Assembly: GCA_029959195.1 (NCBI GenBank)
Contig: CP114120.1
Location: forward strand, 310,001 to 374,000
Length of the DNA: 64,000 nt
Direction of reading: 5' to 3'
Source: Dictyophora rubrovolvata
Lineage: Eukaryota > Basidiomycota > Agaricomycetes > Phallales > Phallaceae
Shown here: piece by piece, positions 1-64,000 of the stretch
How the letters are laid out: each line of letters starts with the position of its first letter
How positions within the stretch are numbered: the stretch's first letter is position 1
The notes under the pieces: model-generated
The model's database searches: none
Told to the model about the DNA's origin: nothing
The model's input: the letters and a program-made list of their open reading frames with translations, nothing else
Position numbers and translations under genes: made by a program

Positions 1-36
1 TATCGGTGACAGATATTTTCAAATGCCATCATTCAT

Positions 37-450
37 TGGAGAAGTAAGGTCGGTTCCGATTCACCATGGAAGACACCTGATTTGCTTCTGAACCGTGAGA
101 TCCGTTCTCACGCTTAACATAGTACCCGACTAATTTTCGAAGCAATTCATATCGTAATACGTATCGGTCGGGTTATTATCTCTTCGCGATAATTTCTCGT
201 TGAGGTGCTAGGGTTTATTGATCCTCGAAGGATTTTAAACTTGTTGATAATGGGACCTGACATGTGAACATAGATTAAACCATGACTCACGTATGGAGAT
301 CCTTGAAAACCCACGATCCTATTCTCGGACTAGACTCGATGCCTCTTTTTGAACGACAACAAAATCGGAGTGACAGTTAGCCCCTACTTCCCACGCTTAG
401 GGAGCCCTAAGCCTACTAGAGGCCGGTTCGAGTCTAACGCTCGCAAAGGA
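37..450 (+). repeat. Dispersed repeat, copy A (possible solo LTR fossil)
   Basis: This stretch matches 31776-32357 in the same orientation, with many long identical blocks. Both contain a short inverted repeat (GTGAGA / TCTCAC around five bases), the block around 'gaggtgct', and the block ending near 'aatcgg.gtgacagtt'. Copy B is longer in the middle and carries a TATA-like tatataaa there. A promoter-bearing, few-hundred-bp dispersed unit without coding sequence suggests an old solo LTR. I cannot see clear TG..CA ends or a target duplication, so the class is uncertain. Confidence 0.6.
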
Positions 451-678
451 AGCTCCGTCGAGGTCACGAGAACGCCCTAGAATGCGGTATTCTTTAAGGA
501 AATTCAGACTGTCCACTGTCAAATGCAGTGTCTAATGCCGGCATCTATACAATTTTGTGAAGGGTTCAGACTGGAACGTGTTCATCATGAGGTGTCAATG
601 GCGTGCAACTATGCATACTACCCTGATTGTGCCAGATAAGCAATTACCCAAACAAGGCTGAGAGAGTTCAACTAGGCG

Positions 679-687
679 TATATAAAG
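679..687 (+). promoter_or_regulatory. TATA box of the O-methyltransferase gene
   Basis: The string tatataaag lies about 75 bp upstream of the ATG at 759, a normal distance for a fungal TATA box with a short leader. The 451-678 stretch before it holds nothing else I recognise. Confidence 0.55.
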
Positions 688-758
688 GTGAAGCTTGTCG
701 TCTTTGAATTGAATCCGCGCATACTTCTGCCATACCCAGTACAAACCTGACCACTATT

Positions 759-2826
759 ATGACTTCCTCATTGACAGGAGATGCCCAAGCCCTCGCCTTA
801 GCCGAACTAATATACGAAACAACTGGTAAAATCGTCCAAGAGTACAACTCTGCGGGACATTCTCTCCCGTCTCTAGAATCTACAATCCCGGGCCCCCTTG
901 ACACGCCAGAAAAGATTTCCGCCGATCTTGGTCGGTATATGCGTATAATTGAAGGAGCATGTGCTCAACTCAGCATTATGGTCAATAGACCTGGTCATGT
1001 CATCATTAACGTGAGCTTCTTCTCATGATCTATGTACGCGTGAGATGGAACCTAAAAACGCACCTTTCAGAAAGGCTGCAATGTCAGTACAAAAAGCGGG
1101 TGGTTATTCTGGCAACATGCGATATTGACGTGGTTGAAAGTTTATAGAAGTTTCTTGTCTCAACGTTGTTATTGATGCCAAAGTTGCTGATCATTTACTC
1201 GATAAACCTGATGGGTTGCACATCAATGAGCTGGCCGCTAAGAGCGGATTGGACTCGTACAAATTGGGACGGATTCTGCGTCTTCTCGCAACCGTACATT
1301 GCTTTAGAGAAGGTGATTTACACTCACAATCATTATCGATTAAATCCCACCGTTATCATTTTCCAAATAGTGAGCCCCGATGTATTCGCAAACAATCGTG
1401 TCAGTGTTCAATTGTGTTCCGGCAATGCAGCAGGAGGTTATGCGGGGCTGTTGTACGCAATCATTTTGTCAGAAGACGATTTTTTTCACATCATGTTTAG
1501 AGCCGACGAGGGACTCATTGCAGGCGGGTATCTGAACGAGACTATTTCTAGTCCAGAATTCGGGGCGTCGCTATCCCCAGATCATACCGCATTTCATAGA
1601 GTTTTTGGGATGTCTTTCTATGAATTCTATGCTCTTGTAAGAGACAAGTTGATTATCATATTGAACAACGTTGAATAGCACGTACGTACTAGCCCTCTAA
1701 TATCAAACGTCATGAGGTGAGTAGGACTGGTGGCAATTATATCCTCTGTGCAGAATAACCCAGCGATTCGTTCAAAGCATGATTGGTTTCGCCGAAGTAA
1801 CCGGGAAATTTTCAATACCCCAAGGTAATCCTGGAAATGTGGAATAGTTATACTTACTACATATCAAACTTAAAGCACTCCCTTGGGGGTCGGCACCCGA
1901 GGGTTCCATCATTTGCGATATGGGAGGTGGAAATGGTCACATAACCCTCCTCTTAGCCAAACAATTTCTCAATCTTCGCGTTATCGTGCAAGATCTCCCA
2001 AGTGTCATTGAAAAAGCAAAACAGGTACACAACTAGGATCTCAAACTCACAGATTTATCTTCTCAATAAAGACCTGGTTTAGTTTTGGAACGAAAATTTT
2101 CCCGAGGCGATTCAAACTCAACGTGTCCAGTTCATAGAATATGACTTTTTCAAAGAATCACCTTCACCGAACTGCAAGTTCTATTATGTGGGTATTAAAC
2201 GCTTATAAATACTTTTTTTGGAAAGTAACATGATCCTTATCATTAGATGCGATATATCTTGTAAATCCAAATAGCCGTCGTTAAACTTAAAAAGGACATT
2301 TGTTTCTCACTTTTATCTTTCGCTTTAGACATAACTGGCCAAATGCTGAATGCCTGAGAATACTTGCAAATATTCGCAAGGTAATGTCCCCCGACTCTCT
2401 ATTACTCATAAGTAAGTTTTAGGATTCAAGTCGAGTGACAGTAACGAATTCCTACTTTATAGACGAGTTCGTCCTGCAACATGCTTGCCGAGAAGGCACA
2501 ACGGACAAGGATACTGATCAGGTGCATATTTATTCTGGATTTGAAGCTTATTTAATGTCTGATAAGAGTTGTTAGGCTCCTGAGCCGATGCTAAGCAACT
2601 ACGGCTTAGGCTGTGTTCGACCATACCAACTAGACATACTAACCATGACTTTGCTAAACAGCCAAGAACGACGACTTCAGGAATTGATATCCCTTACGTT
2701 AGTAATTTTCTTTCATCATTGAGTGTTGCTTGACAGAATGTGATCCATAGAAAGCAAGCGGGATTTAAGTACGAGAAAGTTTTGGATTGTGGTGAAACAA
2801 AGATCTTGCAGTTCAGCGCGAATTGA
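759..2826 (+). CDS. SAM-dependent O-methyltransferase (COMT-like), about ten exons
   Basis: Transfers a methyl group from S-adenosylmethionine to a hydroxyl of a small, probably phenolic or polyketide, substrate in the cytosol. Exon 1 (759-1010) gives the family's N-terminal helix region. A later exon has the dimerisation/winged-helix segment (CLNVVIDAKVADHLLD, HINELAAKSGLD). The SAM-binding motif I is near 1905-1960 (IICDMGGGNGHITL), followed by VIVQDLPSVIEKAK. The catalytic-His region (RYIL then HNWPNAECLRIL) spans an intron near 2255-2330. The last exon ends at the TGA at 2824-2826. Introns are short with GT-AG ends, and the frame stays open through every exon I followed, so it is probably functional. 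Splice choices around 1310-1370 and 1636-1765 are my best guess. The start was chosen because it is the first ATG after a TATA box. It is one of four enzyme genes in this half of the window. Confidence 0.85.
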
Positions 2827-3088
2827 AACAAACCCGCTGCGAGTTGCGAGCAGGAGCAAGGAAAGAGTTTGGAGAAAGTAGTGGAAAGAAGATAGGGGCA
2901 AGAAATTTGTGGTTATGGAAAAAATTCGTAGACATAAGAATAAATTGTGGATACTGAATCAGGCCGGTCGGGAATAATCGTCCGATTATTTGCATCGCCC
3001 TGAGACGCTCTCTTGTTTAGCGACACTTCCGCTTGCCGGCTCGCTACAAGGATTCCTTTCTGGACCACCGCCACAGTCCATCGAGAAC

Positions 3089-4113
3089 ATGTTGAGCAAA
3101 ATCACTCCTGCCTTTGAACGTTTTCCGCACGACATTTTCAGGGTAATCCATGTTCTACACCTATCTTTATACTTTGAAGTTGCACGGAGAAACTGAGTTT
3201 GAGATATGTAGAAGTACTATTGCCTCCCATACCCGCGTCGCATATCTGCCGTTTGTGAAGACATGCTCTCCTATCAGACCCTACAATGTGGACGTGCCTT
3301 ATGATTTCCAGGAACGAGCTGCAAATGAATAATGGAATTGCTTCGTCGGTCGGACTCTTTTATTAAGCGTCTTCCTCGTCATCTACATACGGGATGAGTT
3401 ACGACGAGACGATTTCCGCCCTCTTCCAGAAAATCCATCGATTCAGAATATTGCACGTGAACATTAACTTTTAGATTCGTTGACCTCCCACCTCTCCTTC
3501 AGGGTTTATAGAAGTATTGATCCAACAAGTTATCTCGCACCTTCAACAGCCCGCACGGAAGCTACAAACGCTCTCATTTTGGTACGAATATCTCGATTAT
3601 GACGAGAACTCCGGCCCAGATTACACAGTTGTAAAGAGGCTGCTTTCGGGAGATGCACCCAATCCCGAACGAATGCATCATCGGCTTTCCCGCGACTTCC
3701 GAGAATTAGACTGTCATGTATTCCATAATCTATTGGAGCCGCGTCTCGCTCTGGTTTTCGGTTTATTTTGGTCGTCTCCTTGATCTCCTAGCGTCATTAC
3801 CTCGTCTTAAATTGCTTTATCTTGATGTCCAGTTGGGTAGCGTGTGGCCTTATTTCAAACAACCTTCTGACCGTAAGGTCAGATTTAATATTGTCATTCC
3901 TGGAGAAGCTCACGCTCAATGTGGGCTTCGTGGTCGGGCTGACAGACTTGCTGTTGAAGCACGTAGCTTTTCCGTCGAAGGTCATGAGGTATATCGCTTC
4001 CCAGCATTATCGTCATTCCGAAGAGTCGCCGTCTGTATCCCAACTTCTATCTCGTGCACACTTTACGTCCCTTCATGTCAAAGCCTCCCGTTTATTTCTG
4101 TTGAAAGAGCACT
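3089..4113 (+). pseudogene. F-box/LRR-like gene, 5' part, split by a transposon
   Basis: The frame opens with FERFPHDIFR, the start of the F-box helix. It continues through degenerate F-box and leucine-rich segments closely matching the copy at 42615-43924, for example LQTLSFWYEY and the 'APNLK/HHRLS' block. Several frameshifts are visible, near the F-box at about 3140 and again near 3500 and 3780. Homology stops at 4113, exactly where the inverted-repeat element starts, and resumes on the same strand at about 22663. An intact member would be an SCF ubiquitin-ligase adaptor of about 570 residues. This copy is dead. Confidence 0.85.
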
Positions 4114-4161
4114 GAGGTGCTACGGTCAAAAGACGTCAGTCTTTTGACCGGCGCCTCAGGC
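4111..4161. repeat. About 50-bp hairpin (foldback) at the left transposon end
   Basis: CTGAGGTGC, three bases, GGTCAAAAGAC, a four-base loop, then GTCTTTTGACC and GCGCCTCAG: two nested arms pairing almost perfectly. A related stretch lacking the inner left arm lies at 36643-36715. Confidence 0.7.
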
Positions 4162-4352
4162 GATTAGACGCAACGCGTGATGTGTATGTAATATACTCTA
4201 ATCTACTATCTATCATGCATGCCATAATAACGTCCCACGACATTCCTTGAGCGTCCTGCGCTTGTCCATAAGCGTCCCCGGCTTGTCTGAATCCGGCTGC
4301 CGTTGTCCCACATCGTCCCCGCGTTGTCCCAGAGCGTCCCAACTTTCATTTT
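4114..4352 (+). repeat. Left terminal inverted repeat of the MULE
   Basis: Matches the reverse complement of 22379-22662, including the 24-base exact block at 4232-4255, a 'cgcttgtcc..ataagcgtc' block after it, and 'cgtcccaactttcatttt' at the inner edge. It is rich in GTCCC and GCGTC words. The outer 50 bp forms a hairpin that the right end does not have. Confidence 0.75.
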
Positions 4353-4873
4353 TTACACATCCACATCTGCGATCGACGTATTTCAAAGACGAAACTGTTT
4401 GTATTTATGGCTAGATTCAGAATAAATTATTTCGAAAGCCTAATAAATAGAATTGATCAAACGCAACCCTTGGTACATGAATTCTATGTGACATTGGTAA
4501 AGAATGAACATGTGTGATATAGCAAATAATGCATCGAGCAAAATATCGAAATATATGACAAAATCTACCTGTGAATATATTATGTTTATCTAATTTTCCC
4601 TGTGAGTCTCGAAAGATGGGAAATAATACTAAGTATTGCCCGGAGCTTTGATGAATGCATGATTGAGGGCCACTTTCCTTTTTGTTCGTCTCTGGGCTGC
4701 TGGAATATTTGAATCATCGACTAAACTGGGTTGTTTATCATTTTTAATGGTTATTGCTGGACTTGGACTTTTGCTATGGCCCTTAGAAGTGTTCTCAAAT
4801 GTCCAGGGGATTATCGGTTCCTGATCATGATGTAAGTTTAATTAACAAAGTCATTCAGGGGTCACTCACTAGA
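4353..4873. other. Subterminal MULE sequence without a recognised gene
   Basis: AT-rich sequence between the left inverted repeat and the first minus-strand open frame. I see no coding frame with a recognisable product. Confidence 0.4.
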
Positions 4874-5344
4874 TTAATGGAGTTTGCTCTCGAAGAGTTG
4901 GCTGTTACTGGCTTGCTTGAGCTTGTCTGTGAAGATTTGGTCATACTGAGTTTGGGAGATCTGGGAATTTTTGGGGATGTGTCTGCAATATTTGTGATAA
5001 GTAGAGAGTTTGTCTAGATCATGCGTTAATTCCTGTTTCAATTCTTTAATTATATTGTGTTTGATGTTACGTACAGTTTGTATTTCACTCTGAATTTGTA
5101 GTTTTGGCAGTTCCAATGTTGTATCAAGGATCTGGTGAGATGTTCGAAATGACGTCCAATCCTGTTGGTTTTGGTATATCACAGCCGCTTCCATCGTCTT
5201 CCAAGCCTTTTCATGCAGGATTTCAGGACGTACAATTTGTTTCTTACTATGAAGTGAATAAGCAGCGTCCGGAGTCGTTTTGAGATAATATGCAAGACAA
5301 ATGTAAGCGAAAATACTTTGGCCAAGACCTAATACTGTATCCAT
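4874..5344 (-). CDS. Hypothetical 3'-terminal exon of a MULE internal gene
   Basis: A 156-codon open frame, rich in K, Q, E and L, that probably forms helices (for example KELKQELTHDLDKL). Its 5' side continues the direction of other minus-strand coding scraps upstream. On that side the host sequence is broken by a single LTR (5484-5890) and the chromovirus (6044-13173), and coding-like text such as DDTVLDARMQTYSQDV is seen on the far side near 13190. I infer a large multi-exon gene carried by the MULE, downstream of its transposase. I do not recognise the product. Confidence 0.4.
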   Translation of the reverse strand: MDTVLGLGQSIFAYICLAYYLKTTPDAAYSLHSKKQIVRPEILHEKAWKTMEAAVIYQNQQDWTSFRTSHQILDTTLELPKLQIQSEIQTVRNIKHNIIKELKQELTHDLDKLSTYHKYCRHIPKNSQISQTQYDQIFTDKLKQASNSQLFESKLH

Positions 5345-5483
5345 GTTTGTTGAAGTCTCATCATGTGATAACAGTTCCCAGATGGCGATATGTTGAATAA
5401 TGTATCAATCGTGGCTGTCTAAAAGTAAAACATGACTGGTTATAAACTCAAAAGTCATTTGGCTATGTTTGTGAGTGGGCCAT

Positions 5484-5890
5484 TGTCAGGGTATGCTAGC
5501 ATCGTCCCCTTATTTTCCTTCATTTATCTTCAGTTCTGATTTATCTTATTCATTTCCTTATTTCTTGTATTTTATCCCATTTCCTGCATTCCCCCTTCCT
5601 TCCATATTCCCTTCTTTCCCTCTAACGGGTGCTGAGCACCCGTTCCCATCAGAGCCATGGCCTAGGCCCTGGCTAAAGATCCGGGACTGGCACATATCCG
5701 CACCCAGTCCATGAACTGAAGGCCGTGTATGGCCTTCGCCATTTTTTCATAGTATATAGTTAGTAGCCCTAGAGGAGGGATCTCTAAGTTTGTTCTCTTA
5801 GGATCCCCTCCCTCTAGGTGAGTTAGTATTTTTCCAAAATATATTTTGCTTAGGATCCCCTCCCTCTAGTCTGAGTGAGTAGCCCTAACA
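5484..5890 (+). mobile_element. Solo LTR of the chromovirus family
   Basis: A 407-bp unit beginning TGTCAGGGTA and ending CCCTAACA, flanked by the 5-bp target duplication GCCAT (5479-5483 and 5891-5895). It is the same LTR as at 6044-6449 but in the opposite orientation, and contains the TATA motif and the AAGTTTGTTCT motif at 5786-5796. It is a fossil left by LTR-LTR recombination. Confidence 0.9.
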
Positions 5891-6043
5891 GCCATGATGA
5901 ACGGAACACCATCCAATCTTCATGTAGAGCCTGTAGAACTATAGTTTTTGACAATAAATATCCTGTGTGGCTATTAGGTTAGCTCTGAGCATTGACAAGA
6001 TCTTTTGTTTGGGCAGACTCAAGTATTTTGAGAGTTGACTACC

Positions 6044-6449
6044 TGTCAGGGCTACTCTCTCAGACTAGAGGGAGGGGATCCTAAGCAAGATATATTCTAG
6101 GAATAATACTAACTCACCTAGAGGGAGGGGATCCTAAGAGAACAAACTTAGGGATCCCTCCTCTAGGGCTACTAACTATATACTATGAAAAACAGCAAAG
6201 GCCACACGTGACCTTCGGTTCATGGACTGGGCACGGATACGTGCCGGTCCCGGACTTTTAGCTGGGGCCTAGGCCATGGCTCTGATGAGAACAGGCGCTC
6301 AGCACCCATTGGAGGAAAAATGGGAATATGGAAGGAGAGGGAAATGCAAGAGATGGGATAGAATACGAGAAATATGGAAATAAATAAAATAGACCAGAAC
6401 CAAAGATAAATGTAGAAAAATAAGGGGACGATGCTAGCGTACCCTGACA
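6044..6449 (-). repeat. 3' LTR of the chromovirus
   Basis: Runs TGTCAGGGC to ACCCTGACA on the plus strand. Read in the element's sense it holds a TATA motif (about 6177-6183) and, about 30 bases on, the 11-base AAGTTTGTTCT (6139-6149). Confidence 0.9.
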
Positions 6450-6496
6450 CCACCCTCCCCTTCAACCAGGCGTTGACCTGATGCCTGCAGTCTCTC

Positions 6497-6723
6497 TCAA
6501 GGTCGGATTGGCCGTGGGCAGAATAACAGACCATTTATTGCACGTGGTGCATTAGGATGCTCTTGATAGAATTTACCCAAGAGATCAGGGGCTGCAAGGT
6601 CCTTCTCTGGTACCCATTGATCATGCTCCGGGCCATAACCTTCCCAATGAACCTTGAATTCAAGTTTGCTCCGTTGGACTCGACTATCCAAGACCTCTTC
6701 CACAACATAATGTTCTCCATCAT
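6497..6723 (-). other. Chromodomain at the 3' end of chromovirus pol
   Basis: VEEVLDSR..., KVHWEGYGPEHDQWVPE and the closing helix form a typical chromodomain, the module that in chromoviruses steers integration to modified histones. It is a fossil part of the element at 6044-13173. Confidence 0.9.
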
Positions 6724-7074
6724 CGTGAATCTCAGGAGGAGGAGGGATTCAAGAACGACGACCTGGGATGGTGTCTTCTGGTCTCAGACGTAACTTCACA
6801 ACATGAAAGACTGGGTGAAGCTGTGACATCGATTTGGGTAGGAGTAGGCGATACGAATGAGAGCCAACTCTTGCTGCTATAGGAAAAGGCCCTAGGAAGC
6901 GATGGGACAACTTCGCTGAAGGCCTGGTAGTGTGAATGTCACTGGCATCAAGGTAGACCTTGTCACCAATCTTATATTCGGGAGTTGGGAGTCATTTACG
7001 ATCGTAGTACTTGGCCATGTCGTCCTTGGCCTTGATGATAGCAGCTCTGGTTTCTTCGATAGTCGATGACATAT

Positions 7075-7675
7075 TATAAGGGATTTGTTTTAGATTTAGA
7101 ATAAACTTGACTCCTAATAAAATATAAAAGAGTTTTTGTTTAGGGATTGTTCAGCAACTAAAAGTCCTGTTATTGAAGGTGAGACACTTGAAAGAAGATT
7201 TGAACTTAAGAATTAAGTTCAAATTAGTAGAGATAGATAGGGACTTATTACTAAGTCCTTGAGAATAGAGAAAGATAAGAGGAAAAAAGACTAATTTGAT
7301 TGGTAAGCACTTTGGTGCACAACAGTAGTTACAAGATATCTTATTTACAAGAAAAATGAGCCCCTATTTATATACCTTGAGCAAGTATAAATAGCTCCAA
7401 ACATTAGTAAGAGAAACATTATGTGAAAGATAAGAAATTACTTAAAAAGGAAGTGAATGAATAATAGTGGATCAGGGAAAATTATAGTGAGACAGGGAAG
7501 TGGAGAGAGATGATAAGAAAATAAAGGGGTTCCTGGAACTAAGTCATCTGACTGTTCCTGAAAGATAAGATACATTACAAATAAAAGATTATTAAAGCAA
7601 GCAGGAACTAAAAAAAGAATAAAGGAAATACTTGTTTTTAGGTAGATAAGGGAGGAAATCATGAAATACATGACA
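7075..7675 (-). mobile_element. 600-bp LTR-like element nested in the chromovirus
   Basis: About 98 percent identical by eye to 19884-20482. In the minus sense it starts TGTCATG, ends CTTATA and contains a TATA box (tatataaatag). It has no coding sequence and interrupts the chromovirus near the end of integrase. The flanks share only a weak ATAT-type duplication here. It belongs to a second LTR family. Confidence 0.75.
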
Positions 7676-7689
7676 TATATGGTCTTTGA

Positions 7690-8990
7690 ACTCATTGACA
7701 GACTTGATTTTCGATTCGGGGATACGAGGTTCGAAGCCCATACGCGGTTGACGGCCCATGTCCAACTCAAAGGGTGTCACTTGTGTCGCTGAGTGTATGT
7801 GGTTGTTGTATGCGAACTCAGCCATGGGAAGCAGCCTATCCCAGTCATCCTGTCATTCCGAGGTGAAGAGTCGGAGGTACTGTTCGACTTCCGCATTAAC
7901 CCTCTCGGTCTGACCATTGGTTTGGGGATGGTAGGCTGTGGACATGGCGAGTTGAATGCCAAGGAGTCGAGAGAGTTCCTTTGTGAAGCGTGCCACAAAC
8001 TGTGGCCCCCTGTCGGAAATGATCTTGTCAGGGAGGCCATGCAGCTTCCACACATGTTGCAGGTATAGACTCCTGAGACCAGATGCGTCGATAGTGGTGA
8101 ATGTGGGAATGAAATGAACTTGTTTGGTTAGCGAATCTACCACAGAGAGGATCACATCATACCCATTAGATTCTGGGAGTTCGACGATAAAGTCGACGGA
8201 TATGAACTCCCAAGGACAATGTAGTGTCTCGGTGGGGTGCAACTTGCCAAAGGGTGCGTGGCAAGCTATTTTTGTATGCAAGCAGAGATTGCAGGCTTCG
8301 ACGTATCGTTGGATGTACCAAGACACACCCGGCCACCAAAAGGTTCGAGAGACCAGCTCCAGAGTTTTGAAACGACCAGGGTGACCACTGACTTTGGTAT
8401 CATGATGATGTGTAACAATTTCTCGTCGTAGATCCTCGACATTGGGAATGTAGATCTTACCACGGTAGTAGAGAACATCCTGATCTTCGGACCATTCACT
8501 GGTATGCACCGAATGACCACTGAGAGCTCGAAGAGAAGTGACGGCTTTGGAGACGCTATCCTCATGCTTGCCTTCTCGATTGGCCTTGTAAATCTGACGT
8601 AGGAAGTCTTCCTCTTCTCCTTGGATACAGAATGTTTGCAGGGCATTGATTGCAAACATCTCGGGTCGGATAAGGGTGATCCCTTGGTTGTCATCCTTTC
8701 CCGATCCGTGATCTGCACGTTGAGAGAGGCTGTCAGGCTTCCCCATTGACTTACCCGGGATGTGCTGGAGGGTGAAGTTGAATTGAGCAAGATAGACTAA
8801 CCACCAAGCGTGTCGACGATTGAGGTTGCGAGCGGTCATAAAGTACTCCAAGTTCTTATGGTCAGTGCAAATGTCAATGGGGTGACTTGCACCTTCGAGA
8901 AAGTGTCGCCATTCTTCCAGGGCTCGAATTATTGCCAGCATTTCCTTGTCATGAATCTCGTAGTTGCGTTCTACGGTGATATGCGCCTCT
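7690..8990 (-). other. RNase H and integrase region of chromovirus pol
   Basis: RNase H text (LAIIRALEEWRHFLEG, CTDHKNLEYF) is followed by the HHCC zinc-binding segment (HHHDTKVSGHPG, CNLCLH). Then comes the integrase core with its D, D, E landmarks (SVDFIVELP, ISDRGPQF, QTERVNAEVEQ). It is a fossil part of the element at 6044-13173. An AT-rich stretch of about 330 bp between this and the reverse transcriptase region may be a further insertion that I cannot classify. Confidence 0.9.
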
Positions 8991-9331
8991 CAGGAGTACG
9001 CAGAGATCCAGGGAACCAGTGTTTATGTGTGTCGAGGGAAAATAAGGGATTTTTAGATAGATAGAGAGAATTGTATAATATAATCCATAGATAGAAGATA
9101 TATTTCTTAAGGCTCAACTGAGGGAAAAGTTGCGAAAAATGGGGGGAAACTCTCTCTCTCTGATGATATTTTTGTTTAACTATTGGTTATTATATACATG
9201 GTTTATGAGTAAGCAGGAACAAGGGACTTAAGTGTCTAATAAGTATGAAGGAAAGGCGAGAAACTGCACTCAATACGAATCAAATACTAATTGCAATATA
9301 GTCAAATGCTGACCAAACGCGCCATTGCTAA

Positions 9332-11398
9332 TTAGTCTATTTCCACGTGATCTCCGTGTAAGCCGTTCCAGTCCTCAACAACGGGGCTCAGGGCTTTCGA
9401 GAAGAACGTGACTGGGTGCCACTTACTGTCCTCATCCGATAACTGCGAGAGAACCGCGCCAGAAGCAAAGTCGGAGCTGTCTGCCTCAACTTTGTAAGGT
9501 TTAGCAGGGTCTGGGATGAGCAAGATGGGAGCCGAAGTGATTGAGAGCTTGAGTACATCGAAGGCTTGCTGACAATTGTCAGACCAGATGAACAAGGTGT
9601 CCTTTTTGGTCAGACCGAACATTGGAAGTGCAATACGAGAGAAGTCTTTGATGAAACAACGATAGAAGTTAGCAAAACCGAGGAAGGATTGAACTTCAGT
9701 GATGTTTCTCGGGACAGGCCAGTCCCTAACACCCAAGACCTTTGCAGGGTCCATTTCGACTGTATTCTCGGATATGACCATCCCGAGGTACTCAATCTTG
9801 GTCTTGCAGAACTTGCATTTCTCCGCCTTAAGGTATAGCTGGTGCTCACGAAGCCGTTCGAGTATGCGTTGAGTAATACAATGATGTTGTTCCAAATCTC
9901 GTGTATAGATGAGGATATCGTCAATACACACGGCGATGACACCTTCTGAGATCATGTCCTCAAAGATTTCGTTCATCATCGTCTGGAAGGTGGCTGGACT
10001 GTTAGTAAGGCTGAAAAACATCACCAAAGGTTCGAAAAGGCCTCTATTAGTACGAAATGCGGCCTTCCACTTGTCACCTTCCTTTATCCACACATTGTTG
10101 TAGCCCCATCGAACATCGAGCTTCATGAAGTAGCGGGCACCCTGTAACTTATTGACGAGTTCCGAGATAAGGGGCAATGGATAATGGTTCTTGATCGTCA
10201 TCGCATTCAGAGCCCGGTAATCCTGAATGAGACGAAGGGAACCATCCTTCTTTTTGATAAAGAAGACCGGTGAGGCCATTGGCGACTTCAAGAGTCGGAT
10301 CTGTCCTGATTTGAGGTTTTCCTCTAGAAATGCGTCCAACTCGGCCTGTTCCTTCAGTGACAGCGGGTAGATCTTACTGGATTTGGGCTCTGAACCAGAG
10401 ATGAGTTCTATTGGGTGATCCCATTTCTTTGACATCGGTAGTGAATCAAAGGATTCTTTGGAAAAGATGTCGTCAAAGTCATGGAATTGTTCAGGCACAA
10501 TATCGCGAAAACCCTTGGGGGCTGGAGCATCTGAGTTCTTGGCGTGAGCTTGAGCAAGTCTTTGTGAAATGGTCTCGGTTGTGCCAACGTGATGGAACTC
10601 AGGTCCAGTGTCAACCATCAAAATACCAAAGAGTCGATTGCCGTCCTCAAGCTGGAGCTCATCTTCCATGTCTGCCAGATCAGGCATGTCAGGATCTTCA
10701 GCCTCGGTGTTGTCAAGCTTCACATCTTCAGACGTTCGGATCTGTCAAAAGGAACATTTAGTGCAGCGACCCGAAGGCTAGCTGGGCGCATAGGAACGAC
10801 ATTGGGGACTACAACACGTCAGTTCTACCTCTCCAGCAGTATAGTCAATCACTGGGTTGTGGGCCTTGAACCAGGGTAGCCCCAGTAATAAGGGATATTT
10901 TCCAAGTGCGGTAACAGCAAATAGTATGCGTTCAGAGTGGGACTGATACCTCATAACCAGATCAACCACATGTGTGATAGCACCGGCCTGGTTGGGTGTA
11001 CCATCAACATTGAATACAGGAATAGGTTTCGGGAGTTTGACAGTCGGGAGTCGATGTCTCTCAACGAACTCACAGTCCAGGAACATACTACTAGCATCCA
11101 TATCAAGCATGGCTTTGCTGGTGATCAAATCTCCTGTGTCAATACTCTGGAGCTCTACTGAGATTTCAAGTTTCTGAGTACCAGTGGTGGCTGTGAGTCG
11201 ATATTCAGAGGGTAGTGACTTCCACTTCAAAGTCGAGAGTTGTGGAGGTGGCGGCATAGAAGAAGGTGTAGGGAGAGGGGGGTTTTTAGGAGATACAGCA
11301 GGGGTAATAGGATTCGAATTACTATCATCATTTTGTTCACGATCTATGTACAAAACATCGAATCTATTGAATGTCAGCAATGAGGGTGTATCCTTCAC
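9332..11398 (-). other. Protease and reverse transcriptase region of chromovirus pol
   Basis: The aspartic-protease-like segment is near 10800-11200. The reverse transcriptase palm is near 9600-10300, with DYRALNAMTIKNHYPLPLI, FMKLDVRWGYNNVWI and the active-site CIDDILIYTRD. The sequence clearly belongs to the Ty3/Gypsy group rather than Copia. It is a fossil part of the element at 6044-13173. Confidence 0.9.
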
Positions 11399-12614
11399 TC
11401 GTCGCCTTCCTGAAAATCCTCTGTTGCTACCGATGCAGGAGTCTCTTCTTCCTCTGTTGGTCCAGGCCCTGCACGACTCTGCGCTTCTGCAACATCCTTT
11501 TGGGCAAGGAGCAGTTCAACAAGGTTGTCAATCTCATCTGTGTTCATGAAACGAATGTCATGCGTGTGAGGACAATCACGCATGAGATGCCCAGCTTGTC
11601 CACAACAGTAACATCTAGTGGATTCCACGGTCATCTTCGATGTGTGGCATCAACATCCATTGGGTCATGACGTTGTTGAGGAAGTTGAACCAGAATTGAT
11701 AGCCTAGGCGGAGCAGCAGCAAATCCAGGAGCAACTGGCCTAGGAGGTGGGAATGGAGGTGGTTGGTACTGGGGGATAGTGGGTCTTAGAGGCAGGAAGG
11801 GTGTCAGTCTAGGACGAGACATAGGAGCCATCATTAAGGAATTAGGAGTCGACAGGGTTGGGAGTTGTCGACGTCGAGTGGCACTGAAGGCTTCATTTGC
11901 TCTTCTATCTTAGTCAAAAACGCGCGCAGCCTTGACCCAGCCTTCGAAATCTTCATATGTGGGTCGGCTCTGCATGGTAGCGACCTTGGACTGAATTGTC
12001 GGGTCTAATCCTTGTCGAAAGTGCGTTGTGATGGCGAAGCCATCCGTGAAGCCAGCACGTTCTATGAGGACATTGAAGGAGTCCACATAATCCTCTACAG
12101 TTCGACCTCCTTGAGCATATCTGCTGGATAGGAGGAGGTTGAGGGCATCATCATGTTCGGTTAAGGGCAGAAATTCCTCTTTGAACTTGAGTCGGAATTC
12201 TCCCCAAGTTGCGAAAGGAATGACACCTGCGAGGTACTTCTGTAGCAGGCTATTAGCAAAAACGTGGGCATGGCCGTCGTTCATATACGATAGTGTCCAA
12301 ATGATCATTTCTTGGTCGGTCACGAAATCCTTGCTACATGTGCTCATATAGATCTGGACAGAGTTCCAGAACATGCGTCCTTTGTTTCTATCACCATTAA
12401 AGGACTGAGGCACTGCAGGATGGGTATTACAAGAATTTCGTGAATCTCGTGTGGAAGATGGAGCCAATGCTCGGACAGGGGGAACATTGGTGGGTTGAGG
12501 GTTTACTGGGGGTTCTGACGGAGAGTCAGATGGGAGTTGAGGTTGAAGAAACGGTTCGAGACAAGATAGGAGTTGTTCGAGTCGAGTGTTGCACGTAAGG
12601 AAATTTTGTTCCAT
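11395..12614 (-). other. gag region of the chromovirus
   Basis: The capsid-like segment lies near 12614-11910 (for example SRYAQGGRTVEDYVDSFN). The Cys-Cys-His-Cys zinc knuckle CYCCGQAGHLMRDC is near 11570-11610. It is a fossil part of the element at 6044-13173. Confidence 0.85.
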
Positions 12615-12826
12615 AGCCGCGAGGCGTTGCTCTAGATTCAGAGTAGCCTGGTCGGGTTCTATGATAGTAAAAATAGCCTAGGTGCACAGTAAGAAGGATG
12701 GGAAGGGTCAAGTTATAGACGGAGCATGAGGAAGGACTCAAGATAGAACGAGTCGTTGTTGAGGACAATTTTCTGAAGGTGAATGTTGATAGAAATGACC
12801 GGTCCCAGGGTAGAAGTTTGTTCTAC

Positions 12827-13173
12827 TGTCAGGGCTACTCTCTCAGACTAGAGGGAGGGGATCCTAAGCAAGATATATTCTAGGAATAATACTAACTCAC
12901 CTAGAGGGAGGGATCCTAAGAAAAAACAGCAAAGGCCACACGCGGCCTTTGGTTCATGGACTGGGCGCGGATACGCACCGGTCCCGGACTTTTAGCTGGG
13001 GCCTAGGCCATGGCTCTGATGAGAACAGGCGCTTAGCGTCTGTTGGAGGAAAAATGGGAATATGGAAAGAGAGGGAAATGCAAGAGATGGGATAGAATAT
13101 GAGAAATATGGAAATAAATAAAATAGACCAGAACCAAAGATAAATAAGGGGACGACGCTAGCATACCCTGACA
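12827..13173 (-). repeat. 5' LTR of the chromovirus
   Basis: The same LTR family as 6044-6449 and the same orientation, next to the target duplication CTACC at 13174-13178. Just inside it (12814-12824) is an 11-base primer-site candidate complementary to a motif in the family's LTR. Confidence 0.9.
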
Positions 13174-13179
13174 CTACCT

Positions 13180-14540
13180 ACATCCTGGCTGTATGTCTGC
13201 ATTCGAGCATCCAAGACTGTATCATCCAGAATGGCAGGCCAATGTATAATCCCAATCTAAAAATTGTGAACATTGGTTAGTATACAATGATCATACTAAA
13301 TAGACGATACCTGAGAGGAATAAATACTCCTGTCATTAAGACATTGAGTTTTTTCAAAGAAATCAAAGGTTTCAACAACAATATTAGTAGAGGCAGTCTC
13401 ATTGGCCTTGTAAATAATTTTTGAAGGGATTTCATACTCAAATGTGCTTTGGGTTTCATTGATGGCATTTATCCATCCAGGATAATAGAGGCCATCTCCC
13501 GGGTATTTCCATATGTGCCATTAGCCCACTTCCAAGCCATACAAGAAAGATTTGTTGAGTGGGGTCAGAATAGAAGGTAGTGGTGGTAACTTTATACTGC
13601 GACGTCTAATTTTAACGGCCAAAGCAACATTCATGGGGAATTCTACAAGCCTGAGATTGGGGGATGTCGGGTGAGATAACGGAGAAGATGGGGTTGAGGT
13701 TTGAGACATAGGTGTGCCATCCTCAGGTGTTTCAGGCACATTCATTGGCATTGGTGTGAGCTGACATCTAAATTTAGCAAAACGACATCCTATATCACAA
13801 TGAAGTTCAGGTATGCCATTTACAGGCATCCTTGCAAATGTTTCATCTTTGCCCCAGCAAAGGTCACTACAAAACTATAACACATATATACTGCAATTGA
13901 CTCCATCCGCTTGTTGGTCATTTTGAATAGTCTAGTGATATGTCAGTAACTCTGTCATACATATAGAAATTCCCTCTCACCACTGCATTGAAGTAATGCG
14001 CTTGATTAATATCCCATTCTTGAGGAAACACAGTAGTTTTGGGGTAGTATTGACCATGTTCATACTCCAGAACTCATTTGACATGCTTCAAACAAATTAA
14101 TAAAAGCTAAATCAAATGATTATAAATATGTACCTTTAGAATCTCAGTATGTTTGCGCTTGAGTGTTGTAGCGGCACTATCATACATTTGAATTTCATGT
14201 TGAGGTGGGCGGACTGTAACCAAAATCCAGTGTGGTATATGGCCTCGTCCCAAAAGGAACCAGGGCAGGAGAACCAAGTCTTTTTCAAATATACTACACT
14301 GTTAATTTGAATCAGTATGGGTCTGAATTTGTGCATTAAGTTTCATCTTTGGAAACCAAAATTTCCTTGGTGCACGAGGCTTGAAGTTGTTGGACACTGC
14401 TTGGGATGACATTGTGTCTATCACAAGCATGTCTGCAATCACAAAATTAGGAATATTTGAGCCTATACCTTTCAGATGTATACATTCCTTCTCAATTAAT
14501 AAAAGATATACTGTCACGTACCAAAATCTTCCTAATAAGG
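13180..14540 (-). other. Hypothetical multi-exon MULE internal gene, degenerate
   Basis: Coding-like minus-strand text appears in pieces separated by GT-AG gaps: YPGDGLYYPGWINAINETQ and KANETASTNIVVETFDFF near 13300-13490, a Pro/Ser/Thr-rich linker (TPMSQTSTPSSPLSHPTSP) near 13690, and CPGSFWDEAIYHTGFWLQ near 14210-14270. I do not recognise the product. It lies downstream of the MULE transposase and is cut by the chromovirus at 13173, with likely continuation at 4874-6043. Several stops suggest it is dead. Confidence 0.4.
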
Positions 14541-14639
14541 AAATGTTCCGATTTTTGATTCAAAGCGGAGTTTTAAAACTACTAAAAACTTAACCGACAC
14601 ACTACAGTCTCTAGAAAACAAAACTTTACAAAAAAAAAG

Positions 14640-15014
14640 ATGGCCGCATTTTTATTTCACTATACATCATCAATCTCCTTGCCCATTCCAGCATCCCCCT
14701 CCGAGTCATTACCCCCCTCCGATGATGAATCTATATCACCTTTCCATTTTTCACCTACTAGTCCAAGGATATACGATTTGGATTTGCATACAACTCTCTA
14801 TATTTATAGTTCCCAGTATGCAAGTCTCGACATCGATGAAGAAACATACCTCCCAAAGTTCCCTCCACCTTATATTTGTCAATGTAGAAGTTCGGATTTG
14901 GTTCACCCCAGTCTCATGTTTGGAGAAAAGGTCTATATTGAGGAACAACTAGATTGGTATACGATTATCAATGTTTATTCTACTCCCAAATCAGCCATAC
15001 AAGACTCATATTGA
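14640..15014 (+). CDS. Hypothetical AT-rich open frame
   Basis: A 124-codon frame on the strand opposite the MULE genes, preceded by an A-rich run. It starts with an S/P-rich segment (SLPIPASPSESLPPSDDE) and then reads like folded protein (DLDLHTTLYIYSSQYASL). I do not recognise it. With the frame at 15376 it may be one gene or a decayed insertion. Confidence 0.3.
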   Translation: MAAFLFHYTSSISLPIPASPSESLPPSDDESISPFHFSPTSPRIYDLDLHTTLYIYSSQYASLDIDEETYLPKFPPPYICQCRSSDLVHPSLMFGEKVYIEEQLDWYTIINVYSTPKSAIQDSY

Positions 15015-15375
15015 ATTTGGTTAGTGATACAAGATGGGTTTGAGTTTACATTTATGGTATTAGACATACCAAGTTGTTGGGTTGTCATGAAAGGCATGAG
15101 AACGCAAAAACTTAGCTCTTATAGACCAGCAAATCTCATTCCTAAAGAGCCACATGTTTCCCATTTTTTACCTCATTCGTCGGAACCAATTTCACTCCCC
15201 TCTTCCCCATCCAGACGATCCTTCCAGAAGATCTGTCGTATTTATTCAAATCTTCTTAGACGAATTTAGGACAATAAACTTGTTTAGGATAAGCAATTAG
15301 ATTTATATTTCATCTCCTTCTTTCTTTTCTGGACATTTCATTAGCGCTTGAAATTTTTGGTTAACTCATATCATC

Positions 15376-15618
15376 ATGTCAGACAATAGCGATAATCCCA
15401 CTTCCCCTATTCCCCTTTTTCAACTCCCTTTCTTCTCTTTTGAATATCATTCTTCTCTCAGATTTGGACCTAACCCTGATTTCCTCTCACAACTTCGTGT
15501 TTACAATACTCTTGTCTCTGAAATCGATATCGATTCCTCCACAATGCTTCCGATTACTCCACTGCCACTAATAGAGATTACTATTCCTTACAATGATCTG
15601 GAGATAGAATATCCATGA
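15376..15618 (+). CDS. Hypothetical AT-rich open frame
   Basis: An 80-codon frame beginning MSDNSDNPTSPIPLF, similar in style to the frame at 14640. Coding-like text continues past its stop (NVMDKSYEFVKFLLTNR), which suggests a longer, decayed gene. Function unknown. Confidence 0.3.
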   Translation: MSDNSDNPTSPIPLFQLPFFSFEYHSSLRFGPNPDFLSQLRVYNTLVSEIDIDSSTMLPITPLPLIEITIPYNDLEIEYP

Positions 15619-16548
15619 GCTTTGACCCTGTACGAACGAACTAACATCAATGTCATGGACAAATCATATGAGTTTGTCAAGTTCCTTTTAACGAATCGTT
15701 AAGAAGAATCAATCTGGAGATTAGTTTTTCGTCACCAATTTCAAAGTTATACTCAATTCCTATTCATAGATGCACCTCTATCTGCTATCCCATCCCCTCC
15801 TGACTACACCGTTAGAAATCAAATTCTCCCTTCCTATTCCAATCTCCAATCCAATCTTGTTTAAGATCTGATATTGTTAAGTGTCACCATGGCTTTTATT
15901 GTTATGCCACAGCCACGAAGAAGAAGATCTCATTAACAAGAACTAGATTAGTAAGAAGTTTGGGATGGTAAAGTTATAGTTTTAAGTAAGAGGCAACACA
16001 AGAAGTGCCAGATGGTAATTTTGGTAAAGCTATGCTGGGAGTCCGGTTTCATCATTTCCTTTTGATCTCTTTTTCTTTTTCCTTTTGTTCTCTTTTGTTT
16101 CTCTTTTCTTTCAACATATTTCTCCTATTCTCCTTAACTACATATGTGATTCCCCTTTTCTGTAATTGTACTCCCTGTCATCCTCTCATGATATTCCTTT
16201 TCTTTTGTTTCTTTGTTCTCTTTTTGTTTTTGTTATCATGGTGAATGATGAGTGATCATTCCACTTTCCTCTATATTTCCAAATAGTATATATACTGCAT
16301 GTAAATAATTGTAACAGCAGCAATCTACCAGAATGGTTGTCTCAAGTTTTAGTTCAGTTTAAGTCAAGTTCAAGTCAAGGTTTCGTCTCTAGTCTATTTC
16401 TATGCTCACGTCTATTTTCTTTGGATTACTCTGAGTGAGGCCTTGGAGTATAAACTCAATGATTCGTATTGTCGTTGAAGCCTTACTAACTTTAACAGTT
16501 TTCTATTGCTGTATTATCAACAGTGTATTGTCATATCATTTTATTGCA
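15619..16548. other. AT-rich MULE-internal sequence
   Basis: Contains long T-rich runs (16060-16230) and a promoter-like tatatatactgcatg at about 16290. An LTR remnant was considered but no matching ends or duplication were found. Confidence 0.35.
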
Positions 16549-16953
16549 AATCCGGGCTACTCACTCAGACTAGAGGGAGGGGATCCTAAGTAATTATATT
16601 TTGGGAAAAATACTAACTCACCTAGAGGGAGGGGATCCTAAGAGAACAAACTTAGGGATCCCTCCTCTAGGGCTACTAACTATATACTATGAAAAATAGT
16701 AAAGGTCATACATGGCCTTCGGTTCATGGACTGGGCGCGGATACGCGCCAGTCCCAGACTTTAGCCAGGGCCTAGACCATGGCTCTGATGGGAACAGGCA
16801 CTCAGCACCCATTAAAGGGAAAAATGGGAATACGAAAGGAGAGGGAAATGTAAGAGATATGATAAAATGCGAGAAATATGGAAATGAATAAAATAAACCA
16901 GAACCAAAGATAAACAGAGGAAAAGAAAGGGATGATGCTAGCATACCCTGATA
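16549..16953 (-). mobile_element. Solo LTR of the chromovirus family, worn ends
   Basis: Matches the 6044-6449 LTR along its length, including the two 'agagggaggggatcctaag' blocks and the 'agaacaaactt' motif. The terminal bases have changed and no target duplication is visible, so it is older than the other copies. Confidence 0.8.
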
Positions 16954-17174
16954 CTCACACACACAAGATCTTAGGATCATTATTTTTTTGTTGTTGTTGT
17001 TTAGTTTGATATTGACACCCACACTCACTATATCATATATTCTCCCACCCTCTTCTCTACGAAATCAGTATCAGGACCCACTTCACGGAGACTAGATAGC
17101 CTCAAACAAAATATCTTTGTAGTTTTCTGATTGTATATATATAGCTATGACATTTAGCTATTATCTTCAGATCA

Positions 17175-18412
17175 TTACAACGCATTGATAATTGCATCCA
17201 TAATTTGACCAGTAGTTTGATAAGTTTGATGGTCAGTATTGAGGACTTTCCAGATCTGTTCCAGTCTGAATTTGTGCGGTTCTATTGAGATATTGAGGTT
17301 GCAATCTGCTAATAAATCATAACAAGGGGGTATCTCAAGACTTGGCTCCACAATTTGTGATACGGTGGATAGAGGACTTCTGGTATTGAGGGTCTGATTG
17401 GGCGTGTTATGATCCCATAATGATGCCATGCCAGGTGGCCATTTCGCAACCTGAGAGAACTATCCAACCTTGATAATTACAACTGAACAAAATTATATTA
17501 CTCACAATATGCCCTGATGCGAGCAAAATCTTGCAAGCGGGGTCCTCGGTATGTCCTAAATCAAGACATATGCATTTTAAGATATATGCATCCACACCTG
17601 GATCACTAAGAAATACAATCCAAAGCTCTTTCAGATAGCTTTTGACATGGTGGATAGGTATTGTTACGAGTGTAGGTGAATGGAACGGAATCTTCAAGAG
17701 TGAAACAAGGACCAAAAAAACCGTCCAAAATCTACATATGGATGTGTCCTTTTGTAGGCCAGTTAGAATAGGTTTGATGGGTAGTTTCAGTTTATTCTGA
17801 GGTAATTTAATACAGACTAAAGAAAAAGAGGAAAAGAGCAAACTCATACTGATATCAGGCAGTTTGTGAATCTTGCGAATGGCATTAAGAATCACCTAGT
17901 GTGATTCTTGACTATCTGTCTGAAGCTGTGATAGTTGTTCCATCAGATTAACAACTACACATTGAATACGATCTTCCAACTGATAATAGTTCCAAATAGT
18001 CCAATGAAACCATGATAGATTCATGAAAATCAGGCAGTGAAAGAAAGTTTGCCTGAATATTTTGTCTGTTTTGAAAGCAAATGATCCTTCCTGTCTCAGA
18101 ATTAGGTCAATGAATAGCTATTATACTGGACAAACATACTTCAGGATTCACTGATAATGTTAAAGCATTGGCTACTTCCTCCTCAAATTTATTCTCGCCA
18201 GATATGCCGATCCATATATGTTCACTATGCACCATACAGATGGAGTTTAGCAACTCCACAAATATCTCCATTTCTTCTATGTATAACGTATATGTTTCAT
18301 CATCCCAACAACTTAAATCAGCTGTGTATATCTCAGTTTCTTCCCTTTCTTCCGTTGTTAATACATGAGATGGTGTAAGTGTATCATCAGCCTGTTTGGA
18401 ACTCTTCGTCAA
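17175..18412 (-). other. Hypothetical minus-strand coding scraps inside the MULE
   Basis: Open pieces include 18412-18107 (acidic; DLSCWDDETYTLYIEEMEIF, LNSICMVHSEHIWIGISG), 17895-17407 and 17429-17175 (ISIEPHKFRLEQIWKVL). The spacing and intron-like gaps suggest one multi-exon gene reading on toward 13180, downstream of the transposase. I do not recognise the product. The broken frames suggest decay. Confidence 0.35.
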
Positions 18413-18959
18413 TGGTTTGAATGGTCATTTTAGTCTACATCGAATTGTGTTCAGGTGAGACTGCAGGAATAATGAATTCTTGGCTCAGTGCTGTCATTTT
18501 GGCCTTCATTGAGTTGGAAAGTGACTTTACGTCTCACCCAACACTGCTAAGGTGTGAGGGGGCTAATTTGAGCTGAACGCCCTGCCAGGATGTATGCACT
18601 GCAGACTAGCCATCATGAATCAGAAATCATAAACTGTGATTAATTATTATGACATACAACCAGAGTAAGTTAGTGAAGAGACATTGTAGGATTTCGTCAT
18701 TGGGGAAGTTAAATAGGTGTTGTGGTCTGGAGAAACCATGTTGACAGGGGTTGTTGTAGAGCACATGTTGGTATACTTGGGGTCTTCCAGCAATTCACGG
18801 ATTAAGTTATCCATTCAAGCATCAAATAGATAATCAGCAAATTGGCAAGGGACACTTGCCGATCCTGAAGGTCTTACCACTGTTCTTTGAGATTCTGTTT
18901 CTTACTCTACATATATGTGATGGTGAGAAATGCTATGTTCATATTCGTACAAGGATAAA

Positions 18960-20900
18960 TAAACTAACCTTGCCATCTCCAAACAGGGCCGTTTCTTTCT
19001 AACAAAATCACTACTTTCATATGGATATAGATGCGGCTGGTTTGTTCAAATTGCTCACATGGAGAGCAACGTAGGATGAACAGATCCACATGAACAGCAT
19101 GAACCCCTGGCTGACTGAGCGAGGCTCAATAGGAAAACAAAGAGGGTAGTTATTAATATGTACTTACTCATGGAAGCGTACACGATATGTTTGATCTACC
19201 ACCTTTTCTACCCAATTAGAATCCCATATATTATATGCCTGACCGATCTCATCTTGAATTTGCACTGGAACGGCCATCGGGTTTTCCTCGGTTTCTTCAT
19301 AATAAGGAAACCATTCATTGAGAATTATGGCTCCTAGTCTATCAATCCTGAGTGAAAAGGGATTTGTAAATATGATGCTTAGACAAGAGAAACAAACACC
19401 TACCATTTGTTTTTACGCATATCTAGAAAAACTTTATCAAAAACAAGGAATGTACTCTCTGCCCAGTTATTTGTATTGTTAGAGCCATCTCTTGTCTTCT
19501 CAGGAGGCAAAGATATATCTGTAATGTGCTCTAAGGTAAAATTAGAAAACTAAATTCATTGCATTCCTCAAAACCCAAGTACTTACCTAACCATAGCTCA
19601 CTGAACCAGTATGTATTGAAGTAATGGACCAAAAAATTATAACATTCAATTGAAGATTTTGCAGGAGCTCATGATGAAATTGAGCGATTACTTGACTTCT
19701 TGGTAACCCGTGCAAGAGGGTGTTCATCCAAACCCTCATCCTCTGAGTCAACCCCTTCCTCGCCCAAAACTTCCTCCGAACATACCATTCATAACTCTTT
19801 CATGAACCGTTCTTGAAAGGCAGGCCACTCATCCTTATTGCGGCATCTCTGAAGTCAGCGAAATACCCTAACTACTTTATAGGTATAAGGGATTTGTTTT
19901 AGATTTAGAATGGACTTAGCTCCTAATAAAATATAAAGGGGTTTTGTTTAGGGACTGTTCAGTAACTAAAAGTCCTGTTATTGAAGGTGAGACACTTGAA
20001 AGAAGATTTGAACTTAAGAATTAAGTTCAAATTAGTAGAGATAGATAGGGACTTATTACTAAGTCCTTGAGAATAGAAAAAGATAAGAGGAAAAAAGACT
20101 AATTTGATTGGTAAGCACTTTGATGCACAACAGTAGTTACAAGATAGATTATTTACAAGAGAAATGAGCCCCTATTTATACACCTTGAGCAAGTACAAAT
20201 AGCTCCAAACATTAGTAAGAGAAACATCATGTGAAAGATAAGAAATTACTTAAAAAGGAAGTGAATGAATAATAGTGGATCAGGGAAAATTATAGTGAGA
20301 CAGGGAAGTGGAGAGAGATGATAAGAAAATAAAAGGGTTCCTGGAACTAAGTCATCTGACTGTTCCTGAAAGATAAGACACATTACAAATAAAGGATTAT
20401 TAAAGCAAGCAGGAACTAAAAAAGAATAAAGGAAATACTTGTTTTTGGGTAGATAAGGGAGGAAATCATGAAATACATGACAATAGGTAAGGCAGTATGG
20501 CATTTGAGGTGTGCCATCAACTTGTCCACTATCCCCTTCTAAACGTTGGATTGCCTGGATAATATGAAATTGACAAATGTATACCCACGTTGACAGTTGG
20601 ACTAAAAATAACCAATGATAAGTGCATATAAGACTAAATCAAAATCAAGCAAACAAACACGCACATTGAAGTATAGTCACCAAAAACTTTCCAGGGAAGA
20701 GGGGTCTCGTGGTCCGAAGTGTGGCCCGAAAATTTGTTCGTTCTGGGAATGTGTCATTGACGATCTAAGGTAGTCACTACAGGAACAAAAACACCGCACT
20801 CACCGGCATACATGTGTTGACAGTGACTCAACTTTCCAGGGAGGATTGGCCTCATGGTCGTAAGCGGGACCCAAAAATCCAAAACAAAGGCAACTTACCT
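18960..20900 (-). pseudogene. MULE transposase, C-terminal part, degenerate
   Basis: Reading down the minus strand: CRNKDEWPAFQERFMKEL (about 19855-19800); a linker with two in-frame stops; then TDISLPPEKTRDGSNNTNNW and AESTFLVFDKVFLDMRKNKW; a 58-bp intron; IDRLGAIILNEWFPYY; another intron; and QPGVHAVHVDLFILRC joined to CSPCEQFEQTSRIYIHM near 19040. The last is a SWIM-type zinc-finger pattern in which the third ligand appears to be Tyr instead of Cys. TNN..E followed by SWIM is the C-terminal arrangement of Mutator-like transposases. The catalytic D/D/E residues should lie upstream, where a 600-bp LTR (19884-20482) interrupts and the sequence is too worn for me to place them. The protein is dead in this copy. 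Confidence 0.55.
19884..20482 (-). mobile_element. 600-bp LTR-like element in the MULE transposase
   Basis: A near-identical second copy of 7075-7675, flanked by a clean 5-bp target duplication ATAGG (19879-19883 and 20483-20487). It carries a TATA motif in the minus sense and no coding sequence. It is a young solo LTR of an unidentified family. Confidence 0.8.
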
Positions 20901-21372
20901 AAATAACATTCATCATTAATGCAAAAATAAATCTAAAAAAGGAATAATTAGTACAGATTGGCGAATATGATGTGTACACCGAGCATACATATAATAAAAT
21001 GGGGCATCATTGCCCATACCCCTAACCTGAAAACATGTTCACTCGGAGCCCCAATCAATGTCCAAAGGGTCTGAATCTAAGAACATGCGTTCAATTAATA
21101 ATAACAAGTTGTGTAAGCGAATCATACCTTTGAACGGCTCTTCTGCGGCCGTACATGCATGCTAACGACCCTTCCGAACGCGAATGCATGTGGCGCGTGG
21201 GTTGAGAATATTGCAATTGACTGATATTAACGGCATGTGTTCCGGACCATTCGGCACTTTGAAACTGCGGTAAGTAATCTATAATAACAACCATGTTCGC
21301 AACTACTTACACAAATACGATCAACACGACTTCCTTGATATTCTTTGTTCAAACTCGCTGCAACTCCAAGAA
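20900..21372. other. MULE-internal sequence between divergent genes
   Basis: AT-rich spacer between the minus-strand transposase and the plus-strand gene at 21373. It probably holds both promoters, but I can name no clear motif. Confidence 0.35.
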
Positions 21373-22011
21373 ATGACCCCTGTGAGTGTTCTTTAACAAT
21401 CCTATATGTACACTGATTAACACAAGAAACTTCAAGAACGGAAGGGCTCACAGCATGCACTCGGACTCAATAATCGTACTCTCCGATTCCGAGTCCAGCT
21501 CAATGATTGTCATTTCTGACGACACTCAATCTGACACCTCCTCTACCAGGGAGGTGAGCCGAATGCTAACGTCTACCAACCACCTGGCCTCGTCGGGCCC
21601 CAGTGGCAATCCATTGACTCCGACTCACTCACCTCCTATGACCAACAAATACCCGGCTGAATTATCCAGCCCTTCTGCCAGTCTGTCCGCTAGTTCCCAT
21701 GGAGAAAGGGACCCTAATAAAATGTATTTGGAGATGGAAGTGGACGATGACGGAAACTTGGTGAGGTGGGTATTCTCTGGAGAAAAGCTTCAATATACGC
21801 ATTTCCTACAGATCAAACAATTGTAAGTCTAAATCAATTTATGCTTTTCGTATTTATTAATTTCCATATTATAGGATGACCTACATTTCCAGAATTTTAC
21901 CAGAGCTGGCAGAGGTAAGTAGATGATCCATGCGATGATTGGCATGCTCGCTCACAGCCGTAGATGGTTTGACAGAGAAACAAACTTCTTGCTTCGTTTT
22001 TATATAACTAA
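21373..22011 (+). CDS. Small acidic protein with two SUMO-interacting-like motifs, MULE passenger
   Basis: Four exons (21373-21381, 21437-21822, 21875-21914, 21976-22011) with GT-AG introns give a continuous 156-residue frame. Near the N-terminus are two adjacent motifs, IIVLSDSE and MIVISDDT: hydrophobic cores followed by Ser/Asp/Glu, the form of SUMO-interacting motifs. A Ser/Pro/Thr-rich middle follows, then a folded-looking tail (KMYLEMEVDDDGNLVRWVF, RILPELAERNKLL). It lies between the divergent transposase and the right inverted repeat, so it is probably carried by the MULE. All frames are open, unlike the transposase. Function unknown; a SUMO-dependent nuclear role is inference. A later start at 21455 is possible. 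Confidence 0.5.
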
Positions 22012-22378
22012 GAATACTAAGTATATAGAAAATACGAGACAGATAGTCACGTACTTGCTTACCTTTACTAAAGCTGTTCCGCGGGATTGAAGTGCTACGC
22101 GACGCGCACAGAGGTTGGCGCGTTCTTTTCGTTTTCAGGAGTAATTGCGTTCAGGTCTAAGCATTCAAGCGAGCTGACTCTTAAGAAAACTAATAACATA
22201 ACAAGGTTAAATGAGGTGTCGTGTCGCGGACTCCACGATGTATTGCAGGTCAGGTAACTTAGGCTAAATACACATAAGGACCGTGACTGGGAAGTTCTCG
22301 ATATTTTTCCAGTATTTTCCTCAATAAACCCTGTCAATTAAGCCAACAATCATGCAAATTCATCGACAAACCGTCGAG

Positions 22379-22662
22379 AAAATGAAAGTTGGGACGGGAA
22401 TGGTTCCCGGACGCAACGAGAAGTGTTCAGGGTAGGGACGATAAATATCGAAAATCGAGACGCGAAGGGTTGATCTAAGGGTCGGGAAAGCTTTAAAAAT
22501 AAGACGGAAAGGGCTCGGTCATTGAGACCGGAAAGGTTGACGTGGCCGCGGGCAGAGACGCTTATGGACAAATGTGGGACGGACAAGCGTGAGACGCTCA
22601 AGGAATGTCGTGGGACACTTGCATTTTGCATCTATCATCTAGTGTGATCGTGTCGTACCTCC
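22379..22662 (-). repeat. Right terminal inverted repeat of the MULE
   Basis: Inverted match to 4114-4352. The exact 24-base block is at 22593-22616. It is longer inside than the left copy and lacks the outer hairpin. Confidence 0.75.
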
Positions 22663-23000
22663 AACAATTTCCACTTTTGACCTTCGAAGACATACCGAAC
22701 AAAAACCATATCAACCAATGATTATGTGTGCATACGGAATCTAGTGGATCTTCGGAATCCAGTAATGCATGCTCAGTTTAAGTCATCCTCTCGTATCACT
22801 CACATGGAACTCGGGATTGGAGAGCTATCGGGTGTTTATCATATCTTTCAAACATTTTTCGCTTCAATGTCGAGTCTGAAGTTTTTAGTTATCGGACCGG
22901 ATATTTCCTTCCTTCGTTACGGTGACAGTGGTGCGGACGAAATATGTCACTTAGCGTGCCTAGCTGCATGCGGCCCTTGGTGCCGAATCCCCGAGATCTA
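22663..23000 (+). pseudogene. F-box/LRR-like gene, 3' part, split by the MULE
   Basis: The same strand and family position as expected for the continuation of 3089-4113. It starts at LTFEDIPNKNHINQ (compare NHINQ / YINRF in intact members) and goes on through HMELGIGELSGVY and MSSLKFLVIGPDISFL. It matches 43690-43790 and 41270-41460 closely. Stops near 22725 and 22780 show it is dead. Confidence 0.8.
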
Positions 23001-23009
23001 AAAGAAGTA

Positions 23010-23461
23010 AAGGAACAACTTTTCAACATAAAGCGGAGAAAGAGATATCTTAATGGTGTCGTCTTTCCGCAGTCTTAGTATTTCTTCAACACCTTGCTCT
23101 ATCTGCCCGGGGCAACGAACATGTATCTGGAGCATATACAAAGTATCTTTGCATTTTTTGTTTTTGGGGGATCGCGTAGCTCCACGGTCACTTCACGTAA
23201 CACGGGACAAGGAAGGATAGGTATAGTAGACTTCGACGGGTTAGAATCATGGGGGGTAATACTTTCTAAGCCGATAGGGGTGAAATCCAGCTCCATATTC
23301 TCTATTGGATCCGCCATATTCGTATTGTTGTTATCCAAGGACGCAGGCCGTAGTTCAAAGTAATCCGCCGATAACAAGTCAGCTAAATCGGGTACGTGCT
23401 CATGTATTTTGCCATTTCTGCCTGTGATCACTGAACGGAGCCTTAAGGCCTTAGGTCTCAA
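23010..23461 (-). pseudogene. F-box/LRR-like C-terminal fragment
   Basis: The minus-strand frame has LPCPVLREVTVELRDPPKTK, matching the conserved C-terminal segment of the intact copies (FPYPRLQELHVELPGALKE). Past the frame is a recognisable EQGVEEILRL tail near 23070. It lies tail-to-tail with the plus-strand fragment ending at 23000. It may be the 3' part of the gene whose F-box is at 24482-24054, with the middle lost. Confidence 0.7.
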
Positions 23462-24053
23462 ACTCTAACGCCGCACAATTTGGACAAATACAAACCCATA
23501 TTAGGCGAACACCGTGACCGTCCCGACGTAACCCTTTCTTTGACAACCCGAACTATCGATGGAAGGGACAAAACGACATGCTGGCCTTGATCACATGGAA
23601 AGGTTATTGGGGATTAAGATTCGTCCCGACGGTTATAACTTATGAAGTCATTTGTTTTTCTATCCTTTTCTGTTGCGAATTTGTTTACTTTTGTTTATTT
23701 TTGTTTATTCAGATTTTCATCCAGGAATTTATTTTCGGTGAGAATTTGAAGAAACGCTGTGAGTTTGATGCATCCCTATGAGTCTCCACAATCTAATTCG
23801 TCACTGCCGCGTTGTAGGCATGGACTTGACGGCCAAAACCCAGGGGGTAGCCAACTTAGTCTACCCAGTTTGTGCAAGGGATTTCAGATGGTACGACTGT
23901 TTCTTTGCCGCGCGACGATTTTCTATATAGTAATAATTCAAACAGGAGAAAGCCTTTTGTCAGTGTCGACACCACAAAAACAATAAAGATGGCGCCACAC
24001 CCTCAAAACGTCTTGGGCTTTCTCCACACGCCGATTCGTCTTCTCCCCTTTCC
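23462..24053. other. Non-coding stretch between F-box fragments
   Basis: No supported gene. If 24482-24054 and 23461-23010 were once one gene, its leucine-rich middle is replaced here by unrelated sequence. Confidence 0.3.
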
Positions 24054-24482
24054 TCACCACTCACTAACAGTCACATCTCTATTGGAAAACTGGACATTAT
24101 TGAAACGCTCTTCCCAAGGGAGGAGAAGGTACCTTGTTGTACATACAAACACCCTCTCACAGGAAAAGTGTGCAAGGCGTCTGTGATAGGGTCGTGACGT
24201 AAATAATCGCCACCGACATTTGACTATGCACGCACAATCAGAGGGGCTTGGAAGACAGGTCCGCATGTGTGGATCGGATAACAGTGTGTGTCTCCACCAC
24301 CGACAGACATGGGACGCGACTATGGGCGAGAACACCAACTGTATATCCAATTCATATTCGTCCTTCTCCTGCAATTTTGGTGTGTAATCGTAAGTGTAAA
24401 GGATTATTTCTTTGAAAATCTCGTAAGGGATCCGTGTAACTACAGGCGAATGCTCGGAATTCCGAGACGAGTCGGGCTCCAT
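24054..24482 (-). pseudogene. F-box N-terminal fragment
   Basis: MEPDSS... IPYEIFKEIILYTYDYTP and ASHVCRWWRHTLLSDPHMRT are the F-box and the strongly conserved motif after it. The start resembles the gene at 57398 (MEPDSGPAIMHIPYEIF). Homology ends soon after the F-box; the remaining 70 codons are unrelated, so the gene is truncated. Confidence 0.75.
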
Positions 24483-24977
24483 TGCGGTGCGACTACCAGT
24501 AGGGCTAGGACTACTTTGAGAACAAGGAATGTCAAGTATTGTATTTCCATGTTATTCGTTGACAACACTTGCATTTGTTCACTGGATGTCATTGCGTCCG
24601 AGGGCGTGAGATGACTGTCAATGTCAATGGTTGTGAAATATGAACGTTAAACCTTCTCAGGCTCAAACTGCGCCAGTACTTCTTGTGCTTCTCATCCTAA
24701 GCGGTCGTGTTCTGGCTGAATGGATAAATGATGTGATTAGACGAAACCCAAACTGTATATCCGTTCAAACCAACTAGCCAACAACGCCTGAAAATGGCAT
24801 ACCCTCAAAGACCCACGTCGACCTACCGCGCTACAATGTGCAATTGGTTTAAGGTTATGCGGGCCGCGGTCCCGAAACACAGTTTCCTCCACCTTCAATG
24901 CGAAGGATAAATGTTAAACGAATCGCAAATGAATCCTGCGACGGCACATTGGCGATAGCCGAGAGAAATTTTCAATC

Positions 24978-25253
24978 TCAGTCGCTAAAGCTAAAGTCAT
25001 GACTCATCCTTGGCTGCCAACTACGCAACCAGTTTATCTTCTCAAGCTCAAGCTCTGACCTCGGCGGTCGGACTAAATAGCAATACTTTCCTCCCACAAG
25101 TGACAAGACTGCGAACGGTTCATTAGCTAAAACCAAATTTTTCTCAATTATAATCACCTCACGTACCCATTCTTTCATCATTAGTCTATCTGTAAGCATC
25201 CGCCGAATTGCCCTGCTATCTTCATACAAACTGACACAACGTCCGAAGTACAT
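24978..25253 (-). CDS. Hypothetical 91-codon open frame
   Basis: Reads MKEWVREVIIIEKNLVLANE and VGGKYCYLVRPPRSELELEK. It looks protein-like but I do not recognise it. It may be a fragment of a larger lost gene. Confidence 0.25.
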   Translation of the reverse strand: MYFGRCVSLYEDSRAIRRMLTDRLMMKEWVREVIIIEKNLVLANEPFAVLSLVGGKYCYLVRPPRSELELEKINWLRSWQPRMSHDFSFSD

Positions 25254-25908
25254 GTATCTATAAATTGCTCTGACAGGCGGCAGGAGGTGGGGTATCCTTT
25301 ACAAATATTCGTCCGATGCCCCAGAATTAATGAAGAAAAGCGTCTAGCGCATATTGTGAATGAGAGATAATGGCAACATCATGCCTGTATTGAACCACTT
25401 GAGAACGACACCATTTACAGTCATGTAATGTCCTGGTGGGTCAAGACCATAAAGGCTTTGTCAATATCTGATTTCATGAAAGTTTAATACGAAAGATTTT
25501 TTGTCGTCATCAATAATAATTGAACAATTAATCTGGGTCAATGAAAATTGCTCCGGCCATTGATCGTACTGATGATCCGACGTCCGAGATGGTTAGAATC
25601 TAAGGGAAGTTGTCCCCGGATCAGCGACCAGTGGACGCGTCGACGATTGATATCAATCAAATTACAATGAGTAATTTTGCTCATTCGCGTGGCCTGCTAT
25701 GATTCATTTGATTACACGAGGCTATATCGAGGTTGCGGGACAGCCAGTGACGATCAAAATTTTCATAAAGTTCAGTTTGCCAATTCAAAAAAACATAATG
25801 ACAATTATATACAAAACTGCGGAGTCAATTGGTCATTTCAAAATTTCACTATTGATTCAAGACAAGAAAGTATGTATACCCTACGTTATGAAGGGATATG
25901 GAAAATGC
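25254..25908. other. Intergenic, nothing recognised
   Basis: The 3' flank of the GMC oxidoreductase. No supported gene or repeat. Confidence 0.3.
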
Positions 25909-27669
25909 TCAATGGGATGGAGTAATGGGGGCAAGGTGGTCCGCCAACCGAAGGACGACCGAGGTCAAGGTGTGCGTTGGGTTCGCCGGCGTACTGTAGG
26001 GGAACACCGACAAGTCACTAACGTAGAGATTATCCAGGCCCTTAAACTTCAAATTTGTATCCACAACCCCAGCCTCCTCCACACGCTTCCCAGAAGAAGT
26101 GTCTACGGTAGGCATACGCATCGTCCCAACTTCATGCGCGTAAATACCCGGACCCAAGAGTGTGGGACGCGGTGCTGGGTGACCAGGGTCACTGAAGTTC
26201 GTCCCAGAAATCAACGACAAGACTGCATCACGAATCTTGGTGCAAAGAACTTGCAGTTCCTCTTGACTTTTTTCGTCCGTGTACGTCTGCGTGCGTTGGA
26301 AGCGGATGGTCGGTGGGATAGTCGCGTCTTCGATAACATGATTGTCTTCATTGAGGTGAGCCCCAAATTCGAGGAATACCGACACAGTATTGAAATTATT
26401 TTCTTGGATGGCTTTCCTCCCATCCTGAAGTTGCATGTGTTTCCCTTCGTGGTCGTAGTATTGATGGATGTGAACGTTGGTGCTCCCAGCCAGGAAGAAG
26501 TTGTAGTTGACCGTGATGCTGAGCAACGCGTGAACACCACAGACAGTGATGAGAGTTTGGAAAAGCATAGGACTGTGCGTGAACTTGGTGTGCTTCCGGT
26601 GGTCCGGATGAATCTGTTGGGCTACACGCCACGCATAAGCAGCATGATCGATAAGACCTCGTCCAACCTTGGGTTGATAGAGCTTGAGACCACTGCGTAA
26701 TGCGATATCGGCTGTGGGAAGTGTACCCGCGGAAAGGATTACCTTTGTATTCCCGACGACTGGGAAGTGGTGGATGTGGGAATCTTTGGAACTGGAGGTG
26801 TGACGAACGGCTATGTTGCGAACGACCCTAAAAACGAAATGATACCATCAGCATCACTGATGTCCCATATTATGTTGAAGATAAGATTCTTACTTGGCAA
26901 CATCCTCTTCAGGTCTAGGCACATCGAGATGGAGAACATCGGCGTCCATTAGGACAGTAAGATATTGATCCCGGGCATATATTCGGTTCAGGAGGGCTGT
27001 TGTAGCGCTGTAGGCACCTTGAGCGAAGACATACGGCGAGGGAGAATCGAACTGGATAGCGACCGGGCCAATTCTGAACCCTTCTTTCTTGTCAACGATA
27101 TAGGAATAGAGCTCGCTGTTGATCTTTCCCATTGATTCTGCGAGAATGTCCGCAGGGATGAGCCCATTCGGATAGAAATGATTGGGATCATCTTTCTGGG
27201 AGCCATTGGTCAAGAGTTTGAAAGACTCGTCGAAATACCTGCTCTTCAAATCATTCGCCAAAACAGATGGGAAATGATCCTTGAGGGTATAGTCATCAGC
27301 ACGGGGGACCCAAAGACCCCATACATTACTCTTGCCACCTAGAGTGAACAAAGGTCCGCCCACAAAAGTTTCCGAGTCAGGCGTAGTTTGCACCGGAGCA
27401 TGAAGGTTATTGAAAATGGTTTCATTCCCTTCCGGAGAGTCGCCTTTGCCTCTTGCGAAACTCGGACGTGCTGTATTGACGACGTGGGTGGACCAAGTAG
27501 CATGCCCCTTTTCAAGGAGAAGTACTTTCTTTTTACGAGCGGCAAGCTGATCAGCTAGAACTCCTCCACCGATACCACTCCCAATAATGATGTAATCGAA
27601 TCGTCCGATGGCGCACAGTTGGCGCACAGTCTCGATGTCTGATGCAATGAAAGCCTTTAAATCAGTCAT
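25909..27669 (-). CDS. GMC-family FAD-dependent oxidoreductase, two exons
   Basis: Flavoprotein oxidising an alcohol or sugar substrate. Exon 1 is 27669-26894 and exon 2 is 26827-25909, with a 66-bp GT-AG intron; the spliced frame is uninterrupted at 564 residues, the usual GMC length. The FAD-binding Rossmann loop is at about residues 26-36 (YIIIGSGIGGG), followed by LLLEKG. The second signature is VILSAGTLPTADIALRSG. The C-terminal substrate domain carries the catalytic His at about 490 (YAHEVGTMRMP) and Asn at about 541 (STPANPTHT). GGKSNVWG occupies the place where pyranose 2-oxidases have a His-containing FAD-attachment motif, so covalent FAD is unlikely. There is no secretion signal at the N-terminus, so it is probably intracellular. 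A TATA-like aataaaagg lies about 110 bp upstream (near 27779). It is divergent from the aminotransferase at 29106. Confidence 0.9.
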
Positions 27670-29105
27670 ATTGAAGACTAGTAGAATGGAAGTCAGAAGA
27701 GCGTCAAAGTTGAATGGAGGACATACAAATGTTAGAAGATGGTTATGGGGATGAGCAGTCGCTGGGGCTCTCTCCGCCTTTTATTGCCTAAAACGCTGTG
27801 TATTCTCACAGAGATTAATCATCATATTTGATATAAATAAATAAGGTTAAATCACCGAGCTGGCTCTTCGAATAAATGTCATCCCCAGCGCCAGTTGCTC
27901 CAATGATGAACGCGCCGCGTATTTCTGCGTCACAGAGGAAGCTGTTGAGCATGTTCGGGTCTGTCGCAGGTCCGTCACCCGACAGTGGTCCGCTCAGAAG
28001 TATAGTCACGAGAAGACAGGGTAAAGGTTGTAGCACTCTTCGAGAAGGCAGAAGATACTGGACAAAGATGTATTTTGAGTAAGACTCTACGTACAGTTAG
28101 CTATGTGATACTGGTTACATAACAATAAGTAATAGATTAATTCAAGAACGTATCATTCCTGGAGTTCGGAATACTCGCGCGATGAAGAACGGAGTGCCCT
28201 CGGTATTTGTCTAACTGAGAAGACTCCGGTCAATAGAAAAGCACTGTCCATTGTATGATTCGTGCCCCTTAGACGCCTAGAGTGGATACTAAGAGAACGG
28301 GTGAGATAGTATTTGCAAAAACGAGAAAATTGGATTTCACCTTAAAGCAATTTCGAACCTTAATAGTCGTGGTTTTCCAAACACCGAACTTATCAAGGAT
28401 TAAATGTTGATCATCCGAGTGAATGAGAGCAGGCCGCTTCAGTCATTTCACTGGTCAATTGAATCCAGCATACGGAAAATCAAACGAATGGACAGCGGGA
28501 CCTAGCTTCGACCGTCCAGTGCCATAATGGGATACTAAAGTCAATCATTCCAAGGAATTCCCGATAGCTTGGAATGGCACAAAACTAAAACAGCGTTTGT
28601 TTAGCTGACTCAGGCCAAGGCTTTGATAGGCTTTCTTTTGGTGGATTATTTCGATTTCGTGGGCAACCAAGCCAGCCAGTGGAACAGCCGGTTTACCGTC
28701 TTCGGAACGAAGGTTACTCAGACCTCCCCGAATACTGCCCTACCTCAGCGGAGCGCGCTGCAGCCAAACTGCTATCGGCGGTTCAAAGATATAACCCTAA
28801 ACGTTGACGAATGAGAGCGTGCCGTTAGCCTTTTAGTCAGATATGATGCTATGAAAGAGAAATCCCATTGGTCTACCGGGATTTTCACCTTGAATGGCGA
28901 CTTGTAATAACGGTGACGTTCTCATAGCACATGCTCGATGAAATATAGGGGCCGAATGCTACCGACATGTTGTGATTAAAATCCCGATAACTGTTTTGGT
29001 TTCTAAGCCAGTCGATCCTCCTTGTCGTGTCTCAGTATAAAAGAAACTCGAAACTGAGGAGTCACCGCATCACTTCGATCCACAATTCGAAAATCCACTC
29101 ACACA
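27670..29105. promoter_or_regulatory. Shared upstream region of divergent GMC oxidoreductase and aminotransferase genes
   Basis: About 1.4 kb with no supported gene. TATA-like boxes lie at each edge: aataaaagg (minus) near 27779 and tataaaag (plus) at 29036-29043. Two overlapping small open frames at 27815-28082 look like chance. Confidence 0.45.
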
Positions 29106-30694
29106 ATGCCATCTGAAACTCCCTCCGCATATCTTTACAAACAGACTACCTTTTCCGAGGCAAAAACAATCGAAAAAGCCGGTGGCATCTGGTTACATCT
29201 GACAAATGGCCAAAAGCTCCTAGATGCTACAAGCGGTGCTGCTGTATCAGCTTTGGGCCACGGGAACGATCGTGTCCATCAAGCCATTGCAGATCAGCTA
29301 CAGACAGTCGCCTATTGTCACCCGGGCTTTTATCAGAATAAAATCGCGAGGGATTTGGCTGAGTTTTTAGTAGACTCGACCAATGGGAAAATGGCAAGAG
29401 CATTGCTCACCGGATCAGGTAGGTTATTTCGAACGTCGGCACAAAAAAACAAGTTTCTTAAATTTGACATACTGCAGGATCCGAAGCCGTTGAAGCAGGT
29501 ATGAAACTCGCACGACAATACTTTTTGGAGCTTTCCCCTCCACAGCCGGAAAGATATCACTTCATCGCAAGGCAGGGTTCGTGGCATGGCTGCACAATTG
29601 CGACATTGGCCGCTGGTGATTTTAAAGCTCGGAAGACTATGTTTGAACCCATCCTACCCACAAACGTCAGTCGAGTCTCCGCATGCAACCCATACAGAGA
29701 CCTTCGACCTGGAGAAACCACCTCGGAATACGTCGCGAGATTGGCAGACGAGCTCGATGCTGAGTTCCAACGCGTAGGTCCTAATAAGGTCTGCGCTTTC
29801 ATGGCAGAGCCTGTCGTTGGATCCGTGAGTCTGATAGCAAACCCAAACTAAGGAATCGTACTAATAAATTCGCAGGCCCTTGGGTGTGTACCAGCTGTAA
29901 AGGGGTACTTCAAAGCGATGAAAGAAGTTTGTGACCGCTACGGGGCTTTGTTGATCTTCGACGAAGTCATGTGCGGCATGGGCCGTATTGGTACTTTGCA
30001 TGCATGGGAACAGGAAGACGTTGTCCCACACATCCAGGCTGTAGGAAAGACATTGGGAGCGGGATTCATTCCAATTTCAGCCGTTCTGGTTCATGAAAAG
30101 GTTATATCAGTATTCAACAAGGGAAGCGGGTATTTCGCACACGGACAAACATACCAATCCCATCCGGCTGCTTGCGCTGCCGCATTAGAAGTCCAGCGAA
30201 TCGTCAAGGAAGAGAACTTGGTGCAAAATGTAAAAGAAATGGGCAACCATTTGGAAACTCGTCTACGCGACCTCCTCGGGTCTCATCCTAATGTCGGCGA
30301 CATCCGCGGTCGTGGCCTATTCTGGGCTATCGAGCTCGTTGCGGATAAGACTACAAAGAAACCTTTGGATCCTCGTCTCAAAGTGTCAACGAAGATCCAC
30401 GAAAAGGGAATGTCGCGTGGATATGACATTGCACTTTTCCATGCTACTGGATCTGCTGGAGATGGGCTCGAAGGGGACCATTTCCTCATCTGCCCTCCTT
30501 ATATTATTACCCGTGACGATGTTGAAGAAATTGTAGATCGGGTGTACAGGGTTGTCAAAGACGTATTTGAGGAATTGCCCTCGACCGTGACTGCAGAGTC
30601 AAAGGCGGTTCAAAGTCCAGTCAATGTAAAGGAGAACGGCCGACTTCCTTCAACAAAGAGAAAGGGATCCTTAGTACTACCGAACGTTGCCTAA
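29106..30694 (+). CDS. Class-III PLP-dependent aminotransferase, three exons
   Basis: Moves an amino group, typically from an omega-amino compound to a keto acid, using pyridoxal phosphate. Exons 29106-29418, 29478-29824 and 29876-30694 give 492 residues with no interruption. Landmarks are the N-terminal LLDATSGAAVSALGHGND, the PLP-ring loop GSGSEAVEAGMKLAR across intron 1, the helix with RQGSWHGCT, the cofactor-nitrogen Asp in LLIFDEVMCGMGRIG (about 249), the Schiff-base Lys in AVGKTLGAGF (about 278), and FAHGQTYQSHPAACAAAL. The length and motif order are complete. The last 40 residues are a charged tail (LPSTKRKGSLVLPNVA) beyond the catalytic fold. The start is the first ATG after a TATA box at 29036. 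The substrate cannot be told from sequence. Confidence 0.92.
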
Positions 30695-31605
30695 GTCATT
30701 GTAAGGTAACCTTTGATTAGATTATAATTAGAGGAATGTTGTATTCAATAAGCATGAAAATAGAACACATCGGCTCCGGTTAAAGCCATACAACACCATT
30801 ACGAGTTGTCGTATCAGGGTTTTTCCCAATTGAATTCGGAAAGAGCTGGCGTCAAGTTGTGTCTCAGAAAAATAAGAATGCAAAGCGTAGGGAAGCGGCA
30901 TTTTGGGCGGGGCGAGTTTTCCTTGATCACAAGGATATTCAGATGATATAGCAAGAAACATAAGAAATACATACCGTGTTTGAGTTCTGTGAGCCTTATT
31001 CACCCATCATCCTATCCATCCTATCATACAACGTTAACCCGTGGTAGATCTCCTCGAATAAAAGTTCATGGACATTCGAGCGACCATCCGAAGTTGGCGC
31101 AAGGTGGGCGGTGGGGTCGAAGACACAGGCATTATGTGATTCGTTAAGACTTCCTCCCTATAGCTCCCTGCTATATCTCATGTCGCTCCCCAAGAAACAG
31201 TGGAAAAGGCCGTCATGTTTGTCGCCGTGAAGCGAAGACAGCCGAAACTTGGGCTTAGTCATCACCGTGTCTAAACGTTTTTGTTCTGCTCCGCCTTTTA
31301 TGTATAATCTAAACCTTCAAGCTTCAATAGCGTCATACATACGGAACTGCTTCATTAAATTCGTATTGAGCGCAACATTTCAATTCTGTATAACGTAAGC
31401 AACTATACAGTCAGTCTATACGTTAACGCTCAAATTTTGACCAAACATACGTTGTCTTGTCAGACCCCAATGTGATCGTGACATGTAATCCCACAAATCC
31501 ATCCAAGTGTACTGGGACTACTTCAATGGTCTAATTCTGCTCCACTAACCGTATTCCTTATTTTAAGGAGTCAGCAGACCATAATAATACACCAAACACG
31601 CTCCC
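30695..31605. other. Intergenic, nothing recognised
   Basis: The 3' flank of the aminotransferase. The small open frames here show no family resemblance. Confidence 0.3.
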
Positions 31606-31775
31606 CTCTATATCGAAGAAACATTTCTTGACCCATTTTTCTCGGATTCTCCTAATCTCAAGCGCTTACACCATAAATTTCTTGCGGCTTTCGAAGTTGC
31701 CCTCTATTCCGTGATCTTTCGGAACTTTACCTTCAAGTTGCTCTGCATTATATTTTTACCCTGGAATTTGTTGGA
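31606..31775 (+). pseudogene. F-box/LRR-like internal fragment
   Basis: ETFLDPFFSDSPNLKRLHHK, then FRNFTFKLLCIIF, matches the leucine-rich part of the gene at 57398 (ETFLDAFFSINAPNLKSI). It is cut off at the start of repeat copy B. No F-box or tail is present nearby. Confidence 0.55.
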
Positions 31776-32357
31776 GAAGCAAGGTTGGTTTCGATTCGCC
31801 ACGTTCCGCTACAGAGACAGCCAGTTTTGAACTGGAGTTCTCTAGGTTTTAAGTTTTGAGCGGAAGACACTTTTGTTTTTGGACCGTGAGATCCGTTCTC
31901 ACACTTACTACCCGACTGACTTTCGAAGCAATTAATAACCTAATAAGTACCGGTCGGGCTATTGTCCCCCGCGATAATTCCTCGTTGAGGTGCTGGGGTT
32001 TATCGATCCTCGAAGGATTTTAGACTTGTTGATGATGGGCATTAGGACCTGACATGTGAACATAGATTATTTAAACCGTGACTCACGTATGGAGGATATA
32101 TATAAACATAGATCCTTTATTTTCATGGCGGCGCTTTCCTTTTTCTAGCAGAATTCATCGCCAAAACTTCCTTTGAACCTCACTTGAACAAATCGTTCTT
32201 CTGACGATTGGGGTTGGTGACCCGTGTCTTCTGCTCCATATGGATCAAATTGGAAACCCACGGTCCTATTTGTGTCTTGACGCTTGGACTAGACTCGATG
32301 CCTCTTTTTAAACGACAAAAAATCGGGGTGACAGTTGGACGAACGTTCGCAAAGGAA
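31776..32357 (+). repeat. Dispersed repeat, copy B (possible solo LTR fossil)
   Basis: The longer partner of 37-450. It contains the GTGAGA/TCTCAC inverted repeat and a tatatataaac TATA-like box near 32096-32106, and ends at the block 'aatcggggtgacagtt'. It is fused at its left edge to an F-box fragment. Confidence 0.6.
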
Positions 32358-33878
32358 GTTCAGGATAATAAATGAGCACATAAACAGATAGAAACATATG
32401 AATTCACAGGTCCGCCGACATACACTTCCACATAAATGAGTCTGCAGGTTTCTCCATCTCTTTCAGCGAAAACCTCGAATGTTTAAGTATAATCAAGGGC
32501 TGAAGTCGGGAAAGGTCGAGTGACAACCAAGAGACAACTTACAAGCGTTTACGAGTTCGGCATTTGGCGGATAGTTTAGGCGCTCGCCAACATCTTTTCC
32601 GTCCTTCAACACGTGAAATGTCATCGTCCTACCCATCTTTGGAGATTCGTCGTTGAGATTATGGAGAAGAAAGAGAAGTTACCACCACTGACAGTATTCG
32701 AAGTAACAATGCAATTCTGACTGCATGTGAGTTTTTCTTCGTTAGTTGCACGTAAACACAAACAGTTAGTTTATGAGATTCCAGTGAGCTGCTCACCTTG
32801 ATAAAAACGATGAATACCCGACAAGTAATCATGCAGAGCTGACTTATCGCTCGACAAATACGAACGAGCCGTGTCTCATGTCAACATGTCAACGCTTCTC
32901 AGGACATCAAGCTTCAGGTACCAATTATTCTAGTGCCAAGCCCACCCGAGTACTCTGACATATCGGAAATCGTGGTCAATGTAACAGATGCGCAAGACGG
33001 ATGTTACGCTGTGCCAAATACCGTCTTTTGAGGCAGGCTCAGCTGTTGCTTTTTCACGGTCCCATGGCAGTACTTTTTTGTAAAGCAATATCGCAATTGT
33101 TCACAGCGAACTTCCATTCTTCGTCACTGTCAGCTTTTTAAAATAATATCTAACGACAAACAAAAACGCGAACCTAAGCAATTCCGATAGTGTGGCGTTT
33201 GAAATCGCGGTGTTTCTTTGAGGAACAATCTCAGTGGGGCATTTCAAACTTAGGAAACGTTTTGCTGCTAAAAACCAGACGTAAAGTCAAATGCTGCTGG
33301 GATTGGGAGGATCCGATGGACGGGAGAGTGTGCATACGCGTCATTTGCACTTAGGTCTCTATGACGCCCGCTGGGTCCGTCTATCTAAGCAGAAACCAAG
33401 CTTGACCACTTGCATGGAGTTTTCGAAGATTTGCTTTTGAAGCAGAATAATTATGATGCTGGATTTTGGACCGATTGGAGGGAAATCTGTGCCGGCCGAG
33501 CATTACATCGACGCGCGGCCTCTACGCTACGAGTCTCTCTTCCCGCCTTCCCAATTGGTATCGATGGATTGCAATTGGAAACAGTTTCTTACTAAGAGCT
33601 TTTTTGCCAGTGTTTGCCGAAGCTGTAAAAATCATTTAGCGATACGTGTAAGTATCAATTAGAGATGATCATTCACATGTTCAGACGGAAATGATCAACT
33701 AGTTGGAAGCCGAATACTTCTTTTGTCTTAAGAAATCTATTACATGACCGATAAATCTTAAGTATTTATTTCTTTGTCATCTCAGCTAATATTTGATTTT
33801 AGTGAGTTTAAAACGGCCTTTAGAAACCTACCAGACACTGCATCCCCAGTCGCACACACACACACACTGCAGTTCGAT
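32358..33878. other. Intergenic, no supported gene
   Basis: Only short overlapping frames, such as 33410-33662 on two phases. A short CA run lies at 33854-33867, just upstream of the GST-like gene. Confidence 0.3.
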
Positions 33879-35019
33879 ATGTCTTCTCCCCAGCTAACTC
33901 TCTACACATCCGCGTCTCCAGCAGGTTAGTTTACTTCAATGGCTAAGACTTCTCAACCAATGTTTTGGCTTCAGGGCAATGTGTCTCGGTGGCTCTCGAT
34001 GAATTGGACATCCCCTGTATGTCTTTAGTACCATGGTCATTTTCTTGTGACAATCTCACCGTGTAAAAGATAACGTGAAAACACCGTCGGTGGCAAACAA
34101 AGAACATAAGAGTGAATGGTATCTGAAGATCAACCCAAACGGTTCGCCGAGCTTTTCAAAAATGATTCGACTTTCATCTCTCATAATACAATAGGCCGTC
34201 TCCCTGCTCTCGTTGATCACTCGAAAGAAGATTTTTCAATAATGGAATCTTCAGCCATCCTTCTTTGTACGCTATAGACCCATTCTCTTATTCATTCCAT
34301 TGACCACCTTTTCTTTCTAGACATCGCACAACACTTTGATACTAAGCACCTTATTTCTTACGATCCGATTAAAGAACCCAAACTGTTCAGTGAACAGCTT
34401 CAATGGCTCTTTTTTGCTGATGGAGGGGTCGCTCCAATGTAAGCACTTCATAATTATTAAAATTACTAACTGGCTAACGGGTCTAAAGGGCGGGTCAAGC
34501 GTAAGGCGATTTTGGTCTGAGGGATAACGCAGTGTGTCTAAACTATTATCAGTGCTCATTTTTCGCGTCTCGCGCCGGAAGATATTCCTTACGCTATCAA
34601 ACGCTACAAGGTATGATTGAATGTTTCGAAAAGATCCACCAATATGTTGATTGTAATTCGATGTAGGACGAAACAAAACGACTTTTATCCGTCCTTGAAG
34701 AGCGTTTGAAGGGCCGGGAGTGGTTGGTCGGACCTCATTACAGTTTGGCTGATATGAAATCTTTGTGAGCCTAGAGCTTTTATTTTATTTCATTCCATGG
34801 ACATAATTTGACTATGCTCTTACCGCAGCCCCTGGTACGTATCTGTATTGTATGCGGGATGATTTGACTTATGTTTAAAAAAGGATTCGCGGCGCGAAAT
34901 TCCTTGGTATCGATATTAAGGATTATCCCAACCTTGGTGCTTGGATTCAACGGATAGTGTCTCGTCCAGGAACTTATAAAGGCCTAGGCGTTCCCGAGCG
35001 GTGGGACCCAGATGCGTAG
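33879..35019 (+). CDS. Glutathione S-transferase-like protein, multi-exon
   Basis: Conjugates or reduces substrates with glutathione, usually in the cytosol. Exon 1 (33879-33924) gives MSSPQLTLYTSASPAG, the start of the thioredoxin-like domain. Next come QCVSVALDELDIPY, then VKTPSVANKEHKSEWYLKIN with NPNGRLPALVD (the cis-Pro loop) and MESSAILLYIAQHFD (the glutathione-binding Glu-Ser). The C-terminal helical domain follows (LSVLEERLKGREWLVGPHYS, LADM.SFPWI) and ends with GVPERWDPDA. The pattern resembles the yeast Ure2-like fungal class. Six or seven short introns are needed; one donor (near 34141) is less standard. The frame stays open once spliced, so it is probably functional. Confidence 0.85.
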
Positions 35020-35593
35020 GATTATCTATTCATTGCTCTCCATATTGTGATTGACCTTTCTCTGCAGACGAGCCGACGTACCAATAGAGCAAACCAGAGC
35101 TTATGGCGCAGCTGTTTATGGTTTCAAGAAAGTGGAGTAGTCATTAATCGGTCTTATGGATCAATTCAAGTTGATCATTTGATGCCGAATTTTTCTGTAG
35201 TCTTGATACTAGCTCTTCGGAGCATGAAATGATACATGGGAATGTTTATTATTTAGAAATAAAACATGTCAAAAAAAGTTTATGATATTGAACACATCAA
35301 CGAGACATCTTTGTTCCTAGCCATAGTCACATGGAGTAAGCAGACGAGCATTTCTCCTGGCTGCAGTATGAGCTCGAAAACGCACCAAAATTTGTAGAGG
35401 ACTTCCTCCTTCTAGAACACAGAAGAAGCGTGGTTGTGCGTAGTTGGTTTATGTAACGGCTTCGTGATTCGGGACCGTGACGTTAAGGTCTGTCACAGTG
35501 AAAATTCTTGAAACGTAAAAATCATAAAAGTTACCGTTCTTTTTCTATCGTTTTTTCTTTAAGTATCCCACCACTATCCTCGGTGTTCAATCG
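35020..35593. other. Intergenic, nothing recognised
   Basis: Short frames only. No supported gene. Confidence 0.3.
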
Positions 35594-36555
35594 ATGTTGT
35601 CCGATCTTTTTATCCTCGCCGGTGACGACCACGAAGAAACAACCACGTTCGATGCCCGAGTCAAATGGGCCATAACAAATCGAAAATTGTTCACATTTAA
35701 AGACAACAATGAGGTCGGAGCGCGCGTCAAGGAGATTGATTCTGACGATGATGATGAAGAAGTTGAGGTGGCGCAGCAGATTTATGAACGTCGTTATCGC
35801 GAAGCGAAGGTGAAGCTACTAGTAGAGGCGCATAAGAAAATGGAAAAGGAGGAACGTGAGGCGAGGGCTGTCGAAGAGTTTTTTGCGAAGAATCCTGAGT
35901 TACGGGGAAAATATCAGGCATGTCGTAGCTGATTCTATGCCTACGTGAACTCAAATCGTCATCGTTCTAGATCATAAAAGAGCCGGATGCCCTTCCAGGG
36001 ACTTCGAAATCCGTCGTTAAGCCCATGCGGCCCTCTTCTAAACGTAGAGTGGACGTTATCAGTGATTATCCAGATGATGGGCCGATTGATACCGTGGGGC
36101 CAAAAAAATCTCGGATCCTTATGGTATAGAAGGGATGTGCCCTTTTTCACATCCCATGCGATCATTGTCAGGAGCATCATGGCTATGAATGCCAGACGCA
36201 AATCCCGGTAGAAAATGCATGCTACCAGTGTAACAAATCATTATTGAACAACCCGGTCCATCCCCGTGGCGCCAACCGTGGTCGAGCCATGCAGAAGACC
36301 GAGGTGGAAGTCGATAGCGGAGAAGACGTTGAGACCGTCGAGACCGAGGTCGAAATGAAACCGCGTCGGTCCACTCGTATCGTTAATGAGGCCGAGGTCT
36401 CAAGCAGTGACAACGTCGTCGCTCAGGCAATTCGCTCTCAGACAATAGAACTCGCTAATATGACCGCCCTCCTGAAGAAAATCGATGAGCGACTGGAGTT
36501 TTCAAACAAGTCGACGGATATTGTGGTCGAATATCTTCATAAGCTGGTCTATTGA
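35594..36555 (+). CDS. Charged hypothetical protein with a Cys cluster, possibly interrupted
   Basis: Exon 1 begins MLSDLFILAGDDHEETTTFD. It contains an acidic run (EIDSDDDDEEVEVAQQIYE) and a long charged, probably coiled-coil helix (ERRYREAKVKLLVEAHKK). After an intron near 35918-35970 (possibly GC-AG) the text continues EPDALPGTSKSVVKPMRPSS with nuclear-signal-like KRR and PKKSR. Next is a Cys/His cluster (CDHCQEHHGYEC, ACYQCNKS) and a final helix (LANMTALLKKIDERLEF) ending at 36555. An in-frame TAG at about 36127 lies just before the Cys cluster; it is either a real defect or a missed splice. The style recalls lineage-specific mushroom gene families found beside transposons. Function unknown; nucleic-acid binding is only a guess. 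Confidence 0.45.
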
Positions 36556-36642
36556 TTTTGTTGAGGATGAACTAGGGTGGGATCTAAGTATACGTTGACG
36601 GATTGTCGGCCACGGTGGAGATGACATCTTGTTGAACGTAGC

Positions 36643-36715
36643 ACTGAGGTGCTACAATGTCTTTTGACCGGCGCCTTAGGATACTGTACAGCGCGTTATA
36701 TAATATAAGTTTTAA
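36643..36715. repeat. Second copy of the MULE foldback end, incomplete
   Basis: gcactgaggtgctac, then gtcttttgaccggcgcc, then gcgcgtt..taatata, in the same order as 4110-4190 but without the inner left hairpin arm. It lies beyond the truncated end of the F-box gene at 36900-37890. No matching right end was seen nearby. Confidence 0.6.
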
Positions 36716-36899
36716 TCCATCCCCCAATTCACTACCGTGGTCCGTGGTCCCCGACCGTATGGCAACCTCCAACACATCTTTCAAGTGGACGAGTATCAAA
36801 CCTAAATTATACTCTGACACCGCGGTTTCTTCTGGATCCGCTATTAATAAGGAAGCCTTGATAAAATTGCATACTATATTTGTCTACTTTTGTTCCTGC

Positions 36900-37890
36900 T
36901 CTAGAAAATGTGAAAGGCACTTGGGGCAGATATTGAAATACAGGCGACGCATCTTCAAATTCTTCCATATTACTGGGTAGTAACCTGCCATTTAACACTT
37001 GAAGGAAACGTCACGTTCTTGAAAATAAGGTTCATCACTCCGACCGCGTGGTTCACCTCGAGCACAAGCATTTGCAAGTTTGGCAAATTAACGCGGCGTT
37101 TAGAAGACGATTCGACGTACGATACTACGTCATCAGGATGAGTGATATGTACACATAGCAATTTGAGACGGGGCGATAGTTCGAGAAATTCAAGGAAGCG
37201 ATCAGAATTGACGGGTTCAAGCAGCGAGAGGTGAAGTTCGGACAGGTCACGGAATAAGGGACAGCCGATTTCCCATAAGTCACCGGACAATTGATGATGT
37301 ATGTGCTTGAGATTGGGAGCAATTCCCGAAAACAAGGTTTTCAAAAGTTTTGTTTTATTCAGACCGTCCAAGTCATCTATATACCAAACAAAGCACGTTT
37401 GAAGTTTCAGCGCGGGTTGTTGTAGGTATGACGAGGCTTGCCGGATCATTCTTTTCAGGACAACAGGCTTAAGTTGAGTTTTTCCAAATGACTCAGGATT
37501 AACCTGCATGTGTAGTACTTTGAATCGATGGAGCTCCCGAAAAACGGCGGAAAGCATGCTCGAGGTGTGCACGCAGCCCAGTCTGCGATCATCTTTCAAT
37601 TCGATGAATACGTTCAACAAAGATGAACCAGATCGACGAAGTAACTCCATTATTCCACTTGGATTCATATTCGGGATAGAAAGGCAAGTCCATATAGTTG
37701 AATCGGATAGAAGAGCGTGTCTCCACGAACGGCAGACATGCGACGCGACTATGGGAGGAGATACCACGTGAAAATGTAATAAGGGTTCATCATATTCGTC
37801 GGGCGCCATTGTGTACACGGAGTCGTAGAGAATTATCTCTCTAAAAACACCATAAGAAAGACGGGTAAACGAAGGAAAATGCAGCGCCAT
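36900..37890 (-). pseudogene. F-box/LRR-like gene, C-terminally truncated
   Basis: Start chosen at 37890 (MALHFPSFTRLSYGVFREII), which aligns with the start of the intact copy at 50134. The F-box and SHVCRSWRHALLSDSTIWTC are intact, followed by leucine-rich text to VKWQVTTQ at about 36970. The frame is then lost and the homology fades by about 36900 (YLPQVPFTF). The last 200 or so residues of intact members are missing. The upstream flank (37900-37975) also matches 50150-50230, so the two arose by segmental duplication. Confidence 0.85.
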
Positions 37891-38397
37891 TTTTTTGCAC
37901 AGCGGTTCAACCAGAAGAGTTTTACGCGTTGGAGCAATTGTGACTGGAGCGGTGTCACGGTCTCTGGTAGCGCCTAACTCGGCTCCGTTGCTTTGGCACG
38001 CAGCAAACATTGAGCAAACAACAGTGAACACTCCGACCCATGCCAGAGGACCGAGGTAGGACAGCACTCGACTAAAGGGAATTCCTGAAAACTCTCAATT
38101 CTTTGAATACGAGTATCCATGTTGGCCGAAATCCATTTTTCCGTTTTCAAATTCCATCTGTTCCATGTCGGAAGGATTAAGTATCAGAAGTTGTCATTTT
38201 CCCTTAACATGCTCTTTTAACTTCGCATGTGTCCGTTTGAAACATTTTTTGTATTATTATAACTAGCACGGATGAAATCCATAAAAGTGACATTCTTAAC
38301 ATTGGCATGGTGTTTTAAATTTTTGTTAATCATTTCAGGTAAAGAAAAAAAAAACGCATCTTTCAAACCAGCTTTTGAAGTTACACTTTATCTAATG

Positions 38398-40095
38398 TCA
38401 TTCAATGACGATTGGGACGACCGAGACAGAGATATCACGATCCTCTTGCAGTCGTAGCATAGATTCCACACCTCTCACTTCTACGCAGCGGATGAATATT
38501 CGTAAAGGATAGCCTTCCTCTCGTCGCCTCCTGGCACAGGTACGAAGCATGGCCATGTCCGTCTCCATTAAGGGACCTTCGAGCTCCACATATAACTCAC
38601 GCAAATGGGGAAAAGGACAGACAGACGGAGCGGACGTTATCACATTAGGATTGATGGACGAGAGTTCTTCTTTCGGGTCGACAAGAACCAAACGTCTGAG
38701 ATTCTGCGCCAGATTCCTATTAGATTTCGAGGCCGGTTCGAGGGCAGGTAAATCCTCCGGTATCAGCTCCGACAAGAATGATAAAGATGGCTCGTCATCG
38801 TTAAAAAAGGATGTGTATTTATGCCTAATGGTCAGGGACTCCAGGCTCGACATTGGATCGATAATTTCTGGAAAATGACACCCGAACAGTTCCATTTCAG
38901 TTAAATATCCGAATTCAACAGAAACGTCCAAAAAGGTGATATCGATATCAGAAAATTCGAGGGAATCCACTAAAGAATACCAAAGATTCACTAGATCTGA
39001 CATGTCCTCAGAAAGATACACGATTTTATTGTCAGTGAATCGATTAATGTATTTTGAACTGGTATTTTCTCCAAGAGACAGACGTACAGCTTCTCCGCGA
39101 GCGATCCAGATACGTAGAGTTGTGAAATGTACTCGGGACATCCATGATTCAAGTATTTGCAGCGGATCCGCAGATCCGGGCAGATATTGGGAAATAACCT
39201 GCCACTTGACGCCTGTAGGAAATGTCACGTTTTTCAAAATCAAATCTAGAAATTCGACCGTGCGGTTCACCTCGAGCACAAGCATTTGCAGGTTTGGCAA
39301 ATTTACGCGACGCTCGGGAGAGAATTCCAAAAATGCCGACACGTCATACCGGTTGACATAAACACGGAGAAATTGAAGGCGGGGCGATAATTTGAGAAAA
39401 TCGAGGAAAAGACCAAAATCCATAGTAGATTCATCAGGGAAGGAAAAGTGGAGTTCGGATAGATCATGGAATAGAGGACAGCTTATTTCTATCAAGCTAG
39501 AGGAAAATCGGTGATGGATGTGCTTGAGATTGGGAGCATTCCCCGAGAACAACGTGTCCAGAAATTTTCCATGCGGATCGCGGGACCAGAAAAAGAACAT
39601 CTGCAGGTTCGGCGCGGGTTGTTGTAGATACAACAAGGTTTGTCGGATCAATAACGTTTGGAAATTAGGCTCGAGCTGAAATCCGCTAAGCCTAGGATCA
39701 ACCTGCATATGCAGTATCCTAAATCGATGGACATTCTGAAACACGGAGGAAAGTATTTTCGACATCTCGTCATAATCCATCTCGTAACTCGGATGGGCCT
39801 TCAGCTTGAGAAACACATCCAATAAAGCAGATCCGGATCGACGGAGCAATTCTGTTATACCGCTCGGTTTCATTTTTGGAATCGAAAGGCACGTCCACAT
39901 GATTGGATCGAATAGAAGGGCCTGTCTCCACGAATGGCAAACGTGGGAGGCGAGTAAAGGGGGTGACGCTACGTCGAGAAGCAGCAAGGGTTCATCATAT
40001 TCCTCAGGCTCCGGTGTGTACGCATAGACATCAAAAATGATCTTTCTGAAGATGTCGTAAGAGACAGAGGTAAAAGGAGAAGAATTCAGCTTCAT
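38398..40095 (-). CDS. F-box/LRR-like protein, intact, single exon
   Basis: 565 residues. The F-box is at about residues 10-70 (SVSYDIFRKIIFDVYAYTP, then SHVCHSWRQALLFDPIMWTC), the surface that binds Skp1 in SCF ubiquitin ligases. A family-specific IPKMKPSGITELLRRSGSAL follows. The remainder is leucine-rich-like, with repeated 'LP.LQ.LVLEVN' and 'P..L.IRHKY' strands likely to recognise targets, and a conserved tail (LRELYVELEGPLMETD). No intron is needed. It is head-to-head with the plus-strand copy at 40189. The substrate is unknown. Confidence 0.9.
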   Translation of the reverse strand: MKLNSSPFTSVSYDIFRKIIFDVYAYTPEPEEYDEPLLLLDVASPPLLASHVCHSWRQALLFDPIMWTCLSIPKMKPSGITELLRRSGSALLDVFLKLKAHPSYEMDYDEMSKILSSVFQNVHRFRILHMQVDPRLSGFQLEPNFQTLLIRQTLLYLQQPAPNLQMFFFWSRDPHGKFLDTLFSGNAPNLKHIHHRFSSSLIEISCPLFHDLSELHFSFPDESTMDFGLFLDFLKLSPRLQFLRVYVNRYDVSAFLEFSPERRVNLPNLQMLVLEVNRTVEFLDLILKNVTFPTGVKWQVISQYLPGSADPLQILESWMSRVHFTTLRIWIARGEAVRLSLGENTSSKYINRFTDNKIVYLSEDMSDLVNLWYSLVDSLEFSDIDITFLDVSVEFGYLTEMELFGCHFPEIIDPMSSLESLTIRHKYTSFFNDDEPSLSFLSELIPEDLPALEPASKSNRNLAQNLRRLVLVDPKEELSSINPNVITSAPSVCPFPHLRELYVELEGPLMETDMAMLRTCARRRREEGYPLRIFIRCVEVRGVESMLRLQEDRDISVSVVPIVIE

Positions 40096-40188
40096 CGTTG
40101 TAAACAGTGATGGCGGCTAGAACTCCGTGAATCACGTAATAGTCACGACGTCACAGTTCTTAGCATCCGACGACTCCCGAGCAGCAGA
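40096..40188. promoter_or_regulatory. 93-bp head-to-head spacer between two F-box copies
   Basis: This gap separates the ATGs of the minus-strand gene (40095) and the plus-strand copy (40189). Any promoter for both must lie here or within the genes; 'acgtcacagttc' stands out but I can name no confirmed motif. Confidence 0.35.
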
Positions 40189-41808
40189 ATGGCTTCCCCC
40201 ATGGAACGTGTTCCGTAAGACGTACTGAGCGAAATTATGCTCTACTCTGACAAGTATACACTGGAGGTGCAGTCTGACGAACCTGAATTTAATTTACAAG
40301 TACTAGCACCCCCTATCACCGCGTCGCACTTCTGCCGTTCATGGAGACACGCTCTTTTATCAGATCTTGCAATGTGGACGTGCCTTGTGATTCCCAGAAT
40401 GAAATCCGACGGGATAATGGAGTTGCTTCGTCGGTCGGGATCTTCTTCATTAAATGTCTTTCTCTAGCTGAACGATGCTTGCGAGCTGGGTTACGAGGAG
40501 ACGCTGGACATGCTTTCCACCCTCTTCGAGCAAATCCATCGATTCAGCGTGTTGCGCGTGCAAATCGACTCGTGGGACTATCAACCTCCCGATCTCATAG
40601 AAGCATCGGTTCGAGTGGTGATGTCTTCCCTTCAACGACCCGCGCCGAGATTACAGGCGTTCTCTTTTTCGTACGGTTATCTAGAGGTTGACACGGAATT
40701 CAATCCCGACTATGCAGTCATAGGCAGCCTATTTTCCGGAAATGCACCCAATCTTAAGCAAGTACACCATCGACTTTCCCTAGAGTGTCAAAAATCACAT
40801 TGCGCTGTATTCAACGATTTATCGGAGCTTTATCTCACTCCACCTTTCAACATGCAGTTCGATCTCTTCCTTGATCTTCTAGAAGCATCCCCCCGCCTTA
40901 AATTGCTTCATTTTCATGCCATTCTGGATGACGTGGGGGTCTTCGAACCATCTTCCGATCATAAGGTACATCTACCATGTCTGGAAAAACTCGTGCTCGA
41001 GGTGAACACTGCGGCTGAAATGTTGGGTTTGTTTATGAAACACGTAACCTTTCCCTCAAACGTTAAGTGGCACATTTCTGTTCCGCACCTTCGCGACCTT
41101 GAAGAGTCGTTGCCTCTGCTTCAAGCGCGCTTTACATATCTTCATGCACGAATCAGCCGAAAATTTGTATACCTTCGTTTCGAAGAAGAACCAGACGAGG
41201 ATCAATCCAATGGCAATATACTCGTCTGCAGATACCGCTATATAGAGGAATTAAGGGATAATTGGAATCCACTGATGCGTGCCATAAAATCATCACATAG
41301 TATCACTCACATAGACCTCCGGCCCAGTGATTTGTCGGATTACTATGGGATATTCCCGATCATTTTCGCTGAAATGTCGAGTTTAAAGTCTCTAGCAATT
41401 AGACAAATCTGACCATTCTCCCTTGATACGAACAAAACACGCTTAATATGTTTGGCTGCATTGACACCGGATCTGGAAAATATGGAAGAAAATACGGATA
41501 CCACGAATTCGATTCAGAATCTACAGTCGGACTTGGTAGATACCCCCGCCTATAGTTCTTCCCCGCCAAACCTCCCCACGCCCGTGATTTATTGTCCCCT
41601 GTTACGCACAGTAACACTTCAGTTGTGTAGTCCACTAAAGACAGAACATGCCGAGATGCTCAGCAAATGCTCTGTCATAAGGCGGAAGATGGGCCATCCT
41701 TTGCGAATACGTGTCCAATGCCCGCAAATAGACGAAGGCGTGGAATATATACTGCAACGGCCAGAATTGAATGACGCCATCAGGGTCTTTTTTATTCCCT
41801 CGGATTGA
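40189..41808 (+). pseudogene. F-box/LRR-like gene with three in-frame stops
   Basis: One reading phase runs from ATG 40189 to the TGA at 41806-41808 (540 codons), with stops only at 40216-40218 (TAA, inside the F-box: VP*DVLSEIM), 40465-40467 (TAG) and 41410-41412 (TGA). No frameshift is needed to keep alignment with the intact copies. Landmarks are SHFCRSWRHALLSDLAMWTC, NAPNLKQVHHRLSLECQ and LPCLEKLVLEVNTAAEM. A nonsense-only pattern suggests recent decay. The first stop prevents a complete F-box product unless translation starts later. Confidence 0.85.
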
Positions 41809-42614
41809 AAAGGAATTAAACGTTTGACAATATACACCTCAAAGTAAGCAATTAATTAAAGTGCTGTCTTTTCCTGTTTTCAATTTCATAAAAGGTCTGT
41901 TACAGATCTCAATACTTGGACAGCAACATTTCACCACCGTGGATAACTATTTATTTAATTGATTACATGTCTCAAATGGGTACCACTAATCTTATGCATA
42001 ATTTTTATTCGTTTGCTTGTATATCATATCTCAACACATATATCTTTCCCGGAAAAATGCTGACGCTAAGATCTCGCAAGTGACTCGAGCTCGGCAGGCA
42101 AACTCTTAACTTCACGGGTGGCACTACTCTTTTAAATCACTGCATTTGACTAGTAGTGCCTTTGGCGCGACCCTCAGTGACGTCACGCGTTACTCATCGC
42201 GCAGTTTGATGTCTTCCACCTTCCACTAAGAAATTTGACCTGCTAATAGACAATGACATACTCAGCAAGACGACCCGCGTCTGAACGCCTATCCTTACGA
42301 CACTTCGAGCGCGAGCGATTATGCTGTACACTTACGTGCGTGCGGTGGAGCTAGGGGAAGATTTGTTGTTTATTTGTGGATGCGCTCTCTTATACGGTCC
42401 CACGATGTGTACTGGGACGGGAAAATGTAAAAAGATGGATGCCAACTGATGTGAGTGAAAGTGAAAGCTATCTATGATGATGATGGTGTGGAAAAGGTGA
42501 TCGCTTCTACTAGCGCTCTCTGCGCTCTACAGGATGGTGCCGCCTCGGCACCTTCCTATGACAAATCATCGCTGTAAAATTTTCCTGACCACCACTGTAC
42601 AGTCCACCAAAAAT
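41809..42614. other. Intergenic, nothing recognised
   Basis: No supported gene. The last 30 bases are shared with the upstream flank of the F-box copy at 3089, marking the duplicated segment. Confidence 0.35.
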
Positions 42615-43924
42615 ATGTTCAACAGAATGACACCTGCCTTTGAACGTTTTCCTTACGACATTTTTAGAGAAATCGTGCTCCATAACTTATGTTGATACAC
42701 TGAAGTTACCCCAAGAAGCCGAATTCGATATAGAAGTCCTATCGCCTCCTCGCATGTCTGTCGTTCGTGGAGACGTGCTCTCCTATTAAATTCTACAATG
42801 TGGACGTGCCTTTTATTTCCCGAGATGCGCCCCGAGTGGATAATGGAGTTCGTAGGTCGGATTCTGCTTTATTAGACGTGTCCCTCGTCATCCACCAAGA
42901 CCACCTGACGTCCAAGATGAGTTACGATGAGAAATCGAATGTGCTTTCGACCCTCTTCCAGCAAATCCATCGATTCAGAATATTGCGCGTGCCAGTTGAC
43001 ATTTGGAATACGAGTTCTCCTCCAGATTCTATAGAAGTATTGGCCCAACGGGCTGTCTCATACCTTCAACTACCCGCGCCGAAGCTACAAACGCTATCTT
43101 TTTGGTACCATTATGACGATCTCGACCCGGACTCCAGTCCCGATTACACAGTTATCAAGAAGCTGTTTTCGGGAGATGCACCCAGGCTTGAGCGATTGCA
43201 TCATCGACTTTCCCGCGACCTCGAAGAATTAGGCTTGTTCTGTGTTCCATAATCTATTGGAGCTGCGTCTCAGTCTGGTTTTCGACTTGATCTTTGGTCG
43301 TTTCCTTGATCTTCTAGCATCATCTCCCCGCCTCAAGCTTCTTCTTCTTGATGTCGACTCGATTGGCCTTTCGGCATATTTCGAACAACCTTCTAACCGT
43401 AATGTTGGTTTGCCGTTCCTGGAGAAGCTCGTGCTCGAGGTGGACTCCATGATCGGGCTGATAGACTTTGTTTCGAAACATGTGACTCTACCCTCAAGTA
43501 TCCAGTGGCTTATCGTTTTCCGGCATTATCCTGGTCTTGAACAGTCGTCGTCTGTATCTCAATTTCTATCTCGAGCGCACTTGAAATCCTTTCGTATCCG
43601 ATCCTCCCCCTCCTTCGCACGGTTGGCCTTCCAAAAATTGAATATAATCACATCAATTCCTTTATTGTCTATACTCGTAAAGAAGACATACAGGACCTGG
43701 TGGATTTTTGGGATTCAGTAATACGTGCTATCAAACTATGCTCCCGGATCACTCACATGGAACTCGACATTGGAGATTTCTCGGATCATTTACGTCGAAA
43801 GGCGGGCTATCCTTTCCAGATGCATGTTCGTTGCACGCAGATAAAACAAGGTGTTGAAGAAATGCGAGAACTGCTGGAGGACAACTCTATTAAGATCTCC
43901 GTTTCTCCGCTTGATACTGCGTAA
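42615..43924 (+). pseudogene. F-box/LRR-like gene, frameshifted and internally shortened
   Basis: MFNRMTPAFERFPYDIFREI starts well, then the frame breaks at about 42690 within the F-box. It runs open again from about 42850 to 43250 and in a third phase from there. A C-terminal piece (RKAGYPFQMHVRCTQIKQGV) joins directly to an upstream segment, so about 100 codons of the usual middle are missing. It is the nearest relative of the MULE-split copy at 3089-4113 / 22663-23000. Confidence 0.85.
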
Positions 43925-44229
43925 AGAGAAATCACACTTACAATAGTTTCTCACCTTATGGTGAGCAACGGCAATTTGTTTCGTCGTTATTCGACTCAAT
44001 ACTAAGGTCGTTGCAGGTTTTGTTTCTAACGCTTAATCACTACGCCGCTACTTTAATGTTCTGTATATATGCCATTAATGATATACGTTAGTGTTCTATC
44101 ATAACCTCACTGCTCAGGGCAGCCTCAAGCTCGAGGTTTAGTGACGTGTCCATAACTGGGTGATGCGGGCTTGGCGCCTTGCTTCAAAAAGCTCGACAGC
44201 CCACGATCTGCGCCAAAACATGTCGCGGG

Positions 44230-44640
44230 AAATGACTGCTTTTGTTTGGACGAGGGGCCAAGTTTAATTTACAAGTGCTATCACCACCCATCCGCCTCGC
44301 ATGTGTGGAGACGTGCTCTACTGTCAGATCCGACAATGGGGTCGTGCTTTTTGACCCCCCAAATGAAGCCCGATGGGATGATGGAGCTCCTTCGTCGATC
44401 GGATTCTTCACACTTGAATGTCTTCCTCGAATTAAACGATACTCAAGGAATGGATCATGCCAATACGGCAGAGATGCTCTCCTCCCTCTTCCAGAAAAAC
44501 CATCGAGTATTGCGCTTAAAGATTAAGCCTCATACTTATCTACCTGGGCCTTCTCTCGGTTGTTTGGGATCATTAGTCCAACTGGTTTTGTCACATCTCA
44601 AACGACTGACTCCCCAACTTTGGAGGTAAAACATCAAGCT
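44230..44640 (+). pseudogene. F-box gene fragment
   Basis: SASHVWRRALLSDPTMGSC and MKPDGMMELLRRSDSSHLN are the post-F-box block, followed by AEMLSSLFQKNHRVLRLK. The F-box itself is missing and the text ends at LKRLTPQLWR, far short of full length. Confidence 0.75.
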
Positions 44641-45053
44641 GCGAACAAAATATCGATGATTAATCGACGAGTACTGAGTGATGTCGAAAACAGTAGCACC
44701 AAGTATGAGTGCCTGTGTAGCTAGTTTTAGCTTAGTCACGCACTCACCTAAAGAATTCAAATCGAGTGGGATAATGAAAGTAACTGGTTATGCAACCCAA
44801 CGCCTTTTTTGTCGTACCGACTGTTCTAAGTGGTACACTGTTTAATAACGAAATTTGGAGGCGTATCAACCAACCTTGTCCGAGTCGGGCCGTGTCCAGC
44901 CCGCGGCGCCAAATTCACCGCCGCTTCACGTACGCGATGATATGTAAAATGACCATGGTGGTTGCTTTCTTTTCTTCAACATCCCAGACCTTTCATAACT
45001 AATGTCAGTGCATCCGGTTCAAACGACACAATCAAACTGATTTTCTTGCCAGT
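44641..45053. other. Upstream region of the first 126-residue family gene
   Basis: From about 44880 it matches the regions before 47455 and 53003 ('ccatggtggttg', 'cataacta', 'ctgattttcttgccagt'), so the duplicated unit includes about 170 bp of 5' flank. Confidence 0.5.
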
Positions 45054-45482
45054 ATGTCTACTACTAACCAGTCGCAATCCACGCGCATTCCACGTTACTA
45101 TCGCCTGGGCGGGTATACCATCAGTTTGGAGACCGCAGCCAAGTGGGCCGAACGCCTGACAGGTTGGGAGATGCATCTAACTAGGGGTAAACACGATGTC
45201 CAACACGCTATCTTTCCCATATTGAGACCCCATCTCATCAATTTTCGCCTGGTTGGCCCACAAGAAGAATTTAGATTCATGTTCGTCACAAAAAGTGGTC
45301 CATTCCGCGGATATCGCGATATGCCCTCGTCAGAGATATTGCAATTTGAACGTTGTCAGAAGGATGACATCGTTCAACAGCTCCTTGACAGTGAAGGTAT
45401 ATTGTCGTCAATTATTTGGTGGGTCTACTCATTGAATTTGTCAGGTATTACTCCGTACGCATACGAAACGGTTCTCGATTAA
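45054..45482 (+). CDS. 126-residue family protein, copy 1 (unknown function)
   Basis: Begins MSTTNQSQSTRIPRYYRLGG. A GT-AG intron at 45397-45444 (48 bp) sits after LLDSE. Spliced, the product ends GITPYAYETVLD and is 126 residues; unspliced, the frame stays open and gives 142. Family landmarks are GGYTISLETAAKWAERLTGW, LINFRLVG, FRFMFVTKSGPFRGYRDMPS and SEILQFE. There is no signal peptide or membrane span. I do not recognise the fold. It is one of three copies on the plus strand. Confidence 0.75.
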   Translation: MSTTNQSQSTRIPRYYRLGGYTISLETAAKWAERLTGWEMHLTRGKHDVQHAIFPILRPHLINFRLVGPQEEFRFMFVTKSGPFRGYRDMPSSEILQFERCQKDDIVQQLLDSEGILSSIIWWVYSLNLSGITPYAYETVLD

Positions 45483-45936
45483 TGTGTATCTCACCGTAGT
45501 TACTCGAAAGCCCCCCAGTTTATAAATCCCCGTTTACGTGCAACTTATATCACTGAAGAACCTCAATACCGGGGTGTTTTGAAAGTCGAAATCACACCCC
45601 CAGTAAATTATGATTCTACCCCGCATGATGCTTCTGAGCATTTGAGCGTGGATAGCGGGAGTATCTTTCAACTCTGGTTCAGGCTCGGGCTCAGACTTCA
45701 AACAAATCCCAAGCTCTTCCCTGCAAATATACAAAACGCAGAAAATTTAGGAGAATTAACCGTGACTTTCAATAGAAATTGTCGGATGTAGACACGAAAT
45801 CATTGATATTGCCATAGCTCCATACATCAGACTACCTTACTAGGAGTAGGTAATTGTAACACCACGACGGCATAGATGTTATTCAGCTTGAACAGTAAGA
45901 AAATATCCCATTACAACCGGATATACGTATATGCCT
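45483..45936. other. Intergenic
   Basis: The 3' flank of copy 1, partly shared with the 3' flanks of the other two copies ('gtttataaat', 'tttacgt'). No supported gene. Confidence 0.35.
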
Positions 45937-46693
45937 TTAGTGTGGATGCACAGACGATACCGGAGAGGCTTGGTAATTCCAGTGAGCGGCCGAAATTCGA
46001 CATAAATCCTTAAAGAAGGCGTCCTCTCGTCTCGATAGTTGGGATACGCCATTTACTACCTCTTGGGCATTTACATCATCCACCTGATTACTCATCCTCT
46101 GAGCTACGAATTTCTTTACCACCATTCCCGCGACCAGAAACCCATATAGTGGATTTACACAATTAGGCAACTGTACTGCCTGTGTCATGTATCTGTCCAT
46201 CTGTCTCCGATCGGCATCTCCGAAAGAAGGTCCTTTCTTCAGTTCGACTATTCCGACGATATAATGATTTCTAGCTGTTCCTGATTGTGGCGTTACTTTG
46301 ACTATCACGAAATCAGGGAATTGTTTAAAATGCTCTGTGCCAGCTGATATCATGAGCAAGGTTTTGTATATTGAGAAATTGAAATTACATACGATATTTT
46401 CTGGACTCATGTGCTGCTCCAGTAGAACCAAAAGACACATTTGCGAGATCATCATCAATTTCTTCCTCCATTAAAGGTCTGCGCAAAAGAGCTTGGGGAA
46501 TCACCATGTACCTGCGGCTGACTGGAAATATCTCTCCAAGCAATGCATTGACGGGACCGTAGAGGTAATTCTCGTAATGCGGATCTGATCGTGCTGTCTG
46601 TATCAATTGGTATATTACCCATTCTTCGATCCTGGCAAGGAGCTCGCGCCAGGTTAAACGCGTCTCCCGTATCAATGCAGAAGGGACTTGCAT
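45937..46693 (-). CDS. Hypothetical protein with a PD-(D/E)XK-like motif pair
   Basis: Two exons, 46693-46393 and 46343-45937, with a 49-bp GT-AG intron; the spliced frame gives 235 residues. The N-terminal half is helical (LTWRELLARIEEWVIYQLIQ) followed by YGPVNALLGEIFPVSRRYMV. The C-terminal half has FPDFVIVKVTPQ and then VGIVELKKG, spaced like the PD...(D/E)XK metal site of restriction-endonuclease-fold nucleases (D, then E-x-K). A helix follows (DADRRQMDRYMTQAVQL). It resembles a mushroom-specific family I know only as hypothetical. Nuclease activity is inference. Confidence 0.6.
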
Positions 46694-47454
46694 ACTGGTT
46701 ATGTAAATGCTTCGAGATATCGAGGGAATGGAGCAAGTTGTTCAGTTGCTGCTCATAATAATTCATATAAATACGTTTTCGCCACTCCTTACACGAAGCA
46801 GGCTAAAGTAGCGCTAGGTTCCGCTGGCCAGGATCAGCTGAAACTGGGGTCAGGTATTCAATATTCAACATCGTTCATAACCCTTCGGCGTCATCTCCCA
46901 GCCCAGCGTCACGCTACGCACAGAGTTGGTCAAAGGACAATAGGCAAATGTCTCCAGCTGGGACCTCACGTCATCTTGGCCAGCTTTGCCCAAAGGGTAC
47001 CTAACGTCATTTTGGCCAGCTTTGTCCAAAGGGTACCTGACACCATTTTGGACAACGTTGACCAGCCAAAACCTAAAGCCAATCAAAAGCCACTTTGGCC
47101 AGATCCGTCCAACTAGCACCAAAAGTCACTTTGTCCGGCTTCTGTCCGAGCGCGACCTAACGCCTCTTTGACTGTCCAATCGACTCTACTATGACATGGC
47201 AATCTAATATCGAAATCTGAAAGCCCGAAGCAGACGCGTCATGGTGACTAGCGGCCAGTCTTTTGTCAGCCTGTTGGCCAGTCGTCGCACATCAACGCGT
47301 CACTCGTGTCCAGTCCGCTTATGTAACACGGTGATATATAAATGTCCATGGTGGTTGTTTCTTCAGTACCCCATATCCTTCATAACTAACACCATCGAAC
47401 AATGTCAGTGCGTCCAGTTTATTGCATGATCAATCTGATTTTCTTCTTGCCAGT
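46694..47454. other. Upstream region of two divergent genes, with a tandem repeat
   Basis: Contains the 36-bp tandem repeat at 46969-47076 and, near 47332, a gatatataaatg TATA-like box about 120 bp before copy 2 of the 126-residue family. Confidence 0.45.
46969..47076. repeat. 36-bp tandem repeat, three units
   Basis: Units begin CGTCATCTTGG, CGTCATTTTGG and CACCATTTTGG, each 36 bases long. The first two differ at very few positions and the third is worn. The length is a multiple of three, so chance open frames run through it on both strands. Confidence 0.8.
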
Positions 47455-47883
47455 ATGTCCATTAATAACCAGTCGCAGCCCACACGCATTCCACGTTACT
47501 ATCGCCTGGGTGGGTATGCCATCAGCTTGGGGACCGCAGCCAAGTGGGCAGAACGCCTGAAGGGCCGAGAAATGGACCCAGACATCGACAAATACAATGT
47601 CCAGAGAGCTATCTTTCCCATATTGAGACGCCATCTCATCAACTTTCGGCTAGTTGGAGAAGAAGAAAATTTTAGATTCATGTTTGTCACGCAGAGTGGC
47701 CCATTCCGCGGATATCGCAATATGCCCTCGTCCGAGATATCACAATTCGAACGTTGTCAGAACGATGCCATTGTTAAACAACTTCTTGACAGCCAAGGTA
47801 TGTTATTGCCATCAATCATTTGGTGCGTCTCATTGAATTTATCAGGTATTACTCCGTACACATACGAAACGATTCTTGATTAA
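47455..47883 (+). CDS. 126-residue family protein, copy 2
   Basis: MSINNQSQPTRIPRYYRLGG start. The intron at 47798-47845 (48 bp) is in the same place and phase as in copy 1, again with an open frame through it. The spliced length is 126. Copy 2 differs most in the segment after WAERL (KGREMDPDIDKYNVQRAIF), and has EEENFRFMFVTQSGPFRG. A TATA-like box lies upstream near 47332. Confidence 0.75.
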   Translation: MSINNQSQPTRIPRYYRLGGYAISLGTAAKWAERLKGREMDPDIDKYNVQRAIFPILRRHLINFRLVGEEENFRFMFVTQSGPFRGYRNMPSSEISQFERCQNDAIVKQLLDSQGMLLPSIIWCVSLNLSGITPYTYETILD

Positions 47884-48403
47884 TATCCTTGTGTATTTCG
47901 CCGGTGTTGCTCGTAAGGTCCCAAGTTTATAAATTCATGTTTACGTACCATTTGAACACGGAAAAACCTGGATACATTTTAAATATCTAAATCACATCAA
48001 GCTATGATTTCACCCAGCATCCGAAAAATTGCGACGAGTGAGAATATTTAAAAGAGCGGGCAGGGACGACGGTTTATATTGTATACCGTTAGCGAGCTAG
48101 AAAAGAATTACTACCAGACACGTTTAAGTTATTATCCGAAGAATCAAGATGAAAGGAGAAGTTGAAAAAAACAATTAGGAGATGTTGAAAATTGTACCAG
48201 AGGAGTCAATCTGGGCTAAATGTGTCATTATTATTCAACGGTAGGATACATTTCGAAAAACGAAATTCTTTAAAAAAGCGACATTATAAGATGGTCATAG
48301 TGTAAAATTTATCAAAGTTCTGCTTGTGGTATGAATCTGTGACAAACGCTTCGTGAAATTGAATAACAATGAAACCTCAAGTTCTCACTTTATTTGTTCG
48401 CTT
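47884..48403. other. Intergenic, AT-rich
   Basis: The 3' flanks of two converging genes. Nothing recognised. Confidence 0.3.
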
Positions 48404-50134
48404 TTAAACGGTAACCAGATCCACCGAGGCACGGACGTCATCGCGTTCTAGTATAGATTTGGCACTTTCCTTTATTTCTGCGCAACGAACAAATATTCGT
48501 AAAGGATACCCCTCCCGTCGCCGCGTGCTGACACAGGCGCAAAGCATGACCGCATCGATTTCTTTGAGAGCTCCTGGAAGCTCAACGTGTAACTCCTGAA
48601 GACGAGGGTAAGGAAAAACAGATGTCCCAGTGGACGCTACTAATTTCGGATTGATGAATCGACAGCCTCCCCAGGAAGTGGGGACCAAACCCAGATCAGG
48701 ATCCTGGGTTGCATTTGAATTTATATTGTCAGCCGTTGTGGTATTCATACTATATTCCAAAGCCAGCGACGCCCCCAGATTCGGAATGAACTCGGTTAAG
48801 TAGGATAAAGATGAATCGTCTTTACCATCAGATGAGGTGTCGTCTTCGTCGTCGTCCTTCTTTTTAAAGGTGATGGTCAATGACTCCAAATTGCCCGATA
48901 GGGGAGCAATAATTGTCCTAGTTGCGTCAAATTCAAATAAGTCCTCGGGGGATATATAATAGGGGGGATCAACTTCGTAGCTCAAGTGCGTGATATTGAG
49001 CGATTCGATGAACTCCTTCAATGGATCCCAAAAATCCATCAGGTCTATAAAGTCTTCATAGCGGTAGACGAGTTTATTGTGTTTGAAATGATTGATGTAG
49101 TCTGGGCTGGATCTTTCTCGGAACGTAAGGGCTAGTACGTCTGTTAGTTCGATATGCAGAGATGTGAAAGGCACCCGAGGAACATATCGAAGCATTCGCG
49201 ACACAGACTTATACCTGGCCGTGATCTGCCATTTGACATTTGAAGGAAATGTTACATGCTTGAAAACCAAGAGCAACAATGCAACCGCGTAATTCACCTC
49301 GAGCACGAGTATTTGCAGGTGCGGCAATTTGACGCGGTGTCGAGAAGAAACTTTGACGATAGGTAGTCCTCTATGCCAGTCCCAGCTGTTATGCACACGT
49401 AACAGCTTAAGCCGAGGCGATGCTCTGAGCAAGTTGAGGAAGCGACCAGAATCGATGGGATGAAGTCCAAACAGTGCGAGGTGAAGCTCGGTCAGATTAT
49501 AGAATAAGGAACAGTCCACTATGTCATGAGATAATCGATGGTGTATGTGTTTGAGATTGGGGGCATTTTTCGAAAACAAAGTTTTCAAAAATTTCGTTTC
49601 ATCTAGACCTTCTAAGGCATCCGAATACCAAGCAAAGAACGTCTGCAGTTTTGGCGCGGGTCGTTTTAAATATGACAAGGCTCGTTGGATCATCCCTCCC
49701 AGAACACCAGGTTCGAGTTGAGGCCCACAAAATATCCCAGGGTTAACCTGTAGGTGCAGTACCTTGAATCGATGGATCTCTAGGAAAACGGCGGAAAGTG
49801 TGCTCAGAGTACCATGGCAACCCAGTCTGTGATCATTTTGCAATTTGATGAATACATTCAACAAAGATGGACCAGATCGACGAAGGAGTTCCATTATGCA
49901 ACTTGGCTTCATATCGGGTATCGAAATGCATGTCCACATCATTGAATCAGATAGAAGAGCGTATCTCCACGAACGGCAGACCTGAGACGCGACTATGGGA
50001 GGAGATACGACGTGAAAATGTAAAAAGTGCTCATCGGATTCCTCAGGTTCCATTGTATACACGGAGTTGTAGAGAATTATATCTCTCAATGTATGATAAG
50101 GAAGAAGTGTAAATGAAGAAGGACGCTGCACCAT
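48404..50134 (-). CDS. F-box/LRR-like protein, intact, single exon
   Basis: 576 residues from MVQRPSSFTLLPYHTLRDII to the TAA at 48404. The F-box is at residues 8-70, then IPDMKPSCIMELLRRSGPSL, then leucine-rich text (LPHLQILVLEVNYAVALLLL). A low-complexity acidic insert (KKKDDDEDDTSSDGKDD) lies at about 420-440 in a loop where other members have shorter acidic runs. The tail is LQELHVELPGALKEIDAVML. It is the closest relative of the truncated copy at 36900-37890. Confidence 0.9.
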   Translation of the reverse strand: MVQRPSSFTLLPYHTLRDIILYNSVYTMEPEESDEHFLHFHVVSPPIVASQVCRSWRYALLSDSMMWTCISIPDMKPSCIMELLRRSGPSLLNVFIKLQNDHRLGCHGTLSTLSAVFLEIHRFKVLHLQVNPGIFCGPQLEPGVLGGMIQRALSYLKRPAPKLQTFFAWYSDALEGLDETKFLKTLFSKNAPNLKHIHHRLSHDIVDCSLFYNLTELHLALFGLHPIDSGRFLNLLRASPRLKLLRVHNSWDWHRGLPIVKVSSRHRVKLPHLQILVLEVNYAVALLLLVFKHVTFPSNVKWQITARYKSVSRMLRYVPRVPFTSLHIELTDVLALTFRERSSPDYINHFKHNKLVYRYEDFIDLMDFWDPLKEFIESLNITHLSYEVDPPYYISPEDLFEFDATRTIIAPLSGNLESLTITFKKKDDDEDDTSSDGKDDSSLSYLTEFIPNLGASLALEYSMNTTTADNINSNATQDPDLGLVPTSWGGCRFINPKLVASTGTSVFPYPRLQELHVELPGALKEIDAVMLCACVSTRRREGYPLRIFVRCAEIKESAKSILERDDVRASVDLVTV

Positions 50135-50423
50135 TTTTTTTTTCGCTGCACTGTTGGACTTGGTTTAAACAAAGAGCTCGGCGGCGTCGAGCAACTGTCA
50201 CGGTCACACAATCATTGGTAGCGCCAGATCATGATTCGTGTGTCAAGTTCTCCCATTTTTTATTCTTCAGCCTAAGATTGACGACTTCCCGGTTATGATC
50301 ATTGATATGTTTTACATAATACAATAGGTTACAGCAGAATAAATAAGAGAGGTAAAACTAGATGTCGAGAAGGACGGTAGATTACATTTAACTATTGATT
50401 TGACGTAGTTTCACATTTAACAT
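50135..50423. other. Spacer between tandem F-box genes
   Basis: Upstream flank of the gene at 48404-50134, with a 5' part shared with 37900-37975. It is also the 3' end of the next gene. Confidence 0.4.
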
Positions 50424-52154
50424 TTAGTCGCTCTCGATGGGGGTGCCGACGGAGAAATGAATGTCACCAGCATCCTGTGATTGTAGTACAAACTCAACGT
50501 TTTCTTTTACCTCTCCACAATGGACGGATATTTGCAACGGGTATCCTTCCTCTCGCCGCGAACTGGAACAAGTACGAAGTATGACTGCATCCACAACTCC
50601 GACGGGATCCTTTAGTTCCACATGTAGTTCACGTAACCGGGGCCATGGGAGAGCCGCAGACGCAAAGGATGAAGTTATCGCATTTGAATGGGGAGACGGG
50701 AGATCCTCTGCAGAATCAATAGAGATCAAATTGAGATCTTGTTCAGGATTTATATCGCCAGCCATTGCGGCAATCGTATTATGTTCCGAAGCCGTGATTT
50801 TTTCCAGATTCGGGAGCAGCAATGATAAGAATGACAAGCATGGCCTGTCGTTATCGGAAGTGAGGACATCTTTATACTTATAAGTTAGGGATTCTAAATT
50901 TCTCATCGGCATGGAAGCGACAAGTGTTGGAAATACTTGACACTCGAACACCTCCGACTCGTCGGATTGCATCGATTCGACGCTGAGAGTCAAGCGAGTG
51001 ATATTGGATAATTTGATAGATTCCATTAACAGATCCCAAAGACCTGTCAGACCCCAGACGTTATGGGTGATGCACCTGAATGTACTGCCATCGAATTGAT
51101 TGATATGATTTGAGGCAAAATCTTCTTTGAGAATCAAATGTATGTCCTCAAATTCAAACCAGATAGTCAGGGATGTGAAACGCGCTCGAGACAGATATTG
51201 ACATATTGGTGACGAATTTTCAAGGCGACATTGGGAAGTGATCTGCCATTTGAGGTTTGGAGGGAATGTCACTGTTTCCAACATTACGTCCAGCAATTCG
51301 AAACGGCAGTTCACCTCGAGCACAAGCATTTTAAGGTTTGGAAAGTTGACTATGCGTGTAGAAGGGTATTTGAAGGGTACTGACACGGCACCCGCGTACC
51401 AGCCGGCGTCGATGTGTAACAGTTTGGGACGAGGGGATACTTCGAGGAAATCAAAAAAACGATCATAGTCTAAGGTAAGCCGAGCAGGTAGATGGAGATG
51501 AAGCTCATATAGATCATGGAATAGAGGTCGGTTAATTTCTCTGAAGTCAAGGGAGAGTACGTGGTGTATGTGTTTGAGATTGGGAGCATTCCCCGAAAAC
51601 AACGGGTCTACACACGTTTCACGTGGACTGTGGGAGGAGTTCAAATTCCAAAGAAAGAACATCTGAAGTCTCGGCGCCGGTCGGGGCAGGTATGACAGGA
51701 CTTGTTCGTGCAATATTTGCAAAGGCTGGTGATATTTCTCTATAGTACCTTGCATGTTTATGTACAGTATTTTGAATCGACGTATCTGCTCAAAAAGGGA
51801 AGAAAGCATATTTTGTACGCTGTCATACCCCTTCATGATCCTGAGAGAACGATTCAGTATGAGGAACACATTCAACGAAGATGAAGCAGATCGACGAAGT
51901 AGTTCCATTATGTAACTGGGCTTCATATCTGGAATATAAATGTATGTCCACATGGTTGGATCGGATAGAAGAGCGTGTCTCCATGAACGGCAGACGTGCG
52001 ACGCGACTATGGGAGGTGATATCACTTGAAAATGTAACAAGGGCACGTGAGAAAGGTTGCGTTTGATTGTAAACACATCTGTGTAGAGTGTTATCTCTCT
52101 CAGAATATCGTAGGGGAGGAATGTAAACGAAGAAGAACACAGCTCCATTTTCAA
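50424..52154 (-). CDS. F-box/LRR-like protein, intact, single exon
   Basis: 576 residues, starting MKMELCSSSFTFLPYDILRE. The F-box and SHVCRSWRHALLSDPTMWTY are intact, then IPDMKPSYIMELLRRSASSS and leucine-rich text (FPNLKMLVLEVNCRFELLDV). The C-terminus is LRELHVELKDPVGVVDAV with RREEGYPLQISVHCGEVKE. It is tandem with, and the same length as, the gene at 48404. An alternative ATG exists two codons in (MELCSS). Confidence 0.9.
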   Translation of the reverse strand: MKMELCSSSFTFLPYDILREITLYTDVFTIKRNLSHVPLLHFQVISPPIVASHVCRSWRHALLSDPTMWTYIYIPDMKPSYIMELLRRSASSSLNVFLILNRSLRIMKGYDSVQNMLSSLFEQIRRFKILYINMQGTIEKYHQPLQILHEQVLSYLPRPAPRLQMFFLWNLNSSHSPRETCVDPLFSGNAPNLKHIHHVLSLDFREINRPLFHDLYELHLHLPARLTLDYDRFFDFLEVSPRPKLLHIDAGWYAGAVSVPFKYPSTRIVNFPNLKMLVLEVNCRFELLDVMLETVTFPPNLKWQITSQCRLENSSPICQYLSRARFTSLTIWFEFEDIHLILKEDFASNHINQFDGSTFRCITHNVWGLTGLWDLLMESIKLSNITRLTLSVESMQSDESEVFECQVFPTLVASMPMRNLESLTYKYKDVLTSDNDRPCLSFLSLLLPNLEKITASEHNTIAAMAGDINPEQDLNLISIDSAEDLPSPHSNAITSSFASAALPWPRLRELHVELKDPVGVVDAVILRTCSSSRREEGYPLQISVHCGEVKENVEFVLQSQDAGDIHFSVGTPIESD

Positions 52155-53002
52155 GGTGGAGGCTGAGCGTACTGAACGCTACGAAGCTGAGCCTGTGATG
52201 GTGCCACGTGTCACGCGAACATAACACACGTGACGTTTCCATCCGGATGCCTCAGTCTCACTTACAAGTATTCCTGATTTTGTCGTTCACTTCTATGCCA
52301 GATACCATCAATTTGAGTAAATACTCACCACAGATTGGCTGATAAACACTTCCTTCTGTCACCCGTGTGCACCGCAATCAGAATTTCCGAGTTTGGACCC
52401 CTTAGACTTTGGACATGAACATGCATGAACACTCCAACACGCCTTCTGAAATTTCATTAAATAATTAGGCAGTGGGCACGTCTGTCGATCATTCGTTAAT
52501 ATTCATCCATGATGAATGGTGTATGCCCAGCCTATATCGTTTGGATCAATTGCGAGCAAACGTATATTAATGAAACACCAACAAGGTCGTTTCATAATTT
52601 ATTGATTTTCTACTTTGGATGGATGCCACCATGTCTTTTAATGCCAAAAATGACTATATCGCAAAGTCCTCGGTTGGAATTCGTTGCCCTACCAGCATTC
52701 TCGGGCTATGAGTGCAGCTGGAGAGAGGTGTGGTTGACTGAAACAACGAGGGTGGTCTCGAGATTTCTTGAGGATGATCCTTTACGAAATGACTCTCGTA
52801 AAGGGCGTGTCAACTGGTTGGCCAGCCCGCGGTACCAAATTCAAGGCTACCGCTTCACGCAACGCGGTGATAGATAGAATGTCCAAGGTGGTTGTTTTTT
52901 CTTTCTTTCTTCAACATCCTAGGTTTTTCATAACTAACGCCATCGAACAATGTCGGTGCGTCCATTTTATTGCATGATCAATCTGATTTTCTTTTTGCCA
53001 GT
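52155..53002. other. Intergenic and upstream region of copy 3
   Basis: From about 52820 it matches the 5' flanks of the other two 126-residue genes. The open frame at 52509-52877 overlaps this conserved flank and is probably not a gene. Confidence 0.4.
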
Positions 53003-53434
53003 ATGTCCATTAATAACCAGTCGCAACCCACGCGGATTCCACGTCACTATCGCCTGGGCGGGTATACTATCAGCTTAGAGACCGCAGCCAAGTGGGCCGA
53101 ACGCCTGACAGGCTGGGAGATGCATCCAACTAGGGGTAAACATAATGTCTCCAACGCCATCTTTCCGATGTTGAGACACCATCTCATCAATTTTCGGTTG
53201 GTTGGCGAAGAAGAAAATTTTAGATTCATGTTCGTCACGATAAGTGGGCCATTCCGCGGATATCGCGATATGCCCTCGTCCGAGATATTGCAATTCGAAC
53301 GTTTTCAGAAGGATGACATTGTTAAACAACTCCTCGACAGTGAAGGTATGTTATCGCCGTCAATTATTTGGTGCGCTTACTCATTGAATTTATCAGGCAT
53401 TGCTCCGTACACATACGAAACGGTTCTCGATTAA
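53003..53434 (+). CDS. 126-residue family protein, copy 3
   Basis: MSINNQSQPTRIPRHYRLGG start. The intron at 53346-53396 is 51 bp, three longer than in the other copies, and is again open in frame. Spliced it is exactly 126 residues (143 if unspliced). The middle (LTGWEMHPTRGKHNVSNAIF) is closer to copy 1, the start and end to copy 2. Confidence 0.75.
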   Translation: MSINNQSQPTRIPRHYRLGGYTISLETAAKWAERLTGWEMHPTRGKHNVSNAIFPMLRHHLINFRLVGEEENFRFMFVTISGPFRGYRDMPSSEILQFERFQKDDIVKQLLDSEGMLSPSIIWCAYSLNLSGIAPYTYETVLD

Positions 53435-53793
53435 CATTCCCGCGTATTTCGCCCAAGTTGCTCGAAAGATCCCCAGTTTATAAATTCCTGTTTACGTACC
53501 ATTTGAATACTGAAGAACGTGCTTTGCACCCCTGCTAGGTTATGATCCCTCCTATGCTTCCGAGCATTTGAGTGTCATGGACAGGCATCATTATGGATAA
53601 GGTCAACTATTCAAGGCACATACTACAAATGAAAGCGTCCTGATTCACCATCTTCGACGGTAGCATTATAAGGCATTTACTATTGTTCAACGTCAACATT
53701 CTTCCTCGTGAACCGATATAAACATAACAATAACGTTATACTATTTACTTTACACTAAAATAATAGTCTCCAGAACGCGCTTCCCCTTTAGCT
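53435..53793. other. Intergenic
   Basis: The 3' flank of copy 3. Nothing recognised. Confidence 0.3.
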
Positions 53794-54510
53794 TTAAACC
53801 TCCTGCGACAGATGTGTTGGCTCAGGTCTTGCAGGTGCAACTACAGAAGTAAAATTGGTCGTCGTCTGAATCATTTGGGGCCGTGACGGCGTGGGTATCG
53901 AATTAGATTGGGAATCGGTAGTATTAGGAGAATTTGGGTTATGTGCTTCTGCTCCTAATACCAAAGCTGCTAATAGGGGCTGCGATAGTCTTTGTCAGAA
54001 CAAAAAAAAAGACGATAATTACACGATACCGAATGTGCTCACATTTTGGAACAAAGCTAGGAGTGCGCCAAAAATAGCTTTAATCACAGGGGGTATCCAG
54101 GTATCGTGTAAATCTTTACCACTATATAATGCTGAAAGTCGATTACATCAATTAGCGGCTTCTTCGAGAGCATAGGAGATGAAACGATCTACGCACGTGC
54201 TATTATGGCTATGGCGATTGACCAAAAGACAAGAAAGTATAAGAAGGATATAGTAAACCCTGTACCGCAGGGTTAGAAGCGTTACTAAAAAGACTAGATC
54301 AAAGCTATTACAATACCTTGTAAGGCAATGATAACCAAGGTTCGAAAAAAATATCGTGCGTCTTTCCGTGCTAGTAAGTCTCGGTCTAAGGAAAGAAAAC
54401 ACAAGGCTGTAATTAAACACCATCTCAGAAACCTAAAACTATCCTTTACGAGCAGAAAAACGCACCTAGTCCAAGCCATTTCATAACACCTTCCTGTCCT
54501 TGCCACCAAT
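53794..54510 (-). pseudogene. Membrane protein C-terminal fragment
   Basis: Exon-like pieces on the minus strand read ARKDARYFFRTLVIIALQGI (a hydrophobic span), then a second hydrophobic stretch PPVIKAIFGALLALFQNVST. After an intron comes LSQPLLAALVLGAEAHNPNS, with a Ser/Thr/Pro-rich soluble tail ending THLSQEV at 53794. At least one intermediate frame has stops, and no N-terminal part is found, so it is probably a remnant of a fungal multi-span membrane protein that I cannot name. Confidence 0.4.
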
Positions 54511-57397
54511 CCACGTCAGGCCAAGGCCGGTAAAACGGTTTTTGCCGCTTAGCATGAATATCCGCTCGGACCAGAAGGCTGGCTATGAGAGTTGAAAGGA
54601 TGCTTTGAATGATGGTGGTGACACTATTACGAATCCTTCATGTCAGTCATTCGTTAGACGGAGGACAACGACATACCCCAAGTCGCCAGCTATGGTGTGT
54701 TCTGCAAGCGTGTTGCCGTTAAGTAACCTCTCATTCTTTAAAGAAATGAAGCAAACGCACTGTTCAAAGGCCATATTCGTATTTCACCATTGACTGTGCG
54801 GTACATGGCACACGCTGAAAATACCCGTTTTTTTCAGAATGCAATCGATACTGGTGGCAAGATTTGCGTGACAACATACCTATACCAAAATTGACCAACC
54901 CACTAATTAGCGCGGCTCCCAGTCCTTGTGGAAGAAGAAGATACCTAGAAAAAACACATAAAAAAAATATTCCAACAGAAATAGAAAATTCACGTACACT
55001 AAGTGTTTACCCGATGCTACGCGACGATGATGCTTGGTGTACGGACGTGCGAATGGTTCAGTTTCGGCATCATGGAGAGAAGTCGACATTCACGGGATGG
55101 GCAAAGAGTATGAAGGGCCTTGGTAATGAGAATGGTCCGACGTTTAAATACTACTGTCCATGTTTCACAGGTCGTACCATGGTTAATAATGTCGTGGTTC
55201 GGACGCATAGCCAGCGCTTAGGGGTGATGACCAACCCCGAACGGCATCAACCCTCCGCCTCTTGGACCACTTTTTTTTGTGTTTCTCTGAGATCATCTTC
55301 TGTCTGTGCCTCTCGATAATTAATGTCTTCTTAAATGTACATATTTCCAGATTCAGTTCAGACTCAAAGCCGGGATCAAGTCGGGATGACGCGACGGATG
55401 ACTCATCCGTCGGAATGTAATCACCGGGATTCGGATTACGCAATCATGATTGCCTTCGAACCATCGGGATTTTTCCACTTCGGTTTTTTTTGCAATTGCC
55501 AATGAGCGTACGATTTTCATTTCCATCTCCCATTTTACTCACATCTAAAACACGCATGTGTCGTATTTTGTATTTCAGACCACCGAAAACATACCCATAG
55601 CAGTATGGTTGCAGATTTGCACCGAGTTGCAGTATGGGTCAGAGATGGGTCAACCGCCTGCACTCCGTCGGACATGATGGGCAATGGCTATTTTAACTTA
55701 ACTTCCTGATACATTTACCTCCTTGATGCTGCGAAATTCTGTCGTTCACCTTCAAATTTAATAGACCTTCGGGCGGTGGAGCCTCAGCCTGAGGCCACTG
55801 CTCCGAGCCACCACGCGCAAGTAACCAGCGACGGTCCTCTCACAAAGCATGAAAACACATTGACATATTGAGCACGAGTGACATTTCTCATCTCATCGGA
55901 AGGATACGGCCACTCCTTTGGACCGTTCTAGACCAGATGGGCCGTCTGCCACAGCAATACGGCTCATTGATATCGTCGAACACTCCACTTTCTGCATAGC
56001 GGGAAGTTTGCGAAGAAGAATAAGCGACCTCAACACAATATGTAGGCGACTATCAACACGCACTCTCACACTCTTTCACGCACGTTACAGTTGTGGCCGT
56101 CATCCTGAAGGACTCGCCATCATCGTTAATAGGATAGATGTTCCGGTCTTATACAATTTTCTTTTCGTTTAAGATTTGATTGTACGGTATAACGTCTGAA
56201 TTGGGACAACCCAATCTAATCTTACTACTGTAGAGCCGTTCTACCCTATGAAAAATACGTCACGCAACAGCGCGATTTCTTTCGATCTGGAGGACAAGAC
56301 GACTTCTTCTGGGGACGCGTAATACTTACCGCTTTATTGAGATGTGCAATATGACGTACTGCGTACGTACTTGCTACGGCCGGGATTCCATAACTTACAG
56401 CACAGCATCTTATATATATATAACACTCGAGCCTGCGCTGAGGACTTTCCTTTCCGAGGCCCAAACCTGGGGCTTTGTTCTCCTGAGTTTAGCTCGCTAA
56501 CTTTTAGATCCTACCGTTCTTCAACTGTCCCGGAGTCGGTCTTAGACTTAACTCGAACTCTTTGCTCTTTGAATTTCTTTCGTCCCCATCTCGAATGTTC
56601 CCCCTAAACCGTTGAACGAAAGTTAAAATAAAAGAACTCAACTTGATTGAAAACCAAATTTGTTGAAAGGCCAAGTGGGCCCAGTATGTGAACCGTAGTT
56701 GGAAAAATGCTTCGATTGACGAGACGTTCAAATCTAGTAATACAAGGCATGCTGCCAACCGGAAGGCAAAACTGGGGCGGGTGAAACTCTTGTACAAAAG
56801 ATCTAGAAGACTTTGAGAATGACAATGAACATTAGGTGGTTCAATTGCTTAACCGGAAACTGAAAGTTTGTAATTACTAGATAGAAATTCATACCTGAAT
56901 GAGCCCGTGTGAAATCTTTGAAAACGTATAACTCACCGTTCACGTTCCGACCTGTCTTTGCTTCGTAGTGGCCATGTACAAGGTCATATACAAGGTCATT
57001 GCTTTTGAGTAGAACATTCAATTGGCATTCGAGGTTTAAGTGCAATACTAGTCGACCGTGACGATGGGATTTCGGTTTGGAGCACGAAGCGGAATACCCG
57101 TAATTGAAATGATTATATGAAGAATAATCTTCGTATGTTCGTAAGTTGCACAAATAGCTTCAATGCAGGTAGATGATGAAAAAGACTGTTTTGTAGCGGT
57201 TGTCGGCAAACATCCGAGTGACCGAGTCTATTACGAAACTTACCGATTCGGTTCACAACTCCGCCTAAGCGAAGATCGACAAGAATTCCTTTTACCAGTG
57301 GCAGATTTTGACCTCTCCGTTACCCTCTGAAAAACAAGGTAAATTAGCAAGTGTCATGGACATATAATATTCTGATGATGTTAGAGTGCTTAGGAGA
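54511..57397. other. Long stretch without a supported gene
   Basis: Open frames at 54864-55319 (+), 56504-56797 (-) and 56803-57153 (-) are moderately long but show no family features or consistent splice structure. This stretch may be decayed transposon sequence. Confidence 0.3.
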
Positions 57398-58997
57398 ATG
57401 GAGCCGGACTCAGGACCTGCGATTATGCATATTCCTTATGAGATCTTCAGAGAAATAATAATCTATATATTCACGTACACACCGGGGTCGGGAGAGTGTA
57501 TTGAACGCAAATTCATTCCACCGCCGGCGCCATTGATGCCATTGATGTCCGCTTCACATATTTGTCGTTCATGGAGATATGCTCTTCTATCCGATCCTAC
57601 ATTGTGGACATTCATCATCATTCCACATACGAAACCAGATATAATAATGGAGCTGCTTCGTCGCTCGAAATCTTCTTTATTCCTCAAATTTAACCGTTCT
57701 ACCAGTCGTAGACTGGGCTCCGACGATACATCCAACATGCTTTCCTCCGTTTTCCAACAGATCCATCGATTTAAGACGCTACACAGGTATATTTACTTTG
57801 ATCGTCTTCCCAACCCCCTCAATCCTCTGGAGGCATCGATCAAACAAGTTTTGTCGTATTTTCAACAACCCGCGCCGGAACTGCAAACGCTATCTTCCTC
57901 ACTGTATCTCTTCACCGACCTTCCCCTCAAAGAAACATTTCTGGACGCGTTTTTTTCTATAAACGCACCAAATCTCAAGAGCATACTCAATCATCAGATT
58001 TCCCCCGATTTCAGAGAATTGCATTGTCCTTCATTTCACGGCCTGTTGAAACTTGATCTGACTATACCAGATCTTACGGACATCGATTTTTGTCGTTTTC
58101 TTAATTTTCTGGAATTATCCCCCTGCCTGCATTTGCTTCGTATTTTAACTGATTGGTCCTCGAAATTCATCTGGCCATTCATTGGGAATTCCGTCCCCCG
58201 CATGGTTCATTTACCACATATGCAAAGGCTCATACTACAGGTGAACCGAACGACCGAGTTGATGAACTTGATCTTGAATTATGTAATTTTTCCCTCGACT
58301 CTCACATGGAATATCACTTCTTTATATCTCCCGGAGTTCACACATTGGCCGCCTTTAGTCCAGCTTCTATCTCGAGCGTAGTTCGCGTTCCTTTATATTC
58401 TGTTCTCTGACTTTAGAGGCGAATTTGTTGAGCTGAGGGCTGGGGAAAAGCACGGCTCAGAATCAAGACATATAAATAGACTCGCGTATCTTTACGACGA
58501 CATGTCGAGCATGGTAGACCTTTAAAATGTGTTCTATCAGTTTGACTAGCATCACCCACTTGAGGCTTGTGTTCGACACCTCGTCGGAATTTATACCATT
58601 CTCGAAACTTTTTGTTTCGCTACAGAGTCTGGGGTCCCTGAGCGTCGAAGCTAGCATCAAGGAAACATACCTATCATGCTTATCAACATTGACCCCGAAT
58701 CCGGAACAACTTGCAGCCTCCGAATACAATATGAGTAATATAATGGCCTCTGACACAAGTCCCGTGCAGGATCCCGCTCTAGATACAGTCCCTATCACTG
58801 CCAGCAATGGCCAAGAAGACACAAAGCCCCTCCCCAATCCTGAAACGTCTGTATTCCCCTGTCTTTTTTTACGCGAAATATGTATCGATCCGCAACTTAT
58901 TCCACTGGACCAACTTCTTGCATTTGCAGTTCATATTTGTTGCGACAGATGTTGGGAAGAAGGATATCCATTACAACTGCTTGTCAAATGCCCCTAA
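57398..58997 (+). pseudogene. F-box/LRR-like gene, nearly complete but interrupted
   Basis: MEPDSGPAIMHIPYEIFREI start and a good F-box (ASHICRSWRYALLSDPTLWT). The frame is open to a TAG at 58379-58381, right at LLSRA, where intact copies have LSRARF. The same phase continues coding-like to about 58520, then a small shift puts the rest in another phase (SITHLRLVFDTSSEF ... FPCLFLREICIDPQLI) up to 58997. Two lesions in an otherwise full-length gene suggest recent loss, or an unrecognised splice that avoids both. Confidence 0.75.
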
Positions 58998-59609
58998 ATA
59001 ATATAGGAAAACATTCAGCCTATATTGCGGCTGTGTGTTGTGCGCGAAAACACCGTACAAGGAGAAACAGTAGAAATTGACGCTTCGGGCTTAGTACTAC
59101 CCGAGCCGGAATAACCAATACTCGCACAGCCCGTCCCTCTTATATGCGCCGACATTGTGTTCCCTAAGACAATTATAAAGGCCGTGTCATGTTTTTTCTT
59201 GGTTTCACATTCCATTTTCATATTTTCTCCCTATTTTACATTTTAATCACTCAGCAGGGCCTTTCCCTTAAATTCCAATCCCCAGACCATGCATTCATTT
59301 TTCCACATGGTTTTACCTCGTTTTGTTCATGTTTAGATTACAAGTGTTCCATTTTTCACTTGGACACTGAGCTACCCTTGTATATAAAAATCTGTGGTTT
59401 TAAGACCAACAATATCATTGAATTCCTCAGTTTTGTATCACAGCTTTTCCCTCAGTCTGAAATTGAGCAAATAAGCTTTATTTCTACTCCTCTATATTTA
59501 CAATTCCTATCCTATACTATTTTCCTCGACTCATACTTACCACTTGGTTCCCTTTCCTTCCTGTTTGCTCCTGTTGCACACGTATTATGTGAGAAACTGT
59601 TAAACCTAT
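58998..59609. other. AT-rich stretch before the LTR pair
   Basis: A plus-strand frame from 59189 runs up to the LTR (LPLYIKICGFKTNNIIEFLS). It may be a gene truncated by the insertion, but I do not recognise it. Confidence 0.3.
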
Positions 59610-60828
59610 TGTCAGGGCTACTCACTCAGACTAGAGGGAGGGGATCCTAAGCAAAATGTATTTTGGAAAAATACTAACTCATCTAGAGGGAGGGGATCCT
59701 AAGAGAACAAACTTAGGGATCCCTCCTCTAGGGCTACTAACTATATACTATGAAAAAATGGCAAAGGCCATATGCAGCCTTCAGTTCATGGACTGGGCAC
59801 GGATACGTACTGGTCCCGGATCTTTAGCCAGGGCCTAGGCCATGGCTCTGATGGGAACGGGTGCTCAGCACCTGTTAGAGGGAAAGAAGGGAATATGGAA
59901 GGAAGGGGGAATGTAGGAAATGGGATAAAATACGAGAAATAAGGAAATGAATAAGATAAACCAGAACCGAAGATAAATGAAGGAAAATAAGGGGATGATG
60001 CTAGTGTACCCTGACACCACCCCCCCCTTCAACCAGGCGTTGACCCGACGCCTGTAGTCTCTCCCAAAGTCAGATTGGCTGTGGATAGAACAATAGACCA
60101 TTTATCGCATGTGGTGCATCAGGATGCTCTTGATAGAATTTACCCAAGAGATCAGGGGCTGCCAGGTCCTTCTCTGGTACCCATTGATCATGCTCTGGGC
60201 CATAACCTTCCCAATGAACCTTAAATTCAAGTTTGCTCTGTTGGACTCGACTATCCAAGACCTCTTCCACGACATAATGTTCTCCATCATCGTGAATCTC
60301 GGGAGGAGGAGGGACTCAAGAACAATGACCTGGGATGGTGTCTTCTGGTCTCGGATGTAACTTCATGACATGAAAGACTGGGTGGAGTCGTGACATTGAT
60401 TTAGGTAGGAGTAGACGATATTATCAGGGTACGCTAGTGTCATCCCCTTATTTTCCTTCATTTATCTTCGGTTCTGGTTTATCTTATTCATTTCCTTATT
60501 TCTCGTATTTTATCCCATTTCCTGCATTCCCCCTTCCTTCCGTATTCCCTTCTTTCCCTCTAACAGGTGCTGAGCGCCCGTTCCCATCAGAGCCATGGCC
60601 TAGGCCCTGGCTAAAGATCCGGGACCAGTGCGTATCCGTGCCCAGTCCATGAACCGAAGGCCACGTATGGCCTTTGCCATTTTTTCATAGTATATAGTTA
60701 GTAGCCCTAGAGGAGGGATCCCTAAGTTTGTTCTCTTAGGATCCCCTCCCTCTAGGTGAGTTAGTATTTTTCCAAAATACATTTTGCTTAGGATCCCCTC
60801 CCTCTAGTCTGAGTGAGTAGCCCTGACA
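59610..60828. mobile_element. Chromovirus remnant between two inverted LTRs
   Basis: The left LTR (59610-60016) and right LTR (60422-60828) are both 407 bp and of the same family as 6044-6449, but in opposite orientation. Between them is only the 3' end of the internal region with the chromodomain. No matching 5-bp duplication is seen at the outer ends (CCTAT against CACTG). It is a rearranged fossil. Confidence 0.85.
60070..60290 (-). other. Chromodomain fragment in the chromovirus remnant
   Basis: Nearly identical to 6497-6723 (VEEVLDSR, KVHWEGYGPEHDQWVPE). It is a fossil. Confidence 0.85.
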
Positions 60829-61438
60829 CACTGCTGGCAAGAAGTTGCCGGACTTCTTCAAGTATCACAACGTTTACAAAACATCTGGATGAGAGTTTGA
60901 AAGCTGGAGATGAAAACACCACCATCCAAGACGACTATTCAACTGAATCAATCTTAGCAGGATCGGAGACTAGATCAGAGACTGCCTAACAAGATAAAGG
61001 GCGAGTTTTCTTTTCTTTGTCTTTTCTCATTGTCCATCAGTTCATTTTCTCTTTATATTATTATCAATTAAATTTAAGCATTGACATGCAATCAGAAAAC
61101 ATTTCGCAGACTCTCTGTAATTCATTACCCTGACGGGGACACTGAGGGCCGAGGCGGCAACAAAGAAGTTTCCCCAGGAAGTGTTTAAGTTGTCATATAT
61201 CATCAATAACTTGTTTTCAACTGTTTGATTCATTCAAGTTGAAATAGTGCGTTAACCTGAATTAGGTATGATCGAAAGTCGCCCCCGATGTGACAAGATA
61301 CATCATCTTCCTGAATGCCCGCAGGGATACCCAAAAAGGGAATTTTCGGCGACAGTCCTTTCCAGTACGATATTCGTTACAGGAGCCAACACAAATTCAT
61401 AGCGTACACAATCTGCACTGGTAAAAGAAAAAATCCTA
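60829..61438. other. Intergenic between LTR remnant and tRNA
   Basis: A short plus-strand frame to about 60990 (HLDESLKAGDENTTIQDDYS) may be the continuation of the frame before 59609, but this cannot be confirmed. Confidence 0.3.
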
Positions 61439-61525
61439 GCCCGACGCGGAGCTCGAACCCGCGGCTGTCAGATTACAATCAAGCGTCGTAAAAGTCTGAC
61501 ACTCTACCGACTGAGTTAGCCGGGC
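61439..61525 (-). tRNA. tRNA-Lys(UUU) with a 15-nt intron
   Basis: The reverse complement folds as a complete cloverleaf: a seven-base-pair acceptor stem (GCCCGGC / GTCGGGC, one G-U pair); D stem ACTC/GAGT with AGTCGGTA; anticodon stem TCAGA/TCTGA with loop C-T-TTT-A-A; variable CAGCC; and T arm GCGGG-TTCGAGC-TCCGC. Fifteen extra bases follow position 37, the standard place for a nuclear tRNA intron. A-box and B-box (GGTTCGAGCTC) sequences are present, so it should be transcribed by RNA polymerase III. Confidence 0.93.
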
Positions 61526-61662
61526 AACGGATGCGGCCTCGCCACTGACCAACATAGCGCCCAAAGCGTTAAAAATCCCCATTTAGAAAGCCAAAATCAA
61601 ATCATATATATAATATGAACTACAAACACTAAGAACACTTGCCAATAAAATATATTTTCCAA

Positions 61663-62629
61663 TCAATAATCGTCCTGTAATGGTACTTTGGCGTAATTTC
61701 CTGCACTGCCAACTGCAGGCATATCAAAGGCAGCTCTGTTGTACGCCATATATTCCTCCTGAAGGTATTCTTCATCTTTCAGTTGTTTTTGATAACTGCG
61801 TATTACGAAGGCGACGTCTACAAGAAAAAGTGAAGAAAACATCACAGTTTGCTTATGTTTAAAAGAGAACGACTGCGACTTACAGATCTGAATAGCGAGA
61901 AGTATCAATGAAAGGATGAAAAAAATAGCTTTCACGCCCGTGGAAATGGATACGCATTGGAATTGCAGACCATCGACTACTTGATCCTTGCATTTGCGTA
62001 TGAAAAGAACGAAGAAGAGGTATACTTCTCCAGCCAGGTCAATGGCGCAAATAGCCAAAACTGCCCATGAATAGATTTTGACCAATCGACGATTCCGTCT
62101 GATCGTGCCTATTACACTGTGATATATGACCGAGAGGGTCGGTTTAAATAGGACATCAATATCACGAGCTGACCAACAAACTTACCCTAGCAGTGAAACC
62201 AGGGCCATTAAGATAAATATGACGAGAAGTATACTAAGCCCAACTCTAATATCGTGTGGAAGGGCAGCAAGAGCGACATCCTTCTTGTCTATGAAAAAGC
62301 AATACGAGTTCAATTGTCAGCTTTGTAATCCATTTCTATACCTAACAACCAAGCCTGAGCGGTGCAGCAGTGCAACCTTGCAGCAGCGCCCATACCAGCA
62401 CAGTTTCCACGCGGCTGGCAAGGGTGCTCGTGTGCAATGATAGTGGCAACCTGATCACAGAACGAGGTGTCTTTTACGCACCAGTCAACAAGAATATGAT
62501 CCAGCCAACCATCGCGATAGAGAGCACCATTAAGATGGCAGATGTTATGAAGGTTCCGACGGAGACGGGGATACAACCGCAAAAGTAGCGTCTGGCGAGT
62601 GAACGAACTTCAGGTGATCTGCTTGACAT
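61663..62629 (-). CDS. Four-span membrane protein, four exons
   Basis: Exons 62629-62482, 62288-62186, 62116-61884 and 61817-61663 give 212 residues with open frames across all three GT-AG introns. Four hydrophobic spans are visible: SVGTFITSAILMVLSIAMVG, VGLSILLVIFILMALVSLLG, YSWAVLAICAIDLAGEVYLF and VKAIFFILSLILLAIQIYVA. The third and fourth are separated by a loop with two Cys (RKCKDQVVDGLQFQC). The tail is acidic and Tyr-rich (DEEYLQEEYMAYNRAAFDM). The topology resembles tetraspanin- or MARVEL-like fungal proteins, but I see no diagnostic signature. Intact and probably expressed. Confidence 0.8.
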
Positions 62630-64000
62630 GTCTTTTCTCTGCATGTCAGGTCAATAAGTTGTTGTTCCGTTCGTTAATTTGTTTCTTGTTGAAAAGTCAC
62701 TGTGAATGTAAAGTGAATACTAGTTCGTTGAACGAAGACCGGAGAAGAAAAGAGTTTGGCCTGTGTCCCGAAGGTATTAGCGTGAAGTATAAGGTATATA
62801 AACAAGGATTGAAGTGAAGGTTTGCCAAGAGCAACGTGCCTTACATAAACTGGTAAACAAGCCAGAGAGACTGGGATTAAAAACAAACGACTACCGGTCG
62901 TCCGTAAACTGTGTCACTGGTGTCTCAACGCAGTTTCTAGGGTCACCCTGTTGACCAACGATACCATCTCAGCTCGCAGCCTTTGAGTTTTGTTTCTGGG
63001 CTTCTTTCTGGTTTTGCACGAATAATAATTTTGATGAAATGTGTGGGAGGACGGCGCCAGATATTGACGCGGAGACATGTGACTATATTTAGTTAAACAA
63101 ACAACTATCCCCGAGGAGGTAGTGTTTTGTTGAACTACAACTTGATTTTGATCCGTATTTTTCGTCATTAGGTTCAAAATTTGAAGCAAGGGTAAGAGAT
63201 GAAATTCCAAAACGGACTCTAGGCCCCTTATATGAGAGAGGCTGTAACAGGGGATCATATACGTTGTTGATGGCTTGAGAAATGATTCCGATTACATAAT
63301 GAGTCCCAGTACTAGTCACGTGCGCGAAAAGGATTAAACATCCGACGTCCGTGACGCCGTCTTCATTTCGACTTCGCAAGTCATCGCACTAGGTTGCACG
63401 GAAGTCACAAATACGACTAGTTAGAGCCACGATTCTTGTTTGTGAAGCTACTAGGAAGAGCATTTGGTGAGCGTCAACTAAGGTGAGCTAAGTTGCTAAC
63501 GTACCTACAACACATTTTTGACGTCGAAGAATATCTCACAAAAAAAGCAGTATAATGGTTTTCCGAGCTTTATTCATAAGCTCAAGAATCAGGATAATCA
63601 TTTAATTTGTGAACCCTCACAGTGCGTAATCAGGTGCGGCAGCCCTGATAGGAACATTCATTTATAATTTACCCATATTTGCCTATTTAGTACCACACTA
63701 GACCGCGTGTTATCGTAGGAACGTAAATACCCTGCATTACTCCAACATGCACCCTCATATGAGTACTCGAATATTTTTTCGTTGCCATGCAATTGAAGAG
63801 GGTGTTGAAAATCATTTCAGATGAGAGGAAACGATACCATCTACGTCTTGACTTTTTCGATTGTGTGGAGAATGATACCCAACAACACACAACACTCCTA
63901 AATTCTAATGAGCACTCTTTCATCCGTATCTGAGGTTCACCACGAATCTCATTTCCGATACTTTTAACACACCCTACTAGTAGCCTAACCAACTAGTCCC
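62630..64000. other. Intergenic, nothing recognised
   Basis: Several short minus-strand frames (62914-63379, 63687-63992) have no recognisable features. A gene whose body lies beyond the window cannot be excluded. Confidence 0.3.

Follow-up and report, generated by a model that had tools for sequence, protein, structure and literature searches.

Introduction

Transposases of the MULE type carry the residues D...D...CxxH...E in that order, followed by a SWIM-like CxxC...CxH motif. The KDZ (Kyakuja-Dileera-Zisupton) elements of basidiomycetes are large, multi-gene elements with terminal inverted repeats (TIRs). Ginger DNA transposons are reported in connection with Ulp1 and are described with a gypsy-integrase-like transposase (PMC2836005). 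LTR retroelements typically end in TG...CA and are flanked by 5-bp duplications. MULE duplications are 8-11 bp long and SWIM is found in many MULE groups (PMC6446971), and duplication lengths of 8 bp for Zisupton and 2-3 bp for Plavaka are given in another source (PMC12730594). For plant MULEs carrying ULP genes, PMC2528002 describes the protease in either orientation to the transposase in melon and rice.

Here we describe a locus of Dictyophora rubrovolvata in which an F-box-type gene copy is split by nested transposable elements. The window analyzed comprises 64,000 nucleotides of contig CP114120.1. All comparisons were made within one genome, and paralogous empty sites served in place of an allele from another strain. 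The locus almost certainly arose by sequential nested insertion, in which a short repeat entered the F-box gene, a DNA transposon entered the repeat, and retroelements entered the transposon.

Results

The sequence directly flanking the large transposon, 4099-4214 together with 22630-22666, proved to be one dispersed 146-bp repeat with other copies elsewhere in the genome. Judged by uninterrupted copies (L009-L013 and others), its left part lies at 4099-4216 and its right part at 22639-22666, both on the plus strand. The repeat begins with TGTTGAAAGAG, finishes with CCTCCAACA, and is bordered by the 5-bp duplication ATTTC at 4094-4098 and 22667-22671. Twelve copies were examined, with measured lengths of 132-208 bp. 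Eight had an exact 5-bp duplication, six identified by script (L009, L010, L011, L012, L052, and L056) and two by eye (the window copy and L055). The duplication of L054 agreed in four of five bases, no 5-bp duplication was found around L013 and L057, and L053 was without one end.

We regard the repeat, with some reserve, as a solo LTR. Its TGTTG...CAACA ends and 5-bp duplications are those of LTR elements, and its terminal inverted repeat is only 5 bp (TGTTG/CAACA), which argues against a short repeat of another kind, such as a miniature DNA element. This second identity is a tenable if somewhat doubtful one, in keeping with the short copies, with an internal inverted repeat seen by eye, and with the 29 matches listed, among which we found no repeats paired at retrotransposon distance, no internal region, and no two-LTR copy around gag-pol. 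In the 10 kb surrounding one 77% relative, the repeat occurred only once.

The transposon lodged in this repeat occupies 4217-22629 (18,413 bp including later insertions), and its transposase and protease remnants read on the minus strand. The left TIR (4217-4255, plus strand) consists of GCATGCCATAATAAC and then GTCCCACGACATTCCTTGAGCGTC, and other left ends begin similarly; the minus strand of the right TIR (22593-22629) reads GCAAAATGCAAGTGTCCCACGACATTCC.... The exact 24-base inverted match between 4232-4255 and 22593-22616 reported in the initial annotation was confirmed and lies within a 36-bp match at 92% (E 1.8e-6). The clean target duplication thought to be missing is present, with ATCTATCAT at both 4208-4216 and 22630-22638. 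Uninterrupted 146-bp repeats L009-L013 provide the empty site, crossing the insertion point with a single 9-mer, which is ATCTATCAT in L009 and ATCTATCGT in L010-L013. Near this point the joined window flanks and L009 do not differ.

Other copies with like termini were also found. When one mismatch was allowed, a left-end pattern search yielded 160 places versus 54 for the reversed control, and at least 11 of those listed matched without a mismatch. Seven of these 11 were examined as left ends (C1:585992, C1:2590223, C4:314217, C5:465051, C6:436634, C11:284835, and C11:1758609), C6:460157 was examined solely as a possible right end, and C1:1008554, C7:605700, and C11:1408600 were left out. An eighth left end with one mismatch, C4:2449640, came from a separate search. 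A right end was found for four of the eight (window, C1, C11, and C5), and all four of these copies had an exact 9-bp duplication; for C6:436 kb, C1:2590 kb, C4:2449 kb, and C11:1758 kb, the DNA examined yielded neither a right end nor a duplication. The borders of the three relatives fall on the bases equivalent to 4217 and 22629. The match extends to a tenth base at the C11 copy, since the last base of the element is itself a C.

The C11 relative splits an aldehyde dehydrogenase gene. Its joined flanks read through the junction (...MAPIAAGCAVVLKPSEFTPKTNALLEELFSKYLDRV) and match the Pfam aldehyde dehydrogenase family (E 4.2e-6, 26 bits versus a cut-off of 23), and joining the flanks of C1 and of C5 revealed no recognizable gene. 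The inverted ends, the fixed borders common to the window, C1, C11, and C5 copies, the constant 9-bp duplication, and the empty sites seen both in copies of the 146-bp repeat and in the aldehyde dehydrogenase gene together indicate that the element belongs to the cut-and-paste TIR DNA transposons.

About 10.8 of the 18.4 kb of the window transposon consists of later insertions, namely a gypsy element, solo LTRs, and a 2.7-kb repeat. With 5484-5890, 6044-13173, 14509-17179, and 19884-20482 removed, the element is colinear with its C1 and C11 relatives; window positions 20584-21461 occupy the place of 3.5 kb in the C11 copy. The leftmost insertion (5484-5890) is a solo LTR, TGTCAGG...CCTAACA, with the 5-bp duplication GCCAT. 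The next along the sequence (6044-13173, minus strand) is a gypsy-type LTR retrotransposon, TGTCAGGG...CCCTGACA, with the duplication CTACC; its TG...CA LTRs enclose gag, RT, RNase H, and integrase, as identified by Pfam. It is not at this place in the relatives, and in gene set, LTR ends, and 5-bp duplication it resembles known gypsy elements, with nothing unusual seen. Inside it, at 7075-7676, lies a solo-LTR-like repeat of about 600 bp, and another of about 600 bp, with the duplication ATAGG, is found in the transposon at 19884-20482. The 2.67-kb repeat at 14509-17179, which is not there in the relatives, holds a solo LTR at about 16551-16953; a target duplication was looked for at its borders and not found.

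The relatives encode a SWIM-like transposase and a Ulp1/C48 protease. The transposase coding sequence consists of many short conserved segments bearing, in order, the motifs GMDTSW, WMIDK, CQFH, NNWAES, and CSPCEQF...CVHM, and a Pfam SWIM match was below the cut-off (E 0.078). Little of the transposase is kept in the window copy, with minus-strand remnants at 19167-19799, including TDISLPPEKTRDGSNNTNNWAES, and at 20489-20638, where the CQFH motif occurs (VYICQFHIIQAIQRL). Among the matches listed, only C11 and C5 had the exon that carries the first catalytic aspartate; it was not found in the window copy, so the window transposon is probably dead and unable to move by itself.

The same strand holds a Ulp1/C48-type protease fragment at 14110-14301 (Pfam C48 E 0.002, 18.4 bits, below the cut-off) and, at 4874-5404, a 176-aa open piece of the element's coding sequence that is conserved in the relatives. 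The matching protease exons of relative E3 gave a Pfam Peptidase_C48 match with E 1.6e-8 and 35.1 bits versus a cut-off of 20.7. On the opposite (plus) strand near the right end, 21386-21823 is an ORF rich in S/D/E, with ORFs alike at a like place in C1 and C11; the DNA of the C11 copy matched over 66 bp at 73%, and the remaining likeness was judged by eye.

To judge from its 9-bp duplication, the apparent D...D...CxxH...E and SWIM-like motif order, and the Ulp1/C48 protease, the large transposon is probably MULE-like. The Pfam MULE family (PF10551) gave no match in single transposase exons or in the read-through E3 peptide, a failure that is weak evidence given the degraded copies, and the sole Pfam match of that peptide, ASXH at E 0.25, was taken as chance. 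Because Pfam MULE does not recognize the transposase, we have not filed the element as a MULE despite its MULE-like anatomy. When the three PF10551-like loci of the genome were compared by tblastn with the window, C1, and C11 copies, no match was better than E 0.2. The two loci passing the cut-off were also compared by hhalign, using very shallow profiles, and gave probabilities of at most 0.3, no better than the 1.3 of an integrase control; the third, L027, was below the cut-off and was used in tblastn only.

These results, and the large multi-gene build typical of KDZ elements, would fit an element that is not Mutator-like and belongs instead to another superfamily making 9-bp duplications (KDZ, hAT-like, or an undescribed fungal group). 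We consider this rather unlikely. No KDZ or Plavaka Pfam match was found in the read-through peptide, and the duplication was 9 bp in all four copies with both ends, against 8 bp for Zisupton and 2-3 bp for Plavaka (PMC12730594). A length of 9 bp is within the 8-11 bp stated for MULEs, many groups of which have SWIM (PMC6446971).

The outermost layer is the F-box-type gene copy, whose 5' part (3089-4098) and 3' continuation (22667-22900) were delimited on the plus strand by tblastn with window paralogues and by alignment through the junction. The last base of gene sequence is 4098 and it resumes at 22667, at the ATTTC duplication; on the plus strand, protein-level similarity to a paralogue extends to 22893. 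The copy is a pseudogene, having in-frame stops and frame changes relative to open paralogues of about 585 aa. Pfam F-box-like matched two of the four paralogues scanned, 57368-58381 (E 0.00039, 20.6 bits) and 50424-52178 (E 0.0044, 17.2 bits), neither reaching the 24.3-bit cut-off. F-box-type copies and fragments are numerous in the region; one of them lies in reverse orientation at about 23022-23300, just right of the split gene.

Aligned with the paralogue at 42581-43784, the joined flanks gave a single HSP of 1247 columns at 71% (E 1.8e-175), which spans the junction with small gaps near it. Apart from itself, the left half matched four places in the genome and the right half three. The right-half places (C4:277 kb, C4:398 kb, and, in the window, C4:353 kb) all also match the left half, and at each of them the halves adjoin in the order of the joined gene; the fourth left-half place, C4:275.5 kb, matches that half only. 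These data support the initial annotation in its claim that both pieces, on one strand, were formerly adjacent. A region so rich in copies and fragments, one of them reversed, might suggest that the pieces stem from a rearranged gene cluster, are unrelated, and were never adjacent, but this is very improbable: the 5-bp and 9-bp duplications match at the nested borders, and we rejected it on the joined alignment and the coinciding paralogues.

The reading of a single gene interrupted by a large inverted-repeat transposon thus stands, whereas the single insertion initially proposed gives way to two nested ones, with duplications of 5 and 9 bp. Rather than a composite transposon, the unit is more aptly called a transposon enlarged by later insertions. 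Sequence next to the proposed borders, 4114 and 22662, belongs to the separate 146-bp repeat, the gene limits being 4098 and 22667 and those of the transposon 4217 and 22629, and the '..LLKE' residues at which the F-box pieces were said to meet lie almost wholly in that repeat. Although gene similarity fades near 4114 and 22662 and the inverted ends fall inside them, a single insertion with these borders is vanishingly improbable, refuted because uninterrupted copies of the bordering 146-bp repeat run past both positions, and the relatives begin and end at the equivalents of 4217 and 22629 with 9-bp duplications.

Discussion

In the history we propose, the 146-bp LTR-like repeat entered a member of the local F-box-type family, duplicating ATTTC, and a cut-and-paste DNA transposon then entered the repeat. 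From the duplication length and the inverted ends, we infer that the transposase cut its target with a 9-bp stagger and that repair left ATCTATCAT on both sides. LTR retroelements and the 2.7-kb repeat subsequently entered the transposon, bringing it to 18.4 kb. The transitions at these loci are CpG-biased, for which methylcytosine is a candidate source. The order of the steps inside the transposon is likewise a reconstruction, in which part of the transposase gene would have been lost from this copy, so that it probably no longer moves by itself.

The case is one of very well preserved but ordinary transposons nested in transposons. The locus preserves an exactly bordered record five layers deep, from the gene through the LTR-like repeat, the DNA transposon, and the gypsy element to an LTR-like repeat of about 600 bp, and empty sites are available for its outer layers. 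It also fixes the termini and the target duplication length for a family of fungal transposons with a Ulp1/C48 protease. Its use is as an aid to annotation, and no general view is changed.

In the open literature searched, no paper was found that linked MULEs of fungi to Ulp1, a SUMO protease, or C48. It is quite unlikely, if conceivable, that the C1, C11, and C5 copies belong to a fungal superfamily not yet described, made up of large, intron-rich elements with GCATGCC...TTTTGC-type ends, 9-bp duplications, a transposase outside Pfam MULE and KDZ, and their own Ulp1/C48 deSUMOylating protease, perhaps countering SUMO-dependent host silencing.

Compared with KDZ elements, the window transposon is similarly large and multi-gene with TIRs, but differs in duplication length and in Pfam matches. 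With MULEs it shares the 9-bp duplication, TIRs, and extra genes, and apparently the D...D...CxxH...E order and a SWIM-like CxxC...CxH; unlike them, it has no Pfam MULE match, no measurable similarity to the PF10551-like genes of its genome, and coding sequence in many short segments. Ginger elements are described with a gypsy-integrase-like transposase, whereas the sole Pfam integrase in the window element is that of the inserted gypsy element. The plant elements KI-MULE and KAONASHI also carry an Ulp-type protease, as does the fungal element here. KI-MULE, however, is a non-TIR element with the protease reversed, whereas the fungal element has TIRs and its protease lies on the strand of the transposase remnants.

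Organization of the split gene and the nested insertion

All comparisons were made among copies inside one genome (28.2 Mb, 11 contigs), in which the window is C4:310001-374000 and whose gene structure and transposable-element content point to a basidiomycete-like fungus. The F-box-type gene, with its left half at 3089-4098 and its right half at 22667-22900 (both plus strand), had been described in the initial annotation as split by a single large transposon. We joined the halves by script, retaining one copy of the 5-bp duplication, and alignment with the paralogue at 42581-43784 gave one HSP (71% over 1247 columns, E 1.8e-175) that spans the junction, with small gaps close by. In genome searches, the left half matched four places besides itself and the right half three (C4:277 kb, C4:398 kb, and C4:353 kb), all of them among the left half's four, with the halves side by side and their order kept. 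The single HSP and the coinciding places indicate that the pieces were once adjacent, as proposed, and are parts of one gene. Compared with open paralogues, the split copy carries in-frame stops and frame changes, which make it a pseudogene. Pfam F-box matches were obtained with two of the four paralogues scanned (E 0.00039 and 0.0044, both below the cut-off) and not with the other two; by Pfam the family thus appears weakly F-box. A C-terminal F-box-type fragment in the opposite orientation (23022-23300, minus strand) adjoins the right half, and to the right of the split gene are genes for a GMC oxidoreductase (25909-27780, minus strand) and a class-III aminotransferase (29852-30694, plus strand).

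A genome search with 22380-22662 matched, besides itself, only through a 33-bp tail at five other places (97-100%). In those loci the counterparts of 4099-4214 and 22630-22666 run into each other as a single unbroken repeat, with an overlap of a few bases between them. The borders first assigned to the transposon, 4114 and 22662, are therefore incorrect, the bordering sequence being a separate repeat. When the joined window flanks were aligned with the five copies, the repeat read TGTTGAAAGAGCACTGAGG...GTACCTCCAACA, with a length of 146 bp in the window (4099-4216 plus 22639-22666, one 9-bp duplication dropped) and 132-208 bp in other copies with both ends. Exact flanking 5-bp duplications were found in 8 of 12 copies examined, six by script (L009, GTAAG; L010, CAATC; L011, ATCAT; L012, CAAAT; L052, ATCTT; L056, CTTTA) and two by eye (the window, ATTTC; L055, AAGAG, where the script's start call lay 7 bases too far in). 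At L054 four of five flanking bases agree, at L013 and L057 no 5-bp duplication was found at the repeat flanks, and the L053 copy has one end missing. The 29 matches listed in a genome search with the 146-bp repeat include several fragments that belong to a single copy.

Within this repeat, the transposon begins at 4217 (GCATGCC...) and finishes at 22629 (...TTTTGC). The inverted 24-base match at its ends is real, and the 9-bp duplication reported missing is present, as ATCTATCAT flanks the element on both sides. Three relatives have both ends: one of 13.3 kb on C1 (duplication ATAGAAAAA), one of 11.4 kb on C11 (TTCAGAGTT), and one of 10.5 kb on C5 (ATTATTGAT), whose end is TTTTCG and whose last 30 bp are repeated. 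The C1 and C11 relatives share 94-97% identity with each other and about 66-85% with the window copy over matching blocks. Both ends were present for four of eight left ends examined, each with a duplication of exactly 9 bp; no recognisable right end lay in the DNA examined for those at C6:436 kb, C1:2590 kb, C4:2449 kb, and C11:1758 kb. Two exact copies of the end GCATGCCATAATA, the C6 left end just named (C6:436634) and another at C6:460157, lie inverted to each other 23.5 kb apart, with no matching 9-bp flanks.

The C11 relative (C11:273479-284847) interrupts an aldehyde dehydrogenase gene, and its joined flanks form an open stretch across the site (Pfam aldehyde dehydrogenase, E 4.2e-6, above the cut-off). 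This is independent proof of an empty site, in a gene unrelated to the F-box copy. The joined flanks at C1 and C5 held no recognisable gene. The nested insertion is real, unusually clean, and ordinary; the core of the original proposal stands, with its borders and its admitted weak point, the missing duplication, both corrected.

Later insertions and decay

Inserts in the window transposon were defined by comparison with its relatives; the scan for duplications at their borders also gave chance 5-9-mers, and those sitting at repeat ends were chosen. The inserts are a solo LTR (5484-5890, GCCAT), a gypsy element (6044-13173, CTACC) with Pfam gag, RT, RNase H, and integrase that holds an approximately 600-bp repeat (7075-7676), a 2.67-kb repeat (14509-17179) holding another solo LTR, and a second approximately 600-bp repeat (19884-20482, ATAGG). 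They total about 10.8 of 18.4 kb. Window positions 20584-21461 correspond to 3.5 kb in the C11 copy, and both listed matches to the exon for the first catalytic D belong to the C11 and C5 copies, with none in the window copy. This shortage of transposase sequence points to a non-autonomous element, probably dead.

By eye, the insert at 14509-17179 and one in the C1 copy (L014/L015, reverse complement 9744-11210) carry similar small-ORF pairs (SDDESISPFHFSPTSPRIYDLDLHTTLYIYSSQYASLDID versus SIDDSDCFRFVPPTPDVNLCDLDTQYYIYFTSYAHLNLD) and would form one repeat family with its own ORFs. Elsewhere, at 59610-60828, two gypsy-type LTRs (97%) lie in opposite orientations with about 400 bp between them, and sequence resembling the inside of the gypsy element comes after the first. 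This arrangement suggests a retroelement that is truncated or folded back.

Between the C1 and C11 copies (in C1:566501-586500 and C11:265401-285400), 7027 aligned sites show 318 transitions (154 at CpG, 135 at CpA) and 6 transversions, versus 129 and 79 over 896 sites and 133 and 81 over 933 sites in two host F-box pairs. The gypsy LTR pair has 15 transitions and no transversions, and solo LTR comparisons gave 39/7 and 34/6; the bias in LTR comparisons lies between or alongside these extremes. Comparisons of the approximately 600-bp repeat gave 18/2, 12/3, and 13/1, with no CpG remaining in the aligned stretch. Such an excess of transitions is consistent with the decay of methylcytosine or with a RIP-like process, one with a CpG signature having been reported in basidiomycetes (PMC4352252). 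Because of this bias, divergence-based dating of the insertions is unreliable.

Coding capacity and relation to MULEs

The MULE transposase signature is D-D-CxxH-E. Minus-strand segments common to the C11 and C5 copies include GMDTSWRNKNENRA, WMIDK, CQFHIVQAI, and NNWAES, together with a SWIM-like CSPCEQF...CVHM and, farther downstream, an Ulp1/C48 protease (Pfam C48 in the C5 copy, E 1.6e-8). Ulp proteases are known in MULEs of plants (PMC2528002). The terms "ulp1" and "c48" are absent from the main text of a MULE survey (PMC6446971), and we found no report of a fungal MULE with Ulp1, SUMO protease, or C48 in the open-access literature searched, most subscription journals being outside that scope; a fungal MULE-like element with an Ulp protease may therefore be undescribed there.

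Pfam MULE gave no match to the transposase of this family. With the genome's three PF10551-like loci as queries, tblastn gave nothing better than E 0.2 in the window or in either of the relatives on C1 and C11. Probabilities from hhalign against the two loci above the cut-off did not exceed 0.3, lower than the 1.3 of an integrase control, with low power from profiles of 2-4 sequences. Lacking support from these three methods, the element is not classed as a MULE. Its motif order and 9-bp duplication are nonetheless like those of MULEs, for which target duplications of 8-11 bp are given (PMC6446971), and the transposon would work like a MULE even though it is not filed as one.
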